Shown piece after piece: positions 1-64,000 of a stretch of 64,000 bases of DNA. Origin of the DNA: Parahaliea maris (GTDB lineage: Bacteria; Pseudomonadota; Gammaproteobacteria; Pseudomonadales; Halieaceae); contig NZ_VRZA01000004.1 in NCBI RefSeq assembly GCF_008064665.1, forward strand, positions 62,001-126,000, given 5' to 3'. The position numbers and the translations under genes are program-made. Below the pieces are notes generated by a model, which saw only the letters and a program-made list of their open reading frames with translations, did not search any database and was not told the origin of the DNA. Within the stretch, counting starts at the first letter, position 1, and each line of letters starts with the position of its first letter.

Positions 1-1
1 T

Positions 2-742
2 AACGCCGACGGTTTCAAGAAGTCCATTTCCGGCCCCGGTGTGGGTAACTACCTCACCATGACCAAGGCCCTGGCCGGCATCCGCGCCATCATCGGTGAG
101 CGCGCCGTGCGCAGCGGCGGCCTGGTGCAGGCCCACGGCACCGGTACCCCCCAGAACCGGGTGACCGAGTCGCGGATCCTGGAGGAGGTGGCCCGGGCCT
201 TCGGTATCGAGCAGTGGCCGGTGGCGGCCATCAAGTGCTTCCTCGGTCACTCCCTGGGCTCCGCCTCCGGCGACCAGGTGACGGCCACCCTGGGCGTCTG
301 GGCACACGGCCTGGTGCCGGGTATCACTACGGTGGAGGAGTTTGCCGAGGACGTTCACCGTGACCACCTGTCCCTGAGTACCAGCCACCAGGCGGTTGAC
401 CCCCAGGCCCTGCATTACACCCTGGTGAATTCCAAGGGCTTCGGTGGCAACAACGCCACCGCCTCGCTGCTGAGTCCCAACGTGACCCGGAAGCTGGTGC
501 GCATGCGGGCCTCCGCTGCCGAATGGCAGGCCTGGGAAGCTGCTAACGAAGGGGTGCGCGAGCGCCAGGCGGCCTACGATGCGGCGATGATCGCCGGAGA
601 TATTGCGCCGACCTATCACTTCGATTACGGGGTATTGGGTGATGACGACGTAACCCTGGGCGCGAGTGATGTCCAGATTGGCCCGCACCGGGTGTCCCTG
701 GAGACAGAGTCTCCCTTCGGTTCCCTGAATCCCGACGACTGA
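2..742 (+). CDS. Beta-ketoacyl-ACP synthase family protein, C-terminal part
   Basis: The frame is open from base 2, so the start lies before the window and only the C-terminal ~246 residues are seen. The motif HGTGTPQNRVTE carries the first catalytic His of the thiolase-fold condensing enzymes, and GHSLGSASGDQ the second; the nucleophilic Cys must lie upstream. The glycine-rich stretch NSKGFGGNN is also typical. These enzymes condense acyl groups with malonyl-ACP in fatty acid or polyketide-like synthesis. The C-terminal tail of about 80 residues after the core is longer than in FabF or FabB, so this may be a specialised KAS. A strong terminator follows the stop codon. Confidence 0.85.
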   Translation, partial: NADGFKKSISGPGVGNYLTMTKALAGIRAIIGERAVRSGGLVQAHGTGTPQNRVTESRILEEVARAFGIEQWPVAAIKCFLGHSLGSASGDQVTATLGVWAHGLVPGITTVEEFAEDVHRDHLSLSTSHQAVDPQALHYTLVNSKGFGGNNATASLLSPNVTRKLVRMRASAAEWQAWEAANEGVRERQAAYDAAMIAGDIAPTYHFDYGVLGDDDVTLGASDVQIGPHRVSLETESPFGSLNPDD

Positions 743-762
743 TGCAATAGTGCTACGAAGAA

Positions 763-787
763 GGGCGGCCATCTGGCCGCCCTTTTT
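763..787 (+). terminator. Rho-independent terminator of the ketoacyl synthase gene
   Basis: An 8-bp perfect GC stem (GGGCGGCC / GGCCGCCC) with a 4-nt ATCT loop is followed by five T residues. It lies 20 bp after the stop codon. It is also 20 bp beyond the 3' end of the convergent TonB receptor gene, so it may stop both transcripts. Confidence 0.9.
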
Positions 788-807
788 GGTTAATCCCCGG
801 CTGGAGG

Positions 808-3189
808 TCAGAAGTTGTAGGTTACCTCTGCGCCATAGACCTGGCCCTTCGCCGGCGGAGAGAACGTACCCCCCAGGGGAATCGGGCCCAGGGCCGCCGG
901 CAACTGGGTGTCGCCACCGTGCTTCACTTCATCCAGCAGGTTGCGACCGTAGAGCGAGAGTACCCAGTGGCCGCTGTTGCTGTAGAAATCGAGGCCGGCA
1001 TCGACAATGTCCTGCTCGAGAATATAACCCAGGTTGTTGTCGGTGTAGGCGGACTCGTCCCGGTGGGCATAGCTGAGTCGGGCCGAGGCATAGCCCCAGT
1101 TGCCAACCTGTATGTCATAGCTCAGGCCCACGTTGTACGTCAGCTCCGGTGCCCGCGGCAGATCGAGGTCCTTGTCCGCGCTGTCGACCACGCCGTCGCC
1201 ATTGAGGTCGAAGATCACCTTGTCGTAGCTGGCATCCAGGTAGCCCAGGCCGGCGGTCAGCACCAGGTCATCGGTGATCGGGAAGGCGCCGTCGATCTCC
1301 AGGCCATAGATACTGGCATCGGCGGTGTTATCGATGATCTGCAGCACCCCGGAGGTTTCGCTGGGCAGGTTGACCTCGCGCTGCATGTCGCCGATGTCGG
1401 TATAGAACACGGCGGCATTCAGGCGGCCCCAGCTATGGGTCGACTTGTAGCCGAGTTCGTAGCTGTCCACCTGCTCCTCGTCGAAGGGGCCGGGCGGGAA
1501 GCTCGGATCCGTGTTGCGCAGGTTGTAGCCCCCGGAACGGAACGCCCGGCTCCAGTGACCGTAGACCTGGGCGCTGTCATCCAGCGCGTAGGTAAAGCCG
1601 ATCTTCGGTGCCCAGGTATCCCAGGTGTTGTCGTCCTGGAAGTCGATGGGGCAGGCCGGGCCCTCGACGAAGTTACAGCGGGTATCGGAGGCGTACAGCG
1701 GGTTGGCGTAGGTCGGGACGCCATTGACGATGGTCCCCGGGATATCCAGCACGTTGGTATTGACCCCCAGTGAGGCGATCTCGGCGGACTTCTCTTCCGA
1801 CGACCAGCGAATTCCGGCAGTCAGGGTCAGGCGATCGGTCAGGTCGTAGTCCACCGCAGCGAAGGCGCCCAGGGTTTCCACGTTATAGTAGCCGCCGCCG
1901 TCCTGGATCTGGTAGGCCACGCTGTCCGGCAAGGCGCCGCCGGTCAAGGCCGCGGTGAGGGCGCCGAGCAGGTTGCGGCGCTCGTGGTAGACCATGTCGT
2001 GGTCGAACCAGTACAGGCCGGTAGTCACATTGGCGTTGCCGAACTGGCCGTTATAGCGCAGTTCGAAACTGTTCTGCTCACTGTCGAGGTTGGCCGGGGC
2101 GTGAAACAGGGCGACGGGTTGAGCGTCAATATCCCCGAGGGAGCTGCTCTGGGCGTCGCGCCAGCCGTAGATGGCGGTGATGGTGCCGTCGCCAAGGCCC
2201 ACGTCCATATTGAACTCGGCGCTCAGGAAATCGGATTCCACCAGGCCGTAGCCGGTCTCGTCGTAGTTGACGTCGAAGCTGTCGCGGTCACCGTTGAACG
2301 GTGTGCCGGGTACGCCGGAACCATTGGTGTGGGACTGGGCGACCGGGCCGTCGCCGTCGATGTCGCTGTATTCGTAGCGCACAATCAGCTCGGTGCTGTC
2401 AGTGGGTGTCCACAGGATGCTGGCCCGGGCCATCTGCTGCTCCACGGCGCCGGTGTCCTCGCCGGTGAACTGGTTTTCGAAGTAGCCCTCATCGTCGTTC
2501 CAGTAGCCGGTCAGGCGCACCGCCAGGGAGTCGGTGACCGGGCCGCCGATGGCGCCCATCAGGTAGCGGTTGAAGCCACCATCGCCACCCCCGTCAACCG
2601 CGGCACGTACCGTCGCGTCGAACTCTTCGGTGGGGCGCTTCCAGTTCATCAGGATGGCGCCGCCAGTCACGTTGCGCCCGAACAGGATGCCCTGGGGCCC
2701 GCGCAGGACCTCAACGCTTTCCAGGTCGAACACATCGAAGATAATGCCGTTGTTGACCCCCAGGTACACGCCGTTGACGAAGATGCCGACAGTCGGGTCA
2801 ATCGAGGGGATCGAACTGTTCACCCCCAGCCCGCGAATCGAGAAATTGGCGGTACCGCGAGTGGTGCCCACGTCGTCGAGGGCCACGTTGGGCAGGCCCA
2901 CCGACAGGTTGGTCAGGTCGCGCACTTTCAGAGCTTCGATCTGCTCTGAGCCAAAGGCGGAAATCGCCATGGGTACGTCCTGGGACAATTCCGCCCGCTT
3001 GCGCGCTGTCACCACGACTTCCTCCAGCATGACAGCTGAAGCTCCGCGGCGTTCTGGCTGGGCCTGCGTCGCCGCGCTGCTGGCTAGCGCAACCGCGCCG
3101 CCGAGCAGGATTGCCCCGGTCGATCGACCGAGCCCGGACAGGGCCGCCGACAGCGGGCGTAGACGGATTTCGAGTGTGTTGTTGTGCAT
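808..3189 (-). CDS. TonB-dependent outer membrane receptor (paralogue 1)
   Basis: A 793-residue outer-membrane active transporter energised by TonB. It has a signal-peptide-like hydrophobic stretch (about residues 25-43, ending near ATQAQ), then the segment EEVVVTARKR typical of the N-terminal region of this family. A plug domain follows (about 60-180, with SIRGLGVNSS and EVLRGPQGILFGRNVTGG), then a long beta-barrel ending in an aromatic residue (VTYNF), as outer-membrane porters do. The start is supported by GGGAG seven bases before the ATG. It is closely related to the next gene and to the receptor at 57055-59325: plug and C-terminus are nearly superimposable. The substrate is unknown; this subgroup often sits beside catabolic genes for hydrophobic compounds. 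Confidence 0.93.
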   Translation of the reverse strand: MHNNTLEIRLRPLSAALSGLGRSTGAILLGGAVALASSAATQAQPERRGASAVMLEEVVVTARKRAELSQDVPMAISAFGSEQIEALKVRDLTNLSVGLPNVALDDVGTTRGTANFSIRGLGVNSSIPSIDPTVGIFVNGVYLGVNNGIIFDVFDLESVEVLRGPQGILFGRNVTGGAILMNWKRPTEEFDATVRAAVDGGGDGGFNRYLMGAIGGPVTDSLAVRLTGYWNDDEGYFENQFTGEDTGAVEQQMARASILWTPTDSTELIVRYEYSDIDGDGPVAQSHTNGSGVPGTPFNGDRDSFDVNYDETGYGLVESDFLSAEFNMDVGLGDGTITAIYGWRDAQSSSLGDIDAQPVALFHAPANLDSEQNSFELRYNGQFGNANVTTGLYWFDHDMVYHERRNLLGALTAALTGGALPDSVAYQIQDGGGYYNVETLGAFAAVDYDLTDRLTLTAGIRWSSEEKSAEIASLGVNTNVLDIPGTIVNGVPTYANPLYASDTRCNFVEGPACPIDFQDDNTWDTWAPKIGFTYALDDSAQVYGHWSRAFRSGGYNLRNTDPSFPPGPFDEEQVDSYELGYKSTHSWGRLNAAVFYTDIGDMQREVNLPSETSGVLQIIDNTADASIYGLEIDGAFPITDDLVLTAGLGYLDASYDKVIFDLNGDGVVDSADKDLDLPRAPELTYNVGLSYDIQVGNWGYASARLSYAHRDESAYTDNNLGYILEQDIVDAGLDFYSNSGHWVLSLYGRNLLDEVKHGGDTQLPAALGPIPLGGTFSPPAKGQVYGAEVTYNF

Positions 3190-3197
3190 GGTGCTTC

Positions 3198-3256
3198 TCC
3201 CTCTTTCTATTATCGTTTATTGCTATTATCGAACTGAAAGCTGCGAGAGGTTGGAG
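3198..3256 (-). promoter_or_regulatory. Leader repeat A upstream of TonB receptor 1
   Basis: This ~59-bp stretch immediately upstream of receptor 1 closely matches the stretch upstream of receptor 2 (5849-5906). Both contain the ribosome binding site GAAAGAGGGAG, the core TTATCGAA-N-TGAAA on the plus strand, and GGTTGGAG at the far end. The two genes were apparently duplicated together with this leader, which may hold a promoter or a post-transcriptional element. Confidence 0.55.
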
Positions 3257-3481
3257 GCCGGGCATGCTCGCGGTCACTGCTGCCGCTGCGGCCGGTATCC
3301 TCCTTCCTGAGCCACTGCCGTACTCTGGAGCTGCGCCTGTCAACAGGGCTGCCAGGAGCGCGGTAGTGGTAGTCATCTGATCAAGTGTGCTGGTGGGGCC
3401 CTCCGTGTGACAACCTATCGTTTTCAAGTGTTTTATTTGTCTTCCCGATCCGCTACCCCCGCCACGAAGGGGGGGAGGCCA

Positions 3482-3519
3482 GCGGGGGCGATGTAACGCA
3501 AGGTTGCCATCGCCCCCGC
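3482..3519 (-). terminator. Hairpin downstream of TonB receptor 2
   Basis: A perfect 12-bp stem (GCGGGGGCGATG / CATCGCCCCCGC) with a 14-nt loop lies 16 bp past the stop codon of the upstream receptor gene on the minus strand. No T tract follows on that strand, so this is either a weak terminator or an RNA-stabilising 3' hairpin that would reduce read-through into receptor 1. Confidence 0.55.
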
Positions 3520-3535
3520 CAGGTTCACGGCGAAA

Positions 3536-5839
3536 TCAGAGGTTGTAGGTCACCTCGATGCCGTAACGGCGTCCCTTGGCCAGCGGTGAGAAGGTACCGC
3601 CCCAGGGGATCAGGCCACCGAGATCGTTGGGCAACTGGGTGTCGCCACCGTGCTTCACGGTGTCCAGCAGGTTGCGGCCGTAAAGCGAGAACACCCAGTG
3701 GCCACCCGCGGAGTAGAAGTCAAAGCCCAGGTCCAGGATATCCTGCTCGTCGATATAACCGAGGTTGTTATCCGTGTAGGCGGACTCGTCGCGGTAGGCG
3801 TAGTTGATTCGTGAACTCAGGTAGCCCATATCGCCGAAATCCAGGTCGTGGTTCAGGCCGATGGAGTAGGTCAGTTCCGCCGCCCTGGGGAGATCCAGGT
3901 CCTTGTCTGCCGAATCGATGACGCCGTCGCCGTTCAGGTCGAAGTTGACTTTGTCGTACTCGGCGTCCAGCCAGCCGACCGACGCCATGGCGATCAGGTT
4001 GTCGGTGAGGGCATAGGTACCGTCGACTTCCACGCCCAGCAGCGTGGCCTCCGCGGTGTTGCGGATCAGCTGCACTACGCCCACGCCCTGGCTCGGGAGG
4101 TTGATTTCCCGCTGCATGTCGTCGACCTGGTTGTAGAAGACGGCAGCGTTCAGCTTGCCGCGGCCAAATTCAGACTTGTAGCCCAGCTCGTAGCTGTCCA
4201 CCTGCTCCTGGTCGAAAGGACCGGGGATGTCATCGGGGTTGACGGAGGTGTTACGCAGGTTGTAGCCACCGGAGCGGAAGCCGCGTGACCAGTGACCGTA
4301 GATGCGGGAGCTGTCGGTCATGTGGTAGGTGAAGCCCAGCTTGGGCGACACGCTGTCCCAGCTTTCCTCGTCCTCGAAGTCGTAGGGGCAGTCGTTGTTC
4401 AGCACCACGTTACACGGTGAGTTGACGTTGCGGATCAGGGAAACCACGTCGGCATCCTTGTCCTCTTTCGAGTAGTTGATGCCGGCGGTCAGGGTCCAGT
4501 CGCTCGACAGGTCGTAGTCGACCTGACCGAACACGGTCCAGGATTCCACATCGAGGGTGCCGCCGCCATCCGCCGTCAGGAACGGGGCCACGCCACCGGT
4601 GACGATGCCACCGAACTCGCGGCGCTCGTGGTAGGTGATGTCATTGGTGAAGTAAAAAGTGCCCACCGTGACGTTGGTATTGTTGCCAAACAGGCCGTTG
4701 TAGCGCAGCTCGTTACTGAACTGTTCGGTTTCCAGCCAGGAGGGCGCGTGGAACAGCCAAACGGGCTGGGCGTCGATGTCGCCAACGCTGTTGGCGTCGT
4801 AGGTGCGCCAGCCGAAAATGTTGGTCACGGTACCTTCGCCAAAATCCACGTCCCAGTCGAGCTGGGCCGTGAAGGCGTTGGTTTCGCTGTCCTGGGAACC
4901 CACCTCGTCGAGGGAGGCGCCGAATTCCTTGCGGTCAAAGCCCTGGAAGGCACAGGGTACGCCGGAACCGTTGGTGTGACACTGGCCGACCGGGCCGTCA
5001 CCTTCGTTTTCGGAGTACTCGTAGCGCAGGGTGAGTTCGACACGATCTGTTGGCGTGATCACCACAACCGGGCGCACCATGGTCTGCTCGATCTTGCCGA
5101 TGTCGTCGCCGTCAAATTTGTTTTCCAGGAAGCCCTGGTCGTCATTGTAGTAGGCGGTCAGACGCGCGCCCATCCAGCTGGTGACCGGGCCGCCCACGCT
5201 GCCCATCAGGTAACTGTTGAGGCCGCCTTCATCGCCCTGGTCCGCGGCGGCGCGCAGGCTCAGTTCGAATTCATCGCCGGGCTTTTTGGTGTTCAGCAGT
5301 ACCGCGCCGCCGGTGACGTTGCGGCCGAACAGCGTGCCCTGTGGGCCGCGCAGGACCTCGATGCTGGCCAGGTCAAAGGTGTCGAACAGCACACCGTTGT
5401 TCATGCCCTGGTAGACGCCGTCAATGATGAGGCCGACGGTGGGGTCGATGCCGGGGATGGAACTGTTGATGCCGAGGCCGCGAATGGAGAAGTTGGCGGT
5501 GCCGCGGGTGGTGCCGACGTCGTCGAGGGCGACATTGGGCATACCGACCGAGAGGTTGGTCAGGTCGCGCACCTTGAGTGCTTCAATCTGGTCTGATCCG
5601 AACGCCGAAACGGCCAGAGGGACATCCTGGGATTCCTCCGCGCGCTTGCGGGCGGTGACGACCACCTCCTCCAGCAGTGCAGAAGTGGAACCCCTGCGGG
5701 CCTCTTCCTGGGCTTGTGCGGTGACGGCTGTCGAGGTGGCGACAGCACCGCCGAGCAGGGCTGCACCGGCCGACCAGCGCAAGCCGCTCAGGGCGGCAGC
5801 CAGTGGATTCTTGCGTGTATAACGGGTAGTTGTTTTCAT
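3536..5839 (-). CDS. TonB-dependent outer membrane receptor (paralogue 2)
   Basis: A 767-residue TonB-dependent transporter. I chose the ATG at 5839 (MKTTTRYTRKNP) rather than the longer open frame because GGGAG lies eight bases upstream and the next residues form a signal peptide (basic start, hydrophobic run, AQAQ cleavage region). Then come EEVVVTARKR, a plug with SIRGLGINSS and EVLRGPQGTLFGRNVTGG, and a barrel ending VTYNL. It lies downstream of the HMG-CoA reductase gene on the same strand, 68 bp away, and its leader abuts that gene's 3' end. The final Leu replaces the usual terminal Phe. It is close to receptor 1, implying a tandem duplication. Confidence 0.93.
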   Translation of the reverse strand: MKTTTRYTRKNPLAAALSGLRWSAGAALLGGAVATSTAVTAQAQEEARRGSTSALLEEVVVTARKRAEESQDVPLAVSAFGSDQIEALKVRDLTNLSVGMPNVALDDVGTTRGTANFSIRGLGINSSIPGIDPTVGLIIDGVYQGMNNGVLFDTFDLASIEVLRGPQGTLFGRNVTGGAVLLNTKKPGDEFELSLRAAADQGDEGGLNSYLMGSVGGPVTSWMGARLTAYYNDDQGFLENKFDGDDIGKIEQTMVRPVVVITPTDRVELTLRYEYSENEGDGPVGQCHTNGSGVPCAFQGFDRKEFGASLDEVGSQDSETNAFTAQLDWDVDFGEGTVTNIFGWRTYDANSVGDIDAQPVWLFHAPSWLETEQFSNELRYNGLFGNNTNVTVGTFYFTNDITYHERREFGGIVTGGVAPFLTADGGGTLDVESWTVFGQVDYDLSSDWTLTAGINYSKEDKDADVVSLIRNVNSPCNVVLNNDCPYDFEDEESWDSVSPKLGFTYHMTDSSRIYGHWSRGFRSGGYNLRNTSVNPDDIPGPFDQEQVDSYELGYKSEFGRGKLNAAVFYNQVDDMQREINLPSQGVGVVQLIRNTAEATLLGVEVDGTYALTDNLIAMASVGWLDAEYDKVNFDLNGDGVIDSADKDLDLPRAAELTYSIGLNHDLDFGDMGYLSSRINYAYRDESAYTDNNLGYIDEQDILDLGFDFYSAGGHWVFSLYGRNLLDTVKHGGDTQLPNDLGGLIPWGGTFSPLAKGRRYGIEVTYNL

Positions 5840-5848
5840 GGGTGTAAC

Positions 5849-5906
5849 TCCCTCTTTCATGTTGATGCTTATAGCTATTATCGAAATGAAAACCGCGAGG
5901 TTGGAG
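5849..5906 (-). promoter_or_regulatory. Leader repeat B upstream of TonB receptor 2
   Basis: The second copy of the conserved receptor leader (see 3198-3256). The best-conserved part is GCTATTATCGAA plus the GAAAGAGGGAG ribosome binding region. It occupies almost the whole gap between HMG-CoA reductase and receptor 2. Confidence 0.55.
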
Positions 5907-5907
5907 T

Positions 5908-7083
5908 TCAGGGGCGGTTGCGGCCATAGGTGTCGTGGCTGCTGACCCATTCCTCCGAAACCACTGCCGCGCCCAGTGATACTTCTCCACAGAGGACGGT
6001 AGCGGCAATAATTTCCGCCAGTTTGCGGGCCTTGCCTTCACCGTAACAACCCATCGATTCAAGGCATTCCCGCTGGGTTGCGAGTCCGGTGCCGCCGCCG
6101 TAAGTGGCGACGATCAGCGAGGGCAGTGTCACGGAATAGTAATAATCACCCTCGGGGGTAATTTCCGCATGCACCAGGCTGGCATGGGATTCTGCCACGT
6201 TGGCTTCGTCCTGTCCCGTGGCAATAAACACACTTGCAATTCCGTTAGCCGGGTGCACGCCGTTGTGCACCGCGCCAGCCATCAAACCACCGAGCTGCGA
6301 TGTCATACGCGCCGCGTACATGGCCTCCGGGGTAGTACGCATGAGATCGCGCAGCAGATCTCGGGGCAGGGTGATTTCGGCGATGACGCGCTTGCCTCGG
6401 GTGTGCAGGGTATTGATCTGCGAGTGCTTCTTGTCGGTGTCCATGTTTCCCGACAAAAAGTAGCGGGTGATAGCGCCGGGATAGTTGTCGAGAATCCAGC
6501 GGCAGGCGGCAAAGGTGGCCTTGCCGCACATGTTCTGGCCGGCCGCATCTCCGGTGGTGTAATTGAAGCGCAGGTACAGCATGCGGCTGGCGGGATATTG
6601 TTCGATGTTGCGCAACCTGCCGCTGCGTGTCGTTGTCTCCGCGGCGGCTTTGATGGCGGGGAAGTTCTCTGCCACCCAGATGCCGAAGTCCCTGGCACCC
6701 CGCGCATCGGCAAAGGCAAACACCGGGGAGCGCTGCATGGCGTCGTCCACCACTGTGGTGGTGATACCGCCGGCCTCGCGGGTGAGGCGCATGCCGCGGC
6801 TGTAGCTGGCGACGAGCGTGCCCTCGGTGGTGGCCATGGGAACGTAAAAATCGCCCTCGGCGTGCTCGCCGTTGACGCGCACCGGGCCGGCAAAGCCCAG
6901 TGGCATCTGCACGATGCCGGTGAAATTTTCGATATTGCCGGGCAACACCGCCGGGTCGAAGGAGTACTGTCCTGTCTGCTCCAGGCTGGCACCGCTCTGC
7001 TCCTCGATGAACGCGCGGCGCGCGGCAGCAGCCTCACGGGTGTAGTCGTTGTCTTTGTCTCGGGGAATACGGGCACTGGTCAT
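5908..7083 (-). CDS. Hydroxymethylglutaryl-CoA reductase
   Basis: A 391-residue soluble HMG-CoA reductase catalytic domain without membrane anchor. Seen motifs: ENFTGIVQMPLGFAGP and TTEGTLVAS (HMG-CoA binding), SGNMDTDKKHSQIN with the catalytic Lys, IATGQDEANVAES with the catalytic Asp, YGGGTGLATQ (nucleotide-binding glycine loop) and a C-terminal SSHDTYG supplying the likely catalytic His. The enzyme interconverts HMG-CoA and mevalonate. Gammaproteobacteria normally make isoprenoids by the MEP route, and no other mevalonate gene is visible here, so a catabolic (mevalonate to HMG-CoA) or specialised role is possible. The ATG at 7083 is preferred; a TTG 12 bases upstream is also open. It heads the leftward block with two TonB receptors and is divergent from an AraC regulator. 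Confidence 0.9.
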   Translation of the reverse strand: MTSARIPRDKDNDYTREAAAARRAFIEEQSGASLEQTGQYSFDPAVLPGNIENFTGIVQMPLGFAGPVRVNGEHAEGDFYVPMATTEGTLVASYSRGMRLTREAGGITTTVVDDAMQRSPVFAFADARGARDFGIWVAENFPAIKAAAETTTRSGRLRNIEQYPASRMLYLRFNYTTGDAAGQNMCGKATFAACRWILDNYPGAITRYFLSGNMDTDKKHSQINTLHTRGKRVIAEITLPRDLLRDLMRTTPEAMYAARMTSQLGGLMAGAVHNGVHPANGIASVFIATGQDEANVAESHASLVHAEITPEGDYYYSVTLPSLIVATYGGGTGLATQRECLESMGCYGEGKARKLAEIIAATVLCGEVSLGAAVVSEEWVSSHDTYGRNRP

Positions 7084-7196
7084 AAGCTGGTTCAATCTCC
7101 GTTATTATGGTGATCAAGTAGACATTGCAGCGGTGTCTAAGGTATACAAGCCCGGCATGTCGCGCATGACCCAATACGCCAACTTAATGACCGAAG

Positions 7197-8225
7197 ATGC
7201 CACAGCCGCAATGTAGCCAGGATGTCGAACGCCAGCCCACTGTTTTGAGCAGTTGGATAAAGGTGTTGTTGCTGGCGCTACGCGATCATGGCTGCAATGC
7301 CGATCTGCTGCTGCAGGAGTCGGGCCTCGACCACGAGCAACTGGCCGATCCGGATGCCCGCCTGCCGCTGGCGGCCACCACCCGATTGTGGGATCTGAGT
7401 GTGCAGGCGCTGGAGGACGAGACGCTGGGCCTGTGGGTACCCTGCTATTCCAACCAGAACACCTTTCACGCGCTTGGCTACGCCTTCATGGCCAGTTCCA
7501 CGCTGCTGGAGGCCCTGCAGCGAGTGGCCCGCTTCAACGCCATGGTGTCAGACGCCGCCCGGGTGGAACTGGATGTCGGGGAGAACAGCGTTGTCCTGTC
7601 CTGGGATTTGTGGACACCGGATCTCGGGCCTTCGCAGGAGGCCATGGAGGCCATCCTGTCGCTGATCCTGCGTTCGTCGCGCAAAATTCGCGGCAAGGAC
7701 TTCGCCCCGCTCAAGGTCTCGTTGCTGCGCAAACGCTGCGCCGACGAAACACCGTTCCGGGAGTTTTTCCAGGCACCCATCGAGTTTGGCGCGGATCGCT
7801 ACCGCATGGAATTCGACCGCGCCGAGCTGGAACAGCCTTTGGAATGGGGCAATGAAAGCCTGGCGCGCTCCAGCGACCGGGTGATCGAAGACTATCTCAA
7901 GCAGCTGGAGATGGGCAGTGTGGCCACCCGGCTGCGCAACCTGCTGGTGCGCGACCTGCCCGGCGGTGCCCTCGGTCACGAACACTACGCCCGGGAACTG
8001 GGAATGAGCGGCCGCAGCCTGCAGCGCAAACTCAGCGCCGAGGGCAGCTCCTTCAACCAGATACTCAACGAAACCCGCTGTGAACTGGCCTGTTCCTACC
8101 TCGGCCAGACACCGCGGCAGTCACTGACGGAAATCGCGTTCCTGCTGGGTTTTTCCGATACCAGCAGTTTCTCCCGCGCCTTTCATCGCTGGACTGGCGT
8201 CGCCCCCGGTGCCTATGCGCCCTGA
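7197..8225 (+). CDS. AraC-family transcriptional regulator with arabinose-binding-like N-terminus
   Basis: 342 residues. Residues ~30-210 form the conserved N-terminal domain found in OruR/ArgR-like AraC regulators. The C-terminal ~100 residues hold two helix-turn-helix motifs (ARELGMSGRSLQRKLSAEG and IAFLLGFSDTSSFSRAFHRWTG). It is divergent from the HMG-CoA reductase/TonB receptor block, with about 110 bp between start codons, so control of that block is the natural inference. A regulator of the same architecture sits beside the related receptor at 57 kb. Confidence 0.9.
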   Translation: MPQPQCSQDVERQPTVLSSWIKVLLLALRDHGCNADLLLQESGLDHEQLADPDARLPLAATTRLWDLSVQALEDETLGLWVPCYSNQNTFHALGYAFMASSTLLEALQRVARFNAMVSDAARVELDVGENSVVLSWDLWTPDLGPSQEAMEAILSLILRSSRKIRGKDFAPLKVSLLRKRCADETPFREFFQAPIEFGADRYRMEFDRAELEQPLEWGNESLARSSDRVIEDYLKQLEMGSVATRLRNLLVRDLPGGALGHEHYARELGMSGRSLQRKLSAEGSSFNQILNETRCELACSYLGQTPRQSLTEIAFLLGFSDTSSFSRAFHRWTGVAPGAYAP

Positions 8226-9018
8226 GCCTGTCGCCACCCTGCGGGTACCCGGTGTCCCCGACGGGCTTTCCATGCGGGTTCACGGGCCCGAGGACCTCTG
8301 TATTTCCCGCCAGTTGCTGGAGACGGGTATCTGGGAGCCCTTTGAAACCAGCCTGGTACAGCGCTTTCTCGAGCCCGGGGATGTGTTTGTCGATGTGGGT
8401 GCCAATATCGGCTATTTCACGGTGTTGGCTGCGCTCTGCGTGGGGCCCGCGGGCCGGGTCTTTGCCGTGGAACCCGACCCTGCCAATCTCGCGCTGTTGC
8501 GGGAGAATCTGCAACGCAACGCCTGTGCCGACCGGGTTCAATTACAAGCGGCGGCCCTGGCTGCAGCCGATGGCGTTGCCAGGCTGCACCTCAGCGAGGA
8601 TAACCTGGGCGATCACCAGATGTTCGACACGGGAGGCGGCCGGGCCAGTGTGGAGGTGCCCCTGCTGGATGGCGGGCGCTGGCTCGGCGGGCAGACCCGG
8701 CGCGTCGATATGCTCAAGGTGGACACCCAGGGCTACGAGTACGAGGTGATGTCGGGGCTGGTGCCCCTGCTGCGAACACTCCCGCGCATGCCGCGCATCC
8801 TGATCGAGCTCACACCGCTCTCCCTGCGCCAGGCCGGTAGCAGCGGACGCACCCTGGTGGAGCTGCTCGCCAGCCTGGGGCAGCCGCTGTGGATTGTCGA
8901 TCACATCGAACACCGCCTGGTGGCCTGCTCAATGGAAGAGCTCGCCCGCTGGAGTGACAATGTGGATGCCTGCCCGGGAGACGCCGGTTTCATGAATCTT
9001 CTGGTGGGCGCCGCCTGA
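8215..9018 (+). CDS. FkbM-family SAM-dependent methyltransferase
   Basis: 267 residues from the ATG at 8215, which overlaps the end of the AraC gene; a GTG six bases upstream is an alternative. The motif DVGANIGYFT is the SAM-binding glycine loop, followed by the acidic EPDPAN and, later, VDTQGYEYEVM, both hallmarks of FkbM methyltransferases (O-methylation of sugars or lipids). The overlap suggests translational coupling, but a functional link to the regulator is not evident. Confidence 0.85.
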   Translation: MRPEPVATLRVPGVPDGLSMRVHGPEDLCISRQLLETGIWEPFETSLVQRFLEPGDVFVDVGANIGYFTVLAALCVGPAGRVFAVEPDPANLALLRENLQRNACADRVQLQAAALAAADGVARLHLSEDNLGDHQMFDTGGGRASVEVPLLDGGRWLGGQTRRVDMLKVDTQGYEYEVMSGLVPLLRTLPRMPRILIELTPLSLRQAGSSGRTLVELLASLGQPLWIVDHIEHRLVACSMEELARWSDNVDACPGDAGFMNLLVGAA

Positions 9019-9094
9019 AAGAGCGCGGGTACCGGCTTTGCTGCTATCATGCGGTCCGTTTACTGTCCCAGGAACCCGGCGTCTACCACCTACC

Positions 9095-9652
9095 ATGTCT
9101 GATCTACTGACCCTCTTACAGCAACGAAACTCCGCGCCACGCCTGACTGAACCCGGCCCGGCAGAGGAGGAACTGCGGGAGATGATCGCCGCCGGGACCC
9201 GCGCGCCGGACCACGCCTGGCTGCGGCCCTGGCGATTTATCAGTATTGCCGGAGAGCGCCGTGAGGCCTTTGGGGAGGTGCTTGAGCGCTGCCTGCTGGC
9301 CCGCAACCCCGAGGCCGATGCGGCCGCCCGCGACAAGGCGCGCAGCGCCCCGCTGCGCGCGCCCCTGCTGCTGGTGGTGGTGACCCGCCTGACCGAGCAT
9401 CCCAAGGTGCCGGCGGTAGAGCAGCGGCAGTCGGCCGGTTGCGCCGCGCAGGGTATTCTGCTGGCCGCCGAAGCCCTGGGTTACGCCGGCATCTGGCGCA
9501 CCGGTGATGCCGCCTTTGACCCGGCGGTGATGCAGGCCCTGGGATTGTCCGACAACGAAGAGATTACCGGATTCCTATACCTTGGCACCCGGGCGTCGGC
9601 CCCCAAGAGTTTGCCTGGCCTGAATCCACAGGACTTTCTGAGTCACTGGTAA
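9095..9652 (+). CDS. NAD(P)H nitroreductase, YdjA-like
   Basis: 185 residues starting MSDLLTLLQQRNSAPRL, the usual YdjA-type beginning, so the longer upstream frame is not used. RNSAPRL near the N-terminus binds FMN phosphate; the ARDKARSAPLRAPLLLVVV block and GYAGIWRTGDAAFD are family features. These small FMN flavoproteins reduce nitroaromatics in vitro; the natural substrate is unknown. No strong Shine-Dalgarno is visible. The gene precedes a crotonase on the same strand. Confidence 0.85.
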   Translation: MSDLLTLLQQRNSAPRLTEPGPAEEELREMIAAGTRAPDHAWLRPWRFISIAGERREAFGEVLERCLLARNPEADAAARDKARSAPLRAPLLLVVVTRLTEHPKVPAVEQRQSAGCAAQGILLAAEALGYAGIWRTGDAAFDPAVMQALGLSDNEEITGFLYLGTRASAPKSLPGLNPQDFLSHW

Positions 9653-9682
9653 CCCCACCCAACTAGCGAGAGAGATAACCCT

Positions 9683-10495
9683 ATGCTGCCCCAGTACGAA
9701 ACCCTCAGCCTGAGCCTTGAGGACAAGGTCGCCACCGTATCCCTCAACCGCCCGGACCGTGCCAATGCCATGAACGGGCCGATGTGGCGCGAGCTGCAGG
9801 AATGTTTCGAGTGGCTGGATGCCGAGCCCGGGGTGAGGGTGGTCATCCTGACGGGCAACGGCAAGCATTTTTGTGCCGGCCTGGATCTCGGCATGTTCGG
9901 TGAAGTGCTCTCCGAACACAGCGACCCGGCTCGCCGGTCTGAGCAATTCCGGCGCACGGTGCTGCGCATGCAGGACAACCTCTCGGCGATTGAGAAGTGC
10001 AGCAAGCCGGTGCTGGCGGCGATACACAACACCTGCATCGGCGGGGCCGTGGATCTCACCTGTTGCTGTGACATGCGCTATGCCAGTACCGATGCACATT
10101 TCTCCATTCGCGAGATCGATATCGGCATGACCGCGGATGTGGGAACCCTGCAACGGCTACCGCACATCATTCCCCAGGGGGTGGCGCGCGAGCTGGCTTA
10201 TACCGGGCGCACCATGGATGCAGCGGAGGCCTGCCAGATGGGTTTTGTAAACCGGGTGTTCGAGGACCGGGATGCGCTCTATGCTGGCGTACGCGAAATC
10301 GCCCTGACCATCGCTGCCAAAACGCCGCTGGCCATTCGCGGTACCAAGGAAATGCTGGTGTACGCCCGCGATCATTCTGTCGCAGATGGCCTCAACTATA
10401 TCGCCACCTGGAACGCTGGCATGCTCAGCCAGGTCGACCTCACCGCGGGTATCACCGCCCAGGCGCAAAAAACCACCGCCGAGTACGAGGACTAG
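9683..10495 (+). CDS. Crotonase-family enoyl-CoA hydratase/isomerase, dienoyl-CoA isomerase-like
   Basis: 270 residues with the crotonase fold: FCAGLDLGMF and CIGGAVDLTCCCDMRY make the oxyanion hole. The segment FSIREIDIGMTADVGTLQRLP resembles ECH1-type delta3,5-delta2,4-dienoyl-CoA isomerases, where Glu and Asp in this region shift double bonds during oxidation of unsaturated fatty acids. GAGAGAG lies eight bases before the ATG. Confidence 0.87.
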   Translation: MLPQYETLSLSLEDKVATVSLNRPDRANAMNGPMWRELQECFEWLDAEPGVRVVILTGNGKHFCAGLDLGMFGEVLSEHSDPARRSEQFRRTVLRMQDNLSAIEKCSKPVLAAIHNTCIGGAVDLTCCCDMRYASTDAHFSIREIDIGMTADVGTLQRLPHIIPQGVARELAYTGRTMDAAEACQMGFVNRVFEDRDALYAGVREIALTIAAKTPLAIRGTKEMLVYARDHSVADGLNYIATWNAGMLSQVDLTAGITAQAQKTTAEYED

Positions 10496-10531
10496 TTCCC
10501 TACCGACCAACGTACCAGGCGAGGATTTCCC

Positions 10532-11467
10532 ATGGCATTTCTGGCCCGGCTCAATCGGCCGTGGATTCATTTTATTGTGCTCGGTCTGGCGCTGTTCGAG
10601 CTCCAGCGCTGGGCGTTCCCCGAACCCAAACCGGTGATAGGCCCGCTGGCGCCAGCGCGTGTGGATAGCCTGCGCCAGCAGTGGCTGGCCCTGGCCGGCA
10701 GCCCCCCGAGCGAAGAGCAGCTCCAGGGTATGGTGGCCCAGGAGCTCGACCGCGACATGCTGTTCCAGCGCGCCCTGGAACTGGAACTGCACCTGTACGA
10801 CCAGGTGGTCTACCAGCGCCTGTTGCGCAACATGGCCTTCCTGCAGATGGGGGAGGGCAAGAGCGAACAGGAGATCTACCAGCAGGCCCTGGACATGCGC
10901 CTTCACCTGGGCGACGAGGTCATCAAGCGCCGCATGATTCAGGTGATGGAACAGTTGCTGCTGGCGGCGCGGCCACCCCTTCCCGTGAATGAGGTCGATA
11001 TCGCCGCGGAGTTCGAGTCCCGGCGCGAAGAGCTGCGGCGGCCGCCGCGCTATTCCATTGAGCAGCTGTACTTCAACCGAGAGCGGGAAGACGAAGTACC
11101 TGCGGTGGTGGAGCGCATTCAGAGCGAGGGGCTCAGCGCGGAACAGGCCCGCAGTCTCAGCTCACCCTTTCTGCCGGGTTACGTCTTCCGCCAGCAAACG
11201 CCCGACCAGCTGGCACGTAATTTTGGCGCCGCTTTTGTCCTGAACCTGCAGGAGGCCATACCGCAGGCAGGGCAGTGGGTTGGCCCCCTGCGCTCGACGT
11301 ACGGCCTGCACTACGTGTGGGTGGAGGCTATCGAACCCTCGCGCGACGCCACCCTGGAGGAGGTGCGGCAACAACTGGAACGGGACCTGCTCTCGCGCCG
11401 GCGCGCTACTGCCCTGGCGGATGCCATCGCCGATCTGCGCGAGGACTACGAGGTGCGTACGTCATGA
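10532..11467 (+). CDS. Peptidyl-prolyl cis-trans isomerase (PpiC/parvulin type), membrane-anchored
   Basis: 311 residues. One N-terminal membrane segment (about 13-25, FIVLGLALF) is followed by a helical SurA-like chaperone region and a parvulin-type domain (about 165-290; PRYSIEQLYF, VGPLRSTYGLHYVWV). It likely acts in the periplasm in folding of exported proteins. Its stop overlaps the start of the HupE gene (ATGA), so the pair is translationally coupled, possibly for maturation of the same protein. Confidence 0.85.
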   Translation: MAFLARLNRPWIHFIVLGLALFELQRWAFPEPKPVIGPLAPARVDSLRQQWLALAGSPPSEEQLQGMVAQELDRDMLFQRALELELHLYDQVVYQRLLRNMAFLQMGEGKSEQEIYQQALDMRLHLGDEVIKRRMIQVMEQLLLAARPPLPVNEVDIAAEFESRREELRRPPRYSIEQLYFNREREDEVPAVVERIQSEGLSAEQARSLSSPFLPGYVFRQQTPDQLARNFGAAFVLNLQEAIPQAGQWVGPLRSTYGLHYVWVEAIEPSRDATLEEVRQQLERDLLSRRRATALADAIADLREDYEVRTS

Positions 11468-12474
11468 CCAGACTGACCCGACGTGGTGTGATCCTGGTGT
11501 TGCTGGCCTGGCTGGTGGGGCTGGCATTGCCTGCCCAGGCGCACCGCTTCGCCCCTTCATTGCTCAAGGTCACCGAAGTGGGCGACAACCAGTTCAACCT
11601 GGTGTGGAAAACCCCGCTGCAGGCAACCAGCCCGGTGCCCATGCGTCCGCGCTGGCCGGATGCCTGCGAAGTGATACAGGCCCCGCCTGCCCAGGTGGAG
11701 GGCACCGGGCGCGTGACGACCCTGCTGCTGGACTGCGGGGCGCTGGGGGAGGCCGGCCTGGTGGGCCAGCGCCTGGGGATAGACGGGCTCGGACCCAACC
11801 AGGCCTCTGCCATGGTCATGGTGGACCTGCAGGACGGCCGCCACTACCAGCAGGTGCTCACCGCCGAGAAAGCGGAATTTGTGGTGCCCGCCGAACCTGG
11901 CGCAGGGCAGGTCATGGGCGATTACACGGCGCTGGGTATCGAGCATATCTGGGGCGGCGTCGATCACCTGCTCTTCGTATTTGGCCTGATCTTGCTGGTG
12001 GGCGGCGGCAAGCGACTGCTGTGGACGATCACCGCATTCACCGTGGGGCACAGCGTGACCCTGTCCCTCGCTGCCCTTGGCTATATCAACTACCCGGTCG
12101 AACTGGTGGAGTTTGCCATTGCCGTCAGCATTTTTGTATTGGCGGTGGAGCTGACCCGGGGGGATGGCCTGGTGAAACGCTATCCCTGGTGGCTGGCGGG
12201 GGGCTTCGGCCTGTTGCACGGTATGGGCTTTGCCGGCGCCCTGGCCGCGACGGGCCTGCCCCAGGACAATGTGCCCCTGGCGCTGCTGTTCTTTAACGTG
12301 GGCATCGAGATCGGCCAGGTGGCGTTTATCTTGCTGGTGCTGGTGGTGTGGCTGTTTATTCGCCGCCCCCTCGGCAGGACGGCGCGGCGGCTGGCGCCGG
12401 TCCCGGTCTATTTGCTGGGCTGTCTCTCAGCCATGTGGTGTATTCAGCGGGGGCTGGAGGCCCTGGCGGCCTGA
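11464..12474 (+). CDS. HupE/UreJ-family membrane protein
   Basis: 336 residues starting MTRLTRRGV at the ATGA overlap with the PpiC gene. A signal peptide (VGLALPAQA) leads a periplasmic region of about 130 residues, then the HupE/UreJ domain: LGIEHIWGGVDHLLFVFGL with conserved metal-binding-type His/Asp, then TAFTVGHSVTLSLA, and about six membrane helices. HupE/UreJ proteins are proposed nickel or metal permeases; the metal here is unknown. Confidence 0.85.
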   Translation: MTRLTRRGVILVLLAWLVGLALPAQAHRFAPSLLKVTEVGDNQFNLVWKTPLQATSPVPMRPRWPDACEVIQAPPAQVEGTGRVTTLLLDCGALGEAGLVGQRLGIDGLGPNQASAMVMVDLQDGRHYQQVLTAEKAEFVVPAEPGAGQVMGDYTALGIEHIWGGVDHLLFVFGLILLVGGGKRLLWTITAFTVGHSVTLSLAALGYINYPVELVEFAIAVSIFVLAVELTRGDGLVKRYPWWLAGGFGLLHGMGFAGALAATGLPQDNVPLALLFFNVGIEIGQVAFILLVLVVWLFIRRPLGRTARRLAPVPVYLLGCLSAMWCIQRGLEALAA

Positions 12475-12476
12475 GG

Positions 12477-12504
12477 AGCCCCGCGGAATAGCGCGGGGCT
12501 TTCA
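12477..12504. terminator. Bidirectional terminator between HupE and lytic transglycosylase genes
   Basis: A perfect 9-bp stem (AGCCCCGCG / CGCGGGGCT) with a 6-nt loop lies between two convergent stop codons. A short T-rich tail follows on the plus strand, and the end abuts the stop of the minus-strand gene. Confidence 0.75.
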
Positions 12505-13716
12505 GTTTTGCGGTAGCAGCGCCGCCAGCGTGGTGCTGTCGGGATAACCGTCGGCGGGCAGGTCAGATGCCAGCTGGAATGCGCGCAGGGCGGCGCGGGT
12601 GCGGCTTCCCAGAATCCCGTCCGGGGTGCCCGGGTCATAGCCCGCCGCCAGCAAGGCCTCCTGGGCCTGGCGCAGCTGGGCGCTGGTGAGCGGTTCCGCT
12701 TCACCGTTGGCGTAATCGGCGGCGGGAGCTCCGGCCAGGCGATCCGCCAACAGGCCGACCGACAGTGCGTAGTTTTCCGAGTTGTTCCAGCGCTTCACCA
12801 CCTCGAAGTTGTCGTACACCAGGAAGGCGGGGCCGGTGTGGCCCGCCGGCAGCAGCAGTTCGGCCTGCAGGTCGGCAGCCGGCAGGGCGCTGCCGTTGAG
12901 ATTGCGAACCCCCCGAGCCGACCACTCGCCCAGATTGGCGCCGCGTCCCTTGCCGCTCAGGCTGTAGTCGAATCCGTCCCGCAACGACACCTGGCGCCCC
13001 CAGCGCAACCCGGGGGTCCAGCCGAGCCCGCGCAGGAAATTGGCCGCCGAGGCCAGGGCGTCGCGTTCACTGCGCCACAGGTTGACCTGGCCATCGCCGT
13101 CGCCATCGAGGGCGTACTGCAGGTAGGTAGAGGGCATGAACTGGGTGTGCCCCATGGCGCCGGCCCAGGATCCCTGCATTTGTGCCGGGTCGAGTGATTC
13201 CCGTTCCACCAGGCGCAGGGCGTTCACGAACTCGGAGGCGAAAAAGTCCGAGCGGCGCGGGTCACAGGCCAGGGTGGCGAGGGCGTCCAGGGTCGGCATC
13301 TTGCCGAGGTAGCCGCCGTAGTTGGTTTCCAGCCCCCAGAAGGCCACCAGGTAGCGCGCGGGTACCCCGTACTGCTGTTGCAGGCCGTCGAGAAAGGCGC
13401 CGTGCTGTCGCAGCAGGTTGCGCCCCTGTTGCACCCGCTGGTTGCTGACGCGCTGCCCCACGTAGCTGGCAAAGGTCTGCATGAACTCGGGTTGCTTGCG
13501 GTCGAGCTCGACCACCCGCTGCAGTTCCTTGACCGTGGGCAGGGTGGTGCGCACCACGTTGGCGGATACGCCTTCGGCGATCGCCTTGTCGCCCAGCTGT
13601 GTCCGGCAGGCCTCAAACCCGGCGCTGGCCTGGGCGGCCAGAGGGCTGAGGAGTGCGACGGCCAGTGCCAGCGACAGGCAGCGGCCAGGGCGGAGGTGCG
13701 AAGTGATGTCGGGCAT
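12502..13716 (-). CDS. Lytic murein transglycosylase, MltB family
   Basis: 404 residues. Signal peptide (residues ~12-30, ending AAQA), then the GH103 slt-like domain: WGLETNYGGY holds the catalytic Glu (about 130), and GAMGHTQFMPSTYLQYALD is the family signature. A C-terminal peptidoglycan-binding domain (about 345-400; PDGILGSRTRAALRAFQ) completes the usual MltB-plus-PGB architecture. It cleaves glycan strands in the periplasm, forming 1,6-anhydroMurNAc. It is 6 bp downstream of a lipoprotein gene, forming a probable two-gene operon. Confidence 0.93.
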   Translation of the reverse strand: MPDITSHLRPGRCLSLALAVALLSPLAAQASAGFEACRTQLGDKAIAEGVSANVVRTTLPTVKELQRVVELDRKQPEFMQTFASYVGQRVSNQRVQQGRNLLRQHGAFLDGLQQQYGVPARYLVAFWGLETNYGGYLGKMPTLDALATLACDPRRSDFFASEFVNALRLVERESLDPAQMQGSWAGAMGHTQFMPSTYLQYALDGDGDGQVNLWRSERDALASAANFLRGLGWTPGLRWGRQVSLRDGFDYSLSGKGRGANLGEWSARGVRNLNGSALPAADLQAELLLPAGHTGPAFLVYDNFEVVKRWNNSENYALSVGLLADRLAGAPAADYANGEAEPLTSAQLRQAQEALLAAGYDPGTPDGILGSRTRAALRAFQLASDLPADGYPDSTTLAALLPQN

Positions 13717-13722
13717 GGGGCG

Positions 13723-14514
13723 TCAGTCCGGGTTGCCCGGCCAGTCTTCCCACTGGATAAAGGGGTGGAAGGCGAGCTTGATCCCCTCCATCACGTACTC
13801 CTCGTTTTCTAGAATGTTGCGGCGGCGTACATAGCGGCCGGCGGAGGAGCGGGTGTCGATGGCGTCGGTCGCATCGAGTCCGCCGCGGCTGGCAAACAGC
13901 CGTTGCAGCTCGATGTCATAAATGCTGATCTGCAGCGAGGCCACAGCGGCGTTCATATTCCAGTCGAAGTCGGCCGAAACGCCGCTGCCCGGGCCCTGCA
14001 AGGAGGGGCGACGGGTCACCCCGTCCCAGCGCGCGAGGTGTTTGAGACCGCCGTTGAAGGGCACTTCAAACTCCACGATGTCGGTGAACACGAAGGCGTC
14101 GAGATCGGTGGTTTCACGCAGCTGGTCGCGCACGCTCTGCATGATCTGGACAAAGCTCTTCATGTTGACCTTGCCAGTCGTCGGGTCTACCGGGTCGCCA
14201 AAAGCGCGCACCGCCGTGTTCCAGTGCTGGCGGAACTCGCGCTGTGGCAGCACTTTATAACCGTTCTTCTTCAGGTAGGTGCCGACCAGGCCGTCGACCC
14301 GGGGCTCCACATCCTGCAGGTAGTTGCGTGAGGGCGGGCCGAGATTGACGTGGGGGATGATGACGGTCTTCACCTTTTTGAAGGCTTCGGGTCCGCCGTC
14401 CATTTCCGCCTGGAAAGTGGTGGGGTTGTAACTGGGGCCACTGCTACAGGCCGACAGGCCGGCGGCGAGCAACAAGGCCGCACCGATACGGGCAACGGTG
14501 GTGAACAAACGCAT
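13723..14514 (-). CDS. Putative lipoprotein of unknown function
   Basis: 263 residues from MRLFTTVAR; the longer frame is not used because the lipoprotein signal begins here. The hydrophobic run ends in a lipobox (LSAC), so the mature N-terminus would be a lipidated Cys. The rest (FKKVKTVIIPHVNLG, YLKKNGYKVLPQREF) looks like a periplasmic alpha/beta domain, but I do not recognise a named family. It is co-transcribed with the transglycosylase, suggesting an envelope role. Confidence 0.75.
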   Translation of the reverse strand: MRLFTTVARIGAALLLAAGLSACSSGPSYNPTTFQAEMDGGPEAFKKVKTVIIPHVNLGPPSRNYLQDVEPRVDGLVGTYLKKNGYKVLPQREFRQHWNTAVRAFGDPVDPTTGKVNMKSFVQIMQSVRDQLRETTDLDAFVFTDIVEFEVPFNGGLKHLARWDGVTRRPSLQGPGSGVSADFDWNMNAAVASLQISIYDIELQRLFASRGGLDATDAIDTRSSAGRYVRRRNILENEEYVMEGIKLAFHPFIQWEDWPGNPD

Positions 14515-14579
14515 GGGGACTCCTGATCCGTTATAGTGGGGCGCATGGTAGCAAAATCTCGAAGGGGTCACAGCGCGCA

Positions 14580-15362
14580 GTGAGTCTGCATATCCAATCT
14601 TCCACGCAGGGCGAGGGGCCGGACGTCATCCTGCTCCACGGCCTGTTCGGTATGGGCAACAATCTCGGTGCGCTGGCACGCGCGCTGCAGGACGATTTCC
14701 GGGTGCACTGCCTGGATCTTCCCAATCACGGGCGTTCCGGCTGGCTGGAAACCATGACCCTGGAGTCGCTGGCTGACGGCATCCGCGGCTGGTTGCGAGA
14801 GCGCGGCATTGCACGGGCCCATCTCTGCGGCCATTCCCTCGGCGGCAAGGTTGCCATGCGGATTGCCCTGGATGACCCGGGCCAGGTGGACAGGCTGGTG
14901 GTGGCCGATATCGCGCCGGTGGATTACCCGGCCCACCACGACGCCATCTTCGCCGCCCTGCAGGCGGTGCGGGATCGGGCGCCCCGCTCGCGAAGCGAGG
15001 CGGAGACAGTCATGCGGGACTTCATCGTCGAGGAGGGGGTGCGCCAGTTCCTCCTCCTGAGCCTTGCCAGGGGCGAGGACGGGCGTTACCAGTGGCGCTT
15101 TAACCTGGATGGACTGCTGCGGGATTACGGCGCGGCGCGGGGGCGGCTGGAGGCTTCGGCCCCGTTCACCGGGCCGGTACTGTTTATCAAGGGCGAAAAT
15201 TCCGACTACATTCTGCCGCAACACCGCGAGGCAATCGAGTCGCTGTTTCCCGCCGCCCGGCTGCGGGTGCTACAGGGCTGTGGCCACTGGCTGCACGCGG
15301 AACAGCCACGCCTGTTCAATGCCACGGTGCGGCGCTTCCTGCTGGCGCCGCAGGGCGGGTGA
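14580..15362 (+). CDS. Alpha/beta-hydrolase, YbfF-like esterase
   Basis: 260 residues with a GTG start. LLHGLFGMGNNLG is the oxyanion segment, GHSLGGK the nucleophile elbow (Ser about 86), and GCGHWLHAEQP gives the catalytic His. The DLPNHGRS segment matches YbfF-type acyl-CoA/ester hydrolases. It converges on a TetR gene with only 5 bp between stops. Confidence 0.87.
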   Translation: MSLHIQSSTQGEGPDVILLHGLFGMGNNLGALARALQDDFRVHCLDLPNHGRSGWLETMTLESLADGIRGWLRERGIARAHLCGHSLGGKVAMRIALDDPGQVDRLVVADIAPVDYPAHHDAIFAALQAVRDRAPRSRSEAETVMRDFIVEEGVRQFLLLSLARGEDGRYQWRFNLDGLLRDYGAARGRLEASAPFTGPVLFIKGENSDYILPQHREAIESLFPAARLRVLQGCGHWLHAEQPRLFNATVRRFLLAPQGG

Positions 15363-15367
15363 TCCCT

Positions 15368-16018
15368 TCAGGGCGCCAGCATGGCCAGCAGCAGGTCTAC
15401 CTGCCGGTCTATGGACTCCCGGGTCGCGAGGTTGGTGCCGGTAATGGCGCGGGTTTGCGGCGCCACCAGCAGGTTGTAGGTCAGGGCCCCGGTGATCAGG
15501 TGCAGCAGTTGCAGCGGGTCCGCATCTCGCATCAGCCCCTGTTGCTGGCAGCCGCGCACGAAACGCACGCCGAGTTCGTAGTCCCGTTCCAGGAAGTGTT
15601 GCCGCAGCCAGCGCGCCCGCGGGCTGTCGCCCTGGGCTTCGTGAAACATCAGCCACATCCACTCGGGATGCTCGCGGGTGAACTCCACTATGGCGGTGAA
15701 AGCGGGACGCAGGGAGTCGGCCAGGCCGTTCACGTCCTGGATGGCCATAAACTGCGCCAGGCGCGCATTGCGCTCTTCCCATAACAGGCTGGCAGCGGCC
15801 TGCCACAGGCTGTCCTTGGTGGTGAAGTGATACTGTACCAGGGCCTTCTTGACCCCCGCGGCCTGGGCGATGCGAGACATCGAGGCAGCTGTGAAGCCGG
15901 AGCGGGTGAAGCAGTGAATGGCGGCTCGCAGGATCCGCAGGCGGGTTTGTTCGCGCTGCTGTTCACGGCGGGTGACTTCCCGGTTGCTGGAGGAGACGGC
16001 GGGTTGCTGTTCGGGCAT
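15368..16018 (-). CDS. TetR-family transcriptional regulator
   Basis: 216 residues from MPEQQPAVSSSNREVTRR, chosen because AGGA precedes this ATG and the upstream frame lacks a signal. The N-terminal helix-turn-helix reads AAIHCFTRSGFTAASMSRIAQAAGVKKALVQYHF without interruption (about 33-66); the remainder is a helical ligand-binding domain resembling CerR/TetR_C types. The target is unknown. Confidence 0.88.
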   Translation of the reverse strand: MPEQQPAVSSSNREVTRREQQREQTRLRILRAAIHCFTRSGFTAASMSRIAQAAGVKKALVQYHFTTKDSLWQAAASLLWEERNARLAQFMAIQDVNGLADSLRPAFTAIVEFTREHPEWMWLMFHEAQGDSPRARWLRQHFLERDYELGVRFVRGCQQQGLMRDADPLQLLHLITGALTYNLLVAPQTRAITGTNLATRESIDRQVDLLLAMLAP

Positions 16019-16166
16019 GGAGCTCTTCCTTGGCGATGGCTGACAATACACTCGGATAGTCACTGTGTAAAACCACCGCGCTGGCGTCGCGGCGAACCGG
16101 TCGGTATGCTTGCCGCCCCTGTCAGACAATCATCCGGCCCCCGGGCCTGCCGGAGTCAGCAAAGCG

Positions 16167-16493
16167 ATGTACCTCAGCCTCGGTGAAATCCTGATACTGT
16201 TCCTGTTCGGAGCCCTGGGCCTGTATTTCCTGGACGCCACCCGGGTCCGCGAACTGGCGGTGAAGGCGGTGGAGCGGGCCGGTGAGCGCGATGACTTCCA
16301 GTTGTTGGACCAGTCGGTTCACATCAACCGCCTCTCCCTGAGCCGGGACCAGCAGGGCCGCTGGAAAATCTGGCGCCAGTATCGCTTTGATTACAGCTTT
16401 GACGGCGTGGTGCGGGAACAGGGCTTTGTGATCATGCTGGGCAAACACCTGCAGGCAGTGGTGGTGAGCGAACCCAATCGCACGCTGCACTGA
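16167..16493 (+). CDS. DUF3301-family small membrane-anchored protein
   Basis: 108 residues beginning MYLSLGEILILFLFG, one N-terminal membrane helix (about 6-22), then a soluble domain with DDFQLLDQSVHINRL and WRQYRFDYSFDG, the pattern of DUF3301. Function unknown. It is a single gene between TetR and LysE genes. Confidence 0.85.
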   Translation: MYLSLGEILILFLFGALGLYFLDATRVRELAVKAVERAGERDDFQLLDQSVHINRLSLSRDQQGRWKIWRQYRFDYSFDGVVREQGFVIMLGKHLQAVVVSEPNRTLH

Positions 16494-16514
16494 CCGACCG
16501 ACTCTCCCCTGACC

Positions 16515-17150
16515 TCAGCCACCGAGTGCCATCAGGGCCCTCGCCAGTACCACCGTACCCAGGGTCAGCAGCACCAGGGCGAGCACCCGGTCGATCAGTT
16601 GCTCGCGCTGCCGCAGCCAGTCGATGGCCTGGGGGTGGGACGCCATCGCCGCGACCAACGCGTACCAGCCGGCGTCGGTCAGTCCCACTGTCAGCACCAT
16701 GATTCCCTTTACCGTCCAGTCCGTGCCGGGCCCGAGGAACTGGCTGAACAGTGCCAGCATGAATACCGCGAGCTTGGGGTTGAGGAAGGCCACCAGAAAC
16801 CCCGAGAGGGCGCTGCCGCGGGAGGATTCGCCACCGCCTTCGCTGAGCCCTGCAGAAGCGCCCGAATGGCTGCTGCGCAGGCCGCGTACCCCCAGGTAAA
16901 TCAGGTAGCCCGCGCCCGCCATCTGGATGGCCGCAAAGGCGCGCGGGGACCCGGTCATCACCAGGGCCAGGCCGCTGACGGTGATCAGGCCGTACAGGCC
17001 TACGCCGAAGCCGTGGGCAAAGGCGGCAGCGAGTCCGGCAGCGCGTCCCTGGCGCAGGGTGTTGCCCAACACAACCGCCAGGCTGGGACCCGGGGAGATA
17101 GCGCCGAGGAGGCACACCGTGAATAACGAGAGCCAGTGACTGAATTCCAT
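16515..17150 (-). CDS. LysE-family amino-acid/homoserine-lactone exporter
   Basis: 211 residues, six predicted membrane segments, with the family N-terminal signature GAISPGPSLAVVLGNTLRQG and the FLNPKLAVFMLALFSQF segment. RhtB/LysE proteins export amino acids or derivatives; the substrate is not predictable. The only ribosome-binding-like sequence before the ATG is weak and distant. Confidence 0.87.
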   Translation of the reverse strand: MEFSHWLSLFTVCLLGAISPGPSLAVVLGNTLRQGRAAGLAAAFAHGFGVGLYGLITVSGLALVMTGSPRAFAAIQMAGAGYLIYLGVRGLRSSHSGASAGLSEGGGESSRGSALSGFLVAFLNPKLAVFMLALFSQFLGPGTDWTVKGIMVLTVGLTDAGWYALVAAMASHPQAIDWLRQREQLIDRVLALVLLTLGTVVLARALMALGG

Positions 17151-17686
17151 GTCCGTTTGCTTACCTCTGAACTTTCGCGATGGTCGGGCTTGGCAGGTGT
17201 TCTGTCAGGTGGACAGTGCACCAGTGCTGTGCGAATGCTGGTTTCATCCTGGTGCCCCCAAATGATGCGCTACTGTAACAGCGTCCCGCTCCCCGGTCTT
17301 GTCCACAGAATCTGTGGATAACTCAGTGGGTATTTTGTTTAACCGTTCGTGCAGCGCAGTACTTACCGCGTTTGTTACAAATTGCTTAAAATTCGAGCAA
17401 TTAGTAAAAATCCAATAAAAACAACGAGATAAGAAAATTACATGAAGTTCTTGATTTAAAGAAATACCTAAGCTAGTGAAAGTTTCATTTCTGTGAATGC
17501 ATGTGCATAACATTTAGTCATCTGCTACGTAACGTAACTTTTGCACCGCAGATGGAAACAACCGGGCGTTGACGGGTGACTCAGACGGGTGAACGGAATC
17601 GATGGAACCTTTTTCTATAGCGCCTGGGAATCTGTCAAGATGTTTCAAAGTTGTTACCTTTTTGTAACAGCTTTGGTGCAGGCGCC
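17151..17686. other. AT-rich intergenic region with DnaA-box pair and inverted repeats
   Basis: This 536-bp gap has no convincing gene; a 89-codon minus frame in it has no coding character. It holds two opposed DnaA-box-like 9-mers at 17299-17321 (TTGTCCACA and TGTGGATAA), an inverted repeat AATTGCT / AGCAATT at 17380-17402, a strongly AT-rich stretch (17390-17480), and an inverted TGTTAC / GTAACA at 17652-17669. TGTAACA-like words recur through the region. Confidence 0.6.
17299..17321. promoter_or_regulatory. Pair of opposed DnaA-box-like sites
   Basis: TTGTCCACA and, five bases on, TGTGGATAA (reverse of TTATCCACA) form a head-to-head pair with a 7-bp palindromic core. The second matches the DnaA consensus exactly, the first has one change. 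They may bind DnaA for local regulation; the pair alone does not make an origin. Confidence 0.4.
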
Positions 17687-18043
17687 TCAGTCGCCCCGGT
17701 AGATGCAACCCGAGGTACAGGTCTCACGTATTTCCACCGCGCTCAACAGCGGCAGGTCCGGTTGCAGGCGCTGCCAGATCCAGCGGGCCAGGTTTTCGCT
17801 GGTGGGATTTTCGAGGCCGGTGATGTCGTTGAGGTAGTAGTGATCCAGTTGCTCCAGCACCGGCTTGAAGGCCGCCTTGAGGTCGCCGAAGTCCATCACC
17901 CAGCCGCTGGGCTCGGGGGCGTCGCCGGTGACGCTGATGCGCACGTGAAAGGAATGGCCGTGGAGGCGGGCGCACTTGTGTCCCTCGGGGACGTTGGGCA
18001 GGCGGTGGGCCGCCTCGAAGTGAAATTCCTTGTAGATTTCCAT
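17687..18043 (-). CDS. queD: 6-carboxy-5,6,7,8-tetrahydropterin synthase (QueD)
   Basis: 118 residues from [16 protein letters not shown], the normal QueD start; the longer frame adds unrelated residues. Zinc ligands are in FEAAHRL and HGHSFHV, the catalytic Cys in KCARLHGHS, and the [10 protein letters not shown] tail is typical. It converts 7,8-dihydroneopterin triphosphate to CPH4 in preQ0/queuosine synthesis. Length is close to E. coli QueD. Confidence 0.93.
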
Positions 18044-18192
18044 GGGGATTCCGGACTGGGACAGGGGCAAACGGTGTGTCGCAGAGGGTTCTCCCTGGCT
18101 GACCTGGTGACCTCGCGCGAGGTCAAATTTTACTACTAAAATCAAGCGCTTTTAACGCTCCGAAAAAAATTAAAAAAAATCATGACGAACGT

Positions 18193-18220
18193 TTGACAGC
18201 CCCGCCAATCTCTCTATAAT
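18193..18220 (+). promoter_or_regulatory. Sigma-70 promoter of the tRNA-Val/tRNA-Asp operon
   Basis: TTGACA (18193-18198) and TATAAT (18215-18220) are both consensus, spaced 16 bp, followed by a GC-rich discriminator (GCGCGTCC) typical of stringently controlled stable-RNA promoters. Confidence 0.9.
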
Positions 18221-18239
18221 GCGCGTCCATCGGCTCAGG

Positions 18240-18315
18240 GGGTGGTTAGCTCAGCTGGGAGAGCATCTGCCTTACAAGCAGAGGGTCGGCGGTTCGATCC
18301 CGTCACCACCCACCA
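18240..18315 (+). tRNA. tRNA-Val (anticodon TAC)
   Basis: 76 nt with encoded CCA. Acceptor GGGTGGT pairs with ACCACCC; the anticodon loop is CTTACAA; the T-arm has GGTTCGATCC. It is 27 bp upstream of tRNA-Asp and shares its promoter. Confidence 0.97.
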
Positions 18316-18342
18316 ATCGATGTCGATATGTATGCTGCCGTT

Positions 18343-18419
18343 GGACCGGTAGTTCAGTTGGTTAGAATGCCGGCCTGTCACGCCGGAGGTCGCGGGTTCG
18401 AGTCCCGTCCGGTCCGCCA
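18343..18419 (+). tRNA. tRNA-Asp (anticodon GTC), island insertion site
   Basis: 77 nt with encoded CCA. Acceptor GGACCGG pairs with CCGGTCC; anticodon loop CTGTCAC; T-loop GGTTCGAGTCC. The gene is intact because the island supplies the same 3' end. Its last 48 bases are repeated at 48004-48051, marking the integration event. Confidence 0.97.
18372..18419 (+). repeat. attL: 48-bp direct repeat in the tRNA-Asp 3' end
   Basis: The last 48 bases of tRNA-Asp, from the anticodon stem to the CCA, are identical to 48004-48051. This is the classical crossover region of tyrosine-integrase islands. Confidence 0.95.
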
Positions 18420-18430
18420 TTTTCTTTCGA

Positions 18431-18459
18431 CAAAAATCAATTAGTTACGTTGATTTTTG
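18431..18459. repeat. AT-rich inverted repeat just after tRNA-Asp
   Basis: Perfect 10-bp arms CAAAAATCAA / TTGATTTTTG around a 9-nt spacer, 11 bp after the tRNA. It may serve as a replacement 3' end signal for the tRNA transcript, whose native terminator was displaced to 48062, or as an integrase/excisionase site. Confidence 0.5.
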
Positions 18460-18467
18460 TCCGGCAA

Positions 18468-18518
18468 GAAAGTCTGTCTTAAGTTCCTTATTTACCCCAG
18501 TGACACAATAGCCACACA
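18468..18518 (+). repeat. Left internal end repeat (possible integrase arm site)
   Basis: 51 bp matching 47805-47855 in the same orientation; the last 19 bases (GTGACACAATAGCCACACA) are identical. It starts 48 bp inside attL. In the circular form the two copies would flank the attP core. Confidence 0.65.
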
Positions 18519-18588
18519 GACTGGCTTTGGCTCTACCCCATTAACGGGGACGGGCGTCCATTCGTACCAGGCATTCGGCTACTCGCAG

Positions 18589-18897
18589 TTAAGCGTCCAG
18601 TAATATTCCCAACCCCTTGCTGTCGACAAGACTGAGCATTTTCCGGGCGATTCCGCTGGGCTTTTTGGTACCGCTTTCCCACTGCCGCACGGTGGATGCG
18701 CTGGTGTTAAGACACTTCGCAAAGACCGGCTGACTTGCGTTGCTGCGGGTGCGGATTTTCTTGATTTGAGCTGGAGTGTACTCCTTCACCTCAGGAAGGC
18801 AGGCGGCATCGAACTTGCGCATGTCATCTGTGCTCAGAAGACCCGCTTCGTGCAGGCCGGCCATGCTTTCATGCATTTCATTGAGTAGTCTACTCAT
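18589..18897 (-). CDS. HigA-like antitoxin / XRE-family regulator
   Basis: 102 residues. The C-terminal two-thirds is a lambda-repressor-like helix-turn-helix (IKKIRTRSNASQPVFAKCL then STVRQWESGTKKPSG), typical of antitoxins encoded after a RelE/HigB toxin. It overlaps the toxin gene by 8 bp and is transcribed after it, the reversed order usual for higBA. It should neutralise the toxin and repress the operon through the inverted repeat at 19276-19306. Confidence 0.87.
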   Translation of the reverse strand: MSRLLNEMHESMAGLHEAGLLSTDDMRKFDAACLPEVKEYTPAQIKKIRTRSNASQPVFAKCLNTSASTVRQWESGTKKPSGIARKMLSLVDSKGLGILLDA

Positions 18898-19264
18898 CTC
18901 GCTTTACCTCTTTAATCTCTCCAGCCTTCAGGGCGGCGGTTAGTCCGGCAGCGGTCATTGAAAGCCAGACCTTCGCAGCACTTTTCAGGACGGACAGCTC
19001 GTTTTCCTTAATGTTGCTGCGCTCATTTTTTTCAAAGCCATAAAGAAAGAACGAATGCTTTCCCTTCCTTGTGGCTATTAGTGTTCGGCTGCCACCGCTC
19101 TTGCCGCCGCCAGGGAGGGCTACCCGTTTCTTGTAGACATTACCGCCGAGCTTTGCCTCAACCTGACCAGCAACAACTTCCTGAGCTGCGGTGTAGAGCT
19201 CTGCATCTCGCAATCCAGCCTTCTTTGCCCACCGCGCAAAGGTCTTTGTTTGGTAAACAGCCAT
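18890..19264 (-). CDS. RelE/HigB-like toxin
   Basis: 124 residues from MAVYQTKTFARWAKKAGL; the upstream extension is unlikely because it runs through the operator. The block VYKKRVALPGGGKSGGSRTLIA and the HSFFLYGFEKNERSNI segment match the RelE-like family PF06296 (mRNA interferase fold). It probably inhibits translation when free. It stabilises the island or acts in defence together with the adjacent antitoxin. Confidence 0.87.
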   Translation of the reverse strand: MAVYQTKTFARWAKKAGLRDAELYTAAQEVVAGQVEAKLGGNVYKKRVALPGGGKSGGSRTLIATRKGKHSFFLYGFEKNERSNIKENELSVLKSAAKVWLSMTAAGLTAALKAGEIKEVKRDE

Positions 19265-19275
19265 TAGCCTAAGTC

Positions 19276-19306
19276 TACCACTTAGTGATACTGTCGCGAA
19301 GTGGTA
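19276..19306. promoter_or_regulatory. Operator of the toxin-antitoxin operon
   Basis: Perfect 8-bp inverted repeats TACCACTT / AAGTGGTA with a 15-bp spacer lie 12-42 bp upstream of the toxin start, the expected position for HigA autoregulation. Confidence 0.7.
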
Positions 19307-19313
19307 TGTATAG

Positions 19314-19523
19314 TCATTTGAGGTCGATGGACGATTGCGACGTGTTGGTGATTTTGCGGAACTGCGCGGTCCATTCCAGCAGGTCCTCCTCGTCATAAAT
19401 GACCCGGTGCCCGCGCTTGATGTAGGCGGGCGTTGTCACGCCGGCCAATGTGCCGGTGACTCTCGATTCCCGCAATGTCTTCTCTGCATAGCCCAGAGTG
19501 GCTGCCGCTTCTTTACTGTTCAT
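19314..19523 (-). CDS. AlpA-like helix-turn-helix regulator / excisionase
   Basis: 69 residues from MNSKEAAATLGYAEKTLRES, with AGGAG seven bases before the ATG. The winged-helix pattern (SKEAAATLGY, RGHRVIYDEEDLLEW) is that of AlpA/MerR-like excisionases that control integrase expression or excision of islands. It is 50 bp upstream of the toxin-antitoxin pair on the same strand. Confidence 0.75.
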   Translation of the reverse strand: MNSKEAAATLGYAEKTLRESRVTGTLAGVTTPAYIKRGHRVIYDEEDLLEWTAQFRKITNTSQSSIDLK

Positions 19524-19930
19524 GTTCCTGCTCCTTCGTCGCTTCGAGCTTTTAACCTGTTCCCGGATTCGGGTAAGTCCAGGTGTAAGGTTTCGATGCG
19601 GCGGGCATTTGAGTAAACACCCTTTAGCACCGCATCGGTAGAGCCCAAATTTACGAATCCGGGCAATCATCGCAACGCGGAATACGGACACGTGGCGGCG
19701 CCATTAGATAAGTGATGGCGAACCGGGGCAGGAACCTGGCCGAAGTGAAGGTCTGTGAGGAGGGCAGGGCGATGTTCACCGTTCAGAAACATTACAAATG
19801 AATCCGGGTGGGTTTGCTGATACGGTAATTTGGAATTGAGTTATGGCTTGACCGGGGTGATGAAAGTCATCTTCCCGTTCCGGACAGCTTCAAAAACCGT
19901 TAGCCCGCTGAACGCGGGCGATGAGACGCC
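19524..19930. other. Intergenic region before the parB-like gene
   Basis: About 400 bp with divergent signals for alpA (left) and parB (right). A GCCCGC / GCGGGC hairpin at 19903-19919 lies 11 bp before the parB start. A 28-codon frame beginning at 19713 (MANRGRNLAEV) has no recognisable features and is not called. Confidence 0.5.
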
Positions 19931-21352
19931 ATGACAACCGAGCCTGAACATCATCGCGTACCGCTCACCCCACCGGAGCCGAATACTGTGCCGGAAGAGG
20001 CCCGTTTGATCCGACTGGAAGTCACCCGGCTTCGTGGCTATGACCGCAATCCGCGGCGCTGCCGGAACAGCGAGTACGAACGGATCAAGGCCTCGATCCG
20101 GTCTCAGGGGCTGGACCAGCCCCTGGTGGTGACGCGTCGACCCGGCGAGACGGACTATATGCTGTTGGCCGGGGGTAATTCCCGCTTGCGCGCCCTGCGG
20201 GCGTTGTATCAGGAAACCAGCGACGATGCGTTTCGCTACCTGGACTGCGTCTATAAACCCTGGGTTGCGGAATCGGATGTGCTGTTGTCACACCTGCGCG
20301 AGAACGAGCTGCGCGACAACCTGCACTTTATCGACAAGGCCCGCGCCGTGTTCGAAGCCAAAGCACTGCTCGAGGCGGAAATGCCGGGTGCTCCGCTTTC
20401 CCAGCGCCGTTTATCGGAACTGATTACCGCACGGGGTCTGAGTTTCAGCCAGACGCTGATCTCCCGGATGGCCTACGCGGTACACACGCTTTGGCCGCTG
20501 ATTCCCCAGGCGCTGTCGGCCGGCATGGGTACGCCGCAGGTGGTGCGGATCCAGGCACTGGAGCGCGCTGCGCGCAACCTCTGGCTCAGCAGGTCCCTGG
20601 GTTCCGACGGGGAATTCGATGCCATTTTCGCCGCGCTGTGTCGTCGCTACGACAGCCCGGACTGGGTCACCGAGGTGTTGCGGGGCGCAATTGAAATGGA
20701 GATTGCCGATGCGGCGGACGCGGATATCGCACTCGTGCGTCTTGAACTGGAGGCCTTGATCGCTGGCCAGCCATTTCCGGCGGTTGCGCCGGAATGCCCA
20801 GCCGCTGAATCAATGCAGGAACTTCCCGGAGAAGTGGCGCCAGCAGCTGGTAGGGGACACCGAAATCCACCTAACCCGCGACCCGCGACGACGTCGACAC
20901 AGGCCGGAGCGACGGCCCCTGCAAAAGCCCAGGAAAACGGCGAGACCGATGCCGGCACGGAGCACGAACTGAACCAACTCAGGCATCGGGCGTATCGACT
21001 GGCCCGGCAGCTTGCCGAGGCCCACGGGCTGGGGACCCTGATTCAACCTCTCACGGATCAGGGTGTGGGCTTCGCGGTACAGGCAGTGCCCGATACGGCA
21101 GGCACAGATCTACCGGATACGGATGCGGTGCGATGGGGCGCGGCGTTGTGGTGGCAACTGGCCGCGTGCGCGGATGTGAAGCCGACCCCGTCTGGGTCGG
21201 TGGTGCCACTGGAACCACTGGAGGCGGGTTCCCTTGCTGCCCGGCTGTGGCACTGGCTGCCGGATGCGGATTGGGAAAACCTCGTGGCGCTGATGGAGAA
21301 CTGCCGCGCCCTGCACCGGGTCGCACGGGACGCCGGTCAGCCACTCCCATAG
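19931..21352 (+). CDS. ICE-type ParB-family protein
   Basis: 473 residues. The N-terminal ParB/sulfiredoxin domain shows YDRNPRRCRNSEYERIKASI, QGLDQPLVV and LLAGGNSRLRAL. The C-terminal half, with a proline/alanine-rich linker (about 290-340), is specific to ParB-like proteins of PFGI-1/SPI-7-type integrative elements. It probably takes part in maintenance of the excised element. It is followed 15 bp later by DUF2857, a usual neighbour. Confidence 0.87.
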   Translation: MTTEPEHHRVPLTPPEPNTVPEEARLIRLEVTRLRGYDRNPRRCRNSEYERIKASIRSQGLDQPLVVTRRPGETDYMLLAGGNSRLRALRALYQETSDDAFRYLDCVYKPWVAESDVLLSHLRENELRDNLHFIDKARAVFEAKALLEAEMPGAPLSQRRLSELITARGLSFSQTLISRMAYAVHTLWPLIPQALSAGMGTPQVVRIQALERAARNLWLSRSLGSDGEFDAIFAALCRRYDSPDWVTEVLRGAIEMEIADAADADIALVRLELEALIAGQPFPAVAPECPAAESMQELPGEVAPAAGRGHRNPPNPRPATTSTQAGATAPAKAQENGETDAGTEHELNQLRHRAYRLARQLAEAHGLGTLIQPLTDQGVGFAVQAVPDTAGTDLPDTDAVRWGAALWWQLAACADVKPTPSGSVVPLEPLEAGSLAARLWHWLPDADWENLVALMENCRALHRVARDAGQPLP

Positions 21353-21367
21353 GGACAGGAGAGGACC

Positions 21368-21946
21368 ATGGCTACCACCAAAGAGGCGGACCTGATCACG
21401 GCAGTGCTGCTTTATGCAATCCGGTGTCTGGCAGAGGCGGACCAGTCGGCGCTGCGTGACTTAGGGTTCGGGCCGAGGGAAATCGACGCCCTGCAGCGCC
21501 TGAACATCGCGGACCTTTATCGCATCGACGCCATCCGCGTTCACTGCCTGCGGGTGGACCTGAATCGTGACGTGTTCTGCCACATGGTTGAGCATATCCG
21601 CCAACTGCGGGCCTCGGAGGAAATGCAGCAGACGCTGATCAAGGCTGACGCCCCACAGGACATGATGCAGACCCTGTTCGGGTTGGGCGCGAAGGAGTAC
21701 ACCCGGTGGCGCCGCCTGTTAACCCTGAAGCCGGCCGTGGGTCGCCCGGCCGAACCTGACGAGGCGCAAGCGCACGCCTTGTGGACGGCGTGGAAAGCCC
21801 GGGTCGAGGATGAGGATGACGCCTTGTTGACAGCCGAAGACTACCTGGCACTCCGAGCGGAGACCAACGTGGACCTGCGCGCCATCTGGCACCTGACCCG
21901 ACGCTGGACACAGTACGGAAATCCCGAGGGCATACCGCGTCGCTAG
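21368..21946 (+). CDS. DUF2857-family ICE protein
   Basis: 192 residues, with LRDLGFGPREIDALQRLNIADLYRI near the N-terminus (shown here in parts: LGFGPREIDALQRL). The family is of unknown function and almost confined to the ParB/DUF2857 segment of PFGI-1/SPI-7-like ICEs. GGACAGGAG precedes the start. The following ICE genes found in complete elements are missing here. Confidence 0.8.
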   Translation: MATTKEADLITAVLLYAIRCLAEADQSALRDLGFGPREIDALQRLNIADLYRIDAIRVHCLRVDLNRDVFCHMVEHIRQLRASEEMQQTLIKADAPQDMMQTLFGLGAKEYTRWRRLLTLKPAVGRPAEPDEAQAHALWTAWKARVEDEDDALLTAEDYLALRAETNVDLRAIWHLTRRWTQYGNPEGIPRR

Positions 21947-22632
21947 TGGCGCCGGCCAATCCGCCCGTTTCCCGGTTACCGGGTGATTAGACTCTAATCA
22001 AAAACCTAGTCGCTGGAAAACTGTGTTTCCCGGTCGGGTCAAATTCCTCAACCACAATGCCACTGTCGTAGCTCATCCTGAGTGACGGGAGGCTGCCGCG
22101 GGCTGTGCAAGTCGAGATCTGAACTGAACACGGCGAACTGTCGCCCTTGTCACTACCGCGCCGCGCGATGTAGTGACAATGGCGCTGCGCCCGCAAACCG
22201 CGCCGGCGCCAGGATGAATAGCGGGGTTACGGCCAGATGACGCGCACCTACACTGGCACCGCTATTGACGAATTCAACGCGGCCACTGCGACAGTGTGGC
22301 ATCTGGGCGATCGGCCCATCCGGAACCAGGCAATAGCCTGTCGTTCTGACCGCTGACCTGGTCAGCATCGTAACCGCGTCGTGCCCGCACGACGTTTCAT
22401 GCAACCCGCGGCGATGGTGCCGCAGTACAAAAAAAGGGAGGAGAAGTCATCGCCATCACGACGTTGCCCCTGGGGGGCTAATTGGTCTGCACCGGTTCGG
22501 TTCCCTCCGGGATCCGGCGGTGTTGCCTGAGAGTAGGCACTTTCAGGTTGCCGGGGAGTGGTGTCCCTTGACCGTTTCGCGCTAGCGAGCCAGCCGGGCT
22601 ACGAGCCCGCGGTAGGTCATAAACACTCAGCG
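21947..22632. other. 690-bp non-coding segment with several inverted repeats
   Basis: I see no gene here. It holds perfect inverted repeats at 22147-22179 (TTGTCACTAC / GTAGTGACAA, 13-bp spacer), 22352-22366 (GCTGACC / GGTCAGC, 1-bp spacer) and 22377-22394 (CGTCGTGC / GCACGACG, 2-bp spacer). A GC-rich run at 22490-22560 with a TGCCT / AGGCA stem and a terminal GGGGAG could be a structured leader of the integrase gene. ParB sites or an origin-like region are possible. Confidence 0.5.
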
Positions 22633-23511
22633 ATGGGAGTCGACACTGTGAGAGACCTGAACTACCAATTGAAACGTTTGTGTTACGACAACCGCGAGGG
22701 CAGCGAGTCCACGCAGGCGGCGCGCCGCCATATGCTGAACCAGATCGCGGATCAGCTGCATGAGATGGGCTACCGCGGCATGTCCAGTCGGTCGCTCAAA
22801 CCCAAACACGTCGAGGCGCTTGTCGAGCGTTGGACGCGACAGCGGCTGGGCGCCGGCACGATCAAGAACCGCATGAACGCGCTACGGTGGTGGGCGGCCC
22901 GCGTCAATCGCAGCAACGTCATTGCCCGCTCCAACGACTTCTACGGCATACCCAATCGGACCTTCGTGAGTCAGACCTCCAAGGCCTGCGAGGTTGGCGC
23001 CGGGCAACTGGCCCAGATCAGGGATGTCCACGTGGTGATGAGTTTGCAGTTGCAGCGGGCCTTCGGCTTGCGACGCGAGGAGGCGATGAAGTTTAACCCA
23101 AGCTATGCCGACCGGGGCGATCACTTGTACCTGAAGCGCAGTTGGACCAAGGGGGGCCGGCCACGCATCATCCCGATTCGAACGGAGGACCAGCTTAGCG
23201 TGCTCGAGCAGGCGCATCGACTGGCGGGAAAAGGATCACTGATTCCGGCGAACAGGAACTATGTTCAGCAACTGCGCACCTATGAACGGTGGACTGCGCG
23301 GGCGGGGCTGTCGAAGCTGCACGGATTACGGCATGCCTACGCGCAGGTGCGTTATCAGGAACTGACTGGGTGGCCGTCACCGAGTGCAGGAGGGCCCAGT
23401 CGTGGTGCCCTAACAGCGGAGCAGCGTGTCCTTGATGAGCAAAGTCGCCTGACCATCAGTGAGGAGCTTGGGCATTCCAGGCTCGAAATTACCCGGGTCT
23501 ATCTGGGTTAG
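22633..23511 (+). CDS. ICE-type tyrosine recombinase (Integrase_1 domain)
   Basis: 292 residues from the ATG at 22633; upstream in-frame GTG codons at 22558 and 22561 are alternatives because no good ribosome site precedes the ATG. A SAM-like N-terminal domain (RDLNYQLKRLC, LGAGTIKNRMNALRWWA) precedes a catalytic domain with Arg (FGLRREEAM), Lys (WTKGGRPR), HGLRHAY, GHSRLEIT and a Tyr in VYLG. This is the second integrase-type protein of ParB-bearing ICEs, not the tRNA integrase of this island. All catalytic residues are present. Confidence 0.85.
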   Translation: MGVDTVRDLNYQLKRLCYDNREGSESTQAARRHMLNQIADQLHEMGYRGMSSRSLKPKHVEALVERWTRQRLGAGTIKNRMNALRWWAARVNRSNVIARSNDFYGIPNRTFVSQTSKACEVGAGQLAQIRDVHVVMSLQLQRAFGLRREEAMKFNPSYADRGDHLYLKRSWTKGGRPRIIPIRTEDQLSVLEQAHRLAGKGSLIPANRNYVQQLRTYERWTARAGLSKLHGLRHAYAQVRYQELTGWPSPSAGGPSRGALTAEQRVLDEQSRLTISEELGHSRLEITRVYLG

Positions 23512-23567
23512 CACGGCATTTGACTGGCCGTAAGTATTTAGTGGTTTAGTGTGTTGTCCAGTGCATA

Positions 23568-25229
23568 CTAGTTTGCCTCCAGGATTGAACGAAGCCGGGC
23601 CCAGCTTTCATCAGGCAGGGTTTGAATGATTTTTACCAGCCTCTGATCGCCACTCCTGAGAATCCGACCACGGACAATTGGTGCAATCTCTTCGGCGCTC
23701 TGCACTTCTTCTTCTTCAATGTCGATTCCGCGAACTATAGCGCCTGTTCGGAGTGCTTCATCCAGAGTGAGCTTGAAAGCCTGTTCGAAAGAATTGCCGC
23801 AGGCGTGGCAGCTCTTGGCAGTCATCGGGTTCAGTGCGCCGCAGGCACTACATGGCTTCAGTCGCTCGGGCGCCTTGGGGAATTCGTGTCCGCAGACCGG
23901 GCAGGCCGCTGCACCGAGTTCGCACTCGTGTCCGCATTCCTTGCAGACCTTGTGCTTTGGGGTGTCGCCACCCCCGCGAGCTGCCGGAGACATCTCTTCT
24001 TCAACGCGCCTTGCGAAATCCTCGAAGAGTTGGAAAGAGGGCATCACCACGTAAGCCCGGGTGTCGTCGTCCGTGCCCATCGTCCTGACTACTCGACCCA
24101 CTGCCTGGCGGAATGCCAGCTCAGTCAGCGCGTTAGGCAGGTAGAGCAGGACTCGCAAGCGCTTGATGTCCACGCCCTCTGAAACCATCGCTACCGAGAC
24201 CAGCCAGCGTTTGTCCGTGTTTCGGAAGGCGCGGATCTTGGCATTTGGGTTGGGCATCTGGCTGTGTACCAGTATCGGCTTCTCGCCTTCAATGCGCTCG
24301 AGTAGGTCGACCATATATTCGGCCATCTGGATACTGGGGGCGATAATCAGGCCTCCCGCCTCGGGCATACGATGACGAAGCTCAGAGAGTTTGTTGCTGC
24401 CCCATTCGATCATGGTCGCCTGGTAGCCGTCCTGTAGGGGTGTTACCTGGTCTTTTTCAAATTGCGGCGTCTTGGCCAGCCTGTAGAAGTCCAGGGCCTT
24501 CTGAAGCCCGTGAACCCGCTTCAGCTCGGGCGGAAGTTCTGCCTTTTCGTGCCCAGAAACCTTCACCTCCTGACCATCCAGATCGACAGTGAATTTACCC
24601 TCGTGGCGGTGGAAAGTAACGGGGCGACAGTAACCCAGATCAACAGCTTCGCCGTAGGTGAGGGTATAGGTGCCGTCCTCGGGATGGTCGATGGCACCTG
24701 CGTCGTCATAAGCGAGCCATACAGACTCCGCTCCGTCTGAGCGAATGGGGGTGCCTGTGAGCACCAGGACATAGCGACCGTCCGCGAAGGCGCCGTCTGC
24801 ACCGCGGCCCCATGCCGCCTCTACCGCGGCGTGGTGGTGCTCATCGCAGATCACCAGGGTTTTGTTGGCCCTGCACACCGCTTGCAGCTCTGGCAGAAGA
24901 TCCTGGATGGCAGCCCAGGTGGCGCAAACATCGACGGAGAGGCCTTCAATGTCGCCATCTGCTGCGGTGACTTTGGCCATGTGACGACCGGTGACGAACC
25001 GGAAGTCGTCAGCCCACTGGTTCACGACTTCTGCTCGCGGCGCGATCACGATAACCCGTTCTATCTCACCCATCTGAATGAGTGTTTCAGCGATAGCGCA
25101 GGACGCGAGGGTCTTGCCCGCACCCGGGGCCGCATTGATGAGGAAATGACGATCCTCGCCACGAGCAACCAGCCAATCGATGGCCTTGTTGTGTGCCTCA
25201 CGCTGCCAATTACGCAGTTTGATTTTCAT
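23568..25229 (-). CDS. DEAD/DEAH-box (SF2) helicase with C-terminal zinc ribbons
   Basis: 553 residues from MKIKLRNWQRE, with AGGG six bases before the ATG. SF2 motifs: APGAGKT (about 34-40), DEHH (129-132), GTPIR, VAMVSEGVDIKRL and QAVGRVVRT. Four CxxC knuckles (about 420-480) make two zinc ribbons, unusual at this position and suited to binding nucleic acid. Its start overlaps the stop of a small HNH gene (ATGA), so helicase and nuclease are translationally coupled and may act as one antiviral or DNA-processing complex. It is the last gene of the leftward operon. Confidence 0.88.
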   Translation of the reverse strand: MKIKLRNWQREAHNKAIDWLVARGEDRHFLINAAPGAGKTLASCAIAETLIQMGEIERVIVIAPRAEVVNQWADDFRFVTGRHMAKVTAADGDIEGLSVDVCATWAAIQDLLPELQAVCRANKTLVICDEHHHAAVEAAWGRGADGAFADGRYVLVLTGTPIRSDGAESVWLAYDDAGAIDHPEDGTYTLTYGEAVDLGYCRPVTFHRHEGKFTVDLDGQEVKVSGHEKAELPPELKRVHGLQKALDFYRLAKTPQFEKDQVTPLQDGYQATMIEWGSNKLSELRHRMPEAGGLIIAPSIQMAEYMVDLLERIEGEKPILVHSQMPNPNAKIRAFRNTDKRWLVSVAMVSEGVDIKRLRVLLYLPNALTELAFRQAVGRVVRTMGTDDDTRAYVVMPSFQLFEDFARRVEEEMSPAARGGGDTPKHKVCKECGHECELGAAACPVCGHEFPKAPERLKPCSACGALNPMTAKSCHACGNSFEQAFKLTLDEALRTGAIVRGIDIEEEEVQSAEEIAPIVRGRILRSGDQRLVKIIQTLPDESWARLRSILEAN

Positions 25230-25423
25230 TTTGCACCCTTCCGTAGATTGCAGGTCGCACACAGCGCCTGCCCGTTGTCTGTTGTGGTGGCACCGCCCTT
25301 TGAGTAGGCCAACACGTGATCTGCATGAAACTGCTGGTCAAGCGGCTTGGCGCAACTGCAGCACTTCCCCCCGGCTATCCAAGCCAAGATTCGCCTCTGT
25401 CGCTTGCTGAATCGCCTGTTCAT
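25226..25423 (-). CDS. Small HNH endonuclease
   Basis: 65 residues, essentially one HNH domain: CCSCAKPL and CATCN supply zinc cysteines, and HADHVLAYSKGG the catalytic His pair. It overlaps the genes on both sides by 4 bp, so it is made together with them. It has no DNA-recognition domain of its own, which suggests that the helicase or the upstream HTH protein targets it. Confidence 0.87.
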   Translation of the reverse strand: MNRRFSKRQRRILAWIAGGKCCSCAKPLDQQFHADHVLAYSKGGATTTDNGQALCATCNLRKGAK

Positions 25424-25692
25424 CGGCTCAGCCAGTACTCCGTCAAGGTCACTTCCTTAACCGGAAGGTTCCGTGGTGGTTCCAGCGTTGCGGACTCGTT
25501 GATCCTTCTCAGTGCGGCCACGAACGGTACGCGCTTCGACTTGATGACATATCCGTCTCTGCGCATATCTGAAATCACCTTGGTCAGGCTGGGCACGCCG
25601 AAGAGAACAATGCATTCGAGCTGCGTGATGGGGTGGCCTGCGAGGAGGTGCTCTTTTACCCCCAGCACCAATTGAGTTCTGCTGTATGACAT
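25420..25692 (-). CDS. Small winged-helix protein (HTH_39-like)
   Basis: 90 residues. The run ITQLECIVLFGVPSLTKVIS followed by DMRRDGYVIKSKRV matches the helix-turn-helix pattern of HTH_39-type proteins, which often accompany phage and island nucleases. It overlaps the HNH gene by 4 bp. It could be a specificity or regulatory subunit for the HNH-helicase pair; this is inference. Confidence 0.65.
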   Translation of the reverse strand: MSYSRTQLVLGVKEHLLAGHPITQLECIVLFGVPSLTKVISDMRRDGYVIKSKRVPFVAALRRINESATLEPPRNLPVKEVTLTEYWLSR

Positions 25693-25701
25693 AGCTCTTC
25701 C

Positions 25702-26007
25702 TTATGCCGCCATGGAAAGCGTGTGTTCCAAGAGAGTCTCCTGGGATATGTGGGGTCCGAAGTCATCTTCGGACGAGTACTCCTGGCTCACGATCCGCCA
25801 GCTCCAGCGCTCCATCACCTCATCCACTGGAAGTTCTGAAAACGGCGTGCGCCCATGAAATGCAGTCCTGGGCGACGGGCTGACGGAGTCATCCGCTGCA
25901 TCTGCAATCAGCGACGCGCACTCCAGTAATTCGTGAGATGGAATTTCGCCACCGTATACACGCTGGAGCTCCGCGTAGATCTGGCGAACTTTCTTAGGCT
26001 TGTTCAT
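25702..26007 (-). CDS. Small protein of unknown function
   Basis: 101 residues from MNKPKKVRQIY, chosen for GGGAG seven bases upstream. It is acidic in its C-terminal half (SSEDDFGPHISQE). I do not recognise the family. It lies 9 bp upstream of the winged-helix gene and 90 bp after the ARPP-1 gene, in the same leftward operon. Confidence 0.65.
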   Translation of the reverse strand: MNKPKKVRQIYAELQRVYGGEIPSHELLECASLIADAADDSVSPSPRTAFHGRTPFSELPVDEVMERWSWRIVSQEYSSEDDFGPHISQETLLEHTLSMAA

Positions 26008-26097
26008 GCGCTTGCTCCCGTGCATCGGTGTCGTTGAAATTCAGTTAGTGCGGCGTCCTTGCCGCGGCCCTATTGGGTGTTCCCCTTCAGAGCCTCG

Positions 26098-27063
26098 TTA
26101 GAGGCTCCGCCTGTGCCTGCGTCCCGGGCGATAGCCCGAGGGCGCTTGCTCCGTCACAAACCCTGACAGGTGGACGACTTGGCCCTCTACGGCCAATGCT
26201 GCCGAGGCCAGATGGCCTGAGAGAAGACGATGGTCCTGGCCCATGCCGACGGAGTCGTAGCGCTCCCATTGCCCGCCCTCGATAATTTCAAGAAAGCGCA
26301 GTGCCTCTGAGAGTGAGGCTCTCTGGCGGTCGACGGGGGCAGATTCAAGTGCGTCTATGGCGTAGCTCTTGATGAGCTTGCCGTTCAGGTTGGCGTAGGT
26401 AGTGGCCTTGTCGAAAAGATCCATCCCCACGAGCTTGCCGTGCAGAAAATAGAAAGCACCCACCTGGCGAGCCTCAGGTTCGAGCTCGCCTACATACTCA
26501 TCAAGTGTCGGCGCCACACCCTGATACATATCTGCCATGGCCGATGTATTCGATGTGGACTCCATTACAGAGAACTTGCGATCAATTTCAGACCACACCT
26601 CGCCCTGGTCACTGCGCCGAGAGCCCAATTGCCGCATTGAGCGGCTCACAGAGGCCATTTTTTTGGCCCGGCCGCGGGCGAAGTGGGTCCGGTCGGTACG
26701 CTCGAAGTTTTCAGAGCGGTAAGACCAGCGGCCCGACTCCACGCAGGATACGGGTATGACTGCTGTGGTCTGGGCGGGCACGAGCAGCGTGAGGTTGACC
26801 ACCCGGTTCTGTTTTGCGCCTACCAACTCCTCGCCGTCGAGCAGGAGTACGGGGCTGTCCAGTTTGTTCTCGAGCTTGAGCTCGGGAACGCTACCTGAGT
26901 CACTGGTCTCAGTTATTTCGACGCCGGACCTGTCAAACGCCTGGTCCAGAGTCATGTAGCTAAGGTCTGACTCCTGCGTGAAATTAAAGATTGGCGCGAT
27001 CGCCAGTCCCCGGAATTCCTTTGGCTGGCCAAAAACGATATTCTTGGGTGGTAACACTGTCAT
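26098..27063 (-). CDS. ARPP-1 family (DUF6569) protein
   Basis: 321 residues. The N-terminal ~290 residues match the ARPP-1 fold as I know it: FRGLAIAPIF, a conserved PVLLLDGEELVGAKQNRVVN, VIPVSCVESGRWSY, and a late YDSVGMGQDHRL. The family was named from genes associated with ADP-ribosylglycohydrolase and rhodanese-phosphatase genes in prokaryotic conflict systems; its biochemical role is unknown. A canonical sigma-54 promoter lies 28 bp upstream, and it is the first gene of the operon ending with the HNH-helicase pair. Confidence 0.75.
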   Translation of the reverse strand: MTVLPPKNIVFGQPKEFRGLAIAPIFNFTQESDLSYMTLDQAFDRSGVEITETSDSGSVPELKLENKLDSPVLLLDGEELVGAKQNRVVNLTLLVPAQTTAVIPVSCVESGRWSYRSENFERTDRTHFARGRAKKMASVSRSMRQLGSRRSDQGEVWSEIDRKFSVMESTSNTSAMADMYQGVAPTLDEYVGELEPEARQVGAFYFLHGKLVGMDLFDKATTYANLNGKLIKSYAIDALESAPVDRQRASLSEALRFLEIIEGGQWERYDSVGMGQDHRLLSGHLASAALAVEGQVVHLSGFVTEQAPSGYRPGRRHRRSL

Positions 27064-27101
27064 TGCCTATCCAGAAATAAATATGCTGTTGACTTAGGTT
27101 T

Positions 27102-27118
27102 AGCAGGAGATGTGCCAG
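27102..27118 (-). promoter_or_regulatory. Sigma-54 promoter of the ARPP-1 to helicase operon
   Basis: On the minus strand the sequence reads TGGCACA-TCTC-CTGCT, with GG and GC separated by exactly 10 bases, as required by sigma-54. The predicted start is near 27091, giving a 28-nt leader before the ATG at 27063. A one-mismatch IHF-like site (TATCAA-N4-TAA) at 27160-27172 lies about 70 bp upstream. Confidence 0.8.
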
Positions 27119-27329
27119 GTATTTGCCTGAAGGGAGAGGGATGTTAATAACTAATTGATTATCAAGGATTAATTATTTAAAAATCTTAGTTTAGAGTTCA
27201 GTTTGAGTGTTTGTTTGCAAGTTGAGGCATAAAAAACACATTCACAAAATAAATATATTTGTTATATTGATGGGTGCGGGGGCCTCGGGCCTCGTTTTGA
27301 ATGTGTGCGCAGTGAGAAGGGCTAGGTAA

Positions 27330-28832
27330 ATGACAAAAGAAGCGCTTGTCTGCTGGGTAGGAGGCCGTGACCTGGATGCGTCTAGAGGGATCAGCGATAA
27401 ACCTGGCCCGATTCTGAGTACGCTAAAGGAGAGGCCTCATGCGAAGGTGCATCTGTTATATAACTACGACCGCGATGAAGTTCATGCCTATGGTGATTGG
27501 CTTGGTGCCCAGGTAAATGTCGAGATTCACCTCCATGAAGCTGACTTAAGTACTCCGGTTCATTATGGGGACATTTACCAGGCCGCCAGTAAGTTAATGA
27601 AAGCACTGTCTGCAGAGATTTCATTCGAGGATATGTCGGTCCTAATAAGTCCCGGTACGCCTCAAATGCAGACAATTTGGATCTTGATGTGCAAGACCGC
27701 CTTTCCCGCAGCGATGCTCGAGGCATCAGAAGAACAGGGCATAACTGATTTCATAATGCCCTTCGATATCGCAGCAGACTACATCCCTAACATTCGTGCA
27801 GAGTCTGACGCGAACTTGCGAAGGATGGCCGCCGGCCAGGCAGCCACACCTCCGGCGTTTGAGAGCATCATCAGACAGAGCCCGCTAATGAACGCACAGA
27901 TTATGAAGGCTGAGAAGATTGCTAAGCGAGATATTCCCGTCTTGATTCTCGGCGAGTCGGGTACAGGCAAGGAGATGTTTGCAGAGGCAATCCACGAGTC
28001 CAGTTCAAGGGCTGATTCTGAATTCGTAGTGGTTAACTGCGGAGCTATTCCGCAAGACCTCGCTGATAGTGAGTTGTTTGGACACAAAAAGGGTGCGTTT
28101 ACTGGAGCCGTCGCGGATAGGGTAGGGCGGTTTCAAGAGGCCGATGGCGGCACCATTTTCCTGGATGAGTTCGGAGAGCTGCCTGCAGATACACAGGTGC
28201 GATTATTGCGAGTACTCAATGATGGCACCTTCACTCGCGTCGGCGATAAGGGCAGGATAAAGGTCGATGTACGTGTGATAGCAGCAACAAATCGCGACCT
28301 TATGGCTGAAGTGGTGGAGGGACAGTTTCGGGAGGACCTGTTTTATCGAATTGCCGTGGGAATTATCAATCTTCCGTCTTTGCGAGAGCGAGAAGGGGAT
28401 CTGATGCTGCTGACGGATAAGTTTCTCAAGGACATAAATGAGGCGGAGCTGGACTTGGATTCCGGCTATAAGCATAAAAAATTATCTGCTAAGGCAATAA
28501 ATGTTATGAAGTCTCATGGCTGGCCGGGCAATGTCAGGGAGCTACAGGCGAGCCTTACGCGCGCGGCTGTATGGTCAGTCGGTGAAACCATCACTGAGCG
28601 CGAAATGCGTGAAGCACTCTTGGAGCGGCCCGCAAAGGCGGGTGACCTTTTGGGTAGGAGCCTGGATAATTCTTTTGATATTCAGGATGTTATAAAGGAG
28701 TTAAAGCGTCACTACATCAAGAAAGCGTTAGCGGAGACGGGCAATAACAAAACCAAATCGGCCGAAAAACTAGGGCTCAATAACTACCAGACACTGAATA
28801 AGTGGATAGAAGATGTAGGACTAAAGGAATAG
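27330..28832 (+). CDS. RtcR-like sigma-54-dependent activator with CARF-type sensor domain
   Basis: 500 residues. Residues ~1-155 resemble the N-terminal CARF domain of RtcR: a Rossmann-like start (ALVCWVGGRDLD), VNVEIHLHE, DIYQAASKLM and the ligand-loop-like VLISPGTPQMQ (about 105-115). The central AAA+ domain has Walker A GESGTGKE (208-215), the sigma-54-contact loop GAFTGA (255-260), Walker B TIFLDE and an R-finger region. A Fis-type HTH ends the protein (NKTKSAEKLGLNNYQTLNKW). RtcR of E. coli activates RNA-repair genes when its CARF domain senses RNA ends. No rtcBA genes are here; instead sigma-54 promoters precede ARPP-1, hsdR and DUF2130, which I infer to be its targets. Confidence 0.88.
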   Translation: MTKEALVCWVGGRDLDASRGISDKPGPILSTLKERPHAKVHLLYNYDRDEVHAYGDWLGAQVNVEIHLHEADLSTPVHYGDIYQAASKLMKALSAEISFEDMSVLISPGTPQMQTIWILMCKTAFPAAMLEASEEQGITDFIMPFDIAADYIPNIRAESDANLRRMAAGQAATPPAFESIIRQSPLMNAQIMKAEKIAKRDIPVLILGESGTGKEMFAEAIHESSSRADSEFVVVNCGAIPQDLADSELFGHKKGAFTGAVADRVGRFQEADGGTIFLDEFGELPADTQVRLLRVLNDGTFTRVGDKGRIKVDVRVIAATNRDLMAEVVEGQFREDLFYRIAVGIINLPSLREREGDLMLLTDKFLKDINEAELDLDSGYKHKKLSAKAINVMKSHGWPGNVRELQASLTRAAVWSVGETITEREMREALLERPAKAGDLLGRSLDNSFDIQDVIKELKRHYIKKALAETGNNKTKSAEKLGLNNYQTLNKWIEDVGLKE

Positions 28833-28849
28833 TTGGCATGCCCCTTGCT
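28833..28849 (+). promoter_or_regulatory. Sigma-54 promoter of the hsdRMS operon
   Basis: TTGGCATG-CCCC-TTGCT with GG-N10-GC spacing begins one base after the regulator's stop codon. The predicted start is about 28860, so an ATG at 28861 would be leaderless, and translation more likely begins at 28879. The -12 element is part of an inverted repeat, CCCCTTG / CAAGGGG (28841-28856). Confidence 0.85.
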
Positions 28850-28878
28850 CAAGGGGCAACATGGACAGAATTGAACCT

Positions 28879-31800
28879 ATGACATCACAGAACTTCGAAA
28901 TGCTTCGACCTCACTGGCCAGACCTGGCGAATCTGGGCGGTCATGCGGAGAAGTATGTATTCGATGACCCACAGAGTGCTTTGATCAAGCTGCGCTGCTT
29001 CGCTGAGAAGCTGGTGGGTATCGTCTATCGCGAGTGGTCTCTGCCCAGCTACCCCAATGACAAGTTCATTGATCGCCTGGAGAACAACGCGTTCGCGTCT
29101 GTAGTTGATTCCGCCATCATCGACAAGCTGCATGCCATACGCAAGGAAGGTAATAAAGCCGCACACGAGGGTAAGTTCGGTAAAGGCAGCAGTCTGTGGT
29201 TACTGAAAGAAGCTCATATTTTGGGCTCCTGGTTACTCCTGTCGCTGAAGAAGGGCGATAAGTCAGATCTGCAGCCCTTCGTGGAACCGCAGCCAGCAGA
29301 GAAGCTCTCTGCCAAGAAGGCTGAAGCTTTGCAGAAGCGCCTGGCCGAGCACCAGGCCCGTTTTGACCAGGCAATGGCTGAGCTCGAAGCCTCCCAAAAG
29401 GCGGAGCAGCAGGCGCAGGCGGAAGCTGCCAACCTTAAACAGCAATTGGATGATGCCGCGCTTGCGCAGCGTAGGAAGGCAAGCGAGGTTGCCAAGAACC
29501 TTCTCGAACTCAACGAAGCCCAGACGCGTCGGCGCCTGATCGATAGCGAGCTTCACAGCCGCGGTTGGGATATCGACCTCGTCGAAGGCAAGGATACCGA
29601 GGAAGTCCGGTTTGAAGTCGAGGTTGATGGCCAGCCGACGCAATCGGGTATTGGCTACTGTGATTACGTACTTTACGACGACAATGGCAAGCCGCTAGCC
29701 GTCGTCGAGGCCAAGCGCACACGAGAGAATGCCGAAAAGGGCCGACAGCAAGCCAAACTCTATGCGGACGCTTTAGAAAAGGCGCATGGCCAGCGTCCGG
29801 TGATTTTCTACACCAATGGACACGATATCTACATCTGGGATGACGCACAGAAGGCTACCCCGCGAAAACTGTACAGCTTCTATGGCAAGGACAGCCTGCA
29901 ATACCTGATTCGACAGCGAATTACCCGTAAGGATTTGAGCGCCACCCCCATCGATACGGACATCGCCGGGCGGATGTACCAAATTGAAGCCATCACCCGC
30001 GTATGTGAGCGCTTTACTGCGAATCACCGTAAGGCGCTCTTGGTGCAGGCAACAGGTACGGGTAAGACGCGTGTGGCCATCGCGCTCACCAAGCGCATGA
30101 TTGATGCCGGCTGGGCCAAGCGCGTGCTGTTCCTGTGTGATCGTAAGGAGCTGCGCAAGCAGGCCGGCAAGGCATACAACGAGTTCCTGAGTGAGCCGCT
30201 GTATATTGTTGGTAAGAGTAAGAAGGTCGATCGAGGGATGGCTCAGCTATACATTGCCACATACCCCGGCATGATGCGCATCATGGAAGAGTTTGATCCA
30301 GGTTACTTTGACCTCATTATCGCCGACGAGTCTCACCGCTCTATCTACAACGTCTTCGGCGATATTTTTAAGTACTACGATGCACTTCAGCTGGGTCTAA
30401 CAGCCACTCCGGTAGAGATGATCAGCCGGTCAACCAGCCAGCTGTTCGGTTGTGAGTACAAAATGCCGACGGCGAACTACCCGCTGGAACAGGCGGTGGC
30501 GGACGGCCACCTGGTCCCTTTCAAGGTGGTCAGCCACACCACACAGTTCTTGCGTGAGGGTATCCAGGGCCACAGCCTAAGCGATGAACAGATCGCCGAG
30601 TTGGAAGAGCAGGGCATTGATCCCAATGAGCTGGATTTCAACGCCGCCAGCCTCGATAAAGCCGTTTTCAACAAAGACACCAACCGCGCCATCCTAAAGA
30701 ACCTGATGGAGAGTGGTCAGCGACTGGCAGATGGCCAGACCCTCGGCAAATCCATCATTTTTGCTCGCAATATCCAGCACGCTGACCTGTTGGCCCAGCT
30801 GTTTGCTGAGATGTACCCCGAATACGGAGGCAACTTCTGCCGCGTGATCCACTCAAAATTCGAGCGCGCCGAGGAGCTTATCGACGATTTCAAGGCTACC
30901 GACGGCAAAGGCAGCGAGATCACCATAGCCATCTCTGTCGATATGTTGGACACCGGTATCGATGTCCCGGAGGTGCTGAACCTGGTGTTCGCCAAACCCG
31001 TGAAATCCAAGGTGAAGTTCTGGCAAATGATCGGCCGCGGTACGCGTCTATGCCCGAACCTGTATGGCCCCGCCACAGACGGCAGCGACGACAAGTCAAA
31101 GTTTCTGATTTTCGACCACTGGGCCAACTTCGAATATTTTGAGATGGAGCCGGAAGAGGAAGACCCTCGCCAGAGCAAGTCACTCAGCCAGAAGCTGTTC
31201 GAGGCCAGGCTTACTTTCGCTGAAGAAGCGTTGAAGCGCGGTGAAATGGACGCCTTTGGCAAGATGGTCGTGTTGATCAAGCAGGATATTGACAGCCTCG
31301 ACGATAAAAATATCGCCATCAAAGACAACTGGACGCTCAAGCAGCAGTTGAGCCAGGTGGACGTTCTCCACCAGTTTGCGCCCGTGACCAAGGGCTTACT
31401 GTTTGATCAAATGGCCCCGTTGATGCAGTGGCGCAACATCAAGGGGCAAAGCGAGGCCCTCAAATTCGATTTGGACATCGTCAATGCGCAGTACGCCCGG
31501 ATGGCGCAGCCCGGCCTCCTCGAGCCGGTTAAGGATCAGATACTGGGCAAGGTGCGAACGCTGTCCATGCACCTGAATCAGGTTCGCAACAAGGCCGCGA
31601 AGATCAACCAGATTCAGCAGGACGATTTCTGGCAAGTAGCGGCTTTCGATGATTTCGAGCAGCAGCGGCAAAGCCTACGTGGAGTGATTCATCTGCGCGA
31701 CAAGGGCGCAACGCCACCCCCGCAGCCCCTGAGGATCCTGGATATCAAGGAAGACGAGGGCGAGTACCTGACCGAGGAGCGAAAGACCAATATCCGCACA

Positions 31801-32346
31801 GTGGATTACGAGATTTACCGGCAGGAAGTTGAGAAAACGCTGACGCCACTGTTCGAGAAAGACCCTGTGCTGCGGAAGATTCGCGCCGGGGAGCCAGTAA
31901 CGGAAACTGAGCTGGCTCAGCTGAATGCGATGGTCCATACACAGAACCCCCGTGTGGACCTCAACCTGCTCGCAGAGTTCTTTCCGGACTCGACCGCCGG
32001 TTTGGATCAGCTTCTACGTACCATCGTTGGCCTGGATGTTAGCGTGATCAAACAACAATTCACCGAATTTGTTCAGGAGCATCACATCAAGCTGAATGCG
32101 ATGCAGCAGCGATTTCTGGGCCTGCTGGAAAGTGAAATCTGTCGTCGAGGTCATATGACGATTGCCGACCTCTACGAACAGCCATTCAAGTCACTGCATA
32201 CCGATGGTATCGATGGGCTGTTCCAGGACGAGCAGGCTCACCTGATAGCGGGTTTTGTCGCCGGGTTTACTGTCAAGGCAGAGCAGCCCGTTAAAAAAGT
32301 AGAGCTGCCGGTATCCGAGCAGATTGTAGAACAACCCAAACGCTAA
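28879..32346 (+). CDS. hsdR: Type I restriction endonuclease subunit R, EcoEI-like
   Basis: 1155 residues from MTSQNFEMLRPHWPDLANLG, the usual start in this subfamily; the ATG 18 bases upstream coincides with the predicted transcription start. Order: DUF4145-like N-terminus, coiled coil (about 145-215), PD-(D/E)XK nuclease (DYVLYDDNGKPLAVVEAKR, about 260-280), SF2 motor with GTGKT (about 390) and DESHRS (about 483), GRGTRLCP, and an EcoEI_R_C C-terminus. It translocates and cuts DNA lacking the methylation set by HsdM/HsdS. Being first in the operon and behind a sigma-54 promoter is notable. Confidence 0.95.
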   Translation: MTSQNFEMLRPHWPDLANLGGHAEKYVFDDPQSALIKLRCFAEKLVGIVYREWSLPSYPNDKFIDRLENNAFASVVDSAIIDKLHAIRKEGNKAAHEGKFGKGSSLWLLKEAHILGSWLLLSLKKGDKSDLQPFVEPQPAEKLSAKKAEALQKRLAEHQARFDQAMAELEASQKAEQQAQAEAANLKQQLDDAALAQRRKASEVAKNLLELNEAQTRRRLIDSELHSRGWDIDLVEGKDTEEVRFEVEVDGQPTQSGIGYCDYVLYDDNGKPLAVVEAKRTRENAEKGRQQAKLYADALEKAHGQRPVIFYTNGHDIYIWDDAQKATPRKLYSFYGKDSLQYLIRQRITRKDLSATPIDTDIAGRMYQIEAITRVCERFTANHRKALLVQATGTGKTRVAIALTKRMIDAGWAKRVLFLCDRKELRKQAGKAYNEFLSEPLYIVGKSKKVDRGMAQLYIATYPGMMRIMEEFDPGYFDLIIADESHRSIYNVFGDIFKYYDALQLGLTATPVEMISRSTSQLFGCEYKMPTANYPLEQAVADGHLVPFKVVSHTTQFLREGIQGHSLSDEQIAELEEQGIDPNELDFNAASLDKAVFNKDTNRAILKNLMESGQRLADGQTLGKSIIFARNIQHADLLAQLFAEMYPEYGGNFCRVIHSKFERAEELIDDFKATDGKGSEITIAISVDMLDTGIDVPEVLNLVFAKPVKSKVKFWQMIGRGTRLCPNLYGPATDGSDDKSKFLIFDHWANFEYFEMEPEEEDPRQSKSLSQKLFEARLTFAEEALKRGEMDAFGKMVVLIKQDIDSLDDKNIAIKDNWTLKQQLSQVDVLHQFAPVTKGLLFDQMAPLMQWRNIKGQSEALKFDLDIVNAQYARMAQPGLLEPVKDQILGKVRTLSMHLNQVRNKAAKINQIQQDDFWQVAAFDDFEQQRQSLRGVIHLRDKGATPPPQPLRILDIKEDEGEYLTEERKTNIRTVDYEIYRQEVEKTLTPLFEKDPVLRKIRAGEPVTETELAQLNAMVHTQNPRVDLNLLAEFFPDSTAGLDQLLRTIVGLDVSVIKQQFTEFVQEHHIKLNAMQQRFLGLLESEICRRGHMTIADLYEQPFKSLHTDGIDGLFQDEQAHLIAGFVAGFTVKAEQPVKKVELPVSEQIVEQPKR

Positions 32347-32355
32347 GTACTAGTT

Positions 32356-32374
32356 TGCCTGGGCTAGCCAGGCA
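32356..32374 (+). repeat. Hairpin between hsdR and hsdM
   Basis: Perfect 7-bp arms TGCCTGG / CCAGGCA with a 5-nt loop in the 51-bp gap. No T tract follows. It could tune transcript stability so that hsdR and hsdM are expressed differently. Confidence 0.5.
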
Positions 32375-32397
32375 GCAAGCAGTTTAAAGACAAGACA

Positions 32398-33963
32398 ATG
32401 ATTACAGGCGCATTGAAAGGCAAGATCGACAAGCTCTGGGTGGAATTCTGGACGGGGGGTGTAACCAACCCCCTGACGGTGATCGAGCAGATCACCTTCC
32501 TGATGTATGCCCGTCTGTTGGACATGAACGAGACCAGCGACGAGAAACGGGCCGAACGATCCGGGAAAACCTTCAGCCGTCGTTTCTCCGACGAACAGCA
32601 GCACCTGCGATGGCAGAACTTTCGACACATCGAATCTGCCGACGAGCTGTTGCGAGTGGTACGCGACGAGCTGTTCCCGTTCTTCAAGACGTCCAGCGGC
32701 GAAGGCTCCCTCTTCTCCGAGTTCATGAAGGATGCCCAGCTCATGATTCAAAAGCCTTCGCTACTGCGTAAGGCTATCGACATGGTTAACGATCTTCCCC
32801 TGAACCAGGGTGATACCAAGGGTGATCTGTACGAATACCTACTGAGCAAGCTCACCACAGCGGGCATTAACGGCCAGTTCCGTACACCGCGGCACATTAT
32901 TCGCGCCATGGTTGATATGATGGACCCGTCGGCAACCGACCGTATCTGTGATCCCGCCTGCGGTACGGCAGGGTTCCTGAGTACGACCTATGAGTTCATG
33001 CTGAAAAAATACAGCTCAAAGGACGGCACTATCCGAGAAGTTGTCCTTGATGAGAATGGCGAAGAGCAGGAGCAAGTCATCTACACCGGCGATCTATTGG
33101 CTGAGCACCGAGAGCATGTAGACAAAGACATGTTTCACGGTTTCGACTTCGACGCCACCATGCTGCGCATTGCAGCAATGAACCTGGTGATGCACGGCGT
33201 TACCGAGCCGGATATCCACTATCAGGATACGCTCAGCCAGGGTTTCATTGAGCGTTTCCCAAAATCAGCCAGAGAAAGCTTTGACCTCGTTCTGGCAAAT
33301 CCACCTTTCAAAGGTAGCCTGGACGAGGAGGATGTCGACCCGGAAATCCTTCGCACTGTTAAGACCAAAAAGACCGAGCTGCTGTTTGTTGCCCTGATTC
33401 TACGGATGCTAAAAGTTGGCGGTAGAGCCGCGGTGATCGTGCCGGATGGAGTGTTGTTTGGTTCCTCCAAAGCTCACCAACAGTTGCGAAAAACCCTGAT
33501 TGAAGATAACCAGTTGGAGGCCATCGTTAGCCTCCCAAGTGGCGTGTTCAAGCCCTATGCGGGTGTGAGTACCGCGGTGATGATCTTTACCAAAGGTGGC
33601 CAGACGGATCGGGTTTGGTTTTACGACCTGCTGGCGGATGGATTTTCATTGGATGACAAGAGAACCCCTCTTAGTGGAGAGGGCAGCGATGATCTGCCAG
33701 ACCTAGTGGATCAGTGGTTGGAATATAGCCAGCTGGCAGCTGCGGGAAAATCGGTAGAGCGTTGGAGCGATAAGACTGCCAAAGCGTTTTTCGTTGGGAA
33801 GACAGATATTGCTGGGAATAAGTACGACCTGTCCATAAACAGGTATAAAGAAGTCTCTTATAAGGAAGAGAATTATGAGCCTCCTAAGGAAATTTTAGGC
33901 CGCTTAATAGAATTGGAAGGCGATATTCATAACAAGCTGAAAGAGCTGGAGTCTATGCTGTGA
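32398..33963 (+). CDS. hsdM: Type I restriction-modification DNA methyltransferase subunit M
   Basis: 521 residues. HsdM_N helical domain (about 5-140), then the N6-adenine methyltransferase core: DPACGTAGFL (SAM motif, about 185) and NPPF (catalytic motif, about 300). TPRHIIRAMVDMM before the SAM motif is characteristic. It methylates adenine in the bipartite site read by HsdS. Its stop overlaps the HsdS start (GTGA), so M and S are coupled. Confidence 0.97.
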   Translation: MITGALKGKIDKLWVEFWTGGVTNPLTVIEQITFLMYARLLDMNETSDEKRAERSGKTFSRRFSDEQQHLRWQNFRHIESADELLRVVRDELFPFFKTSSGEGSLFSEFMKDAQLMIQKPSLLRKAIDMVNDLPLNQGDTKGDLYEYLLSKLTTAGINGQFRTPRHIIRAMVDMMDPSATDRICDPACGTAGFLSTTYEFMLKKYSSKDGTIREVVLDENGEEQEQVIYTGDLLAEHREHVDKDMFHGFDFDATMLRIAAMNLVMHGVTEPDIHYQDTLSQGFIERFPKSARESFDLVLANPPFKGSLDEEDVDPEILRTVKTKKTELLFVALILRMLKVGGRAAVIVPDGVLFGSSKAHQQLRKTLIEDNQLEAIVSLPSGVFKPYAGVSTAVMIFTKGGQTDRVWFYDLLADGFSLDDKRTPLSGEGSDDLPDLVDQWLEYSQLAAAGKSVERWSDKTAKAFFVGKTDIAGNKYDLSINRYKEVSYKEENYEPPKEILGRLIELEGDIHNKLKELESML

Positions 33964-35123
33964 AATGGCAAGCTGTAGAAATTGGTGCAGTTTGTAACCT
34001 TATGACGGGTGGAACCCCTAAAACCTCTGAACCTGAATATTATGAAGGCGGCGACATTCCGTGGATTGTTTCTGGGGATATACATAAAGGCGAGATATTT
34101 GATTGTGAAAAACGGATAACGACGAAGGCAGTCGAAAATTCCAACGCGCGCTATTTGCCCAAAGATAGTGTCTTGATAGCTCTCAATGGACAAGGGAAGA
34201 CCCGCGGTACAGTTGCTCTCCTTAGAATCGAAAATGCGACTTGCAATCAATCGGTGGTATCTATTAATCCAAATAGCAAAGACGAGCTTGACCCAGAATT
34301 CCTGTTCTACTACCTGAAGTCTCAATATCGCCAGATCCGCAATTTAACGGGTGATAAGGATAGAGCTGGCTTGAATATGCCACTATTGAGGAGTATCAGC
34401 ATACCTCTTCCACCGCTTAGCGATCAAAAACGTATCGCGGCGATCCTCGACAAGGCCGACAACCTCCGCCGCAAACGCCAGCAAGCAATCCAGCTCGCTG
34501 ACGAGTTCCTACGCGCTGTTTTTCTGGAAATGTTTGGTGATCCGGTAACCAACCCAAAAAAATGGGAAAGAAAGGCATTCTCAGATTTAGGGAGTTGGTC
34601 GAGTGGTGGAACACCCTCCAGGAGAGTTCCTGAGTATTTTGACGGCGATATAAACTGGTATTCAGCGGGGGAGTTGAATTCCAGATATCTTTCTGGCTCA
34701 GTTGAAAAAATCACACAGGACGCTATCGAGAATACAAGCGCAAGGGTCTTCAATGCCGGAAGCATTTTGCTGGGAATGTATGATACGGCGGCCTTCAAAG
34801 CTTCGATATTGAGAGAAGATTCATCGAGTAATCAAGCTTGTGCAAATTTGAAGCCAAATGCATCGGTCAATGTTGAGTGGTTTTACTCGTTCATAATGGT
34901 CGCAAAGCACCACTATCTTTCTCAGCGGAGAGGCGTGCGTCAAAAGAACCTAAATTTGGGAATGATCCGGGAGTTTGAGCTTCCACTGCCTCCTATAGAG
35001 TTGCAGATGGAGTACGCCTCGATAGTAGGTCGAGTAATGCACATAAAATCGGCAATGGAGGGAGCGGAGGCAATCCCATTGTTCAGATCTCTCAGCCAGA
35101 AAGCGTTTTCAGGAGAGCTATAA
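33960..35123 (+). CDS. hsdS: Type I restriction specificity subunit S
   Basis: 387 residues with a GTG start overlapping hsdM by 4 bp. It shows two target-recognition domains, each beginning with the usual pattern (GAVCNLMTGGTPKTSEPEY; LGSWSSGGTPSRRVPEYF) and each followed by a central helix region (PPLSDQKRIAAILDKADNLR; PPIELQMEYASIVGRVMH). The second helical repeat is short but present, so the subunit looks complete. The recognised sequence cannot be predicted by reading. Confidence 0.95.
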   Translation: MKWQAVEIGAVCNLMTGGTPKTSEPEYYEGGDIPWIVSGDIHKGEIFDCEKRITTKAVENSNARYLPKDSVLIALNGQGKTRGTVALLRIENATCNQSVVSINPNSKDELDPEFLFYYLKSQYRQIRNLTGDKDRAGLNMPLLRSISIPLPPLSDQKRIAAILDKADNLRRKRQQAIQLADEFLRAVFLEMFGDPVTNPKKWERKAFSDLGSWSSGGTPSRRVPEYFDGDINWYSAGELNSRYLSGSVEKITQDAIENTSARVFNAGSILLGMYDTAAFKASILREDSSSNQACANLKPNASVNVEWFYSFIMVAKHHYLSQRRGVRQKNLNLGMIREFELPLPPIELQMEYASIVGRVMHIKSAMEGAEAIPLFRSLSQKAFSGEL

Positions 35124-35126
35124 GCC

Positions 35127-35216
35127 GTGGACAATAAGCAAACTGAGATGCCTGAAAGCGTAGAGGATCAGTTGGACTTTATTCAATCAGCCAGCCAACA
35201 ATCTTCGAAGCGTTAA
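35127..35216 (+). CDS. Possible 29-residue peptide after hsdS
   Basis: A GTG-started frame (MDNKQTEMPESVEDQLDF in its first part) lies 3 bp after hsdS with AGGAG eleven bases upstream. It is acidic with a Gln/Ser-rich end. I recognise no family. The codons look coherent and it fills the gap after hsdS, but it may be chance. Confidence 0.3.
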   Translation: MDNKQTEMPESVEDQLDFIQSASQQSSKR

Positions 35217-35262
35217 TCGACTGAATACCTCGCTCGTACTCAAATAGACAAAGGCTGAAACG

Positions 35263-36888
35263 ATGAGAAAAATCACGTCTCTAGAAATTGAGAGTTTCAA
35301 AGGTATAGGTCGACGAGTCCAATACGACCTAAAGCCGATCAACCTGTTTTTTGGTCAGAACAGTGCGGGAAAGAGCACTGTGCTGCACGCGCTGAATTAC
35401 CTTAATGACATCCTGAATCTCCACGCAATAAATGCCGACGGAACCTCCCTGGGGGGCGGTTCTATTAATCTCGGTGGCTTTGAACAGTTCGTTCATCAAC
35501 ATAATCTGGATTGGAGTGTTGGCCTTGGTCTAAAGCTTGACCTTTCAAGTGTCGACCTCGTCGAAACGAAGGCGGCCGAAGTTTTCCGGGAACGATTCGA
35601 AGCCAGGAATGCCAATGCGCGTGAAATTGGCAGTTTTGACCTTGCGCTTATCACTAGCGAAATAAATTCCGCTGACTTTTCTCTTGAGGTGTCATGGAGC
35701 TCTTTGCGTGAAAGACCCTATGTTAGTCATTTTAACCTAGGATTGAATGGTGATCACTTTGTCTCGATTCACGCGAGCAGCGATCTTCGTAGGGTTGAAA
35801 TAACAAAGCTTCTTTTAAACCACAGTGCCTGTTTGGTTGATAATCCATTCGTAGAAGGCGGCTTGTACGAGTTGTTTGGAGGCGTAATTGAGGAGAGGTA
35901 TCTCGAGTCGAATGGTACCTGCTTGATTGGATTGGAAGATGCAGAGAATGCACTTCCCTTTCACAAGCAGCCTTTGAAACTGGCTGATATCTGGTCCGTC
36001 GAGGATGGAGAAGGAGTCGATTCCAAGGCAGAGTTTCGGGCACTACTGTCTACATTAATTCTTGGTGTGCTGGAGACGGCCGCCGATGAGCTTTCAGAGC
36101 TTAAATACCTGGGGCCTATAAGGGAGATACCACCCAGAGGGTATCGTCCGCGAAAGGCGACCGAATACGATTGGGCTAATGGGCTTGCTGCATGGGATAC
36201 CTTATTCCATGAAGAGGAGCATCTGCTGAACGAAATTAATCGTTGGATGCACGATGATTCTGGCGAGTTCGGACTCAAAACCGGTTACAGCGTAGAGATA
36301 GAAGAGTACAAGAAAGTAGCCTTGGCTTCTCGGGTTATGTCCTTGATTCAGTCGGGCAGGGTAGAGGAGTCAGTCTTGGATGAGCTTGACATGCTCCTGG
36401 ATGAAGTCCCGGTTGAGAAACAGGTATTCCTGAGGGACGAGCGTCGCGGTATTGAGGTCAACCCAGAGGATGTCGGCGTCGGCATTTCTCAACTATTACC
36501 TGTGATAGTTGGCGCCCTGTCAGAAAGGCTGAGAATTTTCTCCATTGAGCAGCCAGAGCTTCACATTCACCCCCGGCTGCAGGCGGAACTTGGGGACTTA
36601 TTCATCCAGGCAGCACTGTTGAGGGATAAGACATTCCTTATCGAGACCCATAGCGAACATCTGATGCTGCGCATACTTCGTCGAATACGAGAGGCAGGCG
36701 GGGGAGAGGTCAGCGGTACCATATCCGGGATCAGGGATTTTGTACTGCCGGAAGATATCAATGTCGTTTATGTCGACTGCGTGCAAGGTGAGACTCGCTT
36801 AATACCGATGGGAATTGATGGAGATGGCGAGTTCATTGATCGCTGGCCGCACGGTTTCTTTGGCGAACGAGCGGAGGAGCTTTTCTGA
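35263..36888 (+). CDS. AAA ATPase of the DUF3696 / OLD-like ABC class
   Basis: 541 residues. Walker A is FGQNSAGKST (about 30-39) after the typical start ITSLEIESFKGIG. The ABC-type signature region, IEQPELHIHPRLQ (Walker B, about 427-440) and FLIETHSEHLMLR (H-loop) follow. The C-terminus (VYVDCVQGETRLIPMGIDGDG ending in WPHGFFGE) is the DUF3696 module; there is no TOPRIM nuclease, unlike GajA or classical OLD proteins. Such ATPases usually act as sensors or motors with a nuclease partner. Its stop overlaps the next start by one base (TGATG), indicating that the two proteins work together. Confidence 0.88.
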   Translation: MRKITSLEIESFKGIGRRVQYDLKPINLFFGQNSAGKSTVLHALNYLNDILNLHAINADGTSLGGGSINLGGFEQFVHQHNLDWSVGLGLKLDLSSVDLVETKAAEVFRERFEARNANAREIGSFDLALITSEINSADFSLEVSWSSLRERPYVSHFNLGLNGDHFVSIHASSDLRRVEITKLLLNHSACLVDNPFVEGGLYELFGGVIEERYLESNGTCLIGLEDAENALPFHKQPLKLADIWSVEDGEGVDSKAEFRALLSTLILGVLETAADELSELKYLGPIREIPPRGYRPRKATEYDWANGLAAWDTLFHEEEHLLNEINRWMHDDSGEFGLKTGYSVEIEEYKKVALASRVMSLIQSGRVEESVLDELDMLLDEVPVEKQVFLRDERRGIEVNPEDVGVGISQLLPVIVGALSERLRIFSIEQPELHIHPRLQAELGDLFIQAALLRDKTFLIETHSEHLMLRILRRIREAGGGEVSGTISGIRDFVLPEDINVVYVDCVQGETRLIPMGIDGDGEFIDRWPHGFFGERAEELF

Positions 36889-37817
36889 TGCTGCTGGCTG
36901 AGTTTGCTGTAGACCCAGATACAATCGCCGATTGGAAGGCTCTGGCTCTCATAGAGGCTAGATTTGGGTTTCACAATGGGGCCGTGATACCTGAGTTCCC
37001 CAAGACCTGGTTAAGGGACCTCTCGCAGAAAGCTAGGAAGGAACTATACGGCTCTGCACAGTATTCAAAGGTAGAAGAGCGACTTCGTGATCTAAAACAA
37101 GGTTACCTGGTTGGTAGTGGGCGACCCTATCTGGGCGACAAAAGTTGGTTTGAGAACGCCCGTGCTCAACGTGACGGTAAGCCTTTCCATAGAATAGTAA
37201 CTCCACACGAAGCGGACGCTGACGATGTATGCGATATTTGGGGACTGAGCGACAGTGATTTCGATGATCTGCATGATACTCAGATTCAGAAGAAGGCCAA
37301 GAGTTACTCGGAAGCGACTTGCCTCTTGCTGGCAAATAGTAAAAGTATAAAGTTCGTAGACCCGTACTTTTCCGGTCGTCGGGGCTATCAAAAAGGATTG
37401 AGGTGCCTGCTCGAAGCGGCCGGAATGGGAAAGCGGCGCAACTTCGCAAAGGTGGAAGTACATACATCTGATCTTGCAGTCGAGAAAGGCAAGCCTTTTG
37501 ATCTAGAGCACGAGAAGTCCCTGGTACGACAAAATATCCCTCCGCTTTTGACCGCTGGTTTTGAGGTGATTTTTTATTGGTGGAAGGATTCAGGTAAGAA
37601 AGAAGTGCACCCTCGATACCTCATGACGGAACGAGCGGGGATTAGGTTCGATAGGGGTTTCAATATTCCGTCTGAGTTGGATGCCCAGGAAGGGGTGACG
37701 GACGTAACTATGATGAAACCTCAGAAATTGAATACTGAATGGAACCGTTACCGGCCTGAGGCGACAGTTTTCCAATCGTTAGATAACTTTAGAGTAGTCG
37801 GTACAGCCCAGGAGTAG
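36888..37817 (+). CDS. Unknown partner of the DUF3696 ATPase, possibly PLD-like
   Basis: 309 residues, overlapping the ATPase gene by one base. I do not recognise a named family. The middle contains IKFVDPYFSGRRGYQKGLRC, like the DPYF beginning of PLD-like/MIT_C domains. Later KKEVHPRYLMTERAGIRFDRG places a His-x-Arg motif where PLD-like proteins have catalytic HxK or HxR. This suggests a phosphodiesterase or nuclease effector activated by the ATPase, but the assignment is tentative. The N-terminal ~120 residues are unassigned. Confidence 0.6.
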   Translation: MLLAEFAVDPDTIADWKALALIEARFGFHNGAVIPEFPKTWLRDLSQKARKELYGSAQYSKVEERLRDLKQGYLVGSGRPYLGDKSWFENARAQRDGKPFHRIVTPHEADADDVCDIWGLSDSDFDDLHDTQIQKKAKSYSEATCLLLANSKSIKFVDPYFSGRRGYQKGLRCLLEAAGMGKRRNFAKVEVHTSDLAVEKGKPFDLEHEKSLVRQNIPPLLTAGFEVIFYWWKDSGKKEVHPRYLMTERAGIRFDRGFNIPSELDAQEGVTDVTMMKPQKLNTEWNRYRPEATVFQSLDNFRVVGTAQE

Positions 37818-37825
37818 AAGCAGTC

Positions 37826-40345
37826 ATGGACGAAATTCGTAAACAAATTTCCTCATTGCTCGGTCAAGAACCAGAAGACAGTGTGTGGGAGGCTTTGGCT
37901 GATTCAGGTGATGAGGTTCGCTTGGTAGCTGAAGCTGACCACGAAATAGGCGTATTGGATATATTCAACCTCCAAGTTGATGCAGAACTCGAACAACAGC
38001 GCAACAGTGATATATCGACCGCTCTGGCGAATCCGCATGCTCTAGACACAGTAAATACACATAAGCACGCGACGATTGAGGTCCTTGAAGAGTTGCGCCG
38101 TAGGGCTTTCGGAAAAGTTGTCACTCTAGAGAATGAACGCGGCGAACAGCTGAAGTACCGCGTTTCCCAAGCGAACTATTCGATTATTAAGGGTGCACGT
38201 GGTGAATTGCTTAACGTGGTTAATCGTTTAGCGCCTGTATCTCGTAAGCTTGCGCCTGCCGAGGTTGGGGATGTCATAGAACTTCCTCAGCAGGGCGAGT
38301 GTGAGGTTATATCGATTGATCTACTGGATCGTTTCGACGCTGGCCGCCTGGATACTTTCAGTCAGATGCAGTATCTGAGCGTGCTTCTTGAAGATCCAGA
38401 CTCTAGGATGGTTCTATCGAACGTAAGAAGCGCAGTTGACAGCTGGAAGGCTAGGTACTCGGAGCAAGTCGGTGATTTGGCTGAAATTTCAATGGATCTG
38501 GGCGATGGGCCGATTTCAGAGGATGAGTCCGAGTCGCTCGGTTCCAACTTCTATACGCGTACTACCAAAGCTCAAGAAGAACTAATGAGCCGGCCGGCCC
38601 GCGGCCTGTTGATCGTGGAGGGTATTGCTGGATCAGGAAAGACTTCAGTTGCGCTGGGTCGAGTAAAACAACTTCATGACGCCAGATACAGTGTTGAGGA
38701 GCGAGATGAGTTCTTTGCAGACCAGTCTTCTATGACAGGATTTGTGCTCAATAAGCAACTGATCATCTATTTGGAGAAGGCGGTGAACGAGCTCGGGCTG
38801 CCAAATATGCGAGTCAGAGAGTTTAAGGATCTCCAGAGTGATCTACTTCGTCAGCGCGCTCAGATACTACAACTCAAGATACCTGGAAATCCAAAGGGCG
38901 CTTTCTCTGCACTAAGGTCTTCTGGGCAGCCCTTTGAGTCATCCATGAATTGGTTACGTGATGTTGAGCGTTCGCTTACCACCAAGTTCCTTGGCGAAAT
39001 TCGTGACTGCCTGCAGAAGCGCGCAGATTGGATTGACCGCGTAAAGATGGAGGATGCGCGACTCGGAAAGTTGAGGGTGGATCATGCGAGCCTGCTGCAC
39101 CAGGTTTGGGACATAGTCTCCTCCGAACTAATTAGTTATATCGATAAATCAGAAAATACTCCAGAAGATAGATTCTTGGGAGAGGGACTGGCGAAACGAT
39201 TGAAGGGCTACTACGAGAAGTTCTATGATCTCGTTAGTGAAGACTCGCGCTGGTACTACTACGAGGGTGGTTGGCACACGCGTCCCAGGGGAGGCGACGT
39301 TATTGACGAGCCGCTACTCCCATTCAATGGCCGTCAGTTCCCGAGTAGAATCCAGAATTGGCTGAAAAACAGTATCCGAGATCGCGCGAGGACGGAATTT
39401 CGTCAAGCGATGTTCATGGACACAACAGCCGGGAACATGCCGCTTATTACCTCTTGGTATTTTGAGTCGCTAGAAGGGCTTTCAGCCAAGTATGGCGATC
39501 TGGAAGTCAAGGAGGTTGCATCGAGAGAGGCTGATCAGCGACTTACAAATGCCGATATGAACGTGCTTCTGGCTATTTGTGAGCTTTATTCCAAGGGGCA
39601 CACGTACTCAGAAACAGACCAGAAACGTATTGCAGCTTTCTTAGCTGAACCTAGGTATAGCTCAACAGTCTTCATAGACGAGGTTCAAGACTTTACTGAA
39701 ATTGAGGTGTTTTTGATGGGGCGCCAGGCGGATCCAAGGCGCAGTGCTGTCACCGCGGTTGGTGATTTCAAGCAGCAGCTGTACGTTGGGAAGGTAAGTT
39801 CGCTATCCGCGTGCTTCCCCAATGCTAATTCTTCAGAACTGGAAGTAGCTCAACTGACAGAAAACAAGCGCCAGACGAAGAATTTGGCCAATCACTCACT
39901 ACATTTTCGGGCCAAAATTTCCGAAGAAGGGAGTGTGTCCGTTTCTGGCGTGCCAGAGCCTATCTATGGTGACGATCTTACAAGCGATACATGTGGGCTC
40001 GAGACGGCGAAGGAACATGTCCTGAAATATATCGAGAATGCGAGTTTTGGATCGGTTGCTGTCATTCTACCGACCGACGAACTGGCGGAGCAGCTTGAGT
40101 CAGAATTGCGCGATGATATCAGCATGTTTTTTCGTGAAAGCACGTACTCTAAAGACAGTCGCGACCTCAATCGGAAGATCGATATTCATTTCACGACGCC
40201 ACGACCAACCAAGGGTCTAGAGTTTGACGTTGTGATAGCACCGTACTTTAACCACTTTGACCTTGAAAACCACATCGAAGCAAACTCAGCATACGTTACT
40301 GTTTCCAGGTCTCGAAAGAGGCTTCACCTCATTGATATTCATTAG
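37826..40345 (+). CDS. SF1 (UvrD/HelD-like) helicase with GreA/GreB C-terminal-like domain
   Basis: 839 residues, 8 bp after the previous gene. Residues ~95-167 read like the FKBP-fold C-terminal domain of transcript cleavage factors GreA/GreB: FGKVVTLENERGEQLKYR, a central LAPVSRKLAPAEVGDVIEL, and CEVISIDLL align with the same elements of E. coli GreA. Then comes an SF1A motor: VEGIAGSGKTSVALGR (about 264-279), FIDEVQDFTE (about 614), VGDFKQQLYVG, TENKRQTKN, TKGLEFDVVI and VTVSRSRKRLHLI. A Gre-like domain plus a HelD-like motor suggests binding in the RNA polymerase secondary channel and action on transcription. It closes the ATPase/effector trio. Confidence 0.8.
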   Translation: MDEIRKQISSLLGQEPEDSVWEALADSGDEVRLVAEADHEIGVLDIFNLQVDAELEQQRNSDISTALANPHALDTVNTHKHATIEVLEELRRRAFGKVVTLENERGEQLKYRVSQANYSIIKGARGELLNVVNRLAPVSRKLAPAEVGDVIELPQQGECEVISIDLLDRFDAGRLDTFSQMQYLSVLLEDPDSRMVLSNVRSAVDSWKARYSEQVGDLAEISMDLGDGPISEDESESLGSNFYTRTTKAQEELMSRPARGLLIVEGIAGSGKTSVALGRVKQLHDARYSVEERDEFFADQSSMTGFVLNKQLIIYLEKAVNELGLPNMRVREFKDLQSDLLRQRAQILQLKIPGNPKGAFSALRSSGQPFESSMNWLRDVERSLTTKFLGEIRDCLQKRADWIDRVKMEDARLGKLRVDHASLLHQVWDIVSSELISYIDKSENTPEDRFLGEGLAKRLKGYYEKFYDLVSEDSRWYYYEGGWHTRPRGGDVIDEPLLPFNGRQFPSRIQNWLKNSIRDRARTEFRQAMFMDTTAGNMPLITSWYFESLEGLSAKYGDLEVKEVASREADQRLTNADMNVLLAICELYSKGHTYSETDQKRIAAFLAEPRYSSTVFIDEVQDFTEIEVFLMGRQADPRRSAVTAVGDFKQQLYVGKVSSLSACFPNANSSELEVAQLTENKRQTKNLANHSLHFRAKISEEGSVSVSGVPEPIYGDDLTSDTCGLETAKEHVLKYIENASFGSVAVILPTDELAEQLESELRDDISMFFRESTYSKDSRDLNRKIDIHFTTPRPTKGLEFDVVIAPYFNHFDLENHIEANSAYVTVSRSRKRLHLIDIH

Positions 40346-40434
40346 TTGACGTAAATCTGGGTGTATTCCCCTGAGAAATCATTTGGTTATTTGATCAGCC
40401 TGCGCTGATCCTAGACGAAGGAAACGTAAATTCC

Positions 40435-40827
40435 GTGCTGATATCTGAAGCATTCGCTAAATTTGGGGCCATTCAGAAAAATGTGCAGTGGTCTGTTTCC
40501 GCTGTTAGTGAATCCAATGAGTTGGTTGTTAGTCTTTGGAACCAGTTCTTTGAAAAACGCAGCAAGGATACGATGACCTACATTGATAAGGTTTCCCGCT
40601 GGAGTGGGGCCGGTAACAACGAATTCACAGCGTATCTGGAAAAGGCCTTTAGAGACGGACTTCCCGTCAGGGCAATTATCGCAAAGTCGAAACAGCCCGA
40701 GGTTATAGCTGCCGGTGGTGCAGCCTCCAATCTCGGCAACACTTTTCACCCAAAAACTGACTGGATTGGAGAAATTACCGAGTGGGATGGTGATAAATTT
40801 GAGATAGAGTTTCGCCTCGATAAATAG
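40435..40827 (+). CDS. Protein of unknown function
   Basis: 130 residues with a GTG start and AAGGA upstream. Compact alpha/beta composition, with KNVQWSVSAVSESNELVVSLW near the start and PVRAIIAKSKQPEVIAAGG in the middle. It resembles small domains seen beside restriction and helicase genes, but I cannot name it. It lies between two helicase genes on the same strand. Confidence 0.65.
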   Translation: MLISEAFAKFGAIQKNVQWSVSAVSESNELVVSLWNQFFEKRSKDTMTYIDKVSRWSGAGNNEFTAYLEKAFRDGLPVRAIIAKSKQPEVIAAGGAASNLGNTFHPKTDWIGEITEWDGDKFEIEFRLDK

Positions 40828-40900
40828 GATAAACGCCACCAAGAAACATCGTTTTGCGGGTTGATCACCTATGCAAAAGGAAATGCTGTAAGGAAGATCT

Positions 40901-42778
40901 ATGGATAGGGTCGTTTCACCCCCAAAGAAGGATTTTGATCGGCTCCGTCAGCCAATGACTGCTGGCGAGAAAAAGGTATTTGATCTCTTTGACAACTACC
41001 TCGCTCCTGAATGGGAAATTTACGTTCAGCCACATATGAATGGCCTTCGGCCAGATTTTGTCCTCCTGAACCCCTCAGTTGGAATCGCAGTTTTTGAGGT
41101 TAAAGACTGGGACCTGGATGCTATGCATTACAGCGTAGAAGAGCGTAAAGGTAGAGTTCCGGGCTTGATAGCTATCAAAGATGGCAAAAAATTCTCCAGG
41201 CAGTCAGATAACCCTGTAGAAAAAGTTTATCGCTATAAGAACGAGATATTCGAGCTTTATTGCCCGAGGCTCCAGCAAGGCGCAGGATTTGCCGTCATCA
41301 CGGCTGGTGTTATTTTTCCCTTCGCGGACGACGAGCGGGTGCGGAGTCTTTTTGCGATGAGCCTCAAGCACCGCGGAATGGACCGATATCCCGCCTACAA
41401 TCCTGTTTCCGGCGCTTCTGCCATTGAGAGCGGGAATATCGGTACAGTCTTTCCTGAGGGCGTACGACAGTATTCTAAGGTAATGAATCCCGCTATTGCT
41501 GATGACATCCGTTATTGGCTCGTAGAACCCGATTATGCATCGACTCAAAGAGAGCCGCTCATACTCGACCCAAACCAAAGGGGGCTCGTTACTGGTAGAA
41601 CTCAGTCAGGCTACCGAAGAATAAGAGGGGCTGCTGGTTCCGGCAAATCATTGGTCTTGGCTGCTCGCGCTGCTGAGCTGCTTAATCAAGGCAAGCAGAT
41701 ACTGGTAGTGACTTTTAACATCACACTTCTTCACTACTTGATGGACATTGCGGTCCGGTGGCCCAGAGAAAGAGGTAATACAAGATCGGATATCACCTGG
41801 CTCCATTTTCATGCCTGGTGCAAACGGGTCTGTGAAGATGCCGGCTGCGAGGAACAATATAGTCAGCTCTGGGCAGATGATGCCAATCCCAATCGCGTTC
41901 TGGACCACGTGTTGCCTGGATTAGTGGGTAATATCCTTGATAGCCAGGAGGGTAGCGAGGTCCCTCGATATGATGCGGTGCTTGTGGATGAGGGGCAGGA
42001 TTTTATGCCTCATTGGTGGAGTGTCCTCCGCAAGGTCTGCAAACAAGGTGGGGAAATGTTGCTTGTTGCCGATGCTACGCAGGATATCTACGAAACCGCC
42101 AGGGCCTGGACAGATGAGGCAATGACCGGCGCAGGTTTTCGCGGGGGATGGGCTGAGCTTCCTGTCAGCTATCGGATGCCCCAGCAAGCGCTGACAAAGG
42201 CTAGAGAATTTGCCGAGCGTTTCCTTCCCGAAGATATAACCAATCTACCTGAGAACAGGCAGATAGAAGGCGATCTGGAGCCAGCCGAACTTCGCTGGGT
42301 GCAGATCAACCCTGAACAGGCTGCTGAGGTCTGCTGTAAGGAAATCTTGAGGTTCTTTCAAAAAAGTTCCCTGCAAGACCTGGCGATCACTGATGCGACC
42401 TTCCTTTGTGGGCTCAAGAGTTTCGGCTACGAGGTAGTCAAACTCTTGGGAGGGAAGGGGATAAAGTCTGTTCACACATATCACCCCGATGAACAGGAGT
42501 CCAGGCGACAGAAGGTAGGCTTCTACATGGGTGACGCCAGAGTAAAGGCGACTACATTGCATAGCTTCAAGGGTTGGGAGTCGCGGATTCTTGTCGTCTA
42601 CATTGGAGAAACGGTGAGTGAGAAAGATCTCGCACTAATCTACACCGGGCTGACACGTCTGAAGCGAAGCACTAAGGGGAGCTGTCTGACGGTGGTATCT
42701 AGTGCCCCGCAGTTGGCCGAGTATGGTCGAAGCTGGCCCTCCCATGAGAGTCTTCAGGCAGCACCTTTTGCTATGTAG
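40901..42778 (+). CDS. NERD-domain nuclease fused to UvrD-like helicase
   Basis: 625 residues. The N-terminal NERD domain (about 20-130) has the nuclease-like pattern GLRPDFVLLNPSVGIAVFEV followed by KDW. The SF1 motor has RGAAGSGKSLVLAARAAEL (about 241), LVDEGQDF (about 361), ADATQDIYE, SYRMP, and TTLHSFKGWESRILVV. NERD-helicase fusions process damaged or foreign DNA and are common in defence islands. AAGGAAG lies eight bases before the ATG. It is the last gene of the long rightward run. Confidence 0.88.
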   Translation: MDRVVSPPKKDFDRLRQPMTAGEKKVFDLFDNYLAPEWEIYVQPHMNGLRPDFVLLNPSVGIAVFEVKDWDLDAMHYSVEERKGRVPGLIAIKDGKKFSRQSDNPVEKVYRYKNEIFELYCPRLQQGAGFAVITAGVIFPFADDERVRSLFAMSLKHRGMDRYPAYNPVSGASAIESGNIGTVFPEGVRQYSKVMNPAIADDIRYWLVEPDYASTQREPLILDPNQRGLVTGRTQSGYRRIRGAAGSGKSLVLAARAAELLNQGKQILVVTFNITLLHYLMDIAVRWPRERGNTRSDITWLHFHAWCKRVCEDAGCEEQYSQLWADDANPNRVLDHVLPGLVGNILDSQEGSEVPRYDAVLVDEGQDFMPHWWSVLRKVCKQGGEMLLVADATQDIYETARAWTDEAMTGAGFRGGWAELPVSYRMPQQALTKAREFAERFLPEDITNLPENRQIEGDLEPAELRWVQINPEQAAEVCCKEILRFFQKSSLQDLAITDATFLCGLKSFGYEVVKLLGGKGIKSVHTYHPDEQESRRQKVGFYMGDARVKATTLHSFKGWESRILVVYIGETVSEKDLALIYTGLTRLKRSTKGSCLTVVSSAPQLAEYGRSWPSHESLQAAPFAM

Positions 42779-43009
42779 TGTGGTTTGGGCCACGCGAGCA
42801 GCCGCAACTAGTTTCCGATCTGTGCCTCATTGCACATAGCATTCTCCTCGATTTAATCATCATTGCATAATAAATATTATATTTAGATAGTAAAAGTTAC
42901 TACTGCAGGCTTGCTGTATCTTAAAAAAGCTAATAAAAACAGATAGATAAATAGCTGGCACGGTCTCTGCAATAGAGGTGTATACGTTACACAATATTGG
43001 AGACTCACA
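42779..43009 (+). other. Regulatory gap before the DUF2130 operon
   Basis: AT-rich, 231 bp, no gene. It contains an inverted repeat TGTGC / GCACA (42821-42836) about 150 bp upstream of the predicted transcription start, a position suitable for an enhancer-like activator site, and A/T runs that could bend or bind IHF. Confidence 0.5.
42956..42971 (+). promoter_or_regulatory. Sigma-54 promoter of the DUF2130-DUF2779 operon
   Basis: TGGCACG-GTCT-CTGCA has the exact GG-N10-GC spacing. The predicted start is near 42982, giving a 28-nt leader with GGAG seven bases before the ATG at 43010. The leader length equals that of the ARPP-1 transcript. Confidence 0.82.
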
Positions 43010-44278
43010 ATGAGCCAACGCATCGTAATCAACCCCAACGATCCCGTTACCTGCCCGGATTGTTCCCATGAATTTCCCCTGGTCCAGGGTATCTCGCATC
43101 ACCTGATAGAGCGCTACGAAGAGGAGTACGACCAGAAGCTCAGCCAAGAGCGAGAGGCACTGGAAGCCCGTGCTCTGAGAACGGCCGAGCGCCAGTTGGC
43201 TACTCGGTTTGAAGAACAGCTCGGTGAACTCAGCGAGAAGCTCGAGGAAGCGGAGGCTGATCGCGACAAGGTTAAAGGGAAGCTGATCAAGGAGAGAGAG
43301 AAGGCTGTCCTGGAAGCCAAGCAGGAAGCTCAGGAGGCGCTTGATGAGCTCCAAACCCAACTTTCCGAAAAGGACGAGAAGCTAGAAGAGTTCCGCCAGG
43401 AAGAACTCGCCCTGAGGAAAGCTAAACAAGCGCTCGACGAAGAGAAGCGAAATCTCGAGCTCAACCTGCAACGACAGTTGGAGAAGCAGCAGCAAGCTCT
43501 TCGTTCTGAGCTTGGGAATGAATTTCAGCTGCGTGAGGCGGAGCTTCGCAAGAAGATCGACGATGCCCACCAGGCCAATGAAGATCTGAAACGGAAGCTC
43601 GAACAAGGATCACAGCAGCTTCAGGGAGAGGTGCTGGAACTTGAGCTGGAGGATGTCCTTACCCAATCCTTCCCCATTGACTCTATAGAGTCTGTATCGA
43701 AGGGCGTTCGAGGCGCAGACGTAATCCAAACGGTCAACTTAAGGAGCGGTGCCACCGCGGGAAGGATTGTGTGGGAGACCAAGCGCGCCGAGAACTGGTC
43801 GAATAAGTGGATTGCCAAGCTGAAGGATGACCAGCAGTCCATTGGCGGCGAGATCGGCGTGCTTGTTAGCACAGCTTACCCGGCAAACGTCGACGAGCCG
43901 TTCACGCAGATCGACGGCATCTGGCTCGTTAGGCCGGAGTTTGCGAAACCGCTTGCAGATGCACTTCGGGCCATTCTCATAGAAGCGTTTCGCCAGAAGA
44001 CCGCCTCATCCGGCAAGAACGAAAAAATGGAAGCGCTATACGACTACGTGTGCTCAGCGCAGTTCGCTCAGAAAGTGAGGGCCGTGCTGGATGCGTATGC
44101 CGCCATGCGTGATGATCTGGAGCGGGAGAAGGCTGCTATGCAGAGGCTCTGGAAAAAGCGAGAGGGGCAGTTGGAACGGATTACCGTCAATGTCGTGGGT
44201 ATATGCGGCGAGCTCCAGGGGCTTTCTACGGCTTCTTTGCCGCATCTGGATGAAATTGCGCCCATAGAGGTCGCATAA
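43010..44278 (+). CDS. DUF2130 protein: coiled coil plus nuclease-like domain
   Basis: 422 residues. An N-terminal zinc-knuckle-like CPDCSHEF (about 17-24), a long Glu/Lys/Gln-rich coiled coil (about 35-205), then the DUF2130 domain: DVIQTVNLRSGATAGRIVWE, TKRAENWSNKWIAKLKDDQ. The pattern of an acidic residue followed by E-x-K resembles PD-(D/E)XK nucleases, reminiscent of RmuC. Function is unproven. First gene of a sigma-54 operon. Confidence 0.85.
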   Translation: MSQRIVINPNDPVTCPDCSHEFPLVQGISHHLIERYEEEYDQKLSQEREALEARALRTAERQLATRFEEQLGELSEKLEEAEADRDKVKGKLIKEREKAVLEAKQEAQEALDELQTQLSEKDEKLEEFRQEELALRKAKQALDEEKRNLELNLQRQLEKQQQALRSELGNEFQLREAELRKKIDDAHQANEDLKRKLEQGSQQLQGEVLELELEDVLTQSFPIDSIESVSKGVRGADVIQTVNLRSGATAGRIVWETKRAENWSNKWIAKLKDDQQSIGGEIGVLVSTAYPANVDEPFTQIDGIWLVRPEFAKPLADALRAILIEAFRQKTASSGKNEKMEALYDYVCSAQFAQKVRAVLDAYAAMRDDLEREKAAMQRLWKKREGQLERITVNVVGICGELQGLSTASLPHLDEIAPIEVA

Positions 44279-44302
44279 ATTGGTAAACAGAGCGCAGGGG
44301 AT

Positions 44303-44569
44303 ATGAACGAAGAGCAGGAAGAGATATGTCGCAAGGTAAGGGTGATGACCAAAGCGCTTTTGAAGAGGGGTGCTGAGCCTAGTGATGTCTCTTTCGCCCT
44401 GAGCTTGGTCGCAACAGAGCTGGGCTTGAAGGTGACCGAGGGAAGCATCTCCGTTTTCCCTGTGGTGATGACCGGAATCACCCATGCGGTAGCGAACGCA
44501 ATGGAGGATACAGCGGATAGCTGCGAGGCCGAAGATGCCGAGGTTCCCGTCGGCGCTACCGTGCATTGA
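44303..44569 (+). CDS. Small acidic protein of unknown function
   Basis: 88 residues, 24 bp after the DUF2130 gene, with a GGGG-containing ribosome site. The first half is helical (EEICRKVRVMTKALLKRGAE), the end very acidic (EDTADSCEAEDAEVP). No family recognised. The arrangement suggests a subunit or inhibitor for its nuclease-like neighbours. Confidence 0.6.
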   Translation: MNEEQEEICRKVRVMTKALLKRGAEPSDVSFALSLVATELGLKVTEGSISVFPVVMTGITHAVANAMEDTADSCEAEDAEVPVGATVH

Positions 44570-44619
44570 AGCTGCCACGGCGTATCTATCCAAAGGTTGA
44601 GATTACTAAGGAGAGTGAA

Positions 44620-46095
44620 ATGACTAACGGACCAGTACTTTCAAAAAGCCGATTCATGGCGGGGCACCAGTGCCCGCTCCAGCTGTGGCTGAAAGTGAAT
44701 GAGAAGAATGCGCCTGAGCTTGAGGTTGATGAAGTTGCACGGGCACGCATGGATAGCGGCACCCGGGTGGGTAATGTCGCCAGAGATTACTATCCAGGCG
44801 GCCTGCTCATCGAAGGCGAGCGATATGAGTACGAAAAGAAGTGTGCGTTGACTCGAGAGGCGATAGCCGCAGGCGCCAGCGTGATTTACGAGGCTGCCTT
44901 CAAGCATGAAAACACCTTTGTTGCTATCGACATACTTTCGCTTGAGGCAGATGGATGGGTGATTCGGGAAGTGAAGTCCTCCACGAGTGTCAAAGACGAG
45001 CATATCCCTGACATTGCTGTTCAGCTGATGACCGCCAGAGCAGCAGGGCTGCAGGTTGCACGCGCGGAGGTGGTATACCTGAACAGGGATTGCAAGTATC
45101 CCGACCTGTCCAACTTGTTTGCTTCCGAAGACGTCACCTCCAGGGCGGAGGCCTTGCTGGGTGATTTGGCAGAGCTGGAGCAGAGACTTCAATTGGTCAT
45201 GATTCAAGAGAAACCGGAGATCGAGCCTGGCCAACATTGTGATTCTCCGCGAGACTGCCCTTTCAAAGGACGTTGCCTACCGGAACTGCCTGAACATCAC
45301 GTCAGTACCCTGTATAGACTGGGTAAGGACAAGGCGCGCAGCCTGGTAGCCCAAGGAGTACAAACCGTCGATCAGATCGGGGCTGATGTGAAACTCAGCG
45401 CCACGGCGGCGAGGCAGGTCGATTCAGTCCGTGCTAATCAGGTAATCATAGAGCCGGGCCTGACGGATGGATTGAGCACTCTGTCCTTCCCGGCTGCGTT
45501 CCTGGATTTTGAGACCGTGTCCATGGCAATACCTGCTTGGGATGGGTGTAGCCCGTACACCCAGGTTCCCGTTCAGTTCAGCTGCCATGTGATGGCCGCT
45601 GATGGGGCTATAGAACACTATGAATGGCTGGCTGTGCCTGGAGGCGACCCGCGGCCGGACCTTGCCAAAGCACTGGTGAACGCCTGTGACGGCGCGGCCT
45701 CAGTGATTGCCTACAACGCGGGATTTGAAAGGTCTTGCATTAAGGGGCTGGTTAATATTTGCCCGGAGCTTGAGGGCGAGCTAGTCACTATTGCAGACAA
45801 ACTGGTAGATCTTCTCCCAATCGTGAGAAACAACGTCTACCACCCCCAATTCCATGGCAGCTTCAGCATTAAATCGGTCCTGCCGGCGTTGGTGCCTGGT
45901 GCCGGGTACGCAGATTTGGAGGTCGCCTCAGGGGACGTCGCTGCGCTCAAGTTAGAGCAAATGATGCTAGGAGAGCTCGAGGGGAGTACTGGCGAACTCA
46001 GGGAGGCACTCTTGAAATACTGTGAGACGGATACATACGCCATGGTAGAACTCTACCGGAGGCTTCTGGAGATTGCTGATCAGGCCGCGGCCTGA
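44620..46095 (+). CDS. DUF2779 protein: Cas4/RecB-like nuclease plus DEDD-like domain
   Basis: 491 residues from MTNGPVLSKSRFMAGHQCP, chosen because AAGGAG lies six bases upstream; an upstream TTG overlapping the previous stop is less likely. The N-terminal half resembles Cas4/RecB-type PD-(D/E)XK enzymes (VAIDILSLEADGWVIREVKS, then VQLMTARAAGL) with cysteines that could hold an iron-sulfur cluster (HQCP; HCDSPRDCPFKGRC). The C-terminal half is the DUF2779 domain with LDFETVSMAIPAWDG, like the first motif of DEDD exonucleases. Two nuclease folds in one chain suggest nucleic-acid degradation. Confidence 0.82.
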   Translation: MTNGPVLSKSRFMAGHQCPLQLWLKVNEKNAPELEVDEVARARMDSGTRVGNVARDYYPGGLLIEGERYEYEKKCALTREAIAAGASVIYEAAFKHENTFVAIDILSLEADGWVIREVKSSTSVKDEHIPDIAVQLMTARAAGLQVARAEVVYLNRDCKYPDLSNLFASEDVTSRAEALLGDLAELEQRLQLVMIQEKPEIEPGQHCDSPRDCPFKGRCLPELPEHHVSTLYRLGKDKARSLVAQGVQTVDQIGADVKLSATAARQVDSVRANQVIIEPGLTDGLSTLSFPAAFLDFETVSMAIPAWDGCSPYTQVPVQFSCHVMAADGAIEHYEWLAVPGGDPRPDLAKALVNACDGAASVIAYNAGFERSCIKGLVNICPELEGELVTIADKLVDLLPIVRNNVYHPQFHGSFSIKSVLPALVPGAGYADLEVASGDVAALKLEQMMLGELEGSTGELREALLKYCETDTYAMVELYRRLLEIADQAAA

Positions 46096-46099
46096 TCAG
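46076..46099. repeat. 24-bp perfect palindrome over the DUF2779 stop codon
   Basis: Arms of 12 bases (CTGATCAGGCCG and its complement) meet without a loop and include the stop codon. There is no T tract. It may act as a 3' stabilising structure or a protein site. Confidence 0.6.
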
Positions 46100-46471
46100 A
46101 AAATGAACTACCCCAGCGTAGGTGGGGCCAATAACCTGCGCTGCCGTGCCACGCCCTTGGTTGGCCCTGGTTAGGGTGTTGATGGGCGATAGCATTGTGA
46201 TGATGCTTATGATGAAGGTGGTGAAGTGTGCTGTGATTATGGCTGGTAGGTTCCAGTCAGAAAGCTAATCGGTGTGCAGCGCTATAAGCCACCGTGATTC
46301 ATGGTGAGCGGTTGACGGCCGGGAAAGACCGGCAAATTGTCCAACTGAAGACCTCCACGAGCGAGCGGCAGTTACAGTGATGAGTCTGTCCGGAAGCAGA
46401 GTACAGGCAATGGATGCTGCTCGTAGAACGGCTGCCCTTTGATCGCAGGTTTCTGGATCGCCAAATAGTTA
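46096..46471. other. Convergent gap between DUF2779 and integrase genes
   Basis: About 375 bp without a convincing frame. A CCCCA / TGGGG hairpin lies at 46111-46127. The rest shows no repeat or RNA gene I can recognise; it may contain decayed coding sequence. Confidence 0.4.
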
Positions 46472-47767
46472 TCATGAGAATACTGCCAGAATCGACTGCT
46501 CCTTTTTAGCCGGGCAGAGGTGCGCATAGACCTGGGTGGTCTTCACGTCCGTGTGCCCCATCAGATCCCGGATTTGCAGAATGCTCACGCCGTCGATGGC
46601 GAGCCAACTGCCAAATGTGTGGCGCAGATCCTTAAATCTGAAATCATTCAGCTCAGCCTCTTTCAAGACGGATCGCCAGGCTTTGGAGATATTGTCCAGT
46701 CTTCCCCCCGTTTTCGGGCTCTTGAAGACTCGTCCGGACGTACCATGCTGGCGGCCCCATTGTTCCAGAACGTTCTTCACAGTGGGTGACATCGGCACGA
46801 CGACCGGCTGAGGATTCTCAGCCTGGTGGCTGGTCTTGTTGCGGATTTTACGTATCTGGTTGTTGGCAAAGTCAACGTGCTCCCAATGGAGGTCGAAAAT
46901 ATCCCCCATATCAAACCCGGTGTGGTAGGCGAGCACAACGATCGGGGTCACATGGTCCGGGTAATCCTGATCAGAATAGGGCTCCAGCCGTTTCTTTTTG
47001 TGGTTGCGGCTGGATTGCCATTCCACATAGCGAGCTCTCTTGTCCTTAAGTTCCTTATCACGCTCCTCAAGCGCAGACAGTAGTTGTATTTCTTCCTCTC
47101 GGGTGAGATATCGGACCTTGGGCGGGTTCACCTTTTCATTGATTTTTCGCTTGAGAGAATAATTCTGTAGCTCGAAACGATCGATCAGCTTGTAGTGCTT
47201 CAGGGCCGTATTGATACACGCCTTCAGGTAGGTGTAAATCCGTTTGATCCGGGCAAAGGTGACGTTTCGACCGCGAGAGCTGCGCCATTGTTCGATGTCA
47301 CGGCTGTCGATTTGATCGATGGGTTTGTCCTTGAGGAATTCGAACTCCCGCTTCAGGGTTTTTACCATCTCAGCCCCGGTGACGCTGTGTTCCAGCGCAT
47401 AAGGCGAGTAGTAGTTGTCGATGTAGTTGAATAGATGAAGGTGAGCGTCGTTTGCCTCTCCGGCGTCTAGTGCTTCCTGTTCCCGTACCGCTCGCCTAGC
47501 GGCCCTTAGATCAATGCCTTTTGCCACCTCGCCAGCCTTGATGGCTGCGGCATCCCGGGCGTCCGCCAGCGATAAAATCGACGCGTTCCCAATGGGCTCC
47601 TCGAGGACGCGGCTGCTACCTGAAGGACGGTATCGGTAATAGAAATATTTGCCGCCATTGGGGCTGACTTTCAGTACCAGCCCCGGGGTTTGGCTGTCTG
47701 TCACCAGGTAGCGCTTTGCCTTGGGCTTCAGGTTTTTGATGATTGTGGCGTTGAGTTTTTGGGACAT
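46472..47767 (-). CDS. Site-specific tyrosine integrase (P4-like) of the island
   Basis: 431 residues. N-terminal DUF4102-type arm-binding domain (LNATIIKNLKPKAKRYLVTD, GLVLKVSPNGGKYFYYRYR), core-binding domain (about 110-215), then the catalytic domain with FRFKDLRHTFGSWL (His-x-x-Arg), LMGHTDVKTTQVYAHL (His and Tyr nucleophile). The position of the first catalytic Arg reads HTGFDMGDIFDLHW, so the usual TG-x-R is Asp here. It sits beside attR, reading inward, and most likely catalysed insertion at tRNA-Asp. Confidence 0.92.
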   Translation of the reverse strand: MSQKLNATIIKNLKPKAKRYLVTDSQTPGLVLKVSPNGGKYFYYRYRPSGSSRVLEEPIGNASILSLADARDAAAIKAGEVAKGIDLRAARRAVREQEALDAGEANDAHLHLFNYIDNYYSPYALEHSVTGAEMVKTLKREFEFLKDKPIDQIDSRDIEQWRSSRGRNVTFARIKRIYTYLKACINTALKHYKLIDRFELQNYSLKRKINEKVNPPKVRYLTREEEIQLLSALEERDKELKDKRARYVEWQSSRNHKKKRLEPYSDQDYPDHVTPIVVLAYHTGFDMGDIFDLHWEHVDFANNQIRKIRNKTSHQAENPQPVVVPMSPTVKNVLEQWGRQHGTSGRVFKSPKTGGRLDNISKAWRSVLKEAELNDFRFKDLRHTFGSWLAIDGVSILQIRDLMGHTDVKTTQVYAHLCPAKKEQSILAVFS

Positions 47768-47804
47768 TTAGATGGGCCTCTGAATCGCAATTATAGGCCT
47801 AAGA

Positions 47805-47855
47805 GAAAGGCTGTCTCAAGTTCCGTGTTTTCCACGGTGACACAATAGCCACACA
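47805..47855 (+). repeat. Right internal end repeat (possible integrase arm site)
   Basis: 51 bp matching 18468-18518, with 19 identical bases at the end. It lies between the integrase start codon and attR, ending 148 bp before attR. The same orientation at both ends fits arm-type binding sites or an integrase promoter repeat. Confidence 0.65.
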
Positions 47856-48003
47856 AATATGGCGCATTTTGACGGGCTCTCCGGAACAGAAAAGTACAGG
47901 GCCGGACAAGAAGGAACATTATAAGATGCTGAAAAATATAATATAAATTGAATATTTTAAATTTTGAGACTGAAATCAAAAACAAGGGAAAGGTGGCATT
48001 TTT

Positions 48004-48051
48004 GGCCTGTCACGCCGGAGGTCGCGGGTTCGAGTCCCGTCCGGTCCGCCA
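48004..48051 (+). repeat. attR: 48-bp partial copy of tRNA-Asp
   Basis: Identical to the last 48 bases of tRNA-Asp (18372-18419), without the 5' half of the gene, so no functional tRNA is made here. The sequence after it is the original downstream region of tRNA-Asp. Confidence 0.95.
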
Positions 48052-48061
48052 CATACAAAAG

Positions 48062-48087
48062 AAACCGCCCCTGAGGCGGTTTTTTTG
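48062..48087 (+). terminator. Original terminator of the tRNA-Asp transcript
   Basis: Stem AAACCGCC / GGCGGTTT with loop CCTGA and a run of T, 11 bp after the attR copy of the tRNA end. Before insertion it would have stood directly behind tRNA-Asp; it is now 29.6 kb away. Confidence 0.88.
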
Positions 48088-48134
48088 TATGTGCAGTTCG
48101 GAATGCGGAGAGAACCCGCCGGTTCGACAAACGC
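48063..48134 (+). repeat. 72-bp direct repeat, copy 1
   Basis: Terminator plus about 48 bp of following sequence, repeated at 48262-48333 with about three differences. The 199-bp period suggests an old tandem duplication downstream of tRNA-Asp. Confidence 0.85.
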
Positions 48135-48261
48135 GTAGCGTTTGGACCGAGCGGCATTGCCGCGAGCCCGCAGGGCTGTAACACGCCAAAGCGTGGTACA
48201 GGTCAATCCCGTCCGGAGCAGTGCGCAGCACTGCAGGGAACTTGCCGGAACCCGTTGCATG

Positions 48262-48333
48262 AACCGCCCCTGAGGCGGTTTTTTTGTATGGGCAGTCCGG
48301 AATGCGGAGAGAACGCGCCGGTTCGACAAACGC
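48262..48333 (+). repeat. 72-bp direct repeat, copy 2, with second terminator
   Basis: Second copy of 48063-48134, again with stem AACCGCC / GGCGGTT, loop CCTGA and seven T. It probably also functions as a terminator. Confidence 0.85.
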
Positions 48334-48450
48334 TTGCACGAGTCCTGCATTATTGAACTGCCGTGTGCGCAACACTGCGCAAGCGCCCGCGACCGGCCTT
48401 CGAGTTGCTATCATCGCCCGCGATAAAACGATAGCCGGACGAGCCCGCCC

Positions 48451-49698
48451 ATGACCGCTGCGCCAACACCTTTCGACCCTGTCACCATCGGCCCCCTGAC
48501 GCTGCGCAACCGCTTTGTGAAATCCGGTGCCAACGAAGCCATGTGTATCGACGGCAAGCCTACCCATGCGCTGGTCCGGCATCACCGGGAACTGGCCGCG
48601 GGGGGTGTGGGGCTGACCACGGTGGCCTATATGGCCGTCGCGCCCGAGGGGCGCACGTTGCCCAACCAGATCTGGCTGCGGGAGGAAGCGCTGCCGGACC
48701 TCAGGGTTTTGACCGGGGCCGTCCACGACGAGGGTGGCGCCATCTCCGCGCAGCTTACCCACGGCGGTTCCTTCGTTACCGGCATGAAGGTCAGGGGGCG
48801 CACTATCAGCTCCAGCGGCGGGTTCAACCCGGCCGGCGCATTGAAAGGCAATTTTTTCAGCCGGTCGATGAACGCCGACGACATGACGCGGGTGACCGGG
48901 GAATTCGTACGCGCGGCCCAGCTGTGCCGCGAGGCGGGTTTCGACGCGGTGGAGCTGCACATGGGGCATGGCTATTTGTTGAACCAGTTTATTTCGCCCC
49001 TGAGCAACCGGCGCGACGACGAGTACGGCGGCAGTGCGGAAAACCGGGTGCGTTTCCCTGCGCGCGTGCTGGCCGCGGTCAAGGAAGCGGTGGGCGACGA
49101 CCTGGCCGTTATCGCCAAGCTCAGCGTTGCCGATGGATTGAGCCGGGGCACCCAGGTTGCAGACTCCATCGTCACTGCGCGCACGCTGGAGCAAGCGGGT
49201 GCCGACATGCTGGTGCTTTCGGGTGGCCGCAATGTCGAATCCACCTGGTACATGTTCGGCAGCAACATGAACCGCGAGGCGATCAGTGCGGTGCTGAAAG
49301 CCCAGGGTGAGCGCCTCACCGCGCTGATGATGAAGGCTGCCGCCTCCAGCGAGCGCAAGGTGACGTTCCGGGAACTTTACTTCCTGGAGAACTCACGCCG
49401 CATCCGGGCATCGGTACAGATTCCCCTGGCCTACGTAGGCGGGGCCAAGTCGCTCGCCAATGCCGAGCAGTTGGTGGCCGAGGGCTTCGACTGTGTGGTG
49501 ATGGCCCGCGCGCTGATTCACGACCCGGCGCTGGTTAACAAATTCCAAAGTGGTGAACTCACCGAGTCAGGCTGCGATAACTGCAATGCCTGTGTGGCCT
49601 ATATCTACCATCCGGCGGGTACGTGGTGTGTTAAAAACCCGGCCAATGACCCCGCAATGAACCGGATACCGGCTGCTGAGGTAGCTTCGCCAGAATAG
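48451..49698 (+). CDS. NADH:flavin oxidoreductase of the old yellow enzyme family
   Basis: 415 residues. FMN TIM-barrel features: IGPLTLRNRFVKSGANE at the start, AQLTHGG, and ELHMGHGYLLNQFISPLSN followed by RRDDEYGGS. The C-terminus has CDNCNACVAYIYHPAGTWC, a cysteine pattern like the iron-sulfur region of 2,4-dienoyl-CoA reductases, though the enzyme ends before any FAD/NAD module. It probably reduces an enone or unsaturated CoA ester. It is a GC-rich gene, like the left flank. Confidence 0.88.
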   Translation: MTAAPTPFDPVTIGPLTLRNRFVKSGANEAMCIDGKPTHALVRHHRELAAGGVGLTTVAYMAVAPEGRTLPNQIWLREEALPDLRVLTGAVHDEGGAISAQLTHGGSFVTGMKVRGRTISSSGGFNPAGALKGNFFSRSMNADDMTRVTGEFVRAAQLCREAGFDAVELHMGHGYLLNQFISPLSNRRDDEYGGSAENRVRFPARVLAAVKEAVGDDLAVIAKLSVADGLSRGTQVADSIVTARTLEQAGADMLVLSGGRNVESTWYMFGSNMNREAISAVLKAQGERLTALMMKAAASSERKVTFRELYFLENSRRIRASVQIPLAYVGGAKSLANAEQLVAEGFDCVVMARALIHDPALVNKFQSGELTESGCDNCNACVAYIYHPAGTWCVKNPANDPAMNRIPAAEVASPE

Positions 49699-49767
49699 CC
49701 TTGGACGATTCGCCTGTTACCTTGACCTTCAGCGCCCCTGAGCCCTGAGGCCCGGGGCTCGAATGGA

Positions 49768-50556
49768 CTAGTCACCCGCAGTGGGGGTGATGATGGATTT
49801 CACTGTGGTGTGCATCAGTAGTTGGAGTCGTTTGAGCTCTGTTCGGGGAAGGGGGGCTACCTGTATGGGGCGATCGCTCCAGGTAAGGTTGAGGGCGAGA
49901 GTCCCCAGTATCACATTCAGTAGCCAATCGGCATCAATATTCTTGACCTCCCCCCGCTCACCCCAGAATGTGAGCCAGTTCTGCAGGCGCAATCGTAACC
50001 CGGACAGGAGGCCCGTTTGCAGCTGATTCTGCCACGGGCCAATGATGGCAGTAATAAATTCGAGCCCTCCCGGGACTGAGAAATCGTACAGGAATATCCG
50101 TACCCAGGCGGGCCGGTCGGCGAACATCTCGCAAAGTTTATTGAGCGAATACTGTAGCTCTTTGTCCCAAGGTCGTGCGGTGTCCAGGCGTAACTGATCC
50201 ATAAGAACTGCGAAGAATTCCCGGGCTATCTGATCGATAACGGCTTCACGGTTGCGAAAGTGCTTGTACACCGAGGGGGGGCGTATGTCGACTGCCTCTG
50301 CCAGATCCTTGATCTGAAGATTATTTATGCCGCGCAGCGCGATGAGGCGTTCTGCCTCCTGCACCAGTCGGTACTTGGTTCCCCTGCGGTTTATGGAAGC
50401 CAGGTCCTTGCGTAGTTCTGCGTGGATAGTTTCTATCGATTCCAATGGTGATCCCTTGATCGAGCCAGTTGACAGTCGGCTTGTTGACGCCTGCTTTCGT
50501 CGGCAATTAACAAGGGTGACCGTATCACAGAATCGTTTTGAGCCTACCGTTGACAT
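49768..50556 (-). CDS. TetR-family transcriptional regulator
   Basis: 262 residues as an open frame; the first ~55 residues precede the usual TetR start, so translation may begin downstream at a non-ATG codon. The helix-turn-helix reads LIALRGINNLQIKDLAEAVD then IRPPSVYKHFRNREAVIDQI. The C-terminal helical domain is unassigned. It is divergent from a metallo-beta-lactamase-fold gene with a clear palindromic operator in between. Confidence 0.85.
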   Translation of the reverse strand: MSTVGSKRFCDTVTLVNCRRKQASTSRLSTGSIKGSPLESIETIHAELRKDLASINRRGTKYRLVQEAERLIALRGINNLQIKDLAEAVDIRPPSVYKHFRNREAVIDQIAREFFAVLMDQLRLDTARPWDKELQYSLNKLCEMFADRPAWVRIFLYDFSVPGGLEFITAIIGPWQNQLQTGLLSGLRLRLQNWLTFWGERGEVKNIDADWLLNVILGTLALNLTWSDRPIQVAPLPRTELKRLQLLMHTTVKSIITPTAGD

Positions 50557-50560
50557 TAAA

Positions 50561-50597
50561 GGCTAATCAGAGTAGCTTACGGCTAATCAAATTAGCC
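50561..50597. promoter_or_regulatory. Operator for the adjacent TetR regulator
   Basis: GGCTAATCAAATTAGCC (50581-50597) is a perfect inverted repeat with 7-bp arms. A second, degenerate copy GGCTAATCAGAGTAGC starts at 50561, exactly 20 bp away (two helical turns). The pair lies just upstream of the tetR start and before the MBL-fold gene. Confidence 0.78.
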
Positions 50598-50668
50598 TTC
50601 AGGATCAAAAACTGCAGGTTGGGAAGTTGAAGTAGAGAAGAGGTGCCAATGTGGGGAGGGTTACGCGA

Positions 50669-51691
50669 ATGTTCCAGTCGAGTGTTTTGTACCTGCTGCT
50701 CGTTGTACTCGGGGGGAGGTATGCCTTCGCTGATGTAGCGGTGCCAGTTTCTCCCCCGCTATGGAGTGGTTTTGAGGCGGATTTCGGCAAGGTCGATGCT
50801 GGCTGCGCACCCGTATCACCGGTGACTGAAACACCTGCTGGTTGGTTTCAGGTGCAGAAACTACCCGGTGGAATCTATGGCTTCATGGAGCATGGACACT
50901 CGGAAATGGTGAACAGCTTTCTGATACCGGGTGCTGCCAAAGACGTGCTGTATGACACCGGGATGGGTATCGCGAGCATCCGTGAAGCCATCGACTTCGT
51001 CCGTGCGCGAGAGGGACTTCCGAGTAATCCAATCATGGTTATCAACAGCCATGCGCATCTGGATCACGTGGGAGGGAACAGGGAATTTGAATCCGTGCAC
51101 GTTTTCAAAGACCCGTGGACAACCGATGTACTTGGGAAGGGAATCCAGCCGGGAACATGGACGGCGTACTACGCCGCGCTGCTTCCCCCTCCTGCACCGC
51201 GACCGCCAGCCGGGTTCGACCCTGCACTGCAAAATGTACCTCCACTTGCATGGTCAAAACTCCGCTATCTGGAGCCGGGTCAGCGAATCGACCTGGGTAA
51301 CAAAGTGCTGCGAGTCCTGAAGACCACAAGCCACACCAGCGCAGACGTGGTCCTCTATGAGGAAGCGGGGAACGTGCTGTTCACCGGTGACGCATTTACG
51401 CCCATAGCGTTTCTGGCAAACAACCTGAAGCAGTTCGAGCGGGATGTTACTGCTCTTGCAGAGCTTCCATTGAATTGCCATTTCAATACGCATGGACCGC
51501 TTGTCATAAATACCGCGTGGTTGAAAAGGGTCAGCGAGGCCATGCGCGCGATCAACGAAGGCGACTATCTCGAGAGTACGACTGATCTCTTCGGACTGGC
51601 GTTGCCGACCTACGCACACGGGGATGTTCACAGGATAGTCGATGCCAGGAAATTACTCTCAAGCTATCCAGAAGCTCCGGGAGCTCAATAA
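50669..51691 (+). CDS. Secreted metallo-beta-lactamase-fold hydrolase
   Basis: 340 residues from the ATG at 50669, with GGGAGGG eight bases upstream. Signal peptide MFQSSVLYLLLVVLGGRYAF precedes the mature part. The zinc motif INSHAHLDHVGGN (about 124-136), TSHTSADVVLY, VLFTGDAF and the late His in FNTHGPL complete an MBL-fold site. Substrate unknown; lactone, ester or sulfate cleavage in the periplasm is plausible. It starts the probable operon with a TonB receptor and acyl-CoA synthetase. Confidence 0.85.
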   Translation: MFQSSVLYLLLVVLGGRYAFADVAVPVSPPLWSGFEADFGKVDAGCAPVSPVTETPAGWFQVQKLPGGIYGFMEHGHSEMVNSFLIPGAAKDVLYDTGMGIASIREAIDFVRAREGLPSNPIMVINSHAHLDHVGGNREFESVHVFKDPWTTDVLGKGIQPGTWTAYYAALLPPPAPRPPAGFDPALQNVPPLAWSKLRYLEPGQRIDLGNKVLRVLKTTSHTSADVVLYEEAGNVLFTGDAFTPIAFLANNLKQFERDVTALAELPLNCHFNTHGPLVINTAWLKRVSEAMRAINEGDYLESTTDLFGLALPTYAHGDVHRIVDARKLLSSYPEAPGAQ

Positions 51692-51786
51692 GTACAGGGC
51701 AGTTACACGAACGGGAGCTGAAAACAGGGTTTATCCGTTAAGCGTATTTGAAACACAAATATATAAAAGCAAGTGGAGTAGAAATT

Positions 51787-54075
51787 ATGAACGTAACGAC
51801 AACACGATTGTTGACCTCCTTGGTAGTGGCTGGTTCCAGTATGGCGGTAGAAGCGAGTGCGGCTGAGCGCGCTTCTGTGCTGGAAGAAGTTATTGTCACG
51901 GCACAAAAACGGGAGCAAAGCCTGAGGGAGGTGCCAGTCACGATCTCGGCATTGTCTGCCAACGACCTCAAAGACCTCCGTATTAATGATGCAATGGATA
52001 TCGAGAACTACGTCACTAATATCGATATCAAGGGCACGATAGCCGGGACCAATCCGGCAATCACTATTCGCGGAATTGGCTTAAATGACTTCAATTTCAA
52101 TAATAACCCGGCCGTGGGCGTCTACCTCGACGAAGTCTTTCTAACCTCTGCAGCCATGCTCAACTTCAGTACGTTTGATATGGAGAGGGTTGAAGTGCTC
52201 AAGGGGCCCCAGGGGACACTCTATGGCCGGAACACCACTGGCGGCGCGATCGGATACTTCTCACGCCGTCCGGGCTCAGAGTGGGAAGGCTACGCGACCG
52301 CATCTGCGGGTAACTACGGTCTGTACGAGTTCGAGGGCGCTCTAAACATGCCAATTACCGATCAGTGGGCGGCACGCGTGGCTGGCCGTTACAGTAATCG
52401 CGATGACAGTTATCAGGACAATACACTGGGTAGTCAGTTTGAAGGATCAGAGCAGAGCACTGGCAGGATTTCATTACGCTATGATGGCGATGCGCTGTCC
52501 CTTGATACCAGTATCTCTGTTTTTGACCAGAATGCGGGATTTCAGGGATTCAAGAACCGTGGTTACCTCAATCCCACCGATCCGGCCCTTGGTCCCTGTG
52601 CCGCCCTGCAGTCCGGGAAGCCTGTTCGGGCGCCGGAATGCTCGGCTGTGGCGCTTGGCGTCGGCGCAACATTGTTGAATGTTGATTTTGAATCGTTCCC
52701 GGATCAGCGCTATGGCAAAGTATCCTACGCGGACGGGGTTGCCGGGGATGGTGTTGCAACAGAAGCCGCGCTCTGGATTGCCCGCCTGGACTATGAGTTC
52801 AGCGATTTCGCCAGCATTACTTCTGTGACAAGTCTTGGTAGAACCGATATCGAAATGGGTGAATCTCTTTATGGTAGTGCCAAGGGCTACCACTATTTTG
52901 AAACGGCAACTGATGTTGAAATTGAACAGGCGTCACAGGAGCTCCGTTTTAACTATTCCGCCGAAACCCTGGACGCAACGCTCGGAATGTTTTATTCACG
53001 TGATAGCGTAAGAAGTGACAGTGTGGCTGACGCCACGGACGGTCTCGCCACGTTTTATCGGGTAACCATGGATCAGGACACCGATGCCTATGCGGTGTTT
53101 GGCCAGATAGATTTTCATCTCACGCCCAGGCTCACTGTGCAAATTGGTGCCAGATACTCCAGGGAATCACGAGATGCCGTGGGAGGTACGACCGACCTCA
53201 ATCCATTCGATCAAAGCGTTGTCTTGTACGCTCCCCCGGAGCTGGGTGGCTTTGGGCTTCCCTCCGATTTCTCAGGCGAGTTTGCTACCAGTGCGGGCAC
53301 TGCTATAGCGATCGACGACGACAACGTATCCTGGCGACTCGGGGCGAGTTACAACGTTTCGGATAGCAGCATGATCTACGCCAACATCACGACGGGGTTC
53401 AAGAGTGGCATTGTTTATGCCGACGTAACTTTCAGCCCGGAAGAGATGGGGCCGATAGATGCTGAGAATGTCGTTGCATACGAGGCGGGTATAAAGTCAA
53501 GCCTATCGGGGAATACGCTGGAAGTTAGTGCCGCGGGGTTCTATTACGATTATAAGGACATCCAAACCCTCGTTCCGAGCGATCTGGGGCTGACCTTTGC
53601 CAACGCTGAGCAGGCTGACATCGGTGGGTTTGAAGCGGAACTGAAATGGCTTGTTACAGATGGGTTGCAGATTCGCGGTGGCGTCGGTTACCTGACCACT
53701 GAATTGCACCAGGATGGTCTCGATGGCAATGACCTGCCGAACTCCCCAAAGTGGCAGTTCAACGCCATAGCCAATTATTCTCCCAATATTTTTGAATCGC
53801 TCAGTGTCGATCTACAACTGGACTACAAATATACCGACAGCATGTACAAAGAAGCGACCAATTCGATGCTGAGCTTTGTGGATAATTATTCCCTGCTCAA
53901 CGCCCGGCTGTCCATTGGTGGCTTGGATGAAGATTGGCGGATTTCCCTGTGGACTAAAAACCTCTTGGAGGAAGAGTATCTTGAACAGGTCTTTATTATC
54001 GACGTCTTTGGTATCACCAGTGACCTCTACAACACGCCGAGAACCTACGGCCTGACAGCAAGTTACAACTTCTGA
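51787..54075 (+). CDS. TonB-dependent outer membrane receptor
   Basis: 762 residues from MNVTTTRLLTSLVVAGSS, with GGAG eight bases before the ATG. Signal peptide, then LEEVIVTAQKREQSLREVPV, plug motifs TIRGIGLNDFNFNNNPAVGV and EVLKGPQGTLYGRNTTGGA, and a barrel ending LTASYNF. It belongs to a different subgroup from the three related receptors of this window and is nearer to FhuE/steroid- and siderophore-type receptors of sphingomonads and Halieaceae. It lies between the MBL-fold and CoA synthetase genes. Confidence 0.92.
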   Translation: MNVTTTRLLTSLVVAGSSMAVEASAAERASVLEEVIVTAQKREQSLREVPVTISALSANDLKDLRINDAMDIENYVTNIDIKGTIAGTNPAITIRGIGLNDFNFNNNPAVGVYLDEVFLTSAAMLNFSTFDMERVEVLKGPQGTLYGRNTTGGAIGYFSRRPGSEWEGYATASAGNYGLYEFEGALNMPITDQWAARVAGRYSNRDDSYQDNTLGSQFEGSEQSTGRISLRYDGDALSLDTSISVFDQNAGFQGFKNRGYLNPTDPALGPCAALQSGKPVRAPECSAVALGVGATLLNVDFESFPDQRYGKVSYADGVAGDGVATEAALWIARLDYEFSDFASITSVTSLGRTDIEMGESLYGSAKGYHYFETATDVEIEQASQELRFNYSAETLDATLGMFYSRDSVRSDSVADATDGLATFYRVTMDQDTDAYAVFGQIDFHLTPRLTVQIGARYSRESRDAVGGTTDLNPFDQSVVLYAPPELGGFGLPSDFSGEFATSAGTAIAIDDDNVSWRLGASYNVSDSSMIYANITTGFKSGIVYADVTFSPEEMGPIDAENVVAYEAGIKSSLSGNTLEVSAAGFYYDYKDIQTLVPSDLGLTFANAEQADIGGFEAELKWLVTDGLQIRGGVGYLTTELHQDGLDGNDLPNSPKWQFNAIANYSPNIFESLSVDLQLDYKYTDSMYKEATNSMLSFVDNYSLLNARLSIGGLDEDWRISLWTKNLLEEEYLEQVFIIDVFGITSDLYNTPRTYGLTASYNF

Positions 54076-54132
54076 GCCTTGACTGTATAAATGTAGAACA
54101 TCACGCAAGAGCGGATAGGAGGGGGTAAAAGC

Positions 54133-55674
54133 ATGCTCAGATCACTTGCCGAGGTTCCAGCAGAGGCAGCGAAGAAGTATGGTGAGAAGCCAGCATTCGT
54201 TTTTGAGGATCGCGTAGCGACATTTGCGGCCCTCGAACGTGAGACCAATCGCTGCGCCGCGGCCTTTGTCTCATTGGGCATAACTTCAGGAGACCGAATT
54301 ACCCTATACGCGGGTAATTGTTGGGAATGGGTCGTATGCTATTACGGCGCTTTGAAAGCGGGTGCTGTTATCAATCCGGTCAATGTCATGCTGACGGTTG
54401 AAGAGGTGGCATTTATTGCGAAGAACTGCGCCACCTCGATCATCCTCGTTTCGTCCGATCATCCGGAAAACGTCGCTGCGTTGGTAAAACGCTGTCCAGA
54501 GCAGCGACTTGTCATGTTTGGCAGTGAGATACCACCGGATGGCGTTCTATCCTTTGATAGCCTGCTGAATGGGGATGGCGATAGCTTCAGTACCGATAGT
54601 CTGGATTCCGAGGCGGTCTGTACCATCGCCTACACCTCAGGTACCACTGGTTATCCGAAAGGCGCCTGTCTTACTCACAGTAACATACTGCTCAATGTAG
54701 CGATGTCATCGTTGATGCATGCCCGTTGTAGCGACGATACCGTTGTTAGCGCACTACCTTTTTCACATGTTTACGGGAATATCGTACTGAACAGTGCCAT
54801 TCAGTGTGGTATGACGCTCGTGGCCCATCGAAGGTTTGACGCGAGTGCCGCTCTCCGAAGCATTGAGGAACACAGGGCGACTCTCTTTGAGGGAGTGCCG
54901 ACGATGTATCACTATATGGTGAATGCTGCGGAATCCGCAAACTGTGACCTGAGCTCCGTGCGTCTTTGTACAGTCGGGGGACAAACGATGTCAATTGCCA
55001 AACTACAGGAGGTCGAGCGTCTTTTTGGATGCCCGTTGATAGAACTCTGGGGAATGACCGAACTGGGTGGACTGGGCACCACCTTCGCTGTCACCGGTCC
55101 CCAAAAGCAAGGTTCGATCGGCGTACCACTACCTTACACAAAGGTCAGGATCACTGATCTTTCTGATAAATCAAAGACAGTTTCTACAGGAGAAACAGGC
55201 GAGTTATCGATACAGGGACCTATCGTAATGAAGGGATATTACGATAACGACTCAGCTACCAGGGAGGTTATCGATGAACAAGGATGGCTGAGTACCGGTG
55301 ATGTTGCATGGATGGATGAAGAAGGCTTTGTTTACGTCATTGACAGGAAAAACGACATGATCATCACTGCCGGTTACAACATCTATCCGGCAGAACTGGA
55401 GCGGGTGATATCGAGTCACCCAGACGTGGTAATGGTGGCGGTAGGTGCAATTAACGACGTTGACAAAGGCGAACTGGCTAAAGCCTACATTGTGCTGAAA
55501 GACGGCGCATCACCCTCATCTGAAAGTATCCTGGCGCACTGCCGCAACTATCTGGCCCCGTACAAAGTGCCAAGAGCGATTCAGTTCGTTAACGATCTGC
55601 CGAAAACAAGTTCAGGGAAAGTAATGCGCCGCCGACTTCACGAATTAGACAACTCGCTGCAAGTTGCGATATAG
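54133..55674 (+). CDS. Acyl-CoA synthetase (AMP-forming, class I)
   Basis: 513 residues. The AMP-binding signature YTSGTTGYPKGACLTHSN (about 169-186), ELWGMTELGG, GWLSTGDVAWMDEEGFVYVI followed by DRKNDMI, and the C-terminal Lys region SSGKVMRR are all present. It activates a carboxylic acid to its CoA ester through an acyl-adenylate. AGGAGGGGG lies before the ATG. It follows the TonB receptor by 57 bp, linking uptake to activation. Confidence 0.92.
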   Translation: MLRSLAEVPAEAAKKYGEKPAFVFEDRVATFAALERETNRCAAAFVSLGITSGDRITLYAGNCWEWVVCYYGALKAGAVINPVNVMLTVEEVAFIAKNCATSIILVSSDHPENVAALVKRCPEQRLVMFGSEIPPDGVLSFDSLLNGDGDSFSTDSLDSEAVCTIAYTSGTTGYPKGACLTHSNILLNVAMSSLMHARCSDDTVVSALPFSHVYGNIVLNSAIQCGMTLVAHRRFDASAALRSIEEHRATLFEGVPTMYHYMVNAAESANCDLSSVRLCTVGGQTMSIAKLQEVERLFGCPLIELWGMTELGGLGTTFAVTGPQKQGSIGVPLPYTKVRITDLSDKSKTVSTGETGELSIQGPIVMKGYYDNDSATREVIDEQGWLSTGDVAWMDEEGFVYVIDRKNDMIITAGYNIYPAELERVISSHPDVVMVAVGAINDVDKGELAKAYIVLKDGASPSSESILAHCRNYLAPYKVPRAIQFVNDLPKTSSGKVMRRRLHELDNSLQVAI

Positions 55675-55746
55675 GGTCTATCGTATGGAGTAGCTATTTG
55701 TATTGCTGGTGATGCGGTGACTATACGGTAGAAGACTCGGCGCAAG

Positions 55747-56757
55747 TTAGCGTTTGGACCTGTCTTTGAACTGCGAAGGCGTCATACCAGTCCAGCGCCT
55801 GAAAGCCCGTGAAAAATTGCTGGTATCGGTAAAACCGAGCAGGTACGCAACTTCAGAGAAACTGAAGCTGTTCTGCTCGATATATTTTCTTGCAAGATCT
55901 GATCGCAGGGCCTCGAGAATTTCCTGGTAGCTGGTATTTTTTTCCTCCAGCTTGTTGTGTAGCTTGCTGCGACTCATATTCAGTAGGTCTGCAACGCGAG
56001 TTTTGCTGAAGTCTCCTGTTGGGAGTAGCTTGAGTAGCTTATCCTCGACTTGATGGACAATATCCTCCTTGTCGAGTCGTGCCAGGTACTCTATGACAAT
56101 TTCATCATTGCGCTGCGAAAGGACCGAGCTGCCAGACGGTAGTTGCTCATGCATGTCGGCCCTTGTGAAGTAGATGACGTTGGCTGGCTGGGCGAACGAC
56201 ACTGGCGCACCGAAAAACTGCTCGAAATCTTCGGCGTGAGAAAGAGGTCGGCTGCGGACCAGTTCAATGCGTAAAGGAGAAAAATCAGGTCGGTATATCT
56301 GCCGGCATATCTGGATGATCGCGCCTACCCATCCATCCAGGCTTTCAATGCTGGCGTTGGGATTGACTAACTCAACCTTGAACATGTAACAGTTCTCCGC
56401 TTCCAGCAGAGAGTGGCTGATGTTGTCGCTGACAAGCCGTGAGTAGCGAGCCAGTCGAACACAGACATCATGCAGCGTTGTGCTCGAATAGAGTGAGAAA
56501 CCCAGAGCGTGTAAAAAGGTCGGTTGGAACTGGCGCGCCACCAGCAGGCCAAACGCCGGGTTGCCCGACACTTCGACCGCGAGTCGCATCAGGTGGGTTA
56601 CCCTGCTTGCTTCGATGCGCTGGTCGGGATCGGAAGTCGAACAGGGCGAAATGTCTGCCTGGTGAAACAGGCTTGCACTGTCCAATCCCTGGACCTCTAT
56701 GGCCATGGCGATGGCGCGCGTCCATCCCGCGATGGTTTTTGGCTCATCCAGGCTCAT
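55747..56757 (-). CDS. AraC-family regulator with arabinose-binding-like N-terminus
   Basis: 336 residues from MSLDEPKTIAGWTRAIAMAI; a start seven codons upstream is also possible. Same architecture as the regulator at 7.2 kb: N-terminal domain (about 25-210, with FLHALGFSLYSSTTLHDVC) and C-terminal double HTH (VADLLNMSRSKLHNKLEEKN; VAYLLGFTDTSNFSRAFRRW). It is divergent from the TonB receptor gene at 57055, with a 297-bp control region between. Confidence 0.9.
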   Translation of the reverse strand: MSLDEPKTIAGWTRAIAMAIEVQGLDSASLFHQADISPCSTSDPDQRIEASRVTHLMRLAVEVSGNPAFGLLVARQFQPTFLHALGFSLYSSTTLHDVCVRLARYSRLVSDNISHSLLEAENCYMFKVELVNPNASIESLDGWVGAIIQICRQIYRPDFSPLRIELVRSRPLSHAEDFEQFFGAPVSFAQPANVIYFTRADMHEQLPSGSSVLSQRNDEIVIEYLARLDKEDIVHQVEDKLLKLLPTGDFSKTRVADLLNMSRSKLHNKLEEKNTSYQEILEALRSDLARKYIEQNSFSFSEVAYLLGFTDTSNFSRAFRRWTGMTPSQFKDRSKR

Positions 56758-57054
56758 GACTCGTCTCTCTGTTCTCAAGCTATGTTATTGATATATATGA
56801 GATTAACAAGGTTTGTGTCGGGCATGTCCGAGGCTGTTAACACGCTCAGATTGTATCAGAGCACTCTGTTTCTTTTATAGAAATCTCTTACGAATTGACG
56901 AGAGGTTGGAACGCATTGACCTGCGTCGAACCTGTCTGCGCGCGTAATATCTTGCCGACTCTGCAAAGAGTCAACCCGCAAAGAGGTGAGTTGCCCGGCG
57001 CAGTGGTCCGATGCTCCCCCCCGGGGTCGTCATAACTATAAAGGAGTAGAAGCG
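56758..57054. other. Divergent control region between AraC and TonB receptor genes
   Basis: 297 bp without a gene. Near the AraC end is an AT-rich stretch (56780-56810). An imperfect palindrome TCGGGCATGTCCGA lies at 56818-56831. The ribosome site GGAG is eight bases before the receptor ATG. No promoter is clear enough to call. Confidence 0.4.
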
Positions 57055-59325
57055 ATGCCCAGTTTTGATTCAAGATTGCTTACCGCATCGAGCAAACACA
57101 TAAAATCCATAATCGGCACGGCAGTACTGTCCTGTGTAGTTACACCCTCCAACGCCCAAGTCCAGTCCACCCGAGGCGCTGCTGCGGCAATCCTCGAAGA
57201 AGTTGTCATCACCGCGCGCAAACGGAAAGAGGGAATGCAAGACGCACCTCTTTCGGTATCAGCCGTGAGTGCCGAACAAATTCGTGCGATGAAGGTCAGG
57301 GATTTAACCAGCCTTGCGGTGAGTATGCCCAACGTGGCGATGGACGAGGTGGGTACGACCAAGGGAACGGCCAACTTCTCGATTCGCGGCCTCGGTGTCA
57401 ACAGCTCCATTCCGTCGATTGACCCGACCGTCGGCGTATTCGTCGACGGTGTGTATATGGGGCTGAACAACGGCATCATATTTGACACCTTTGATCTCGA
57501 GTCGATCGAGGTGTTGCGAGGCCCCCAGGGCATACTGTTCGGTCGCAATGTGACCGGAGGTGCTGTTCTGGTAAATACCAGGAAGCCCGGGAAGGAGTTT
57601 GAAGCCACTGTTATGGCAGCAGTCGATGGTGGCGGTCGTGGTGGATATAACGGTTACCTCAAGGCGTCAGTTGGTGGGCCTGTCACCAGCGCCTTGAGCG
57701 CCAAACTCACGGCATACCAGAACAGCGACGAGGGATACTTTGAGAATAAGCAAACAAACCGGAACTTTGGAAAACTCGATCAGCAGATGTATCGGCCGGT
57801 CATAGTCTGGTCTCCGGCAGAAAACCTTGAGCTTGTTCTGCGCTATGAATACACCAAAACGGACGGTCAGGGGCCGGCATCTCAATCACATACAAACGGT
57901 AGCGGAATCCCTGGAACACCGATTGATTTCAGCAGAAATTCGTTTGATTTCAGTATCGACGAAGAGGGGCATCAGGAGACGGAAACCAATTTCCTCAATG
58001 CGGAAATGAATTGGGGGGTAGGTGAGCAGGGAACCATCACAAATATCTTCGGTTGGAGAGACTATAAGGAAGATGCTGTTAGCGACGTTGATGCACAACC
58101 GGTTTCTCTTTTCCACCTGGCCATTGGAACCAGAGCGGAACAGTACAGCAACGAACTGCGTTATAACGATCGCTTCCTGAATCGTGGCAATTACACCGCG
58201 GGAATTTACTACTTCAGAAACGACATCGAGTACGCTGAAGGGCGTAATCTACTGGGAGCCCTGACTCCCGATGGCTCGCCGGCGCAAACCCAGAGTGGTG
58301 GGGGCCTCTATGAGGTAGAGACACTGGGCGCATTCACTTCAGTTGATTATGACCTTTCAGATACATGGGTGTTAACCGGAGGGCTGCGGTATAGCACCGA
58401 AGAGAAGTCCGCGAAGATTGCTTCACTTAACAAGAATGTGAACACGCCCTGTGACGTGATCGAGGGGTCTTGCCTCTATGATTTCGAGGACAAGGAAACC
58501 TGGTCCAGCCTATCACCAAAAATCGGGCTGACCTACCTTGTATCTGATGACGCTCGTATCTATGCACACTGGACCAGAGGTTACCGCTCGGGTGGCTACA
58601 ACTTGCGCAATACCGCCAGAGACACGGTCAATTTTGGCCCCGGACCCTTTGATCAGGAGCAGGTGGATAACTACGAGATCGGTTTAAAAACGGAGTTTGA
58701 ATGGGGACGCCTGAATGGAGCGATTTTCCATAACAATATCCTCGATATGCAGCGCGAAGTGAATCTTTCCGACCCAGCGTCCGGAGTGGTGCAGGTAATC
58801 AAAAACACCGCCGACGCAACGATAACCGGGTTCGAGTTGGACGGAATATTCAGCCTGACCCAGTCACTCGTCGTACAGGCCAGTATAGGATGGCTCGACG
58901 CAGAGTACGACGAAGTCTATTTCGACCTGAATGGTGATGGTGTTGTGAATGGCGCCGACCGGCGCCTGAATCTGCCCCGTGCTGCCGAATGGACGTATAG
59001 CATAGGTGTTACTCACGATCTCGATCTGGGTGACTGGGGCTATATGACGTCGCGGATGAATTTCGCCTACCGTGACGACTCCGTGGTGACCGATAATAAT
59101 CTTGGCGTGATCAACGCTCAGGACATCCTGGATGTGGGCCTTGATTTCACTTCCAACGATGCACATTGGGTTTTCTCCCTCTATGCGAAGAATCTGTTGG
59201 ATGAGGTCAAACACGGCGGGGATACCCAGCTTCCCGAGATGCTAGGGCCCGCAGCGCTGGGTGGGACCTTCGCTCCACTCGCCAAAGGCAGGATATTTGG
59301 GGCGGAGGTCACCTACAGTTTTTGA
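57055..59325 (+). CDS. TonB-dependent outer membrane receptor (paralogue 3)
   Basis: 756 residues from MPSFDSRLLTASSKHIKSI, chosen for GGAG eight bases upstream and the following signal peptide. ILEEVVITARKRKEGMQDAP, plug motifs SIRGLGVNSSIPSIDPTVGV and EVLRGPQGILFGRNVTGGA, and a barrel ending VTYSF. It is clearly the third member of the group formed by the receptors at 808-5839, sharing even the NLLDEVKHGGDTQLP segment near the C-terminus. Next to CoA ligase and beta-oxidation genes, so it probably imports their substrate. Confidence 0.93.
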   Translation: MPSFDSRLLTASSKHIKSIIGTAVLSCVVTPSNAQVQSTRGAAAAILEEVVITARKRKEGMQDAPLSVSAVSAEQIRAMKVRDLTSLAVSMPNVAMDEVGTTKGTANFSIRGLGVNSSIPSIDPTVGVFVDGVYMGLNNGIIFDTFDLESIEVLRGPQGILFGRNVTGGAVLVNTRKPGKEFEATVMAAVDGGGRGGYNGYLKASVGGPVTSALSAKLTAYQNSDEGYFENKQTNRNFGKLDQQMYRPVIVWSPAENLELVLRYEYTKTDGQGPASQSHTNGSGIPGTPIDFSRNSFDFSIDEEGHQETETNFLNAEMNWGVGEQGTITNIFGWRDYKEDAVSDVDAQPVSLFHLAIGTRAEQYSNELRYNDRFLNRGNYTAGIYYFRNDIEYAEGRNLLGALTPDGSPAQTQSGGGLYEVETLGAFTSVDYDLSDTWVLTGGLRYSTEEKSAKIASLNKNVNTPCDVIEGSCLYDFEDKETWSSLSPKIGLTYLVSDDARIYAHWTRGYRSGGYNLRNTARDTVNFGPGPFDQEQVDNYEIGLKTEFEWGRLNGAIFHNNILDMQREVNLSDPASGVVQVIKNTADATITGFELDGIFSLTQSLVVQASIGWLDAEYDEVYFDLNGDGVVNGADRRLNLPRAAEWTYSIGVTHDLDLGDWGYMTSRMNFAYRDDSVVTDNNLGVINAQDILDVGLDFTSNDAHWVFSLYAKNLLDEVKHGGDTQLPEMLGPAALGGTFAPLAKGRIFGAEVTYSF

Positions 59326-59469
59326 GGCCTGTGTGATGTCACCGCCTTGCCCCGTACATTCCCGACAAGTCGCAAAGACACAAAATGTAAACGAGATGAC
59401 CTGAAGCGAAGTCAGGATCGGGATATTGTCAATAAAACAATAAGTTTCCAGTGTTAGAGAATGCTTTGA

Positions 59470-61044
59470 ATGAAGATTAATTTTAGCAGCCAGTTTCAGG
59501 CCCTGGCCGATCGCTACGGTCAGTGTGAAGCTATCGTCAATGTAGAACGCGACAGGCGGTTCACCTACAGCGAGTTACACGATATATCGAACCGAGTAGT
59601 GAACATGTTGACCCACGAAATAGGGTTAAGTACGGGTGACCGCTTCATTTGTATCCTGGAGAACGACAATCTCGCTCTTGTTCATATGCCTACCATCCTC
59701 AAGGGCCCGTTTACGGGAGTCTTTACCAACTACAGGGATTCGCTTGAGGAGCACATCAGTCAGGTAGACACAGTGAAGCCTCGAGTGGCGTTTATAGAGA
59801 ACAGGTTACTCGATAGTCACTACCAGATGCTGCGTGACAGAGGCGTTGAGATTCTTTGTATGGACCCGGTTGAAGAGGACCGGCCCGGCGTGCTTTGCTT
59901 TTGGGATCTGGTGAATACTGCGTCCTGTGAAAACCCCGATATCGAAATTGACGACCGGGAGCATCCCGTTTTGATCCGATTTACGGGTGGCACGACAGGC
60001 AAGGGAAAGCCGGCTCTTTACTGTGCGGATAACTGGTTTGGACTGCGTGACAGTATGTACGCACTTGAAGACGGTAACTGGACTTCGCGCACGCGGATGG
60101 TACATGTAGCACCTGTGAGTCACGGAAGCGGCATGTTTATCATTCCTGCGTTCTTTACCGGTGGTTGCAACATTACTCTGAACAGTCCCGATCTCGATAA
60201 GTACTGCCAGACTATACAGAAAGAGGGTATTACCCACTCGTTTATGGTTCCCACGCTGCTTTATCGATTGCTTGAACTCCCCGGTTTGGAGCAACTTGAT
60301 CTCTCCTCGCTGCAAAATGTTTTCTATGGCGCAGCACCTATGAGTCCGGCCAAGCTCCAGAGATTGCAGCAACGACTGGGCAACATCTTCATCCAGGTCT
60401 ATGGATCTACAGAGCATTTCGCCCTGGCTCTCTCCCTGAGTAAAAAGGATCACTGTGTAGACGCTCAATCCGAGTCTCAACTTGCATCTGCAGGTCGAGT
60501 CACCGCCGGTATCGAAGTACTTGTGGTAGACGACGAGGGACACCAGTTGCCAAATGGTGAAACCGGCGAATTCTGGCTGCGTTCAAGGGGTACTTGCCTT
60601 GGATACCTCGATAATCCTGAGAAATCACGCGGGGAATTTCACAATGGCTACTGGAAGTCCGGCGATCTCGGGTACTTTGATCCATGGGGCTTTGCCTTCA
60701 TCGTAGATCGAAAGAAGGACATGATTATCTCCGGTGGATTCAACATCTACGCAACTGAGATAGAGGCCGTGATCAACTCCCATGAAGCAGTGTTGATGTC
60801 CGCTGTTGTAGGGATACCCCATGAAGAGTGGGGTGAGGCGGTACATGCTGAAGTTGTGCTCCGTGAAAAGATGAACGTGAGGCCTGAAGACCTGATAGCG
60901 CTGGTCAGGACATCGCTCGGCGGCTACAAGGCGCCAAAGTCGATTTCCATTGTCGACAAACTGCCGCTCAGTTCAGTCGGCAAAGTTCTACGCAAGGATG
61001 TTCGGCAAAAATACTGGCGCAATCAATCCCGGCATGTTGGTTAG
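59470..61044 (+). CDS. Class I adenylate-forming acyl-CoA ligase
   Basis: 524 residues. Motifs: IRFTGGTTGKGKPALYCADN (P-loop, about 168-187), VYGSTEHFA, KSGDLGYFDPWGFAFIVDRK and the terminal LSSVGKVLRKD with the catalytic Lys. It differs clearly from the synthetase at 54 kb, so the two probably activate different acids or intermediates. It heads a same-strand series with hydratase, thiolase and dehydrogenase. The 144-bp gap after the receptor has no terminator that I can see. Confidence 0.9.
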   Translation: MKINFSSQFQALADRYGQCEAIVNVERDRRFTYSELHDISNRVVNMLTHEIGLSTGDRFICILENDNLALVHMPTILKGPFTGVFTNYRDSLEEHISQVDTVKPRVAFIENRLLDSHYQMLRDRGVEILCMDPVEEDRPGVLCFWDLVNTASCENPDIEIDDREHPVLIRFTGGTTGKGKPALYCADNWFGLRDSMYALEDGNWTSRTRMVHVAPVSHGSGMFIIPAFFTGGCNITLNSPDLDKYCQTIQKEGITHSFMVPTLLYRLLELPGLEQLDLSSLQNVFYGAAPMSPAKLQRLQQRLGNIFIQVYGSTEHFALALSLSKKDHCVDAQSESQLASAGRVTAGIEVLVVDDEGHQLPNGETGEFWLRSRGTCLGYLDNPEKSRGEFHNGYWKSGDLGYFDPWGFAFIVDRKKDMIISGGFNIYATEIEAVINSHEAVLMSAVVGIPHEEWGEAVHAEVVLREKMNVRPEDLIALVRTSLGGYKAPKSISIVDKLPLSSVGKVLRKDVRQKYWRNQSRHVG

Positions 61045-61073
61045 AAAGTCCAACAGATGGCAGTTATATATCC

Positions 61074-61862
61074 ATGAGTAATGACGTTTTGGTTCTAGAG
61101 AACCGCGGGCCAGTTACCTGGCTGATCCTGAACCGGCCGATGGCGATGAACGCGCTGGATAGTGGCATCATTAGTCTCTTCGAACAGTATCTCCCCATTA
61201 TTGCCGCGGACGATTGTTGTTCCGTACTGGTGATTACCGGCAGCGGTAGGGCCTTCTGTGCCGGAATGGATCTCAAGCAGGTGGTCGAGGCGAATGCTGT
61301 CGCAGCAGGCGAAATGGACATTCTCGACCGCCTGTGTGAGAACGTACTGGATCCACTCAGAGACTTCCCCAAGCCAGTAATTGCAGCGCTCAACGGGATC
61401 ACGCTCGCCGGCGGTTTGGAGATGGCCATGTGCGCCGATCTGGTTGTTGCTGCGGAGAGCGCGAGGATCGGTGATGCTCACGCGAACTTTGGCGTTTATC
61501 CCGGCGCAGGCGGCGCCGCCATACTGCCCAGACTGGTGCCGTTAAATATCGCGAAATACCTCCTTTTGACAGGCCGGACCTTGTCGGCAGAGCAGATGCA
61601 ACACTATGGATTCGTGAATGAAGTGGTCTCCAGCGACAGTCTCCAGACGGAGACACAAAAACTGGCGGAACACATAGCAGGGAATAGCCCACTGGCTATG
61701 CGGCGGATGAAGTCCGTGGCAAACCGCGCTAGTGATGGAAGTCGTAGCGCCTCACTCCAACGTGAACAGGTCGCAATGCGTAAACATCTTCGATCCTGGG
61801 ATTTCGAAGAAGGTATCGCTGCCTTCACACAAAAGCGAAAGCCACGGTTCCGCGGCTACTGA
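61074..61862 (+). CDS. Enoyl-CoA hydratase/isomerase family protein
   Basis: 262 residues. Crotonase features: NRPMAMNALDSGIISLFEQY, GRAFCAGMDLKQV (oxyanion loop), and ALNGITLAGGLEMAMCADLV. The hydratase Glu positions fall in DAHANFGVYPGAGGAAILPR. It would hydrate an enoyl-CoA in the beta-oxidation-like pathway of this block. Confidence 0.9.
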   Translation: MSNDVLVLENRGPVTWLILNRPMAMNALDSGIISLFEQYLPIIAADDCCSVLVITGSGRAFCAGMDLKQVVEANAVAAGEMDILDRLCENVLDPLRDFPKPVIAALNGITLAGGLEMAMCADLVVAAESARIGDAHANFGVYPGAGGAAILPRLVPLNIAKYLLLTGRTLSAEQMQHYGFVNEVVSSDSLQTETQKLAEHIAGNSPLAMRRMKSVANRASDGSRSASLQREQVAMRKHLRSWDFEEGIAAFTQKRKPRFRGY

Positions 61863-61897
61863 GCCTGCGATAACACAAGAAACCTACGGACCTATTT

Positions 61898-63136
61898 ATG
61901 ACAGATCTCTATATCGCTGGTGTCGGCATGACCCGGTTTGGTCGCCATCCTGAGCGAAGTTACCAGGACCTGACCCGGGAGGCGGTTGCAGCGGCACTGG
62001 CGGATGCTGGTGCTGACAAGACCGATGTCTCCCAGGCCTACTTTGGGTCCTGTGTCATCGGCTATCTGCATGATCAGCACATGATACCAGGGCAGATAGC
62101 ACTGCGCTCAATGGGCTTTGAGGGTATCCCGATTTTTAATGTAGAAGGCGCCTGTGCTTCAGCCAGTTCAGCCATGCATCTGGCCGGACAAGCTATTCGA
62201 GCCGGCGACTGCGATATCGCCCTCGCCGTGGGTACCGAAAAAATGACCAGCCCCGACAAGGCCAGAATGTTTGCCGCCTTTGACTCAGCCTGGGATGTGT
62301 CATCCGTAGAGGCCAACCGCGACCGGTTAGTCAGCATGGGCCTCGGGATAATGCCTCCTGAAGGCAGCCAATCCAGTAAACCCTACAGTATGTTCATGGA
62401 CGTCTATGCCGCGTTTTGTCGTCAACACATGGCGACGTTTGGTACTACACAGCGGCAGATTGCAGCGGTTTCCGCAAAGAATCACGCCCATTCCGTTCAC
62501 AATCCCTTAGCCCAGTATCAGACGTCATATACCGTAGATGAGATTATGGCAGCGCCACCAATTACCTATCCGCTGACGCTCCCCATGTGTGCGCCGATCT
62601 CCGACGGCTCCGCTGCAGTGGTATTGTGCAGCCGGTCGGGCCTGAAGCGGCTTCGGGGCCACGCGTCTCGAGCAGTACAACTTGTGGCCAGCGTCGTGCG
62701 TTCAGGTTCCACGCGTGAGGCGTCGGATTTTCGCAATCACATAACCAGCCTGGCGGCCGTTCATGCATACGAGATCGCCGGGGTAAGTCCCGAAGACGTT
62801 GACGTCGCCGAGGTACATGACGCCACGGCCATGGGCGAAATCATCCAGGCAGAAAACCTTCGTCTGACTCCCTTTGGAGAGGCAGGAAGAGCCGCTGAAA
62901 GCGGTGATTTCTCGATAGGCGGAAAAATTCCCATCAACCCCTCAGGCGGTCTCGAATCCAAGGGTCATCCCATTGGTGCAACCGGCCTTGGCCAGATTTA
63001 TGAACTCGTAACCCAGTTACGTGGCGAGGCGGACCGACGCCAGGTGAGCGGTGCCAGGATTGCCATTCAGGAAAACGGCGGCGGAATCTACGGCGTCGAA
63101 GAGGCCACTGCGGTGGTGAGCATTTTAGCGAAATAA
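61898..63136 (+). CDS. SCP2-type thiolase / acetyl-CoA acetyltransferase family
   Basis: 412 residues. NVEGACASASSAM holds the nucleophilic Cys (86), EVHDATAMGEI the His region, and GHPIGATGLGQIYEL the second His; there is no second Cys motif of classical degradative thiolases, which fits the SCP2/lipid-transfer thiolase group used for branched and sterol side chains. It would cleave a 3-ketoacyl-CoA. Confidence 0.88.
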   Translation: MTDLYIAGVGMTRFGRHPERSYQDLTREAVAAALADAGADKTDVSQAYFGSCVIGYLHDQHMIPGQIALRSMGFEGIPIFNVEGACASASSAMHLAGQAIRAGDCDIALAVGTEKMTSPDKARMFAAFDSAWDVSSVEANRDRLVSMGLGIMPPEGSQSSKPYSMFMDVYAAFCRQHMATFGTTQRQIAAVSAKNHAHSVHNPLAQYQTSYTVDEIMAAPPITYPLTLPMCAPISDGSAAVVLCSRSGLKRLRGHASRAVQLVASVVRSGSTREASDFRNHITSLAAVHAYEIAGVSPEDVDVAEVHDATAMGEIIQAENLRLTPFGEAGRAAESGDFSIGGKIPINPSGGLESKGHPIGATGLGQIYELVTQLRGEADRRQVSGARIAIQENGGGIYGVEEATAVVSILAK

Positions 63137-63148
63137 CGGTTGAGAGTA

Positions 63149-64000
63149 ATGATGAACTTTTCCTTGTCCGAAGAACAGAAAATGGTTATCGAGAGCCTCC
63201 GCAGATTCCTTGACGCGGAGATCGAGCCACAGTTCCGTGCCCACGGAGACGGCTTTATCCCACGCGAAAAGATGCAAAAGTGGACCCAGCAGTTGACAGA
63301 GTACGGCCTCATCAAGGCGCCCCATTCTGAGGAGTGGGGCGGCTTTGGCATGGACTGGTTGACCCACCTCATGGTTTTCGAAGAGGTTGCCTACACCTCT
63401 CTGGATATCGCCATCCCGGGCTTCATCAATTGCGTGGGAGCAGAACTGATTTGCCAGTTGGGGTCGGACGAGATCAAACGCAAGTACCTCCCGGATATTA
63501 TCTCGGGCGACAAATTCATCTCCATGGGTATTTCAGAGCCGGATGTGGGGTCCGACGTGGCTGCTGTTAACACCAGGGCAGTGCGAGACGGCGATTACTG
63601 GGTAATCAACGGCGAGAAAACGTGGATCACCAACGGTGAATACTCGGATCTCCTTGTCTGTACCTGCAAGACCGGTGAGGGACAGATCAGTCACATACTG
63701 ATAGATCGGGAAGAGCATGGCTACGATGTTTCCGGGATCAAGAAAATCGCCCTCAACGGTCAGTCCACCGCACAGATATTTCTTGCCGATGTGCGGGTCC
63801 CTGTCAGTAATACTCTTGGTGAACTGGGGAGCGGTCTCAGGAATACGCTCAAGATGTTTGAGTTCGCGAGATGCCATATGGCCATGTGGGGAATTGGTAT
63901 TGCCCGTCGCGCGATGGATGAAGCCATTGGCTATGCCAAAGATCGGTCGCAGCACGGTAAACCCATTGCCGGCCATCAACTGATTGCGGACAAAATTGCG
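63149..64000 (+). CDS. Acyl-CoA dehydrogenase, N-terminal part
   Basis: 284 codons are visible before the window ends, from the ATG ATG pair at 63149. MNFSLSEEQKMVIESLRRFL is the usual helical start. GISEPDVGSDVAAVNTRAVR, INGEKTWITNGEYSD and ARRAMDEAIGYAKDRSQHGK are family hallmarks (FAD and acyl binding). It introduces the alpha-beta double bond. The predicted start is 12 bp after the thiolase stop, so it belongs to the same operon. Confidence 0.92.
   Translation, partial: MMNFSLSEEQKMVIESLRRFLDAEIEPQFRAHGDGFIPREKMQKWTQQLTEYGLIKAPHSEEWGGFGMDWLTHLMVFEEVAYTSLDIAIPGFINCVGAELICQLGSDEIKRKYLPDIISGDKFISMGISEPDVGSDVAAVNTRAVRDGDYWVINGEKTWITNGEYSDLLVCTCKTGEGQISHILIDREEHGYDVSGIKKIALNGQSTAQIFLADVRVPVSNTLGELGSGLRNTLKMFEFARCHMAMWGIGIARRAMDEAIGYAKDRSQHGKPIAGHQLIADKIA

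Follow-up and report, generated by a model that had tools for sequence, protein, structure and literature searches.

The closest described relatives of the regulator studied here are the RtcR-like CARF-NtrC proteins, which were predicted in 2014 to be sigma-54 activators of the genes downstream of them, often restriction-modification (R-M) genes, with ligands arising from phage infection (PMC4012209), and the RtcR homologues of the CoCoNuT superoperons, for which induction of the whole cluster was proposed in 2024 (PMC11090510). The idea of regulator-switched R-M and defence superoperons is therefore not new, having been predicted in the portions of both papers drawn on here. The RtcR of the rtcBA operon likewise has the order CARF-AAA+-HTH and a sigma-54 promoter, with the CARF domain acting as a brake, and in E. 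coli both RtcA and RtcB are essential for its function in vivo (PMC9650030). The locus that we compare with these lies in a window of 64,000 nucleotides from Parahaliea maris. Its regulator is identical in domain order to the CARF-NtrC family, whose description in the available part of PMC4012209 comes without promoter sites, divergent or distant units, or defence systems besides R-M. Unlike a CoCoNuT, the window island has units that run in both directions, each from its own sigma-54 site; there was no McrB or McrC among the Pfam and PADLOC matches listed for the scanned island proteins, and the main text of PMC11090510, in the part available, has the word 'promoter' once and lacks 'leaderless', 'Hachiman' and 'DUF2130'. 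In contrast to the rtcBA RtcR, the neighbours of the window regulator are defence genes, and rtcB (PF01139) has no match in the P. maris genome or in HTCC2148, seven of the 16 genomes searched having one. With EcoEI-like type I RM systems the locus shares HsdR, HsdM and HsdS in a row, but here hsdR leads, behind a sigma-54 site that leaves hardly any space for a leader. The grouping of methylase, specificity and ATPase-like genes, with matches to the mad2, mad3, mad5 and mad8 models, resembles MADS, but the match to the MAD3 equivalog reaches 31 bits where 420 are required, and hsdM and hsdS are better described by type I RM models. The new detail is the near-leaderless spacing predicted for hsdR together with a covarying inverted repeat that overlaps its promoter.

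The regulator (27330..28832, plus strand) is by profile a member of the RtcR_PspF2 family, with PADLOC PDLC01995 (RtcR_PspF2--CARF_AAA_HTH) matching residues 4-498 of its 500 at E 3e-193. Pfam recognises the sigma-54 AAA+ domain (PF00158, E 4e-68) and a Fis-type HTH (PF02954, E 5e-5), and GAFTGA can be read in the translation, which bears out the architecture given in the original prediction; the score of 354 bits to the NCBIfam RtcR equivalog falls below its cut-off of 650. Predicted structure and profile agree with the prediction that the N-terminal domain would be CARF-like: residues 1-170 are modelled with a pLDDT of 91, the best 50 of 1720 PDB matches (E 10 or less) to the model are CARF or ring-nuclease proteins (top E 6e-7), and a profile match to Csm6 is found at E 7e-6. 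RpoN is encoded in the P. maris genome (PF04552, E 1e-70) and in 15 of 16 genomes, the exception being a genome that is 75% complete.

Divergently from the regulator, on the minus strand, lie the genes for an ARPP-1 protein, first in its operon (26098..27063; PF20208, E 1.5e-98), a 107-aa protein with no family match that is 85-95% identical in L009, L149 and L151 (25702..26025), a winged-helix protein (HTH_39; 25420..25692; PF14090, E 7e-5), a 65-aa HNH-like protein whose HNH residues were read by eye (25226..25423), and an SF2 (ResIII) helicase carrying zinc ribbons at its C terminus (23568..25229; PF04851, E 2e-19; Zn_Ribbon_1) that probably starts at an ATG inside the listed GTG ORF. The last two had been taken for a single HNH-helicase gene and are in fact two, the small ORF overlapping that of the helicase. 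On the plus strand a complete type I RM set follows the regulator, comprising an EcoEI-like HsdR (28861..32346; PADLOC REase_I, E 6e-273; EcoEI_R_C, E 2e-17), HsdM (32398..33963; PADLOC MTase_I, E 7e-180) and HsdS (33960..35123; PF01420, E 4e-49). Beyond it are an AAA ATPase with DUF3696 (35263..36888) and its 309-aa partner with no family match (36888..37817), a pair that recurs in L014, L017, L114, L117 and L119, then a HelD/UvrD-like helicase with weak matches only (37826..40345) and a NERD-UvrD helicase (40901..42778; PADLOC C3a187, E 4e-157). These four genes between hsdS and DUF2130 would presumably belong to the same regulon; a single transcript from hsdR to the NERD gene would have to cross two gaps, one of 139 nt (35124-35262) and one of 555 nt (40346-40900), the latter containing a 130-aa ORF without a family assignment. 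Two further plus-strand genes encode a DUF2130 protein (43010..44278; PF09903, E 7e-60) and a DUF2779 protein with a Cas4/RecB-like N-terminal part (44566..46095; PF11074, E 2e-38; weak Cas4 and TIGR03491 matches).

Each of the three sigma-54 -24/-12 sites predicted for the ARPP-1, hsdR and DUF2130 units is present as an exact sequence match. TGGCACATCTCCTGC precedes ARPP-1 (27103-27117, minus strand), its -12 C lying 39 nt ahead of the ATG, TGGCATGCCCCTTGC stands between the regulator and hsdR (28834-28848, plus strand) with the -12 C 12 nt 5′ of the hsdR ATG, and TGGCACGGTCTCTGC precedes DUF2130 (42956-42970, plus strand), where -12 C and ATG are again 39 nt apart. The strict pattern occurs five times in the window against 0.87 expected, a count reached in none of 100 shuffles, and the remaining two matches, at 12558 (minus) and 14674 (plus), are inside ORFs; with one mismatch allowed there is no enrichment in the window (43 matches, 38.5 expected). 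The earlier estimate of one chance motif per 260 kb per strand was too low, since the whole genome of 4.85 Mb holds 96 strict matches (43 and 53 on the two strands; 38 for the same pattern read backwards), or roughly one in every 100 kb of each strand. At this density our own arithmetic gives about 0.45 strict matches in the 22.5-kb interval, where three are observed.

Conservation of the promoters, which the original prediction had called for in related islands, was found, with all three sites retained in the HTCC2148 and G665 islands and, in the G554 island, the two that its contig covers. The ARPP-1 site is conserved in L009, L149 and L151 and weakly in L124 (11.3 bits), while the DUF2130 site is conserved in L113 and L150 and retained in all three covered islands, counting the window's own. 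When related sites are aligned the spacer and flanks diverge and TGGCAY and GC stay constant. Furthermore, a site of at least 12 bits lies at -5 to +41 nt of the stop codon in 37 of 51 CARF-type regulators, and in 35 of the 43 with at least 41% identity. None of 490 other ORFs and none of 60 other activators has one. The scores come from a weight matrix that was hand-made from the consensus and fixed, with its threshold, after sites had been seen. Five plasmid loci found later were scored by the same rule; three agree, all of them preceding hsdR, and two do not. The 14 regulators without a site at the stop codon are L020, L127-L131, L164 and L149 at 41% identity or above, and L021, L022, L024, L025, L059 and L125 below it. 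In L022, L024 and L025 a site is found 98-110 nt past the regulator stop, and in L149 the regulator is split over two frames and a site follows the second piece. Recurrence of CARF-sigma54 genes beside hsdR is seen in dozens of loci as a regulator-promoter-hsdR unit. A related locus is also present in Azotobacter chroococcum, its hsdR and hsdM being spread over several frames in the record, for which reason this species was set aside as a host for examining restriction.

The effectors behind the constant promoter vary, with type I RM variants downstream and, on the divergent side, the ARPP-1 operon, Hachiman, Gabija or SIR2-HerA. L120 carries another type I HsdR behind the retained promoter, and the HsdR of L149 is 45% identical, promoter and repeat being retained. 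In the divergent direction a site of at least 11 bits is found at 14 of 52 regulators versus 22 of 463 control ORFs, and one of at least 13 bits at 12 of 52 versus 11 of 463; nine of the divergent sites precede ARPP-1, HamAB, GajA(B) or SIR2-HerA. In one clade L115, L117, L119, L120 and L124, which have a divergent defence gene or ARPP-1, carry the site, and it is absent in L121, which has a DruH-like divergent gene, as well as in L116, L118 and L123, whose upstream genes were judged by eye only; this pattern, in a small sample, speaks for function over a fixed inherited block. An obligate link of ARPP-1 to the regulator was rejected, as ARPP-1 is carried by four of 398 genomes of the phylum and stands beside the regulator in two. 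Adjacency of a CARF-sigma54 gene and ARPP-1 holds for those two and fails in G139, where there is no such regulator within the 17 kb read; the G224 locus is cut by a contig end, which leaves adjacency there undecidable.

We propose a model, to which we give a probability of about 0.8, in which a ligand-sensing sigma-54 activator would turn on no fewer than three units simultaneously, namely the ARPP-1 operon, the type I RM system and DUF2130-DUF2779. To judge from RtcR, the CARF domain probably keeps the AAA+ ring inactive as long as no ligand is bound, and this ligand may derive from infection or RNA damage. The freed ring would then open the sigma-54 polymerase at each -24/-12 site, serving the ARPP-1/wHTH/HNH/helicase operon on the divergent side, the type I RM operon that immediately follows the regulator, and the DUF2130-DUF2779 operon 14 kb downstream. 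What stands of the single inducible regulon in the original prediction is the CARF sensor, the conserved sites at the ARPP-1, hsdR and DUF2130 units and the recurring regulator-promoter-hsdR arrangement; the ligand, the activation and the actual transcription are what we infer. It is unlikely that the regulator governs the hsdR unit alone, with the ARPP-1 and DUF2130 sites serving another sigma-54 activator or being relics. Eight further matches to the regulator do occur in the genome (E < 1e-35 for seven), and no shared enhancer motif was established across the three upstream regions, but a divergent site stands beside the regulator in nine loci with varied recognised defence genes, and the DUF2130 site is kept in all three islands that were covered, the window's among them. 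Much less probable still is an ordinary constitutive defence island, the motifs of which would be chance matches or part of a DNA segment passed on unchanged. Type I RM is commonly regarded as requiring constant methylation, strict matches are no rarity in the genome, and L009, L149 and L151 are closely related to the window, all of which would suit such an island; the site at the regulator stop (37/51 versus 0/550 controls), the drift of flanks and spacer around a persisting TGGCAY and GC, and the different effectors behind the same site argue against it.

Compatible with our preferred model, and possible at somewhat less than even odds, is a reading of the hsdR promoter region as an RNA lock, in which read-through mRNA coming from the regulator gene would hide the hsdR Shine-Dalgarno sequence and start codon, and sigma-54 mRNA, starting at the ATG, would escape. 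The spacing from -12 C to hsdR ATG is 11-13 nt in 25 of 31 loci, from which the sigma-54 hsdR mRNA should be leaderless; in the window itself, the 12-nt distance places the predicted transcription start on or beside the ATG. The remaining six of the 31 loci have leaders of 24-37 nt, which speaks against the lock. An inverted repeat, TGCCCCTT..AAGGGGCA (28839..28858, plus strand), covers the -12 element together with AAGGGG, a stretch resembling a Shine-Dalgarno sequence, in front of hsdR. It covaries in alignments of 15, then 17 chosen loci (0.545 versus 0.274 shuffled, 0/500; best slid version 0.252), the covarying cells not being independent events because the rows are related, and its right arm has AAGG, AGGGG or AGGA in 11 of 17 rows as counted by eye. 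Against the lock, a palindromic operator in double-stranded DNA would covary too, single-sequence fold z-scores are only about -1, the repeat is not seen in the second clade, where L117 folds no better than shuffles, and it has decayed in L160 and L165.

The recurrence of the arrangement with different defence genes suggests a reusable on-switch for bacterial immunity, where defence genes are mostly catalogued by effector and their switching-on is less well known. A fuller version, which as a whole we consider doubtful, would be a plug-in switch with outward built-in sigma-54 promoters, one welded to the regulator stop and often a second on the divergent side, behind which type I RM, the ARPP-1 operon, Hachiman, Gabija and SIR2-HerA would be exchanged, combined with leaderless hsdR mRNA, hairpin-locked read-through, damage-coupled translation and suicidal RM. 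Ribosomes favouring leaderless mRNA are known from work on MazF, and were the ligand a broken-RNA end, such ribosomes could arise from the very same damage, so that one trigger would both generate the message and pick it out for translation. Inducible type I RM also raises the question of whether host DNA is methylated before induction or induction is suicidal; were RM off at rest, its induction might amount to a suicide response directed at unmethylated host DNA. If confirmed, the model would make the stop-codon site a sequence-readable rule for finding inducible defence islands, predict regulon membership for the uncharacterised ARPP-1 and DUF2130-DUF2779, and provide a reporter for the CARF ligand.

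Cas10 was considered as a ligand source and rejected, the sole match in P. maris to PF22335, the only Cas10 model used, being a GGDEF protein (PF00990, 143 bits versus 28). Among 30 genomes 26 match this model at E 0.001 and 20 pass the Pfam cut-off, a count not to be taken at face value since the model also matches E. coli and the GGDEF protein; Cas10 is clear in G581 (2e-32) and possible in G149 (6e-12). For 31 regulators, exact dyads of 4-6 bp that might mark an upstream activating sequence were sought in the 300 bp before the gene and in its final 250 bp; AT-rich or 4-bp dyads were slightly above shuffles, and among longer ones none was shared outside close relatives. Synonymous-site conservation in four clades never exceeded the 95% shuffle maximum, so that neither scan identified an enhancer for this clade. 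The upstream regions of ARPP-1 and DUF2130 have in common a GGCATAA element, left unproven as an enhancer. Finally, in the distant L022 locus a palindrome follows the regulator, with less perfect versions in L024 and L025.

The CARF-AAA+-HTH sigma-54 activator encoded at 27330-28832 (plus) is a member of an already predicted class, with a new and testable anatomy. Excerpts of one paper (PMC4012209, 2014) describe RtcR-like CARF-NtrC proteins associated with restriction-modification (RM) and expect them to act as sigma-54 activators in response to phage-made ligands, and excerpts of another, on CoCoNuTs (PMC11090510, 2024), place RtcR homologues at the head of superoperons with type I RM, some with Druantia III. 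We base this assignment on that earlier prediction and on the open-licence literature matches listed, among which no mapping of promoters, divergent units or a leaderless start was found. Our comparisons establish the domain order, the CARF fold, conserved outward-facing sites and the exchange of cargo. By analogy with RtcR, whose CARF domain restrains the AAA+ part (excerpts of PMC9650030), a ligand would release the AAA+ ring of the regulator, and the released ring would open sigma-54 polymerase at three sites.

These three sites, which the original prediction had placed in one island, are all exact: before ARPP-1 (27103-27117, minus, TGGCACATCTCCTGC), before hsdR (28834-28848, plus, TGGCATGCCCCTTGC) and before DUF2130 (42956-42970, plus, TGGCACGGTCTCTGC). 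The strict -24/-12 pattern has five matches in the window against 0.87 expected, with at least five in 0 of 100 shuffles, and the remaining two lie within ORFs; a relaxed pattern is not enriched in the window. Genome-wide there are 96 strict matches against 38 for the backward pattern, so the chance estimate first offered for the motif was too low, but even at this higher frequency it is still unexpected that three units of a single island each begin with such a site. In the related genome HTCC2148 (loci L009 and L113) the ARPP-1 TGGCACAGCACCTGC, hsdR TGGCACGCCCCTTGC and DUF2130 TGGCACGTATTCTGC sites are kept while the intergenic DNA around them has diverged. Genome G665 (L149, L150) also keeps all three (ARPP-1 TGGCACGCCAACTGC, hsdR TGGCACGCCCCTTGC, DUF2130 TGGCACGCTATCTGC), although its HsdR is just 45% identical to that of the window, and G554 (L151) keeps the first two on a contig that stops before any DUF2130 match; the expected conservation in related islands is thus borne out. 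The G665 regulator is split over two frames (L149, 5754-7273) with its promoter sites kept, through natural loss or assembly error.

Three sets supplied the relatives for a wider comparison: a single scan over 84,980 species genomes, covering close relatives only (80 loci kept; L009-L026 and L059, 19 in all, used), 398 phylum genomes, where a CARF match occurs in 22 including the window's own (17 of the 21 others fetched), and 390 order genomes overlapping the phylum set (26 with a match; 16 of 22 new genomes fetched, G610 not being counted as it is HTCC2148 by coordinates), the ten unfetched genomes being weaker matches. L026, whose match starts at residue 98, and L064, both with a receiver-like N-terminus, were left out of the counts, and of 53 regulators 51 were scored, L013 and L023 lying too near a contig end. 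With a weight matrix hand-made from the sigma-54 consensus, matrix and 12-bit threshold both chosen after sites had been seen, 37 of 51 regulators have a site in the interval -5 to +41 counted from the stop codon, among them 35 of the 43 with at least 41% identity; none of 490 other mechanical ORFs (at least 250 aa) from these loci has one, nor does any of 60 further sigma-54 activators from the 84,980-genome scan. The proposed survey of homologous neighbourhoods favours the prediction. At 41% identity or more, L020, L127-L131, L164 and L149 have no such site, L149 because its first frame ends early; a site follows its second piece. Five plasmid loci, found later by searching with the CARF part, were scored by the same rule, and the three that pass are those with hsdR next (Azotobacter chroococcum, Pseudomonas luteola and Vitreoscilla filiformis, the last with TGGCAA at 12.6 bits), while two with a vWA-PP2C-kinase set do not pass; a search of the CARF part against a phage collection gave no match at 1e-5. 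In the A. chroococcum plasmid record (L173) hsdR and hsdM stand behind the related regulator in several frames, and G187 carries two CARF-sigma54 regulators (L130, L131) about 15 kb apart, both without a stop-codon site. A candidate enhancer was noticed in remoter CARF activators, whose HTH is of another type: a palindrome just after the regulator stop, TTTCAACCGTGGTTGAAA in L022 and in poorer form in L024 and L025, which precedes a strong sigma-54 site by about 75 bp.

The cargo behind the regulator is exchanged. Downstream, most loci have an EcoEI-like hsdRMS, L120 has another type I family, L122 a MoxR-vWA-like pair and then drmAB, L159 a TerY-like/phosphatase/kinase set together with a Mokosh-like helicase, and L164 Druantia III (DruH, DruE) with a site at +203; the labels MoxR, vWA, TerY and phosphatase were given by eye. 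Divergently, sites of 11.3 to 17.8 bits precede ARPP-1 (window, L009, L149, L151, L124), HamAB (L115), GajA (L117), GajA with GajB (L120) and SIR2-HerA (L119), while the divergent DruH-like gene of L121 has no site. A divergent site of at least 11 bits within 400 nt occurs at 14 of 52 regulators against 22 of 463 control ORFs, and at 13 bits in 12 of 52 against 11 of 463; in five of the 14 (L127-L130, L059) no defence gene was recognised on that side, the neighbour in L128 being, by eye, a phosphate-binding-like protein. In the window's ARPP-1 operon a 65-aa HNH-like ORF (25226-25423, minus), too short to enter the ORF lists, overlaps its neighbours at both ends.

An hsdR N-terminus is present in 33 loci, and a site lies close upstream of it in 31; in the other two (L161, L163) hsdR is not directly behind the regulator. 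Counted from the -12 C, the first in-frame hsdR ATG follows after 11 nt (one locus), 12 nt (15) or 13 nt (nine) in 25 of the 31, and after 24-37 nt in the other six. As sigma-54 transcription usually starts about 12 nt after the -12 C, the hsdR mRNA of the 25 tight loci is predicted to be leaderless or to carry only 1-2 nt before the ATG, in contrast to predicted leaders of about 28 nt for ARPP-1 and DUF2130, the latter with GGAG. In 24 of the 25 (not in L165) a second in-frame ATG follows 12-18 nt later, and translation from it would mean a leader of about 17-19 nt for most tight loci; in L158 AGGAGG precedes the first start and the N-terminal extension is kept. In L015 and L016 the ATG at the leaderless position, 12 nt after the -12 C, is out of frame and opens a short ORF, hsdR beginning 25 nt after it.

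The hsdR promoters of 15 tight-spacing loci, selected within the window's order, hold an inverted repeat: the spacer that separates -24 from -12 is complementary to the bases preceding the hsdR ATG. L014 and the ten tight loci of a second clade, in which none was seen, were excluded on that ground. Paired cells make up 85.7%, six of seven pairs have changed on both sides, and covariation is 0.547 against 0.270 shuffled (0 of 500) and 0.261 for the best slid version, though cells are not independent events since the rows are related; with two plasmid loci added the values are 86.6%, 0.545, 0.274 and 0.252. Several distinct arm pairs occur (GCCCC/GGGGC, GGTCC/GGACC, GGCC/GGCT, GGGC/GCCA-type, GATCC/GGATC), and the window's right arm, AAGGGG, is Shine-Dalgarno-like. 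The repeat might form an RNA lock on transcripts that read through from the regulator gene, a tentative reading that we hold less likely than not, or it may instead act as a DNA palindrome; folded singly, the sequences exceed their shuffles by only about one standard deviation, and L117, of the second clade, does not exceed them. Should RM truly be silent at rest, host DNA would be unmodified when induction comes, and methylation could come first through weak hsdMS read-through or slow leaderless hsdR translation.

Pfam, NCBIfam and PADLOC agree on a sigma-54 AAA+ domain and a Fis-type HTH, as first read from the sequence, and the PADLOC family is RtcR_PspF2--CARF_AAA_HTH (641 bits; next family 244); RtcR proper is ruled out, the score of 354 bits staying below the cut-off of 650. 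Modelled with AlphaFold2 from a 17-sequence alignment, residues 1-170 reach pLDDT 91, and the best 50 of 70 PDB chains found by Foldseek at E <=0.001 are all CARF or ring-nuclease proteins (Csm6, Can2, Cam1, Card1, Cad1, Cdn1, Cami1, VC1899, SSO1393 and Sulfolobus ring nucleases, some of which we take to be CARF proteins), the best at E 6e-7. Furthermore, a sequence profile finds Csm6 (E 7e-6), so that the CARF-like N-terminus of the original prediction gains support. In the S-x-G-T-P loop G109, T110 and P111 are invariant in 17 sequences, and no lysine or arginine was seen directly after it, so the ligand may be other than cyclic oligoadenylate; RtcR likewise has none there, according to excerpts of PMC4012209. 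RtcB gave no match in the Parahaliea maris genome or HTCC2148 and was matched in seven of 16 genomes searched. Of 30 genomes, 20 score above the cut-off of the Cas10 model PF22335, but so does E. coli; the match is clear in G581 and possible in G149, and that in P. maris was rejected as a GGDEF protein.

The island also carries a NERD-UvrD helicase (40901-42778, plus; PADLOC C3a187, E 4e-157). Two integrases of different Pfam families flank it (22558-23511, plus; 46472-47767, minus), the former adjoining the island in L151 too, at 96% identity.
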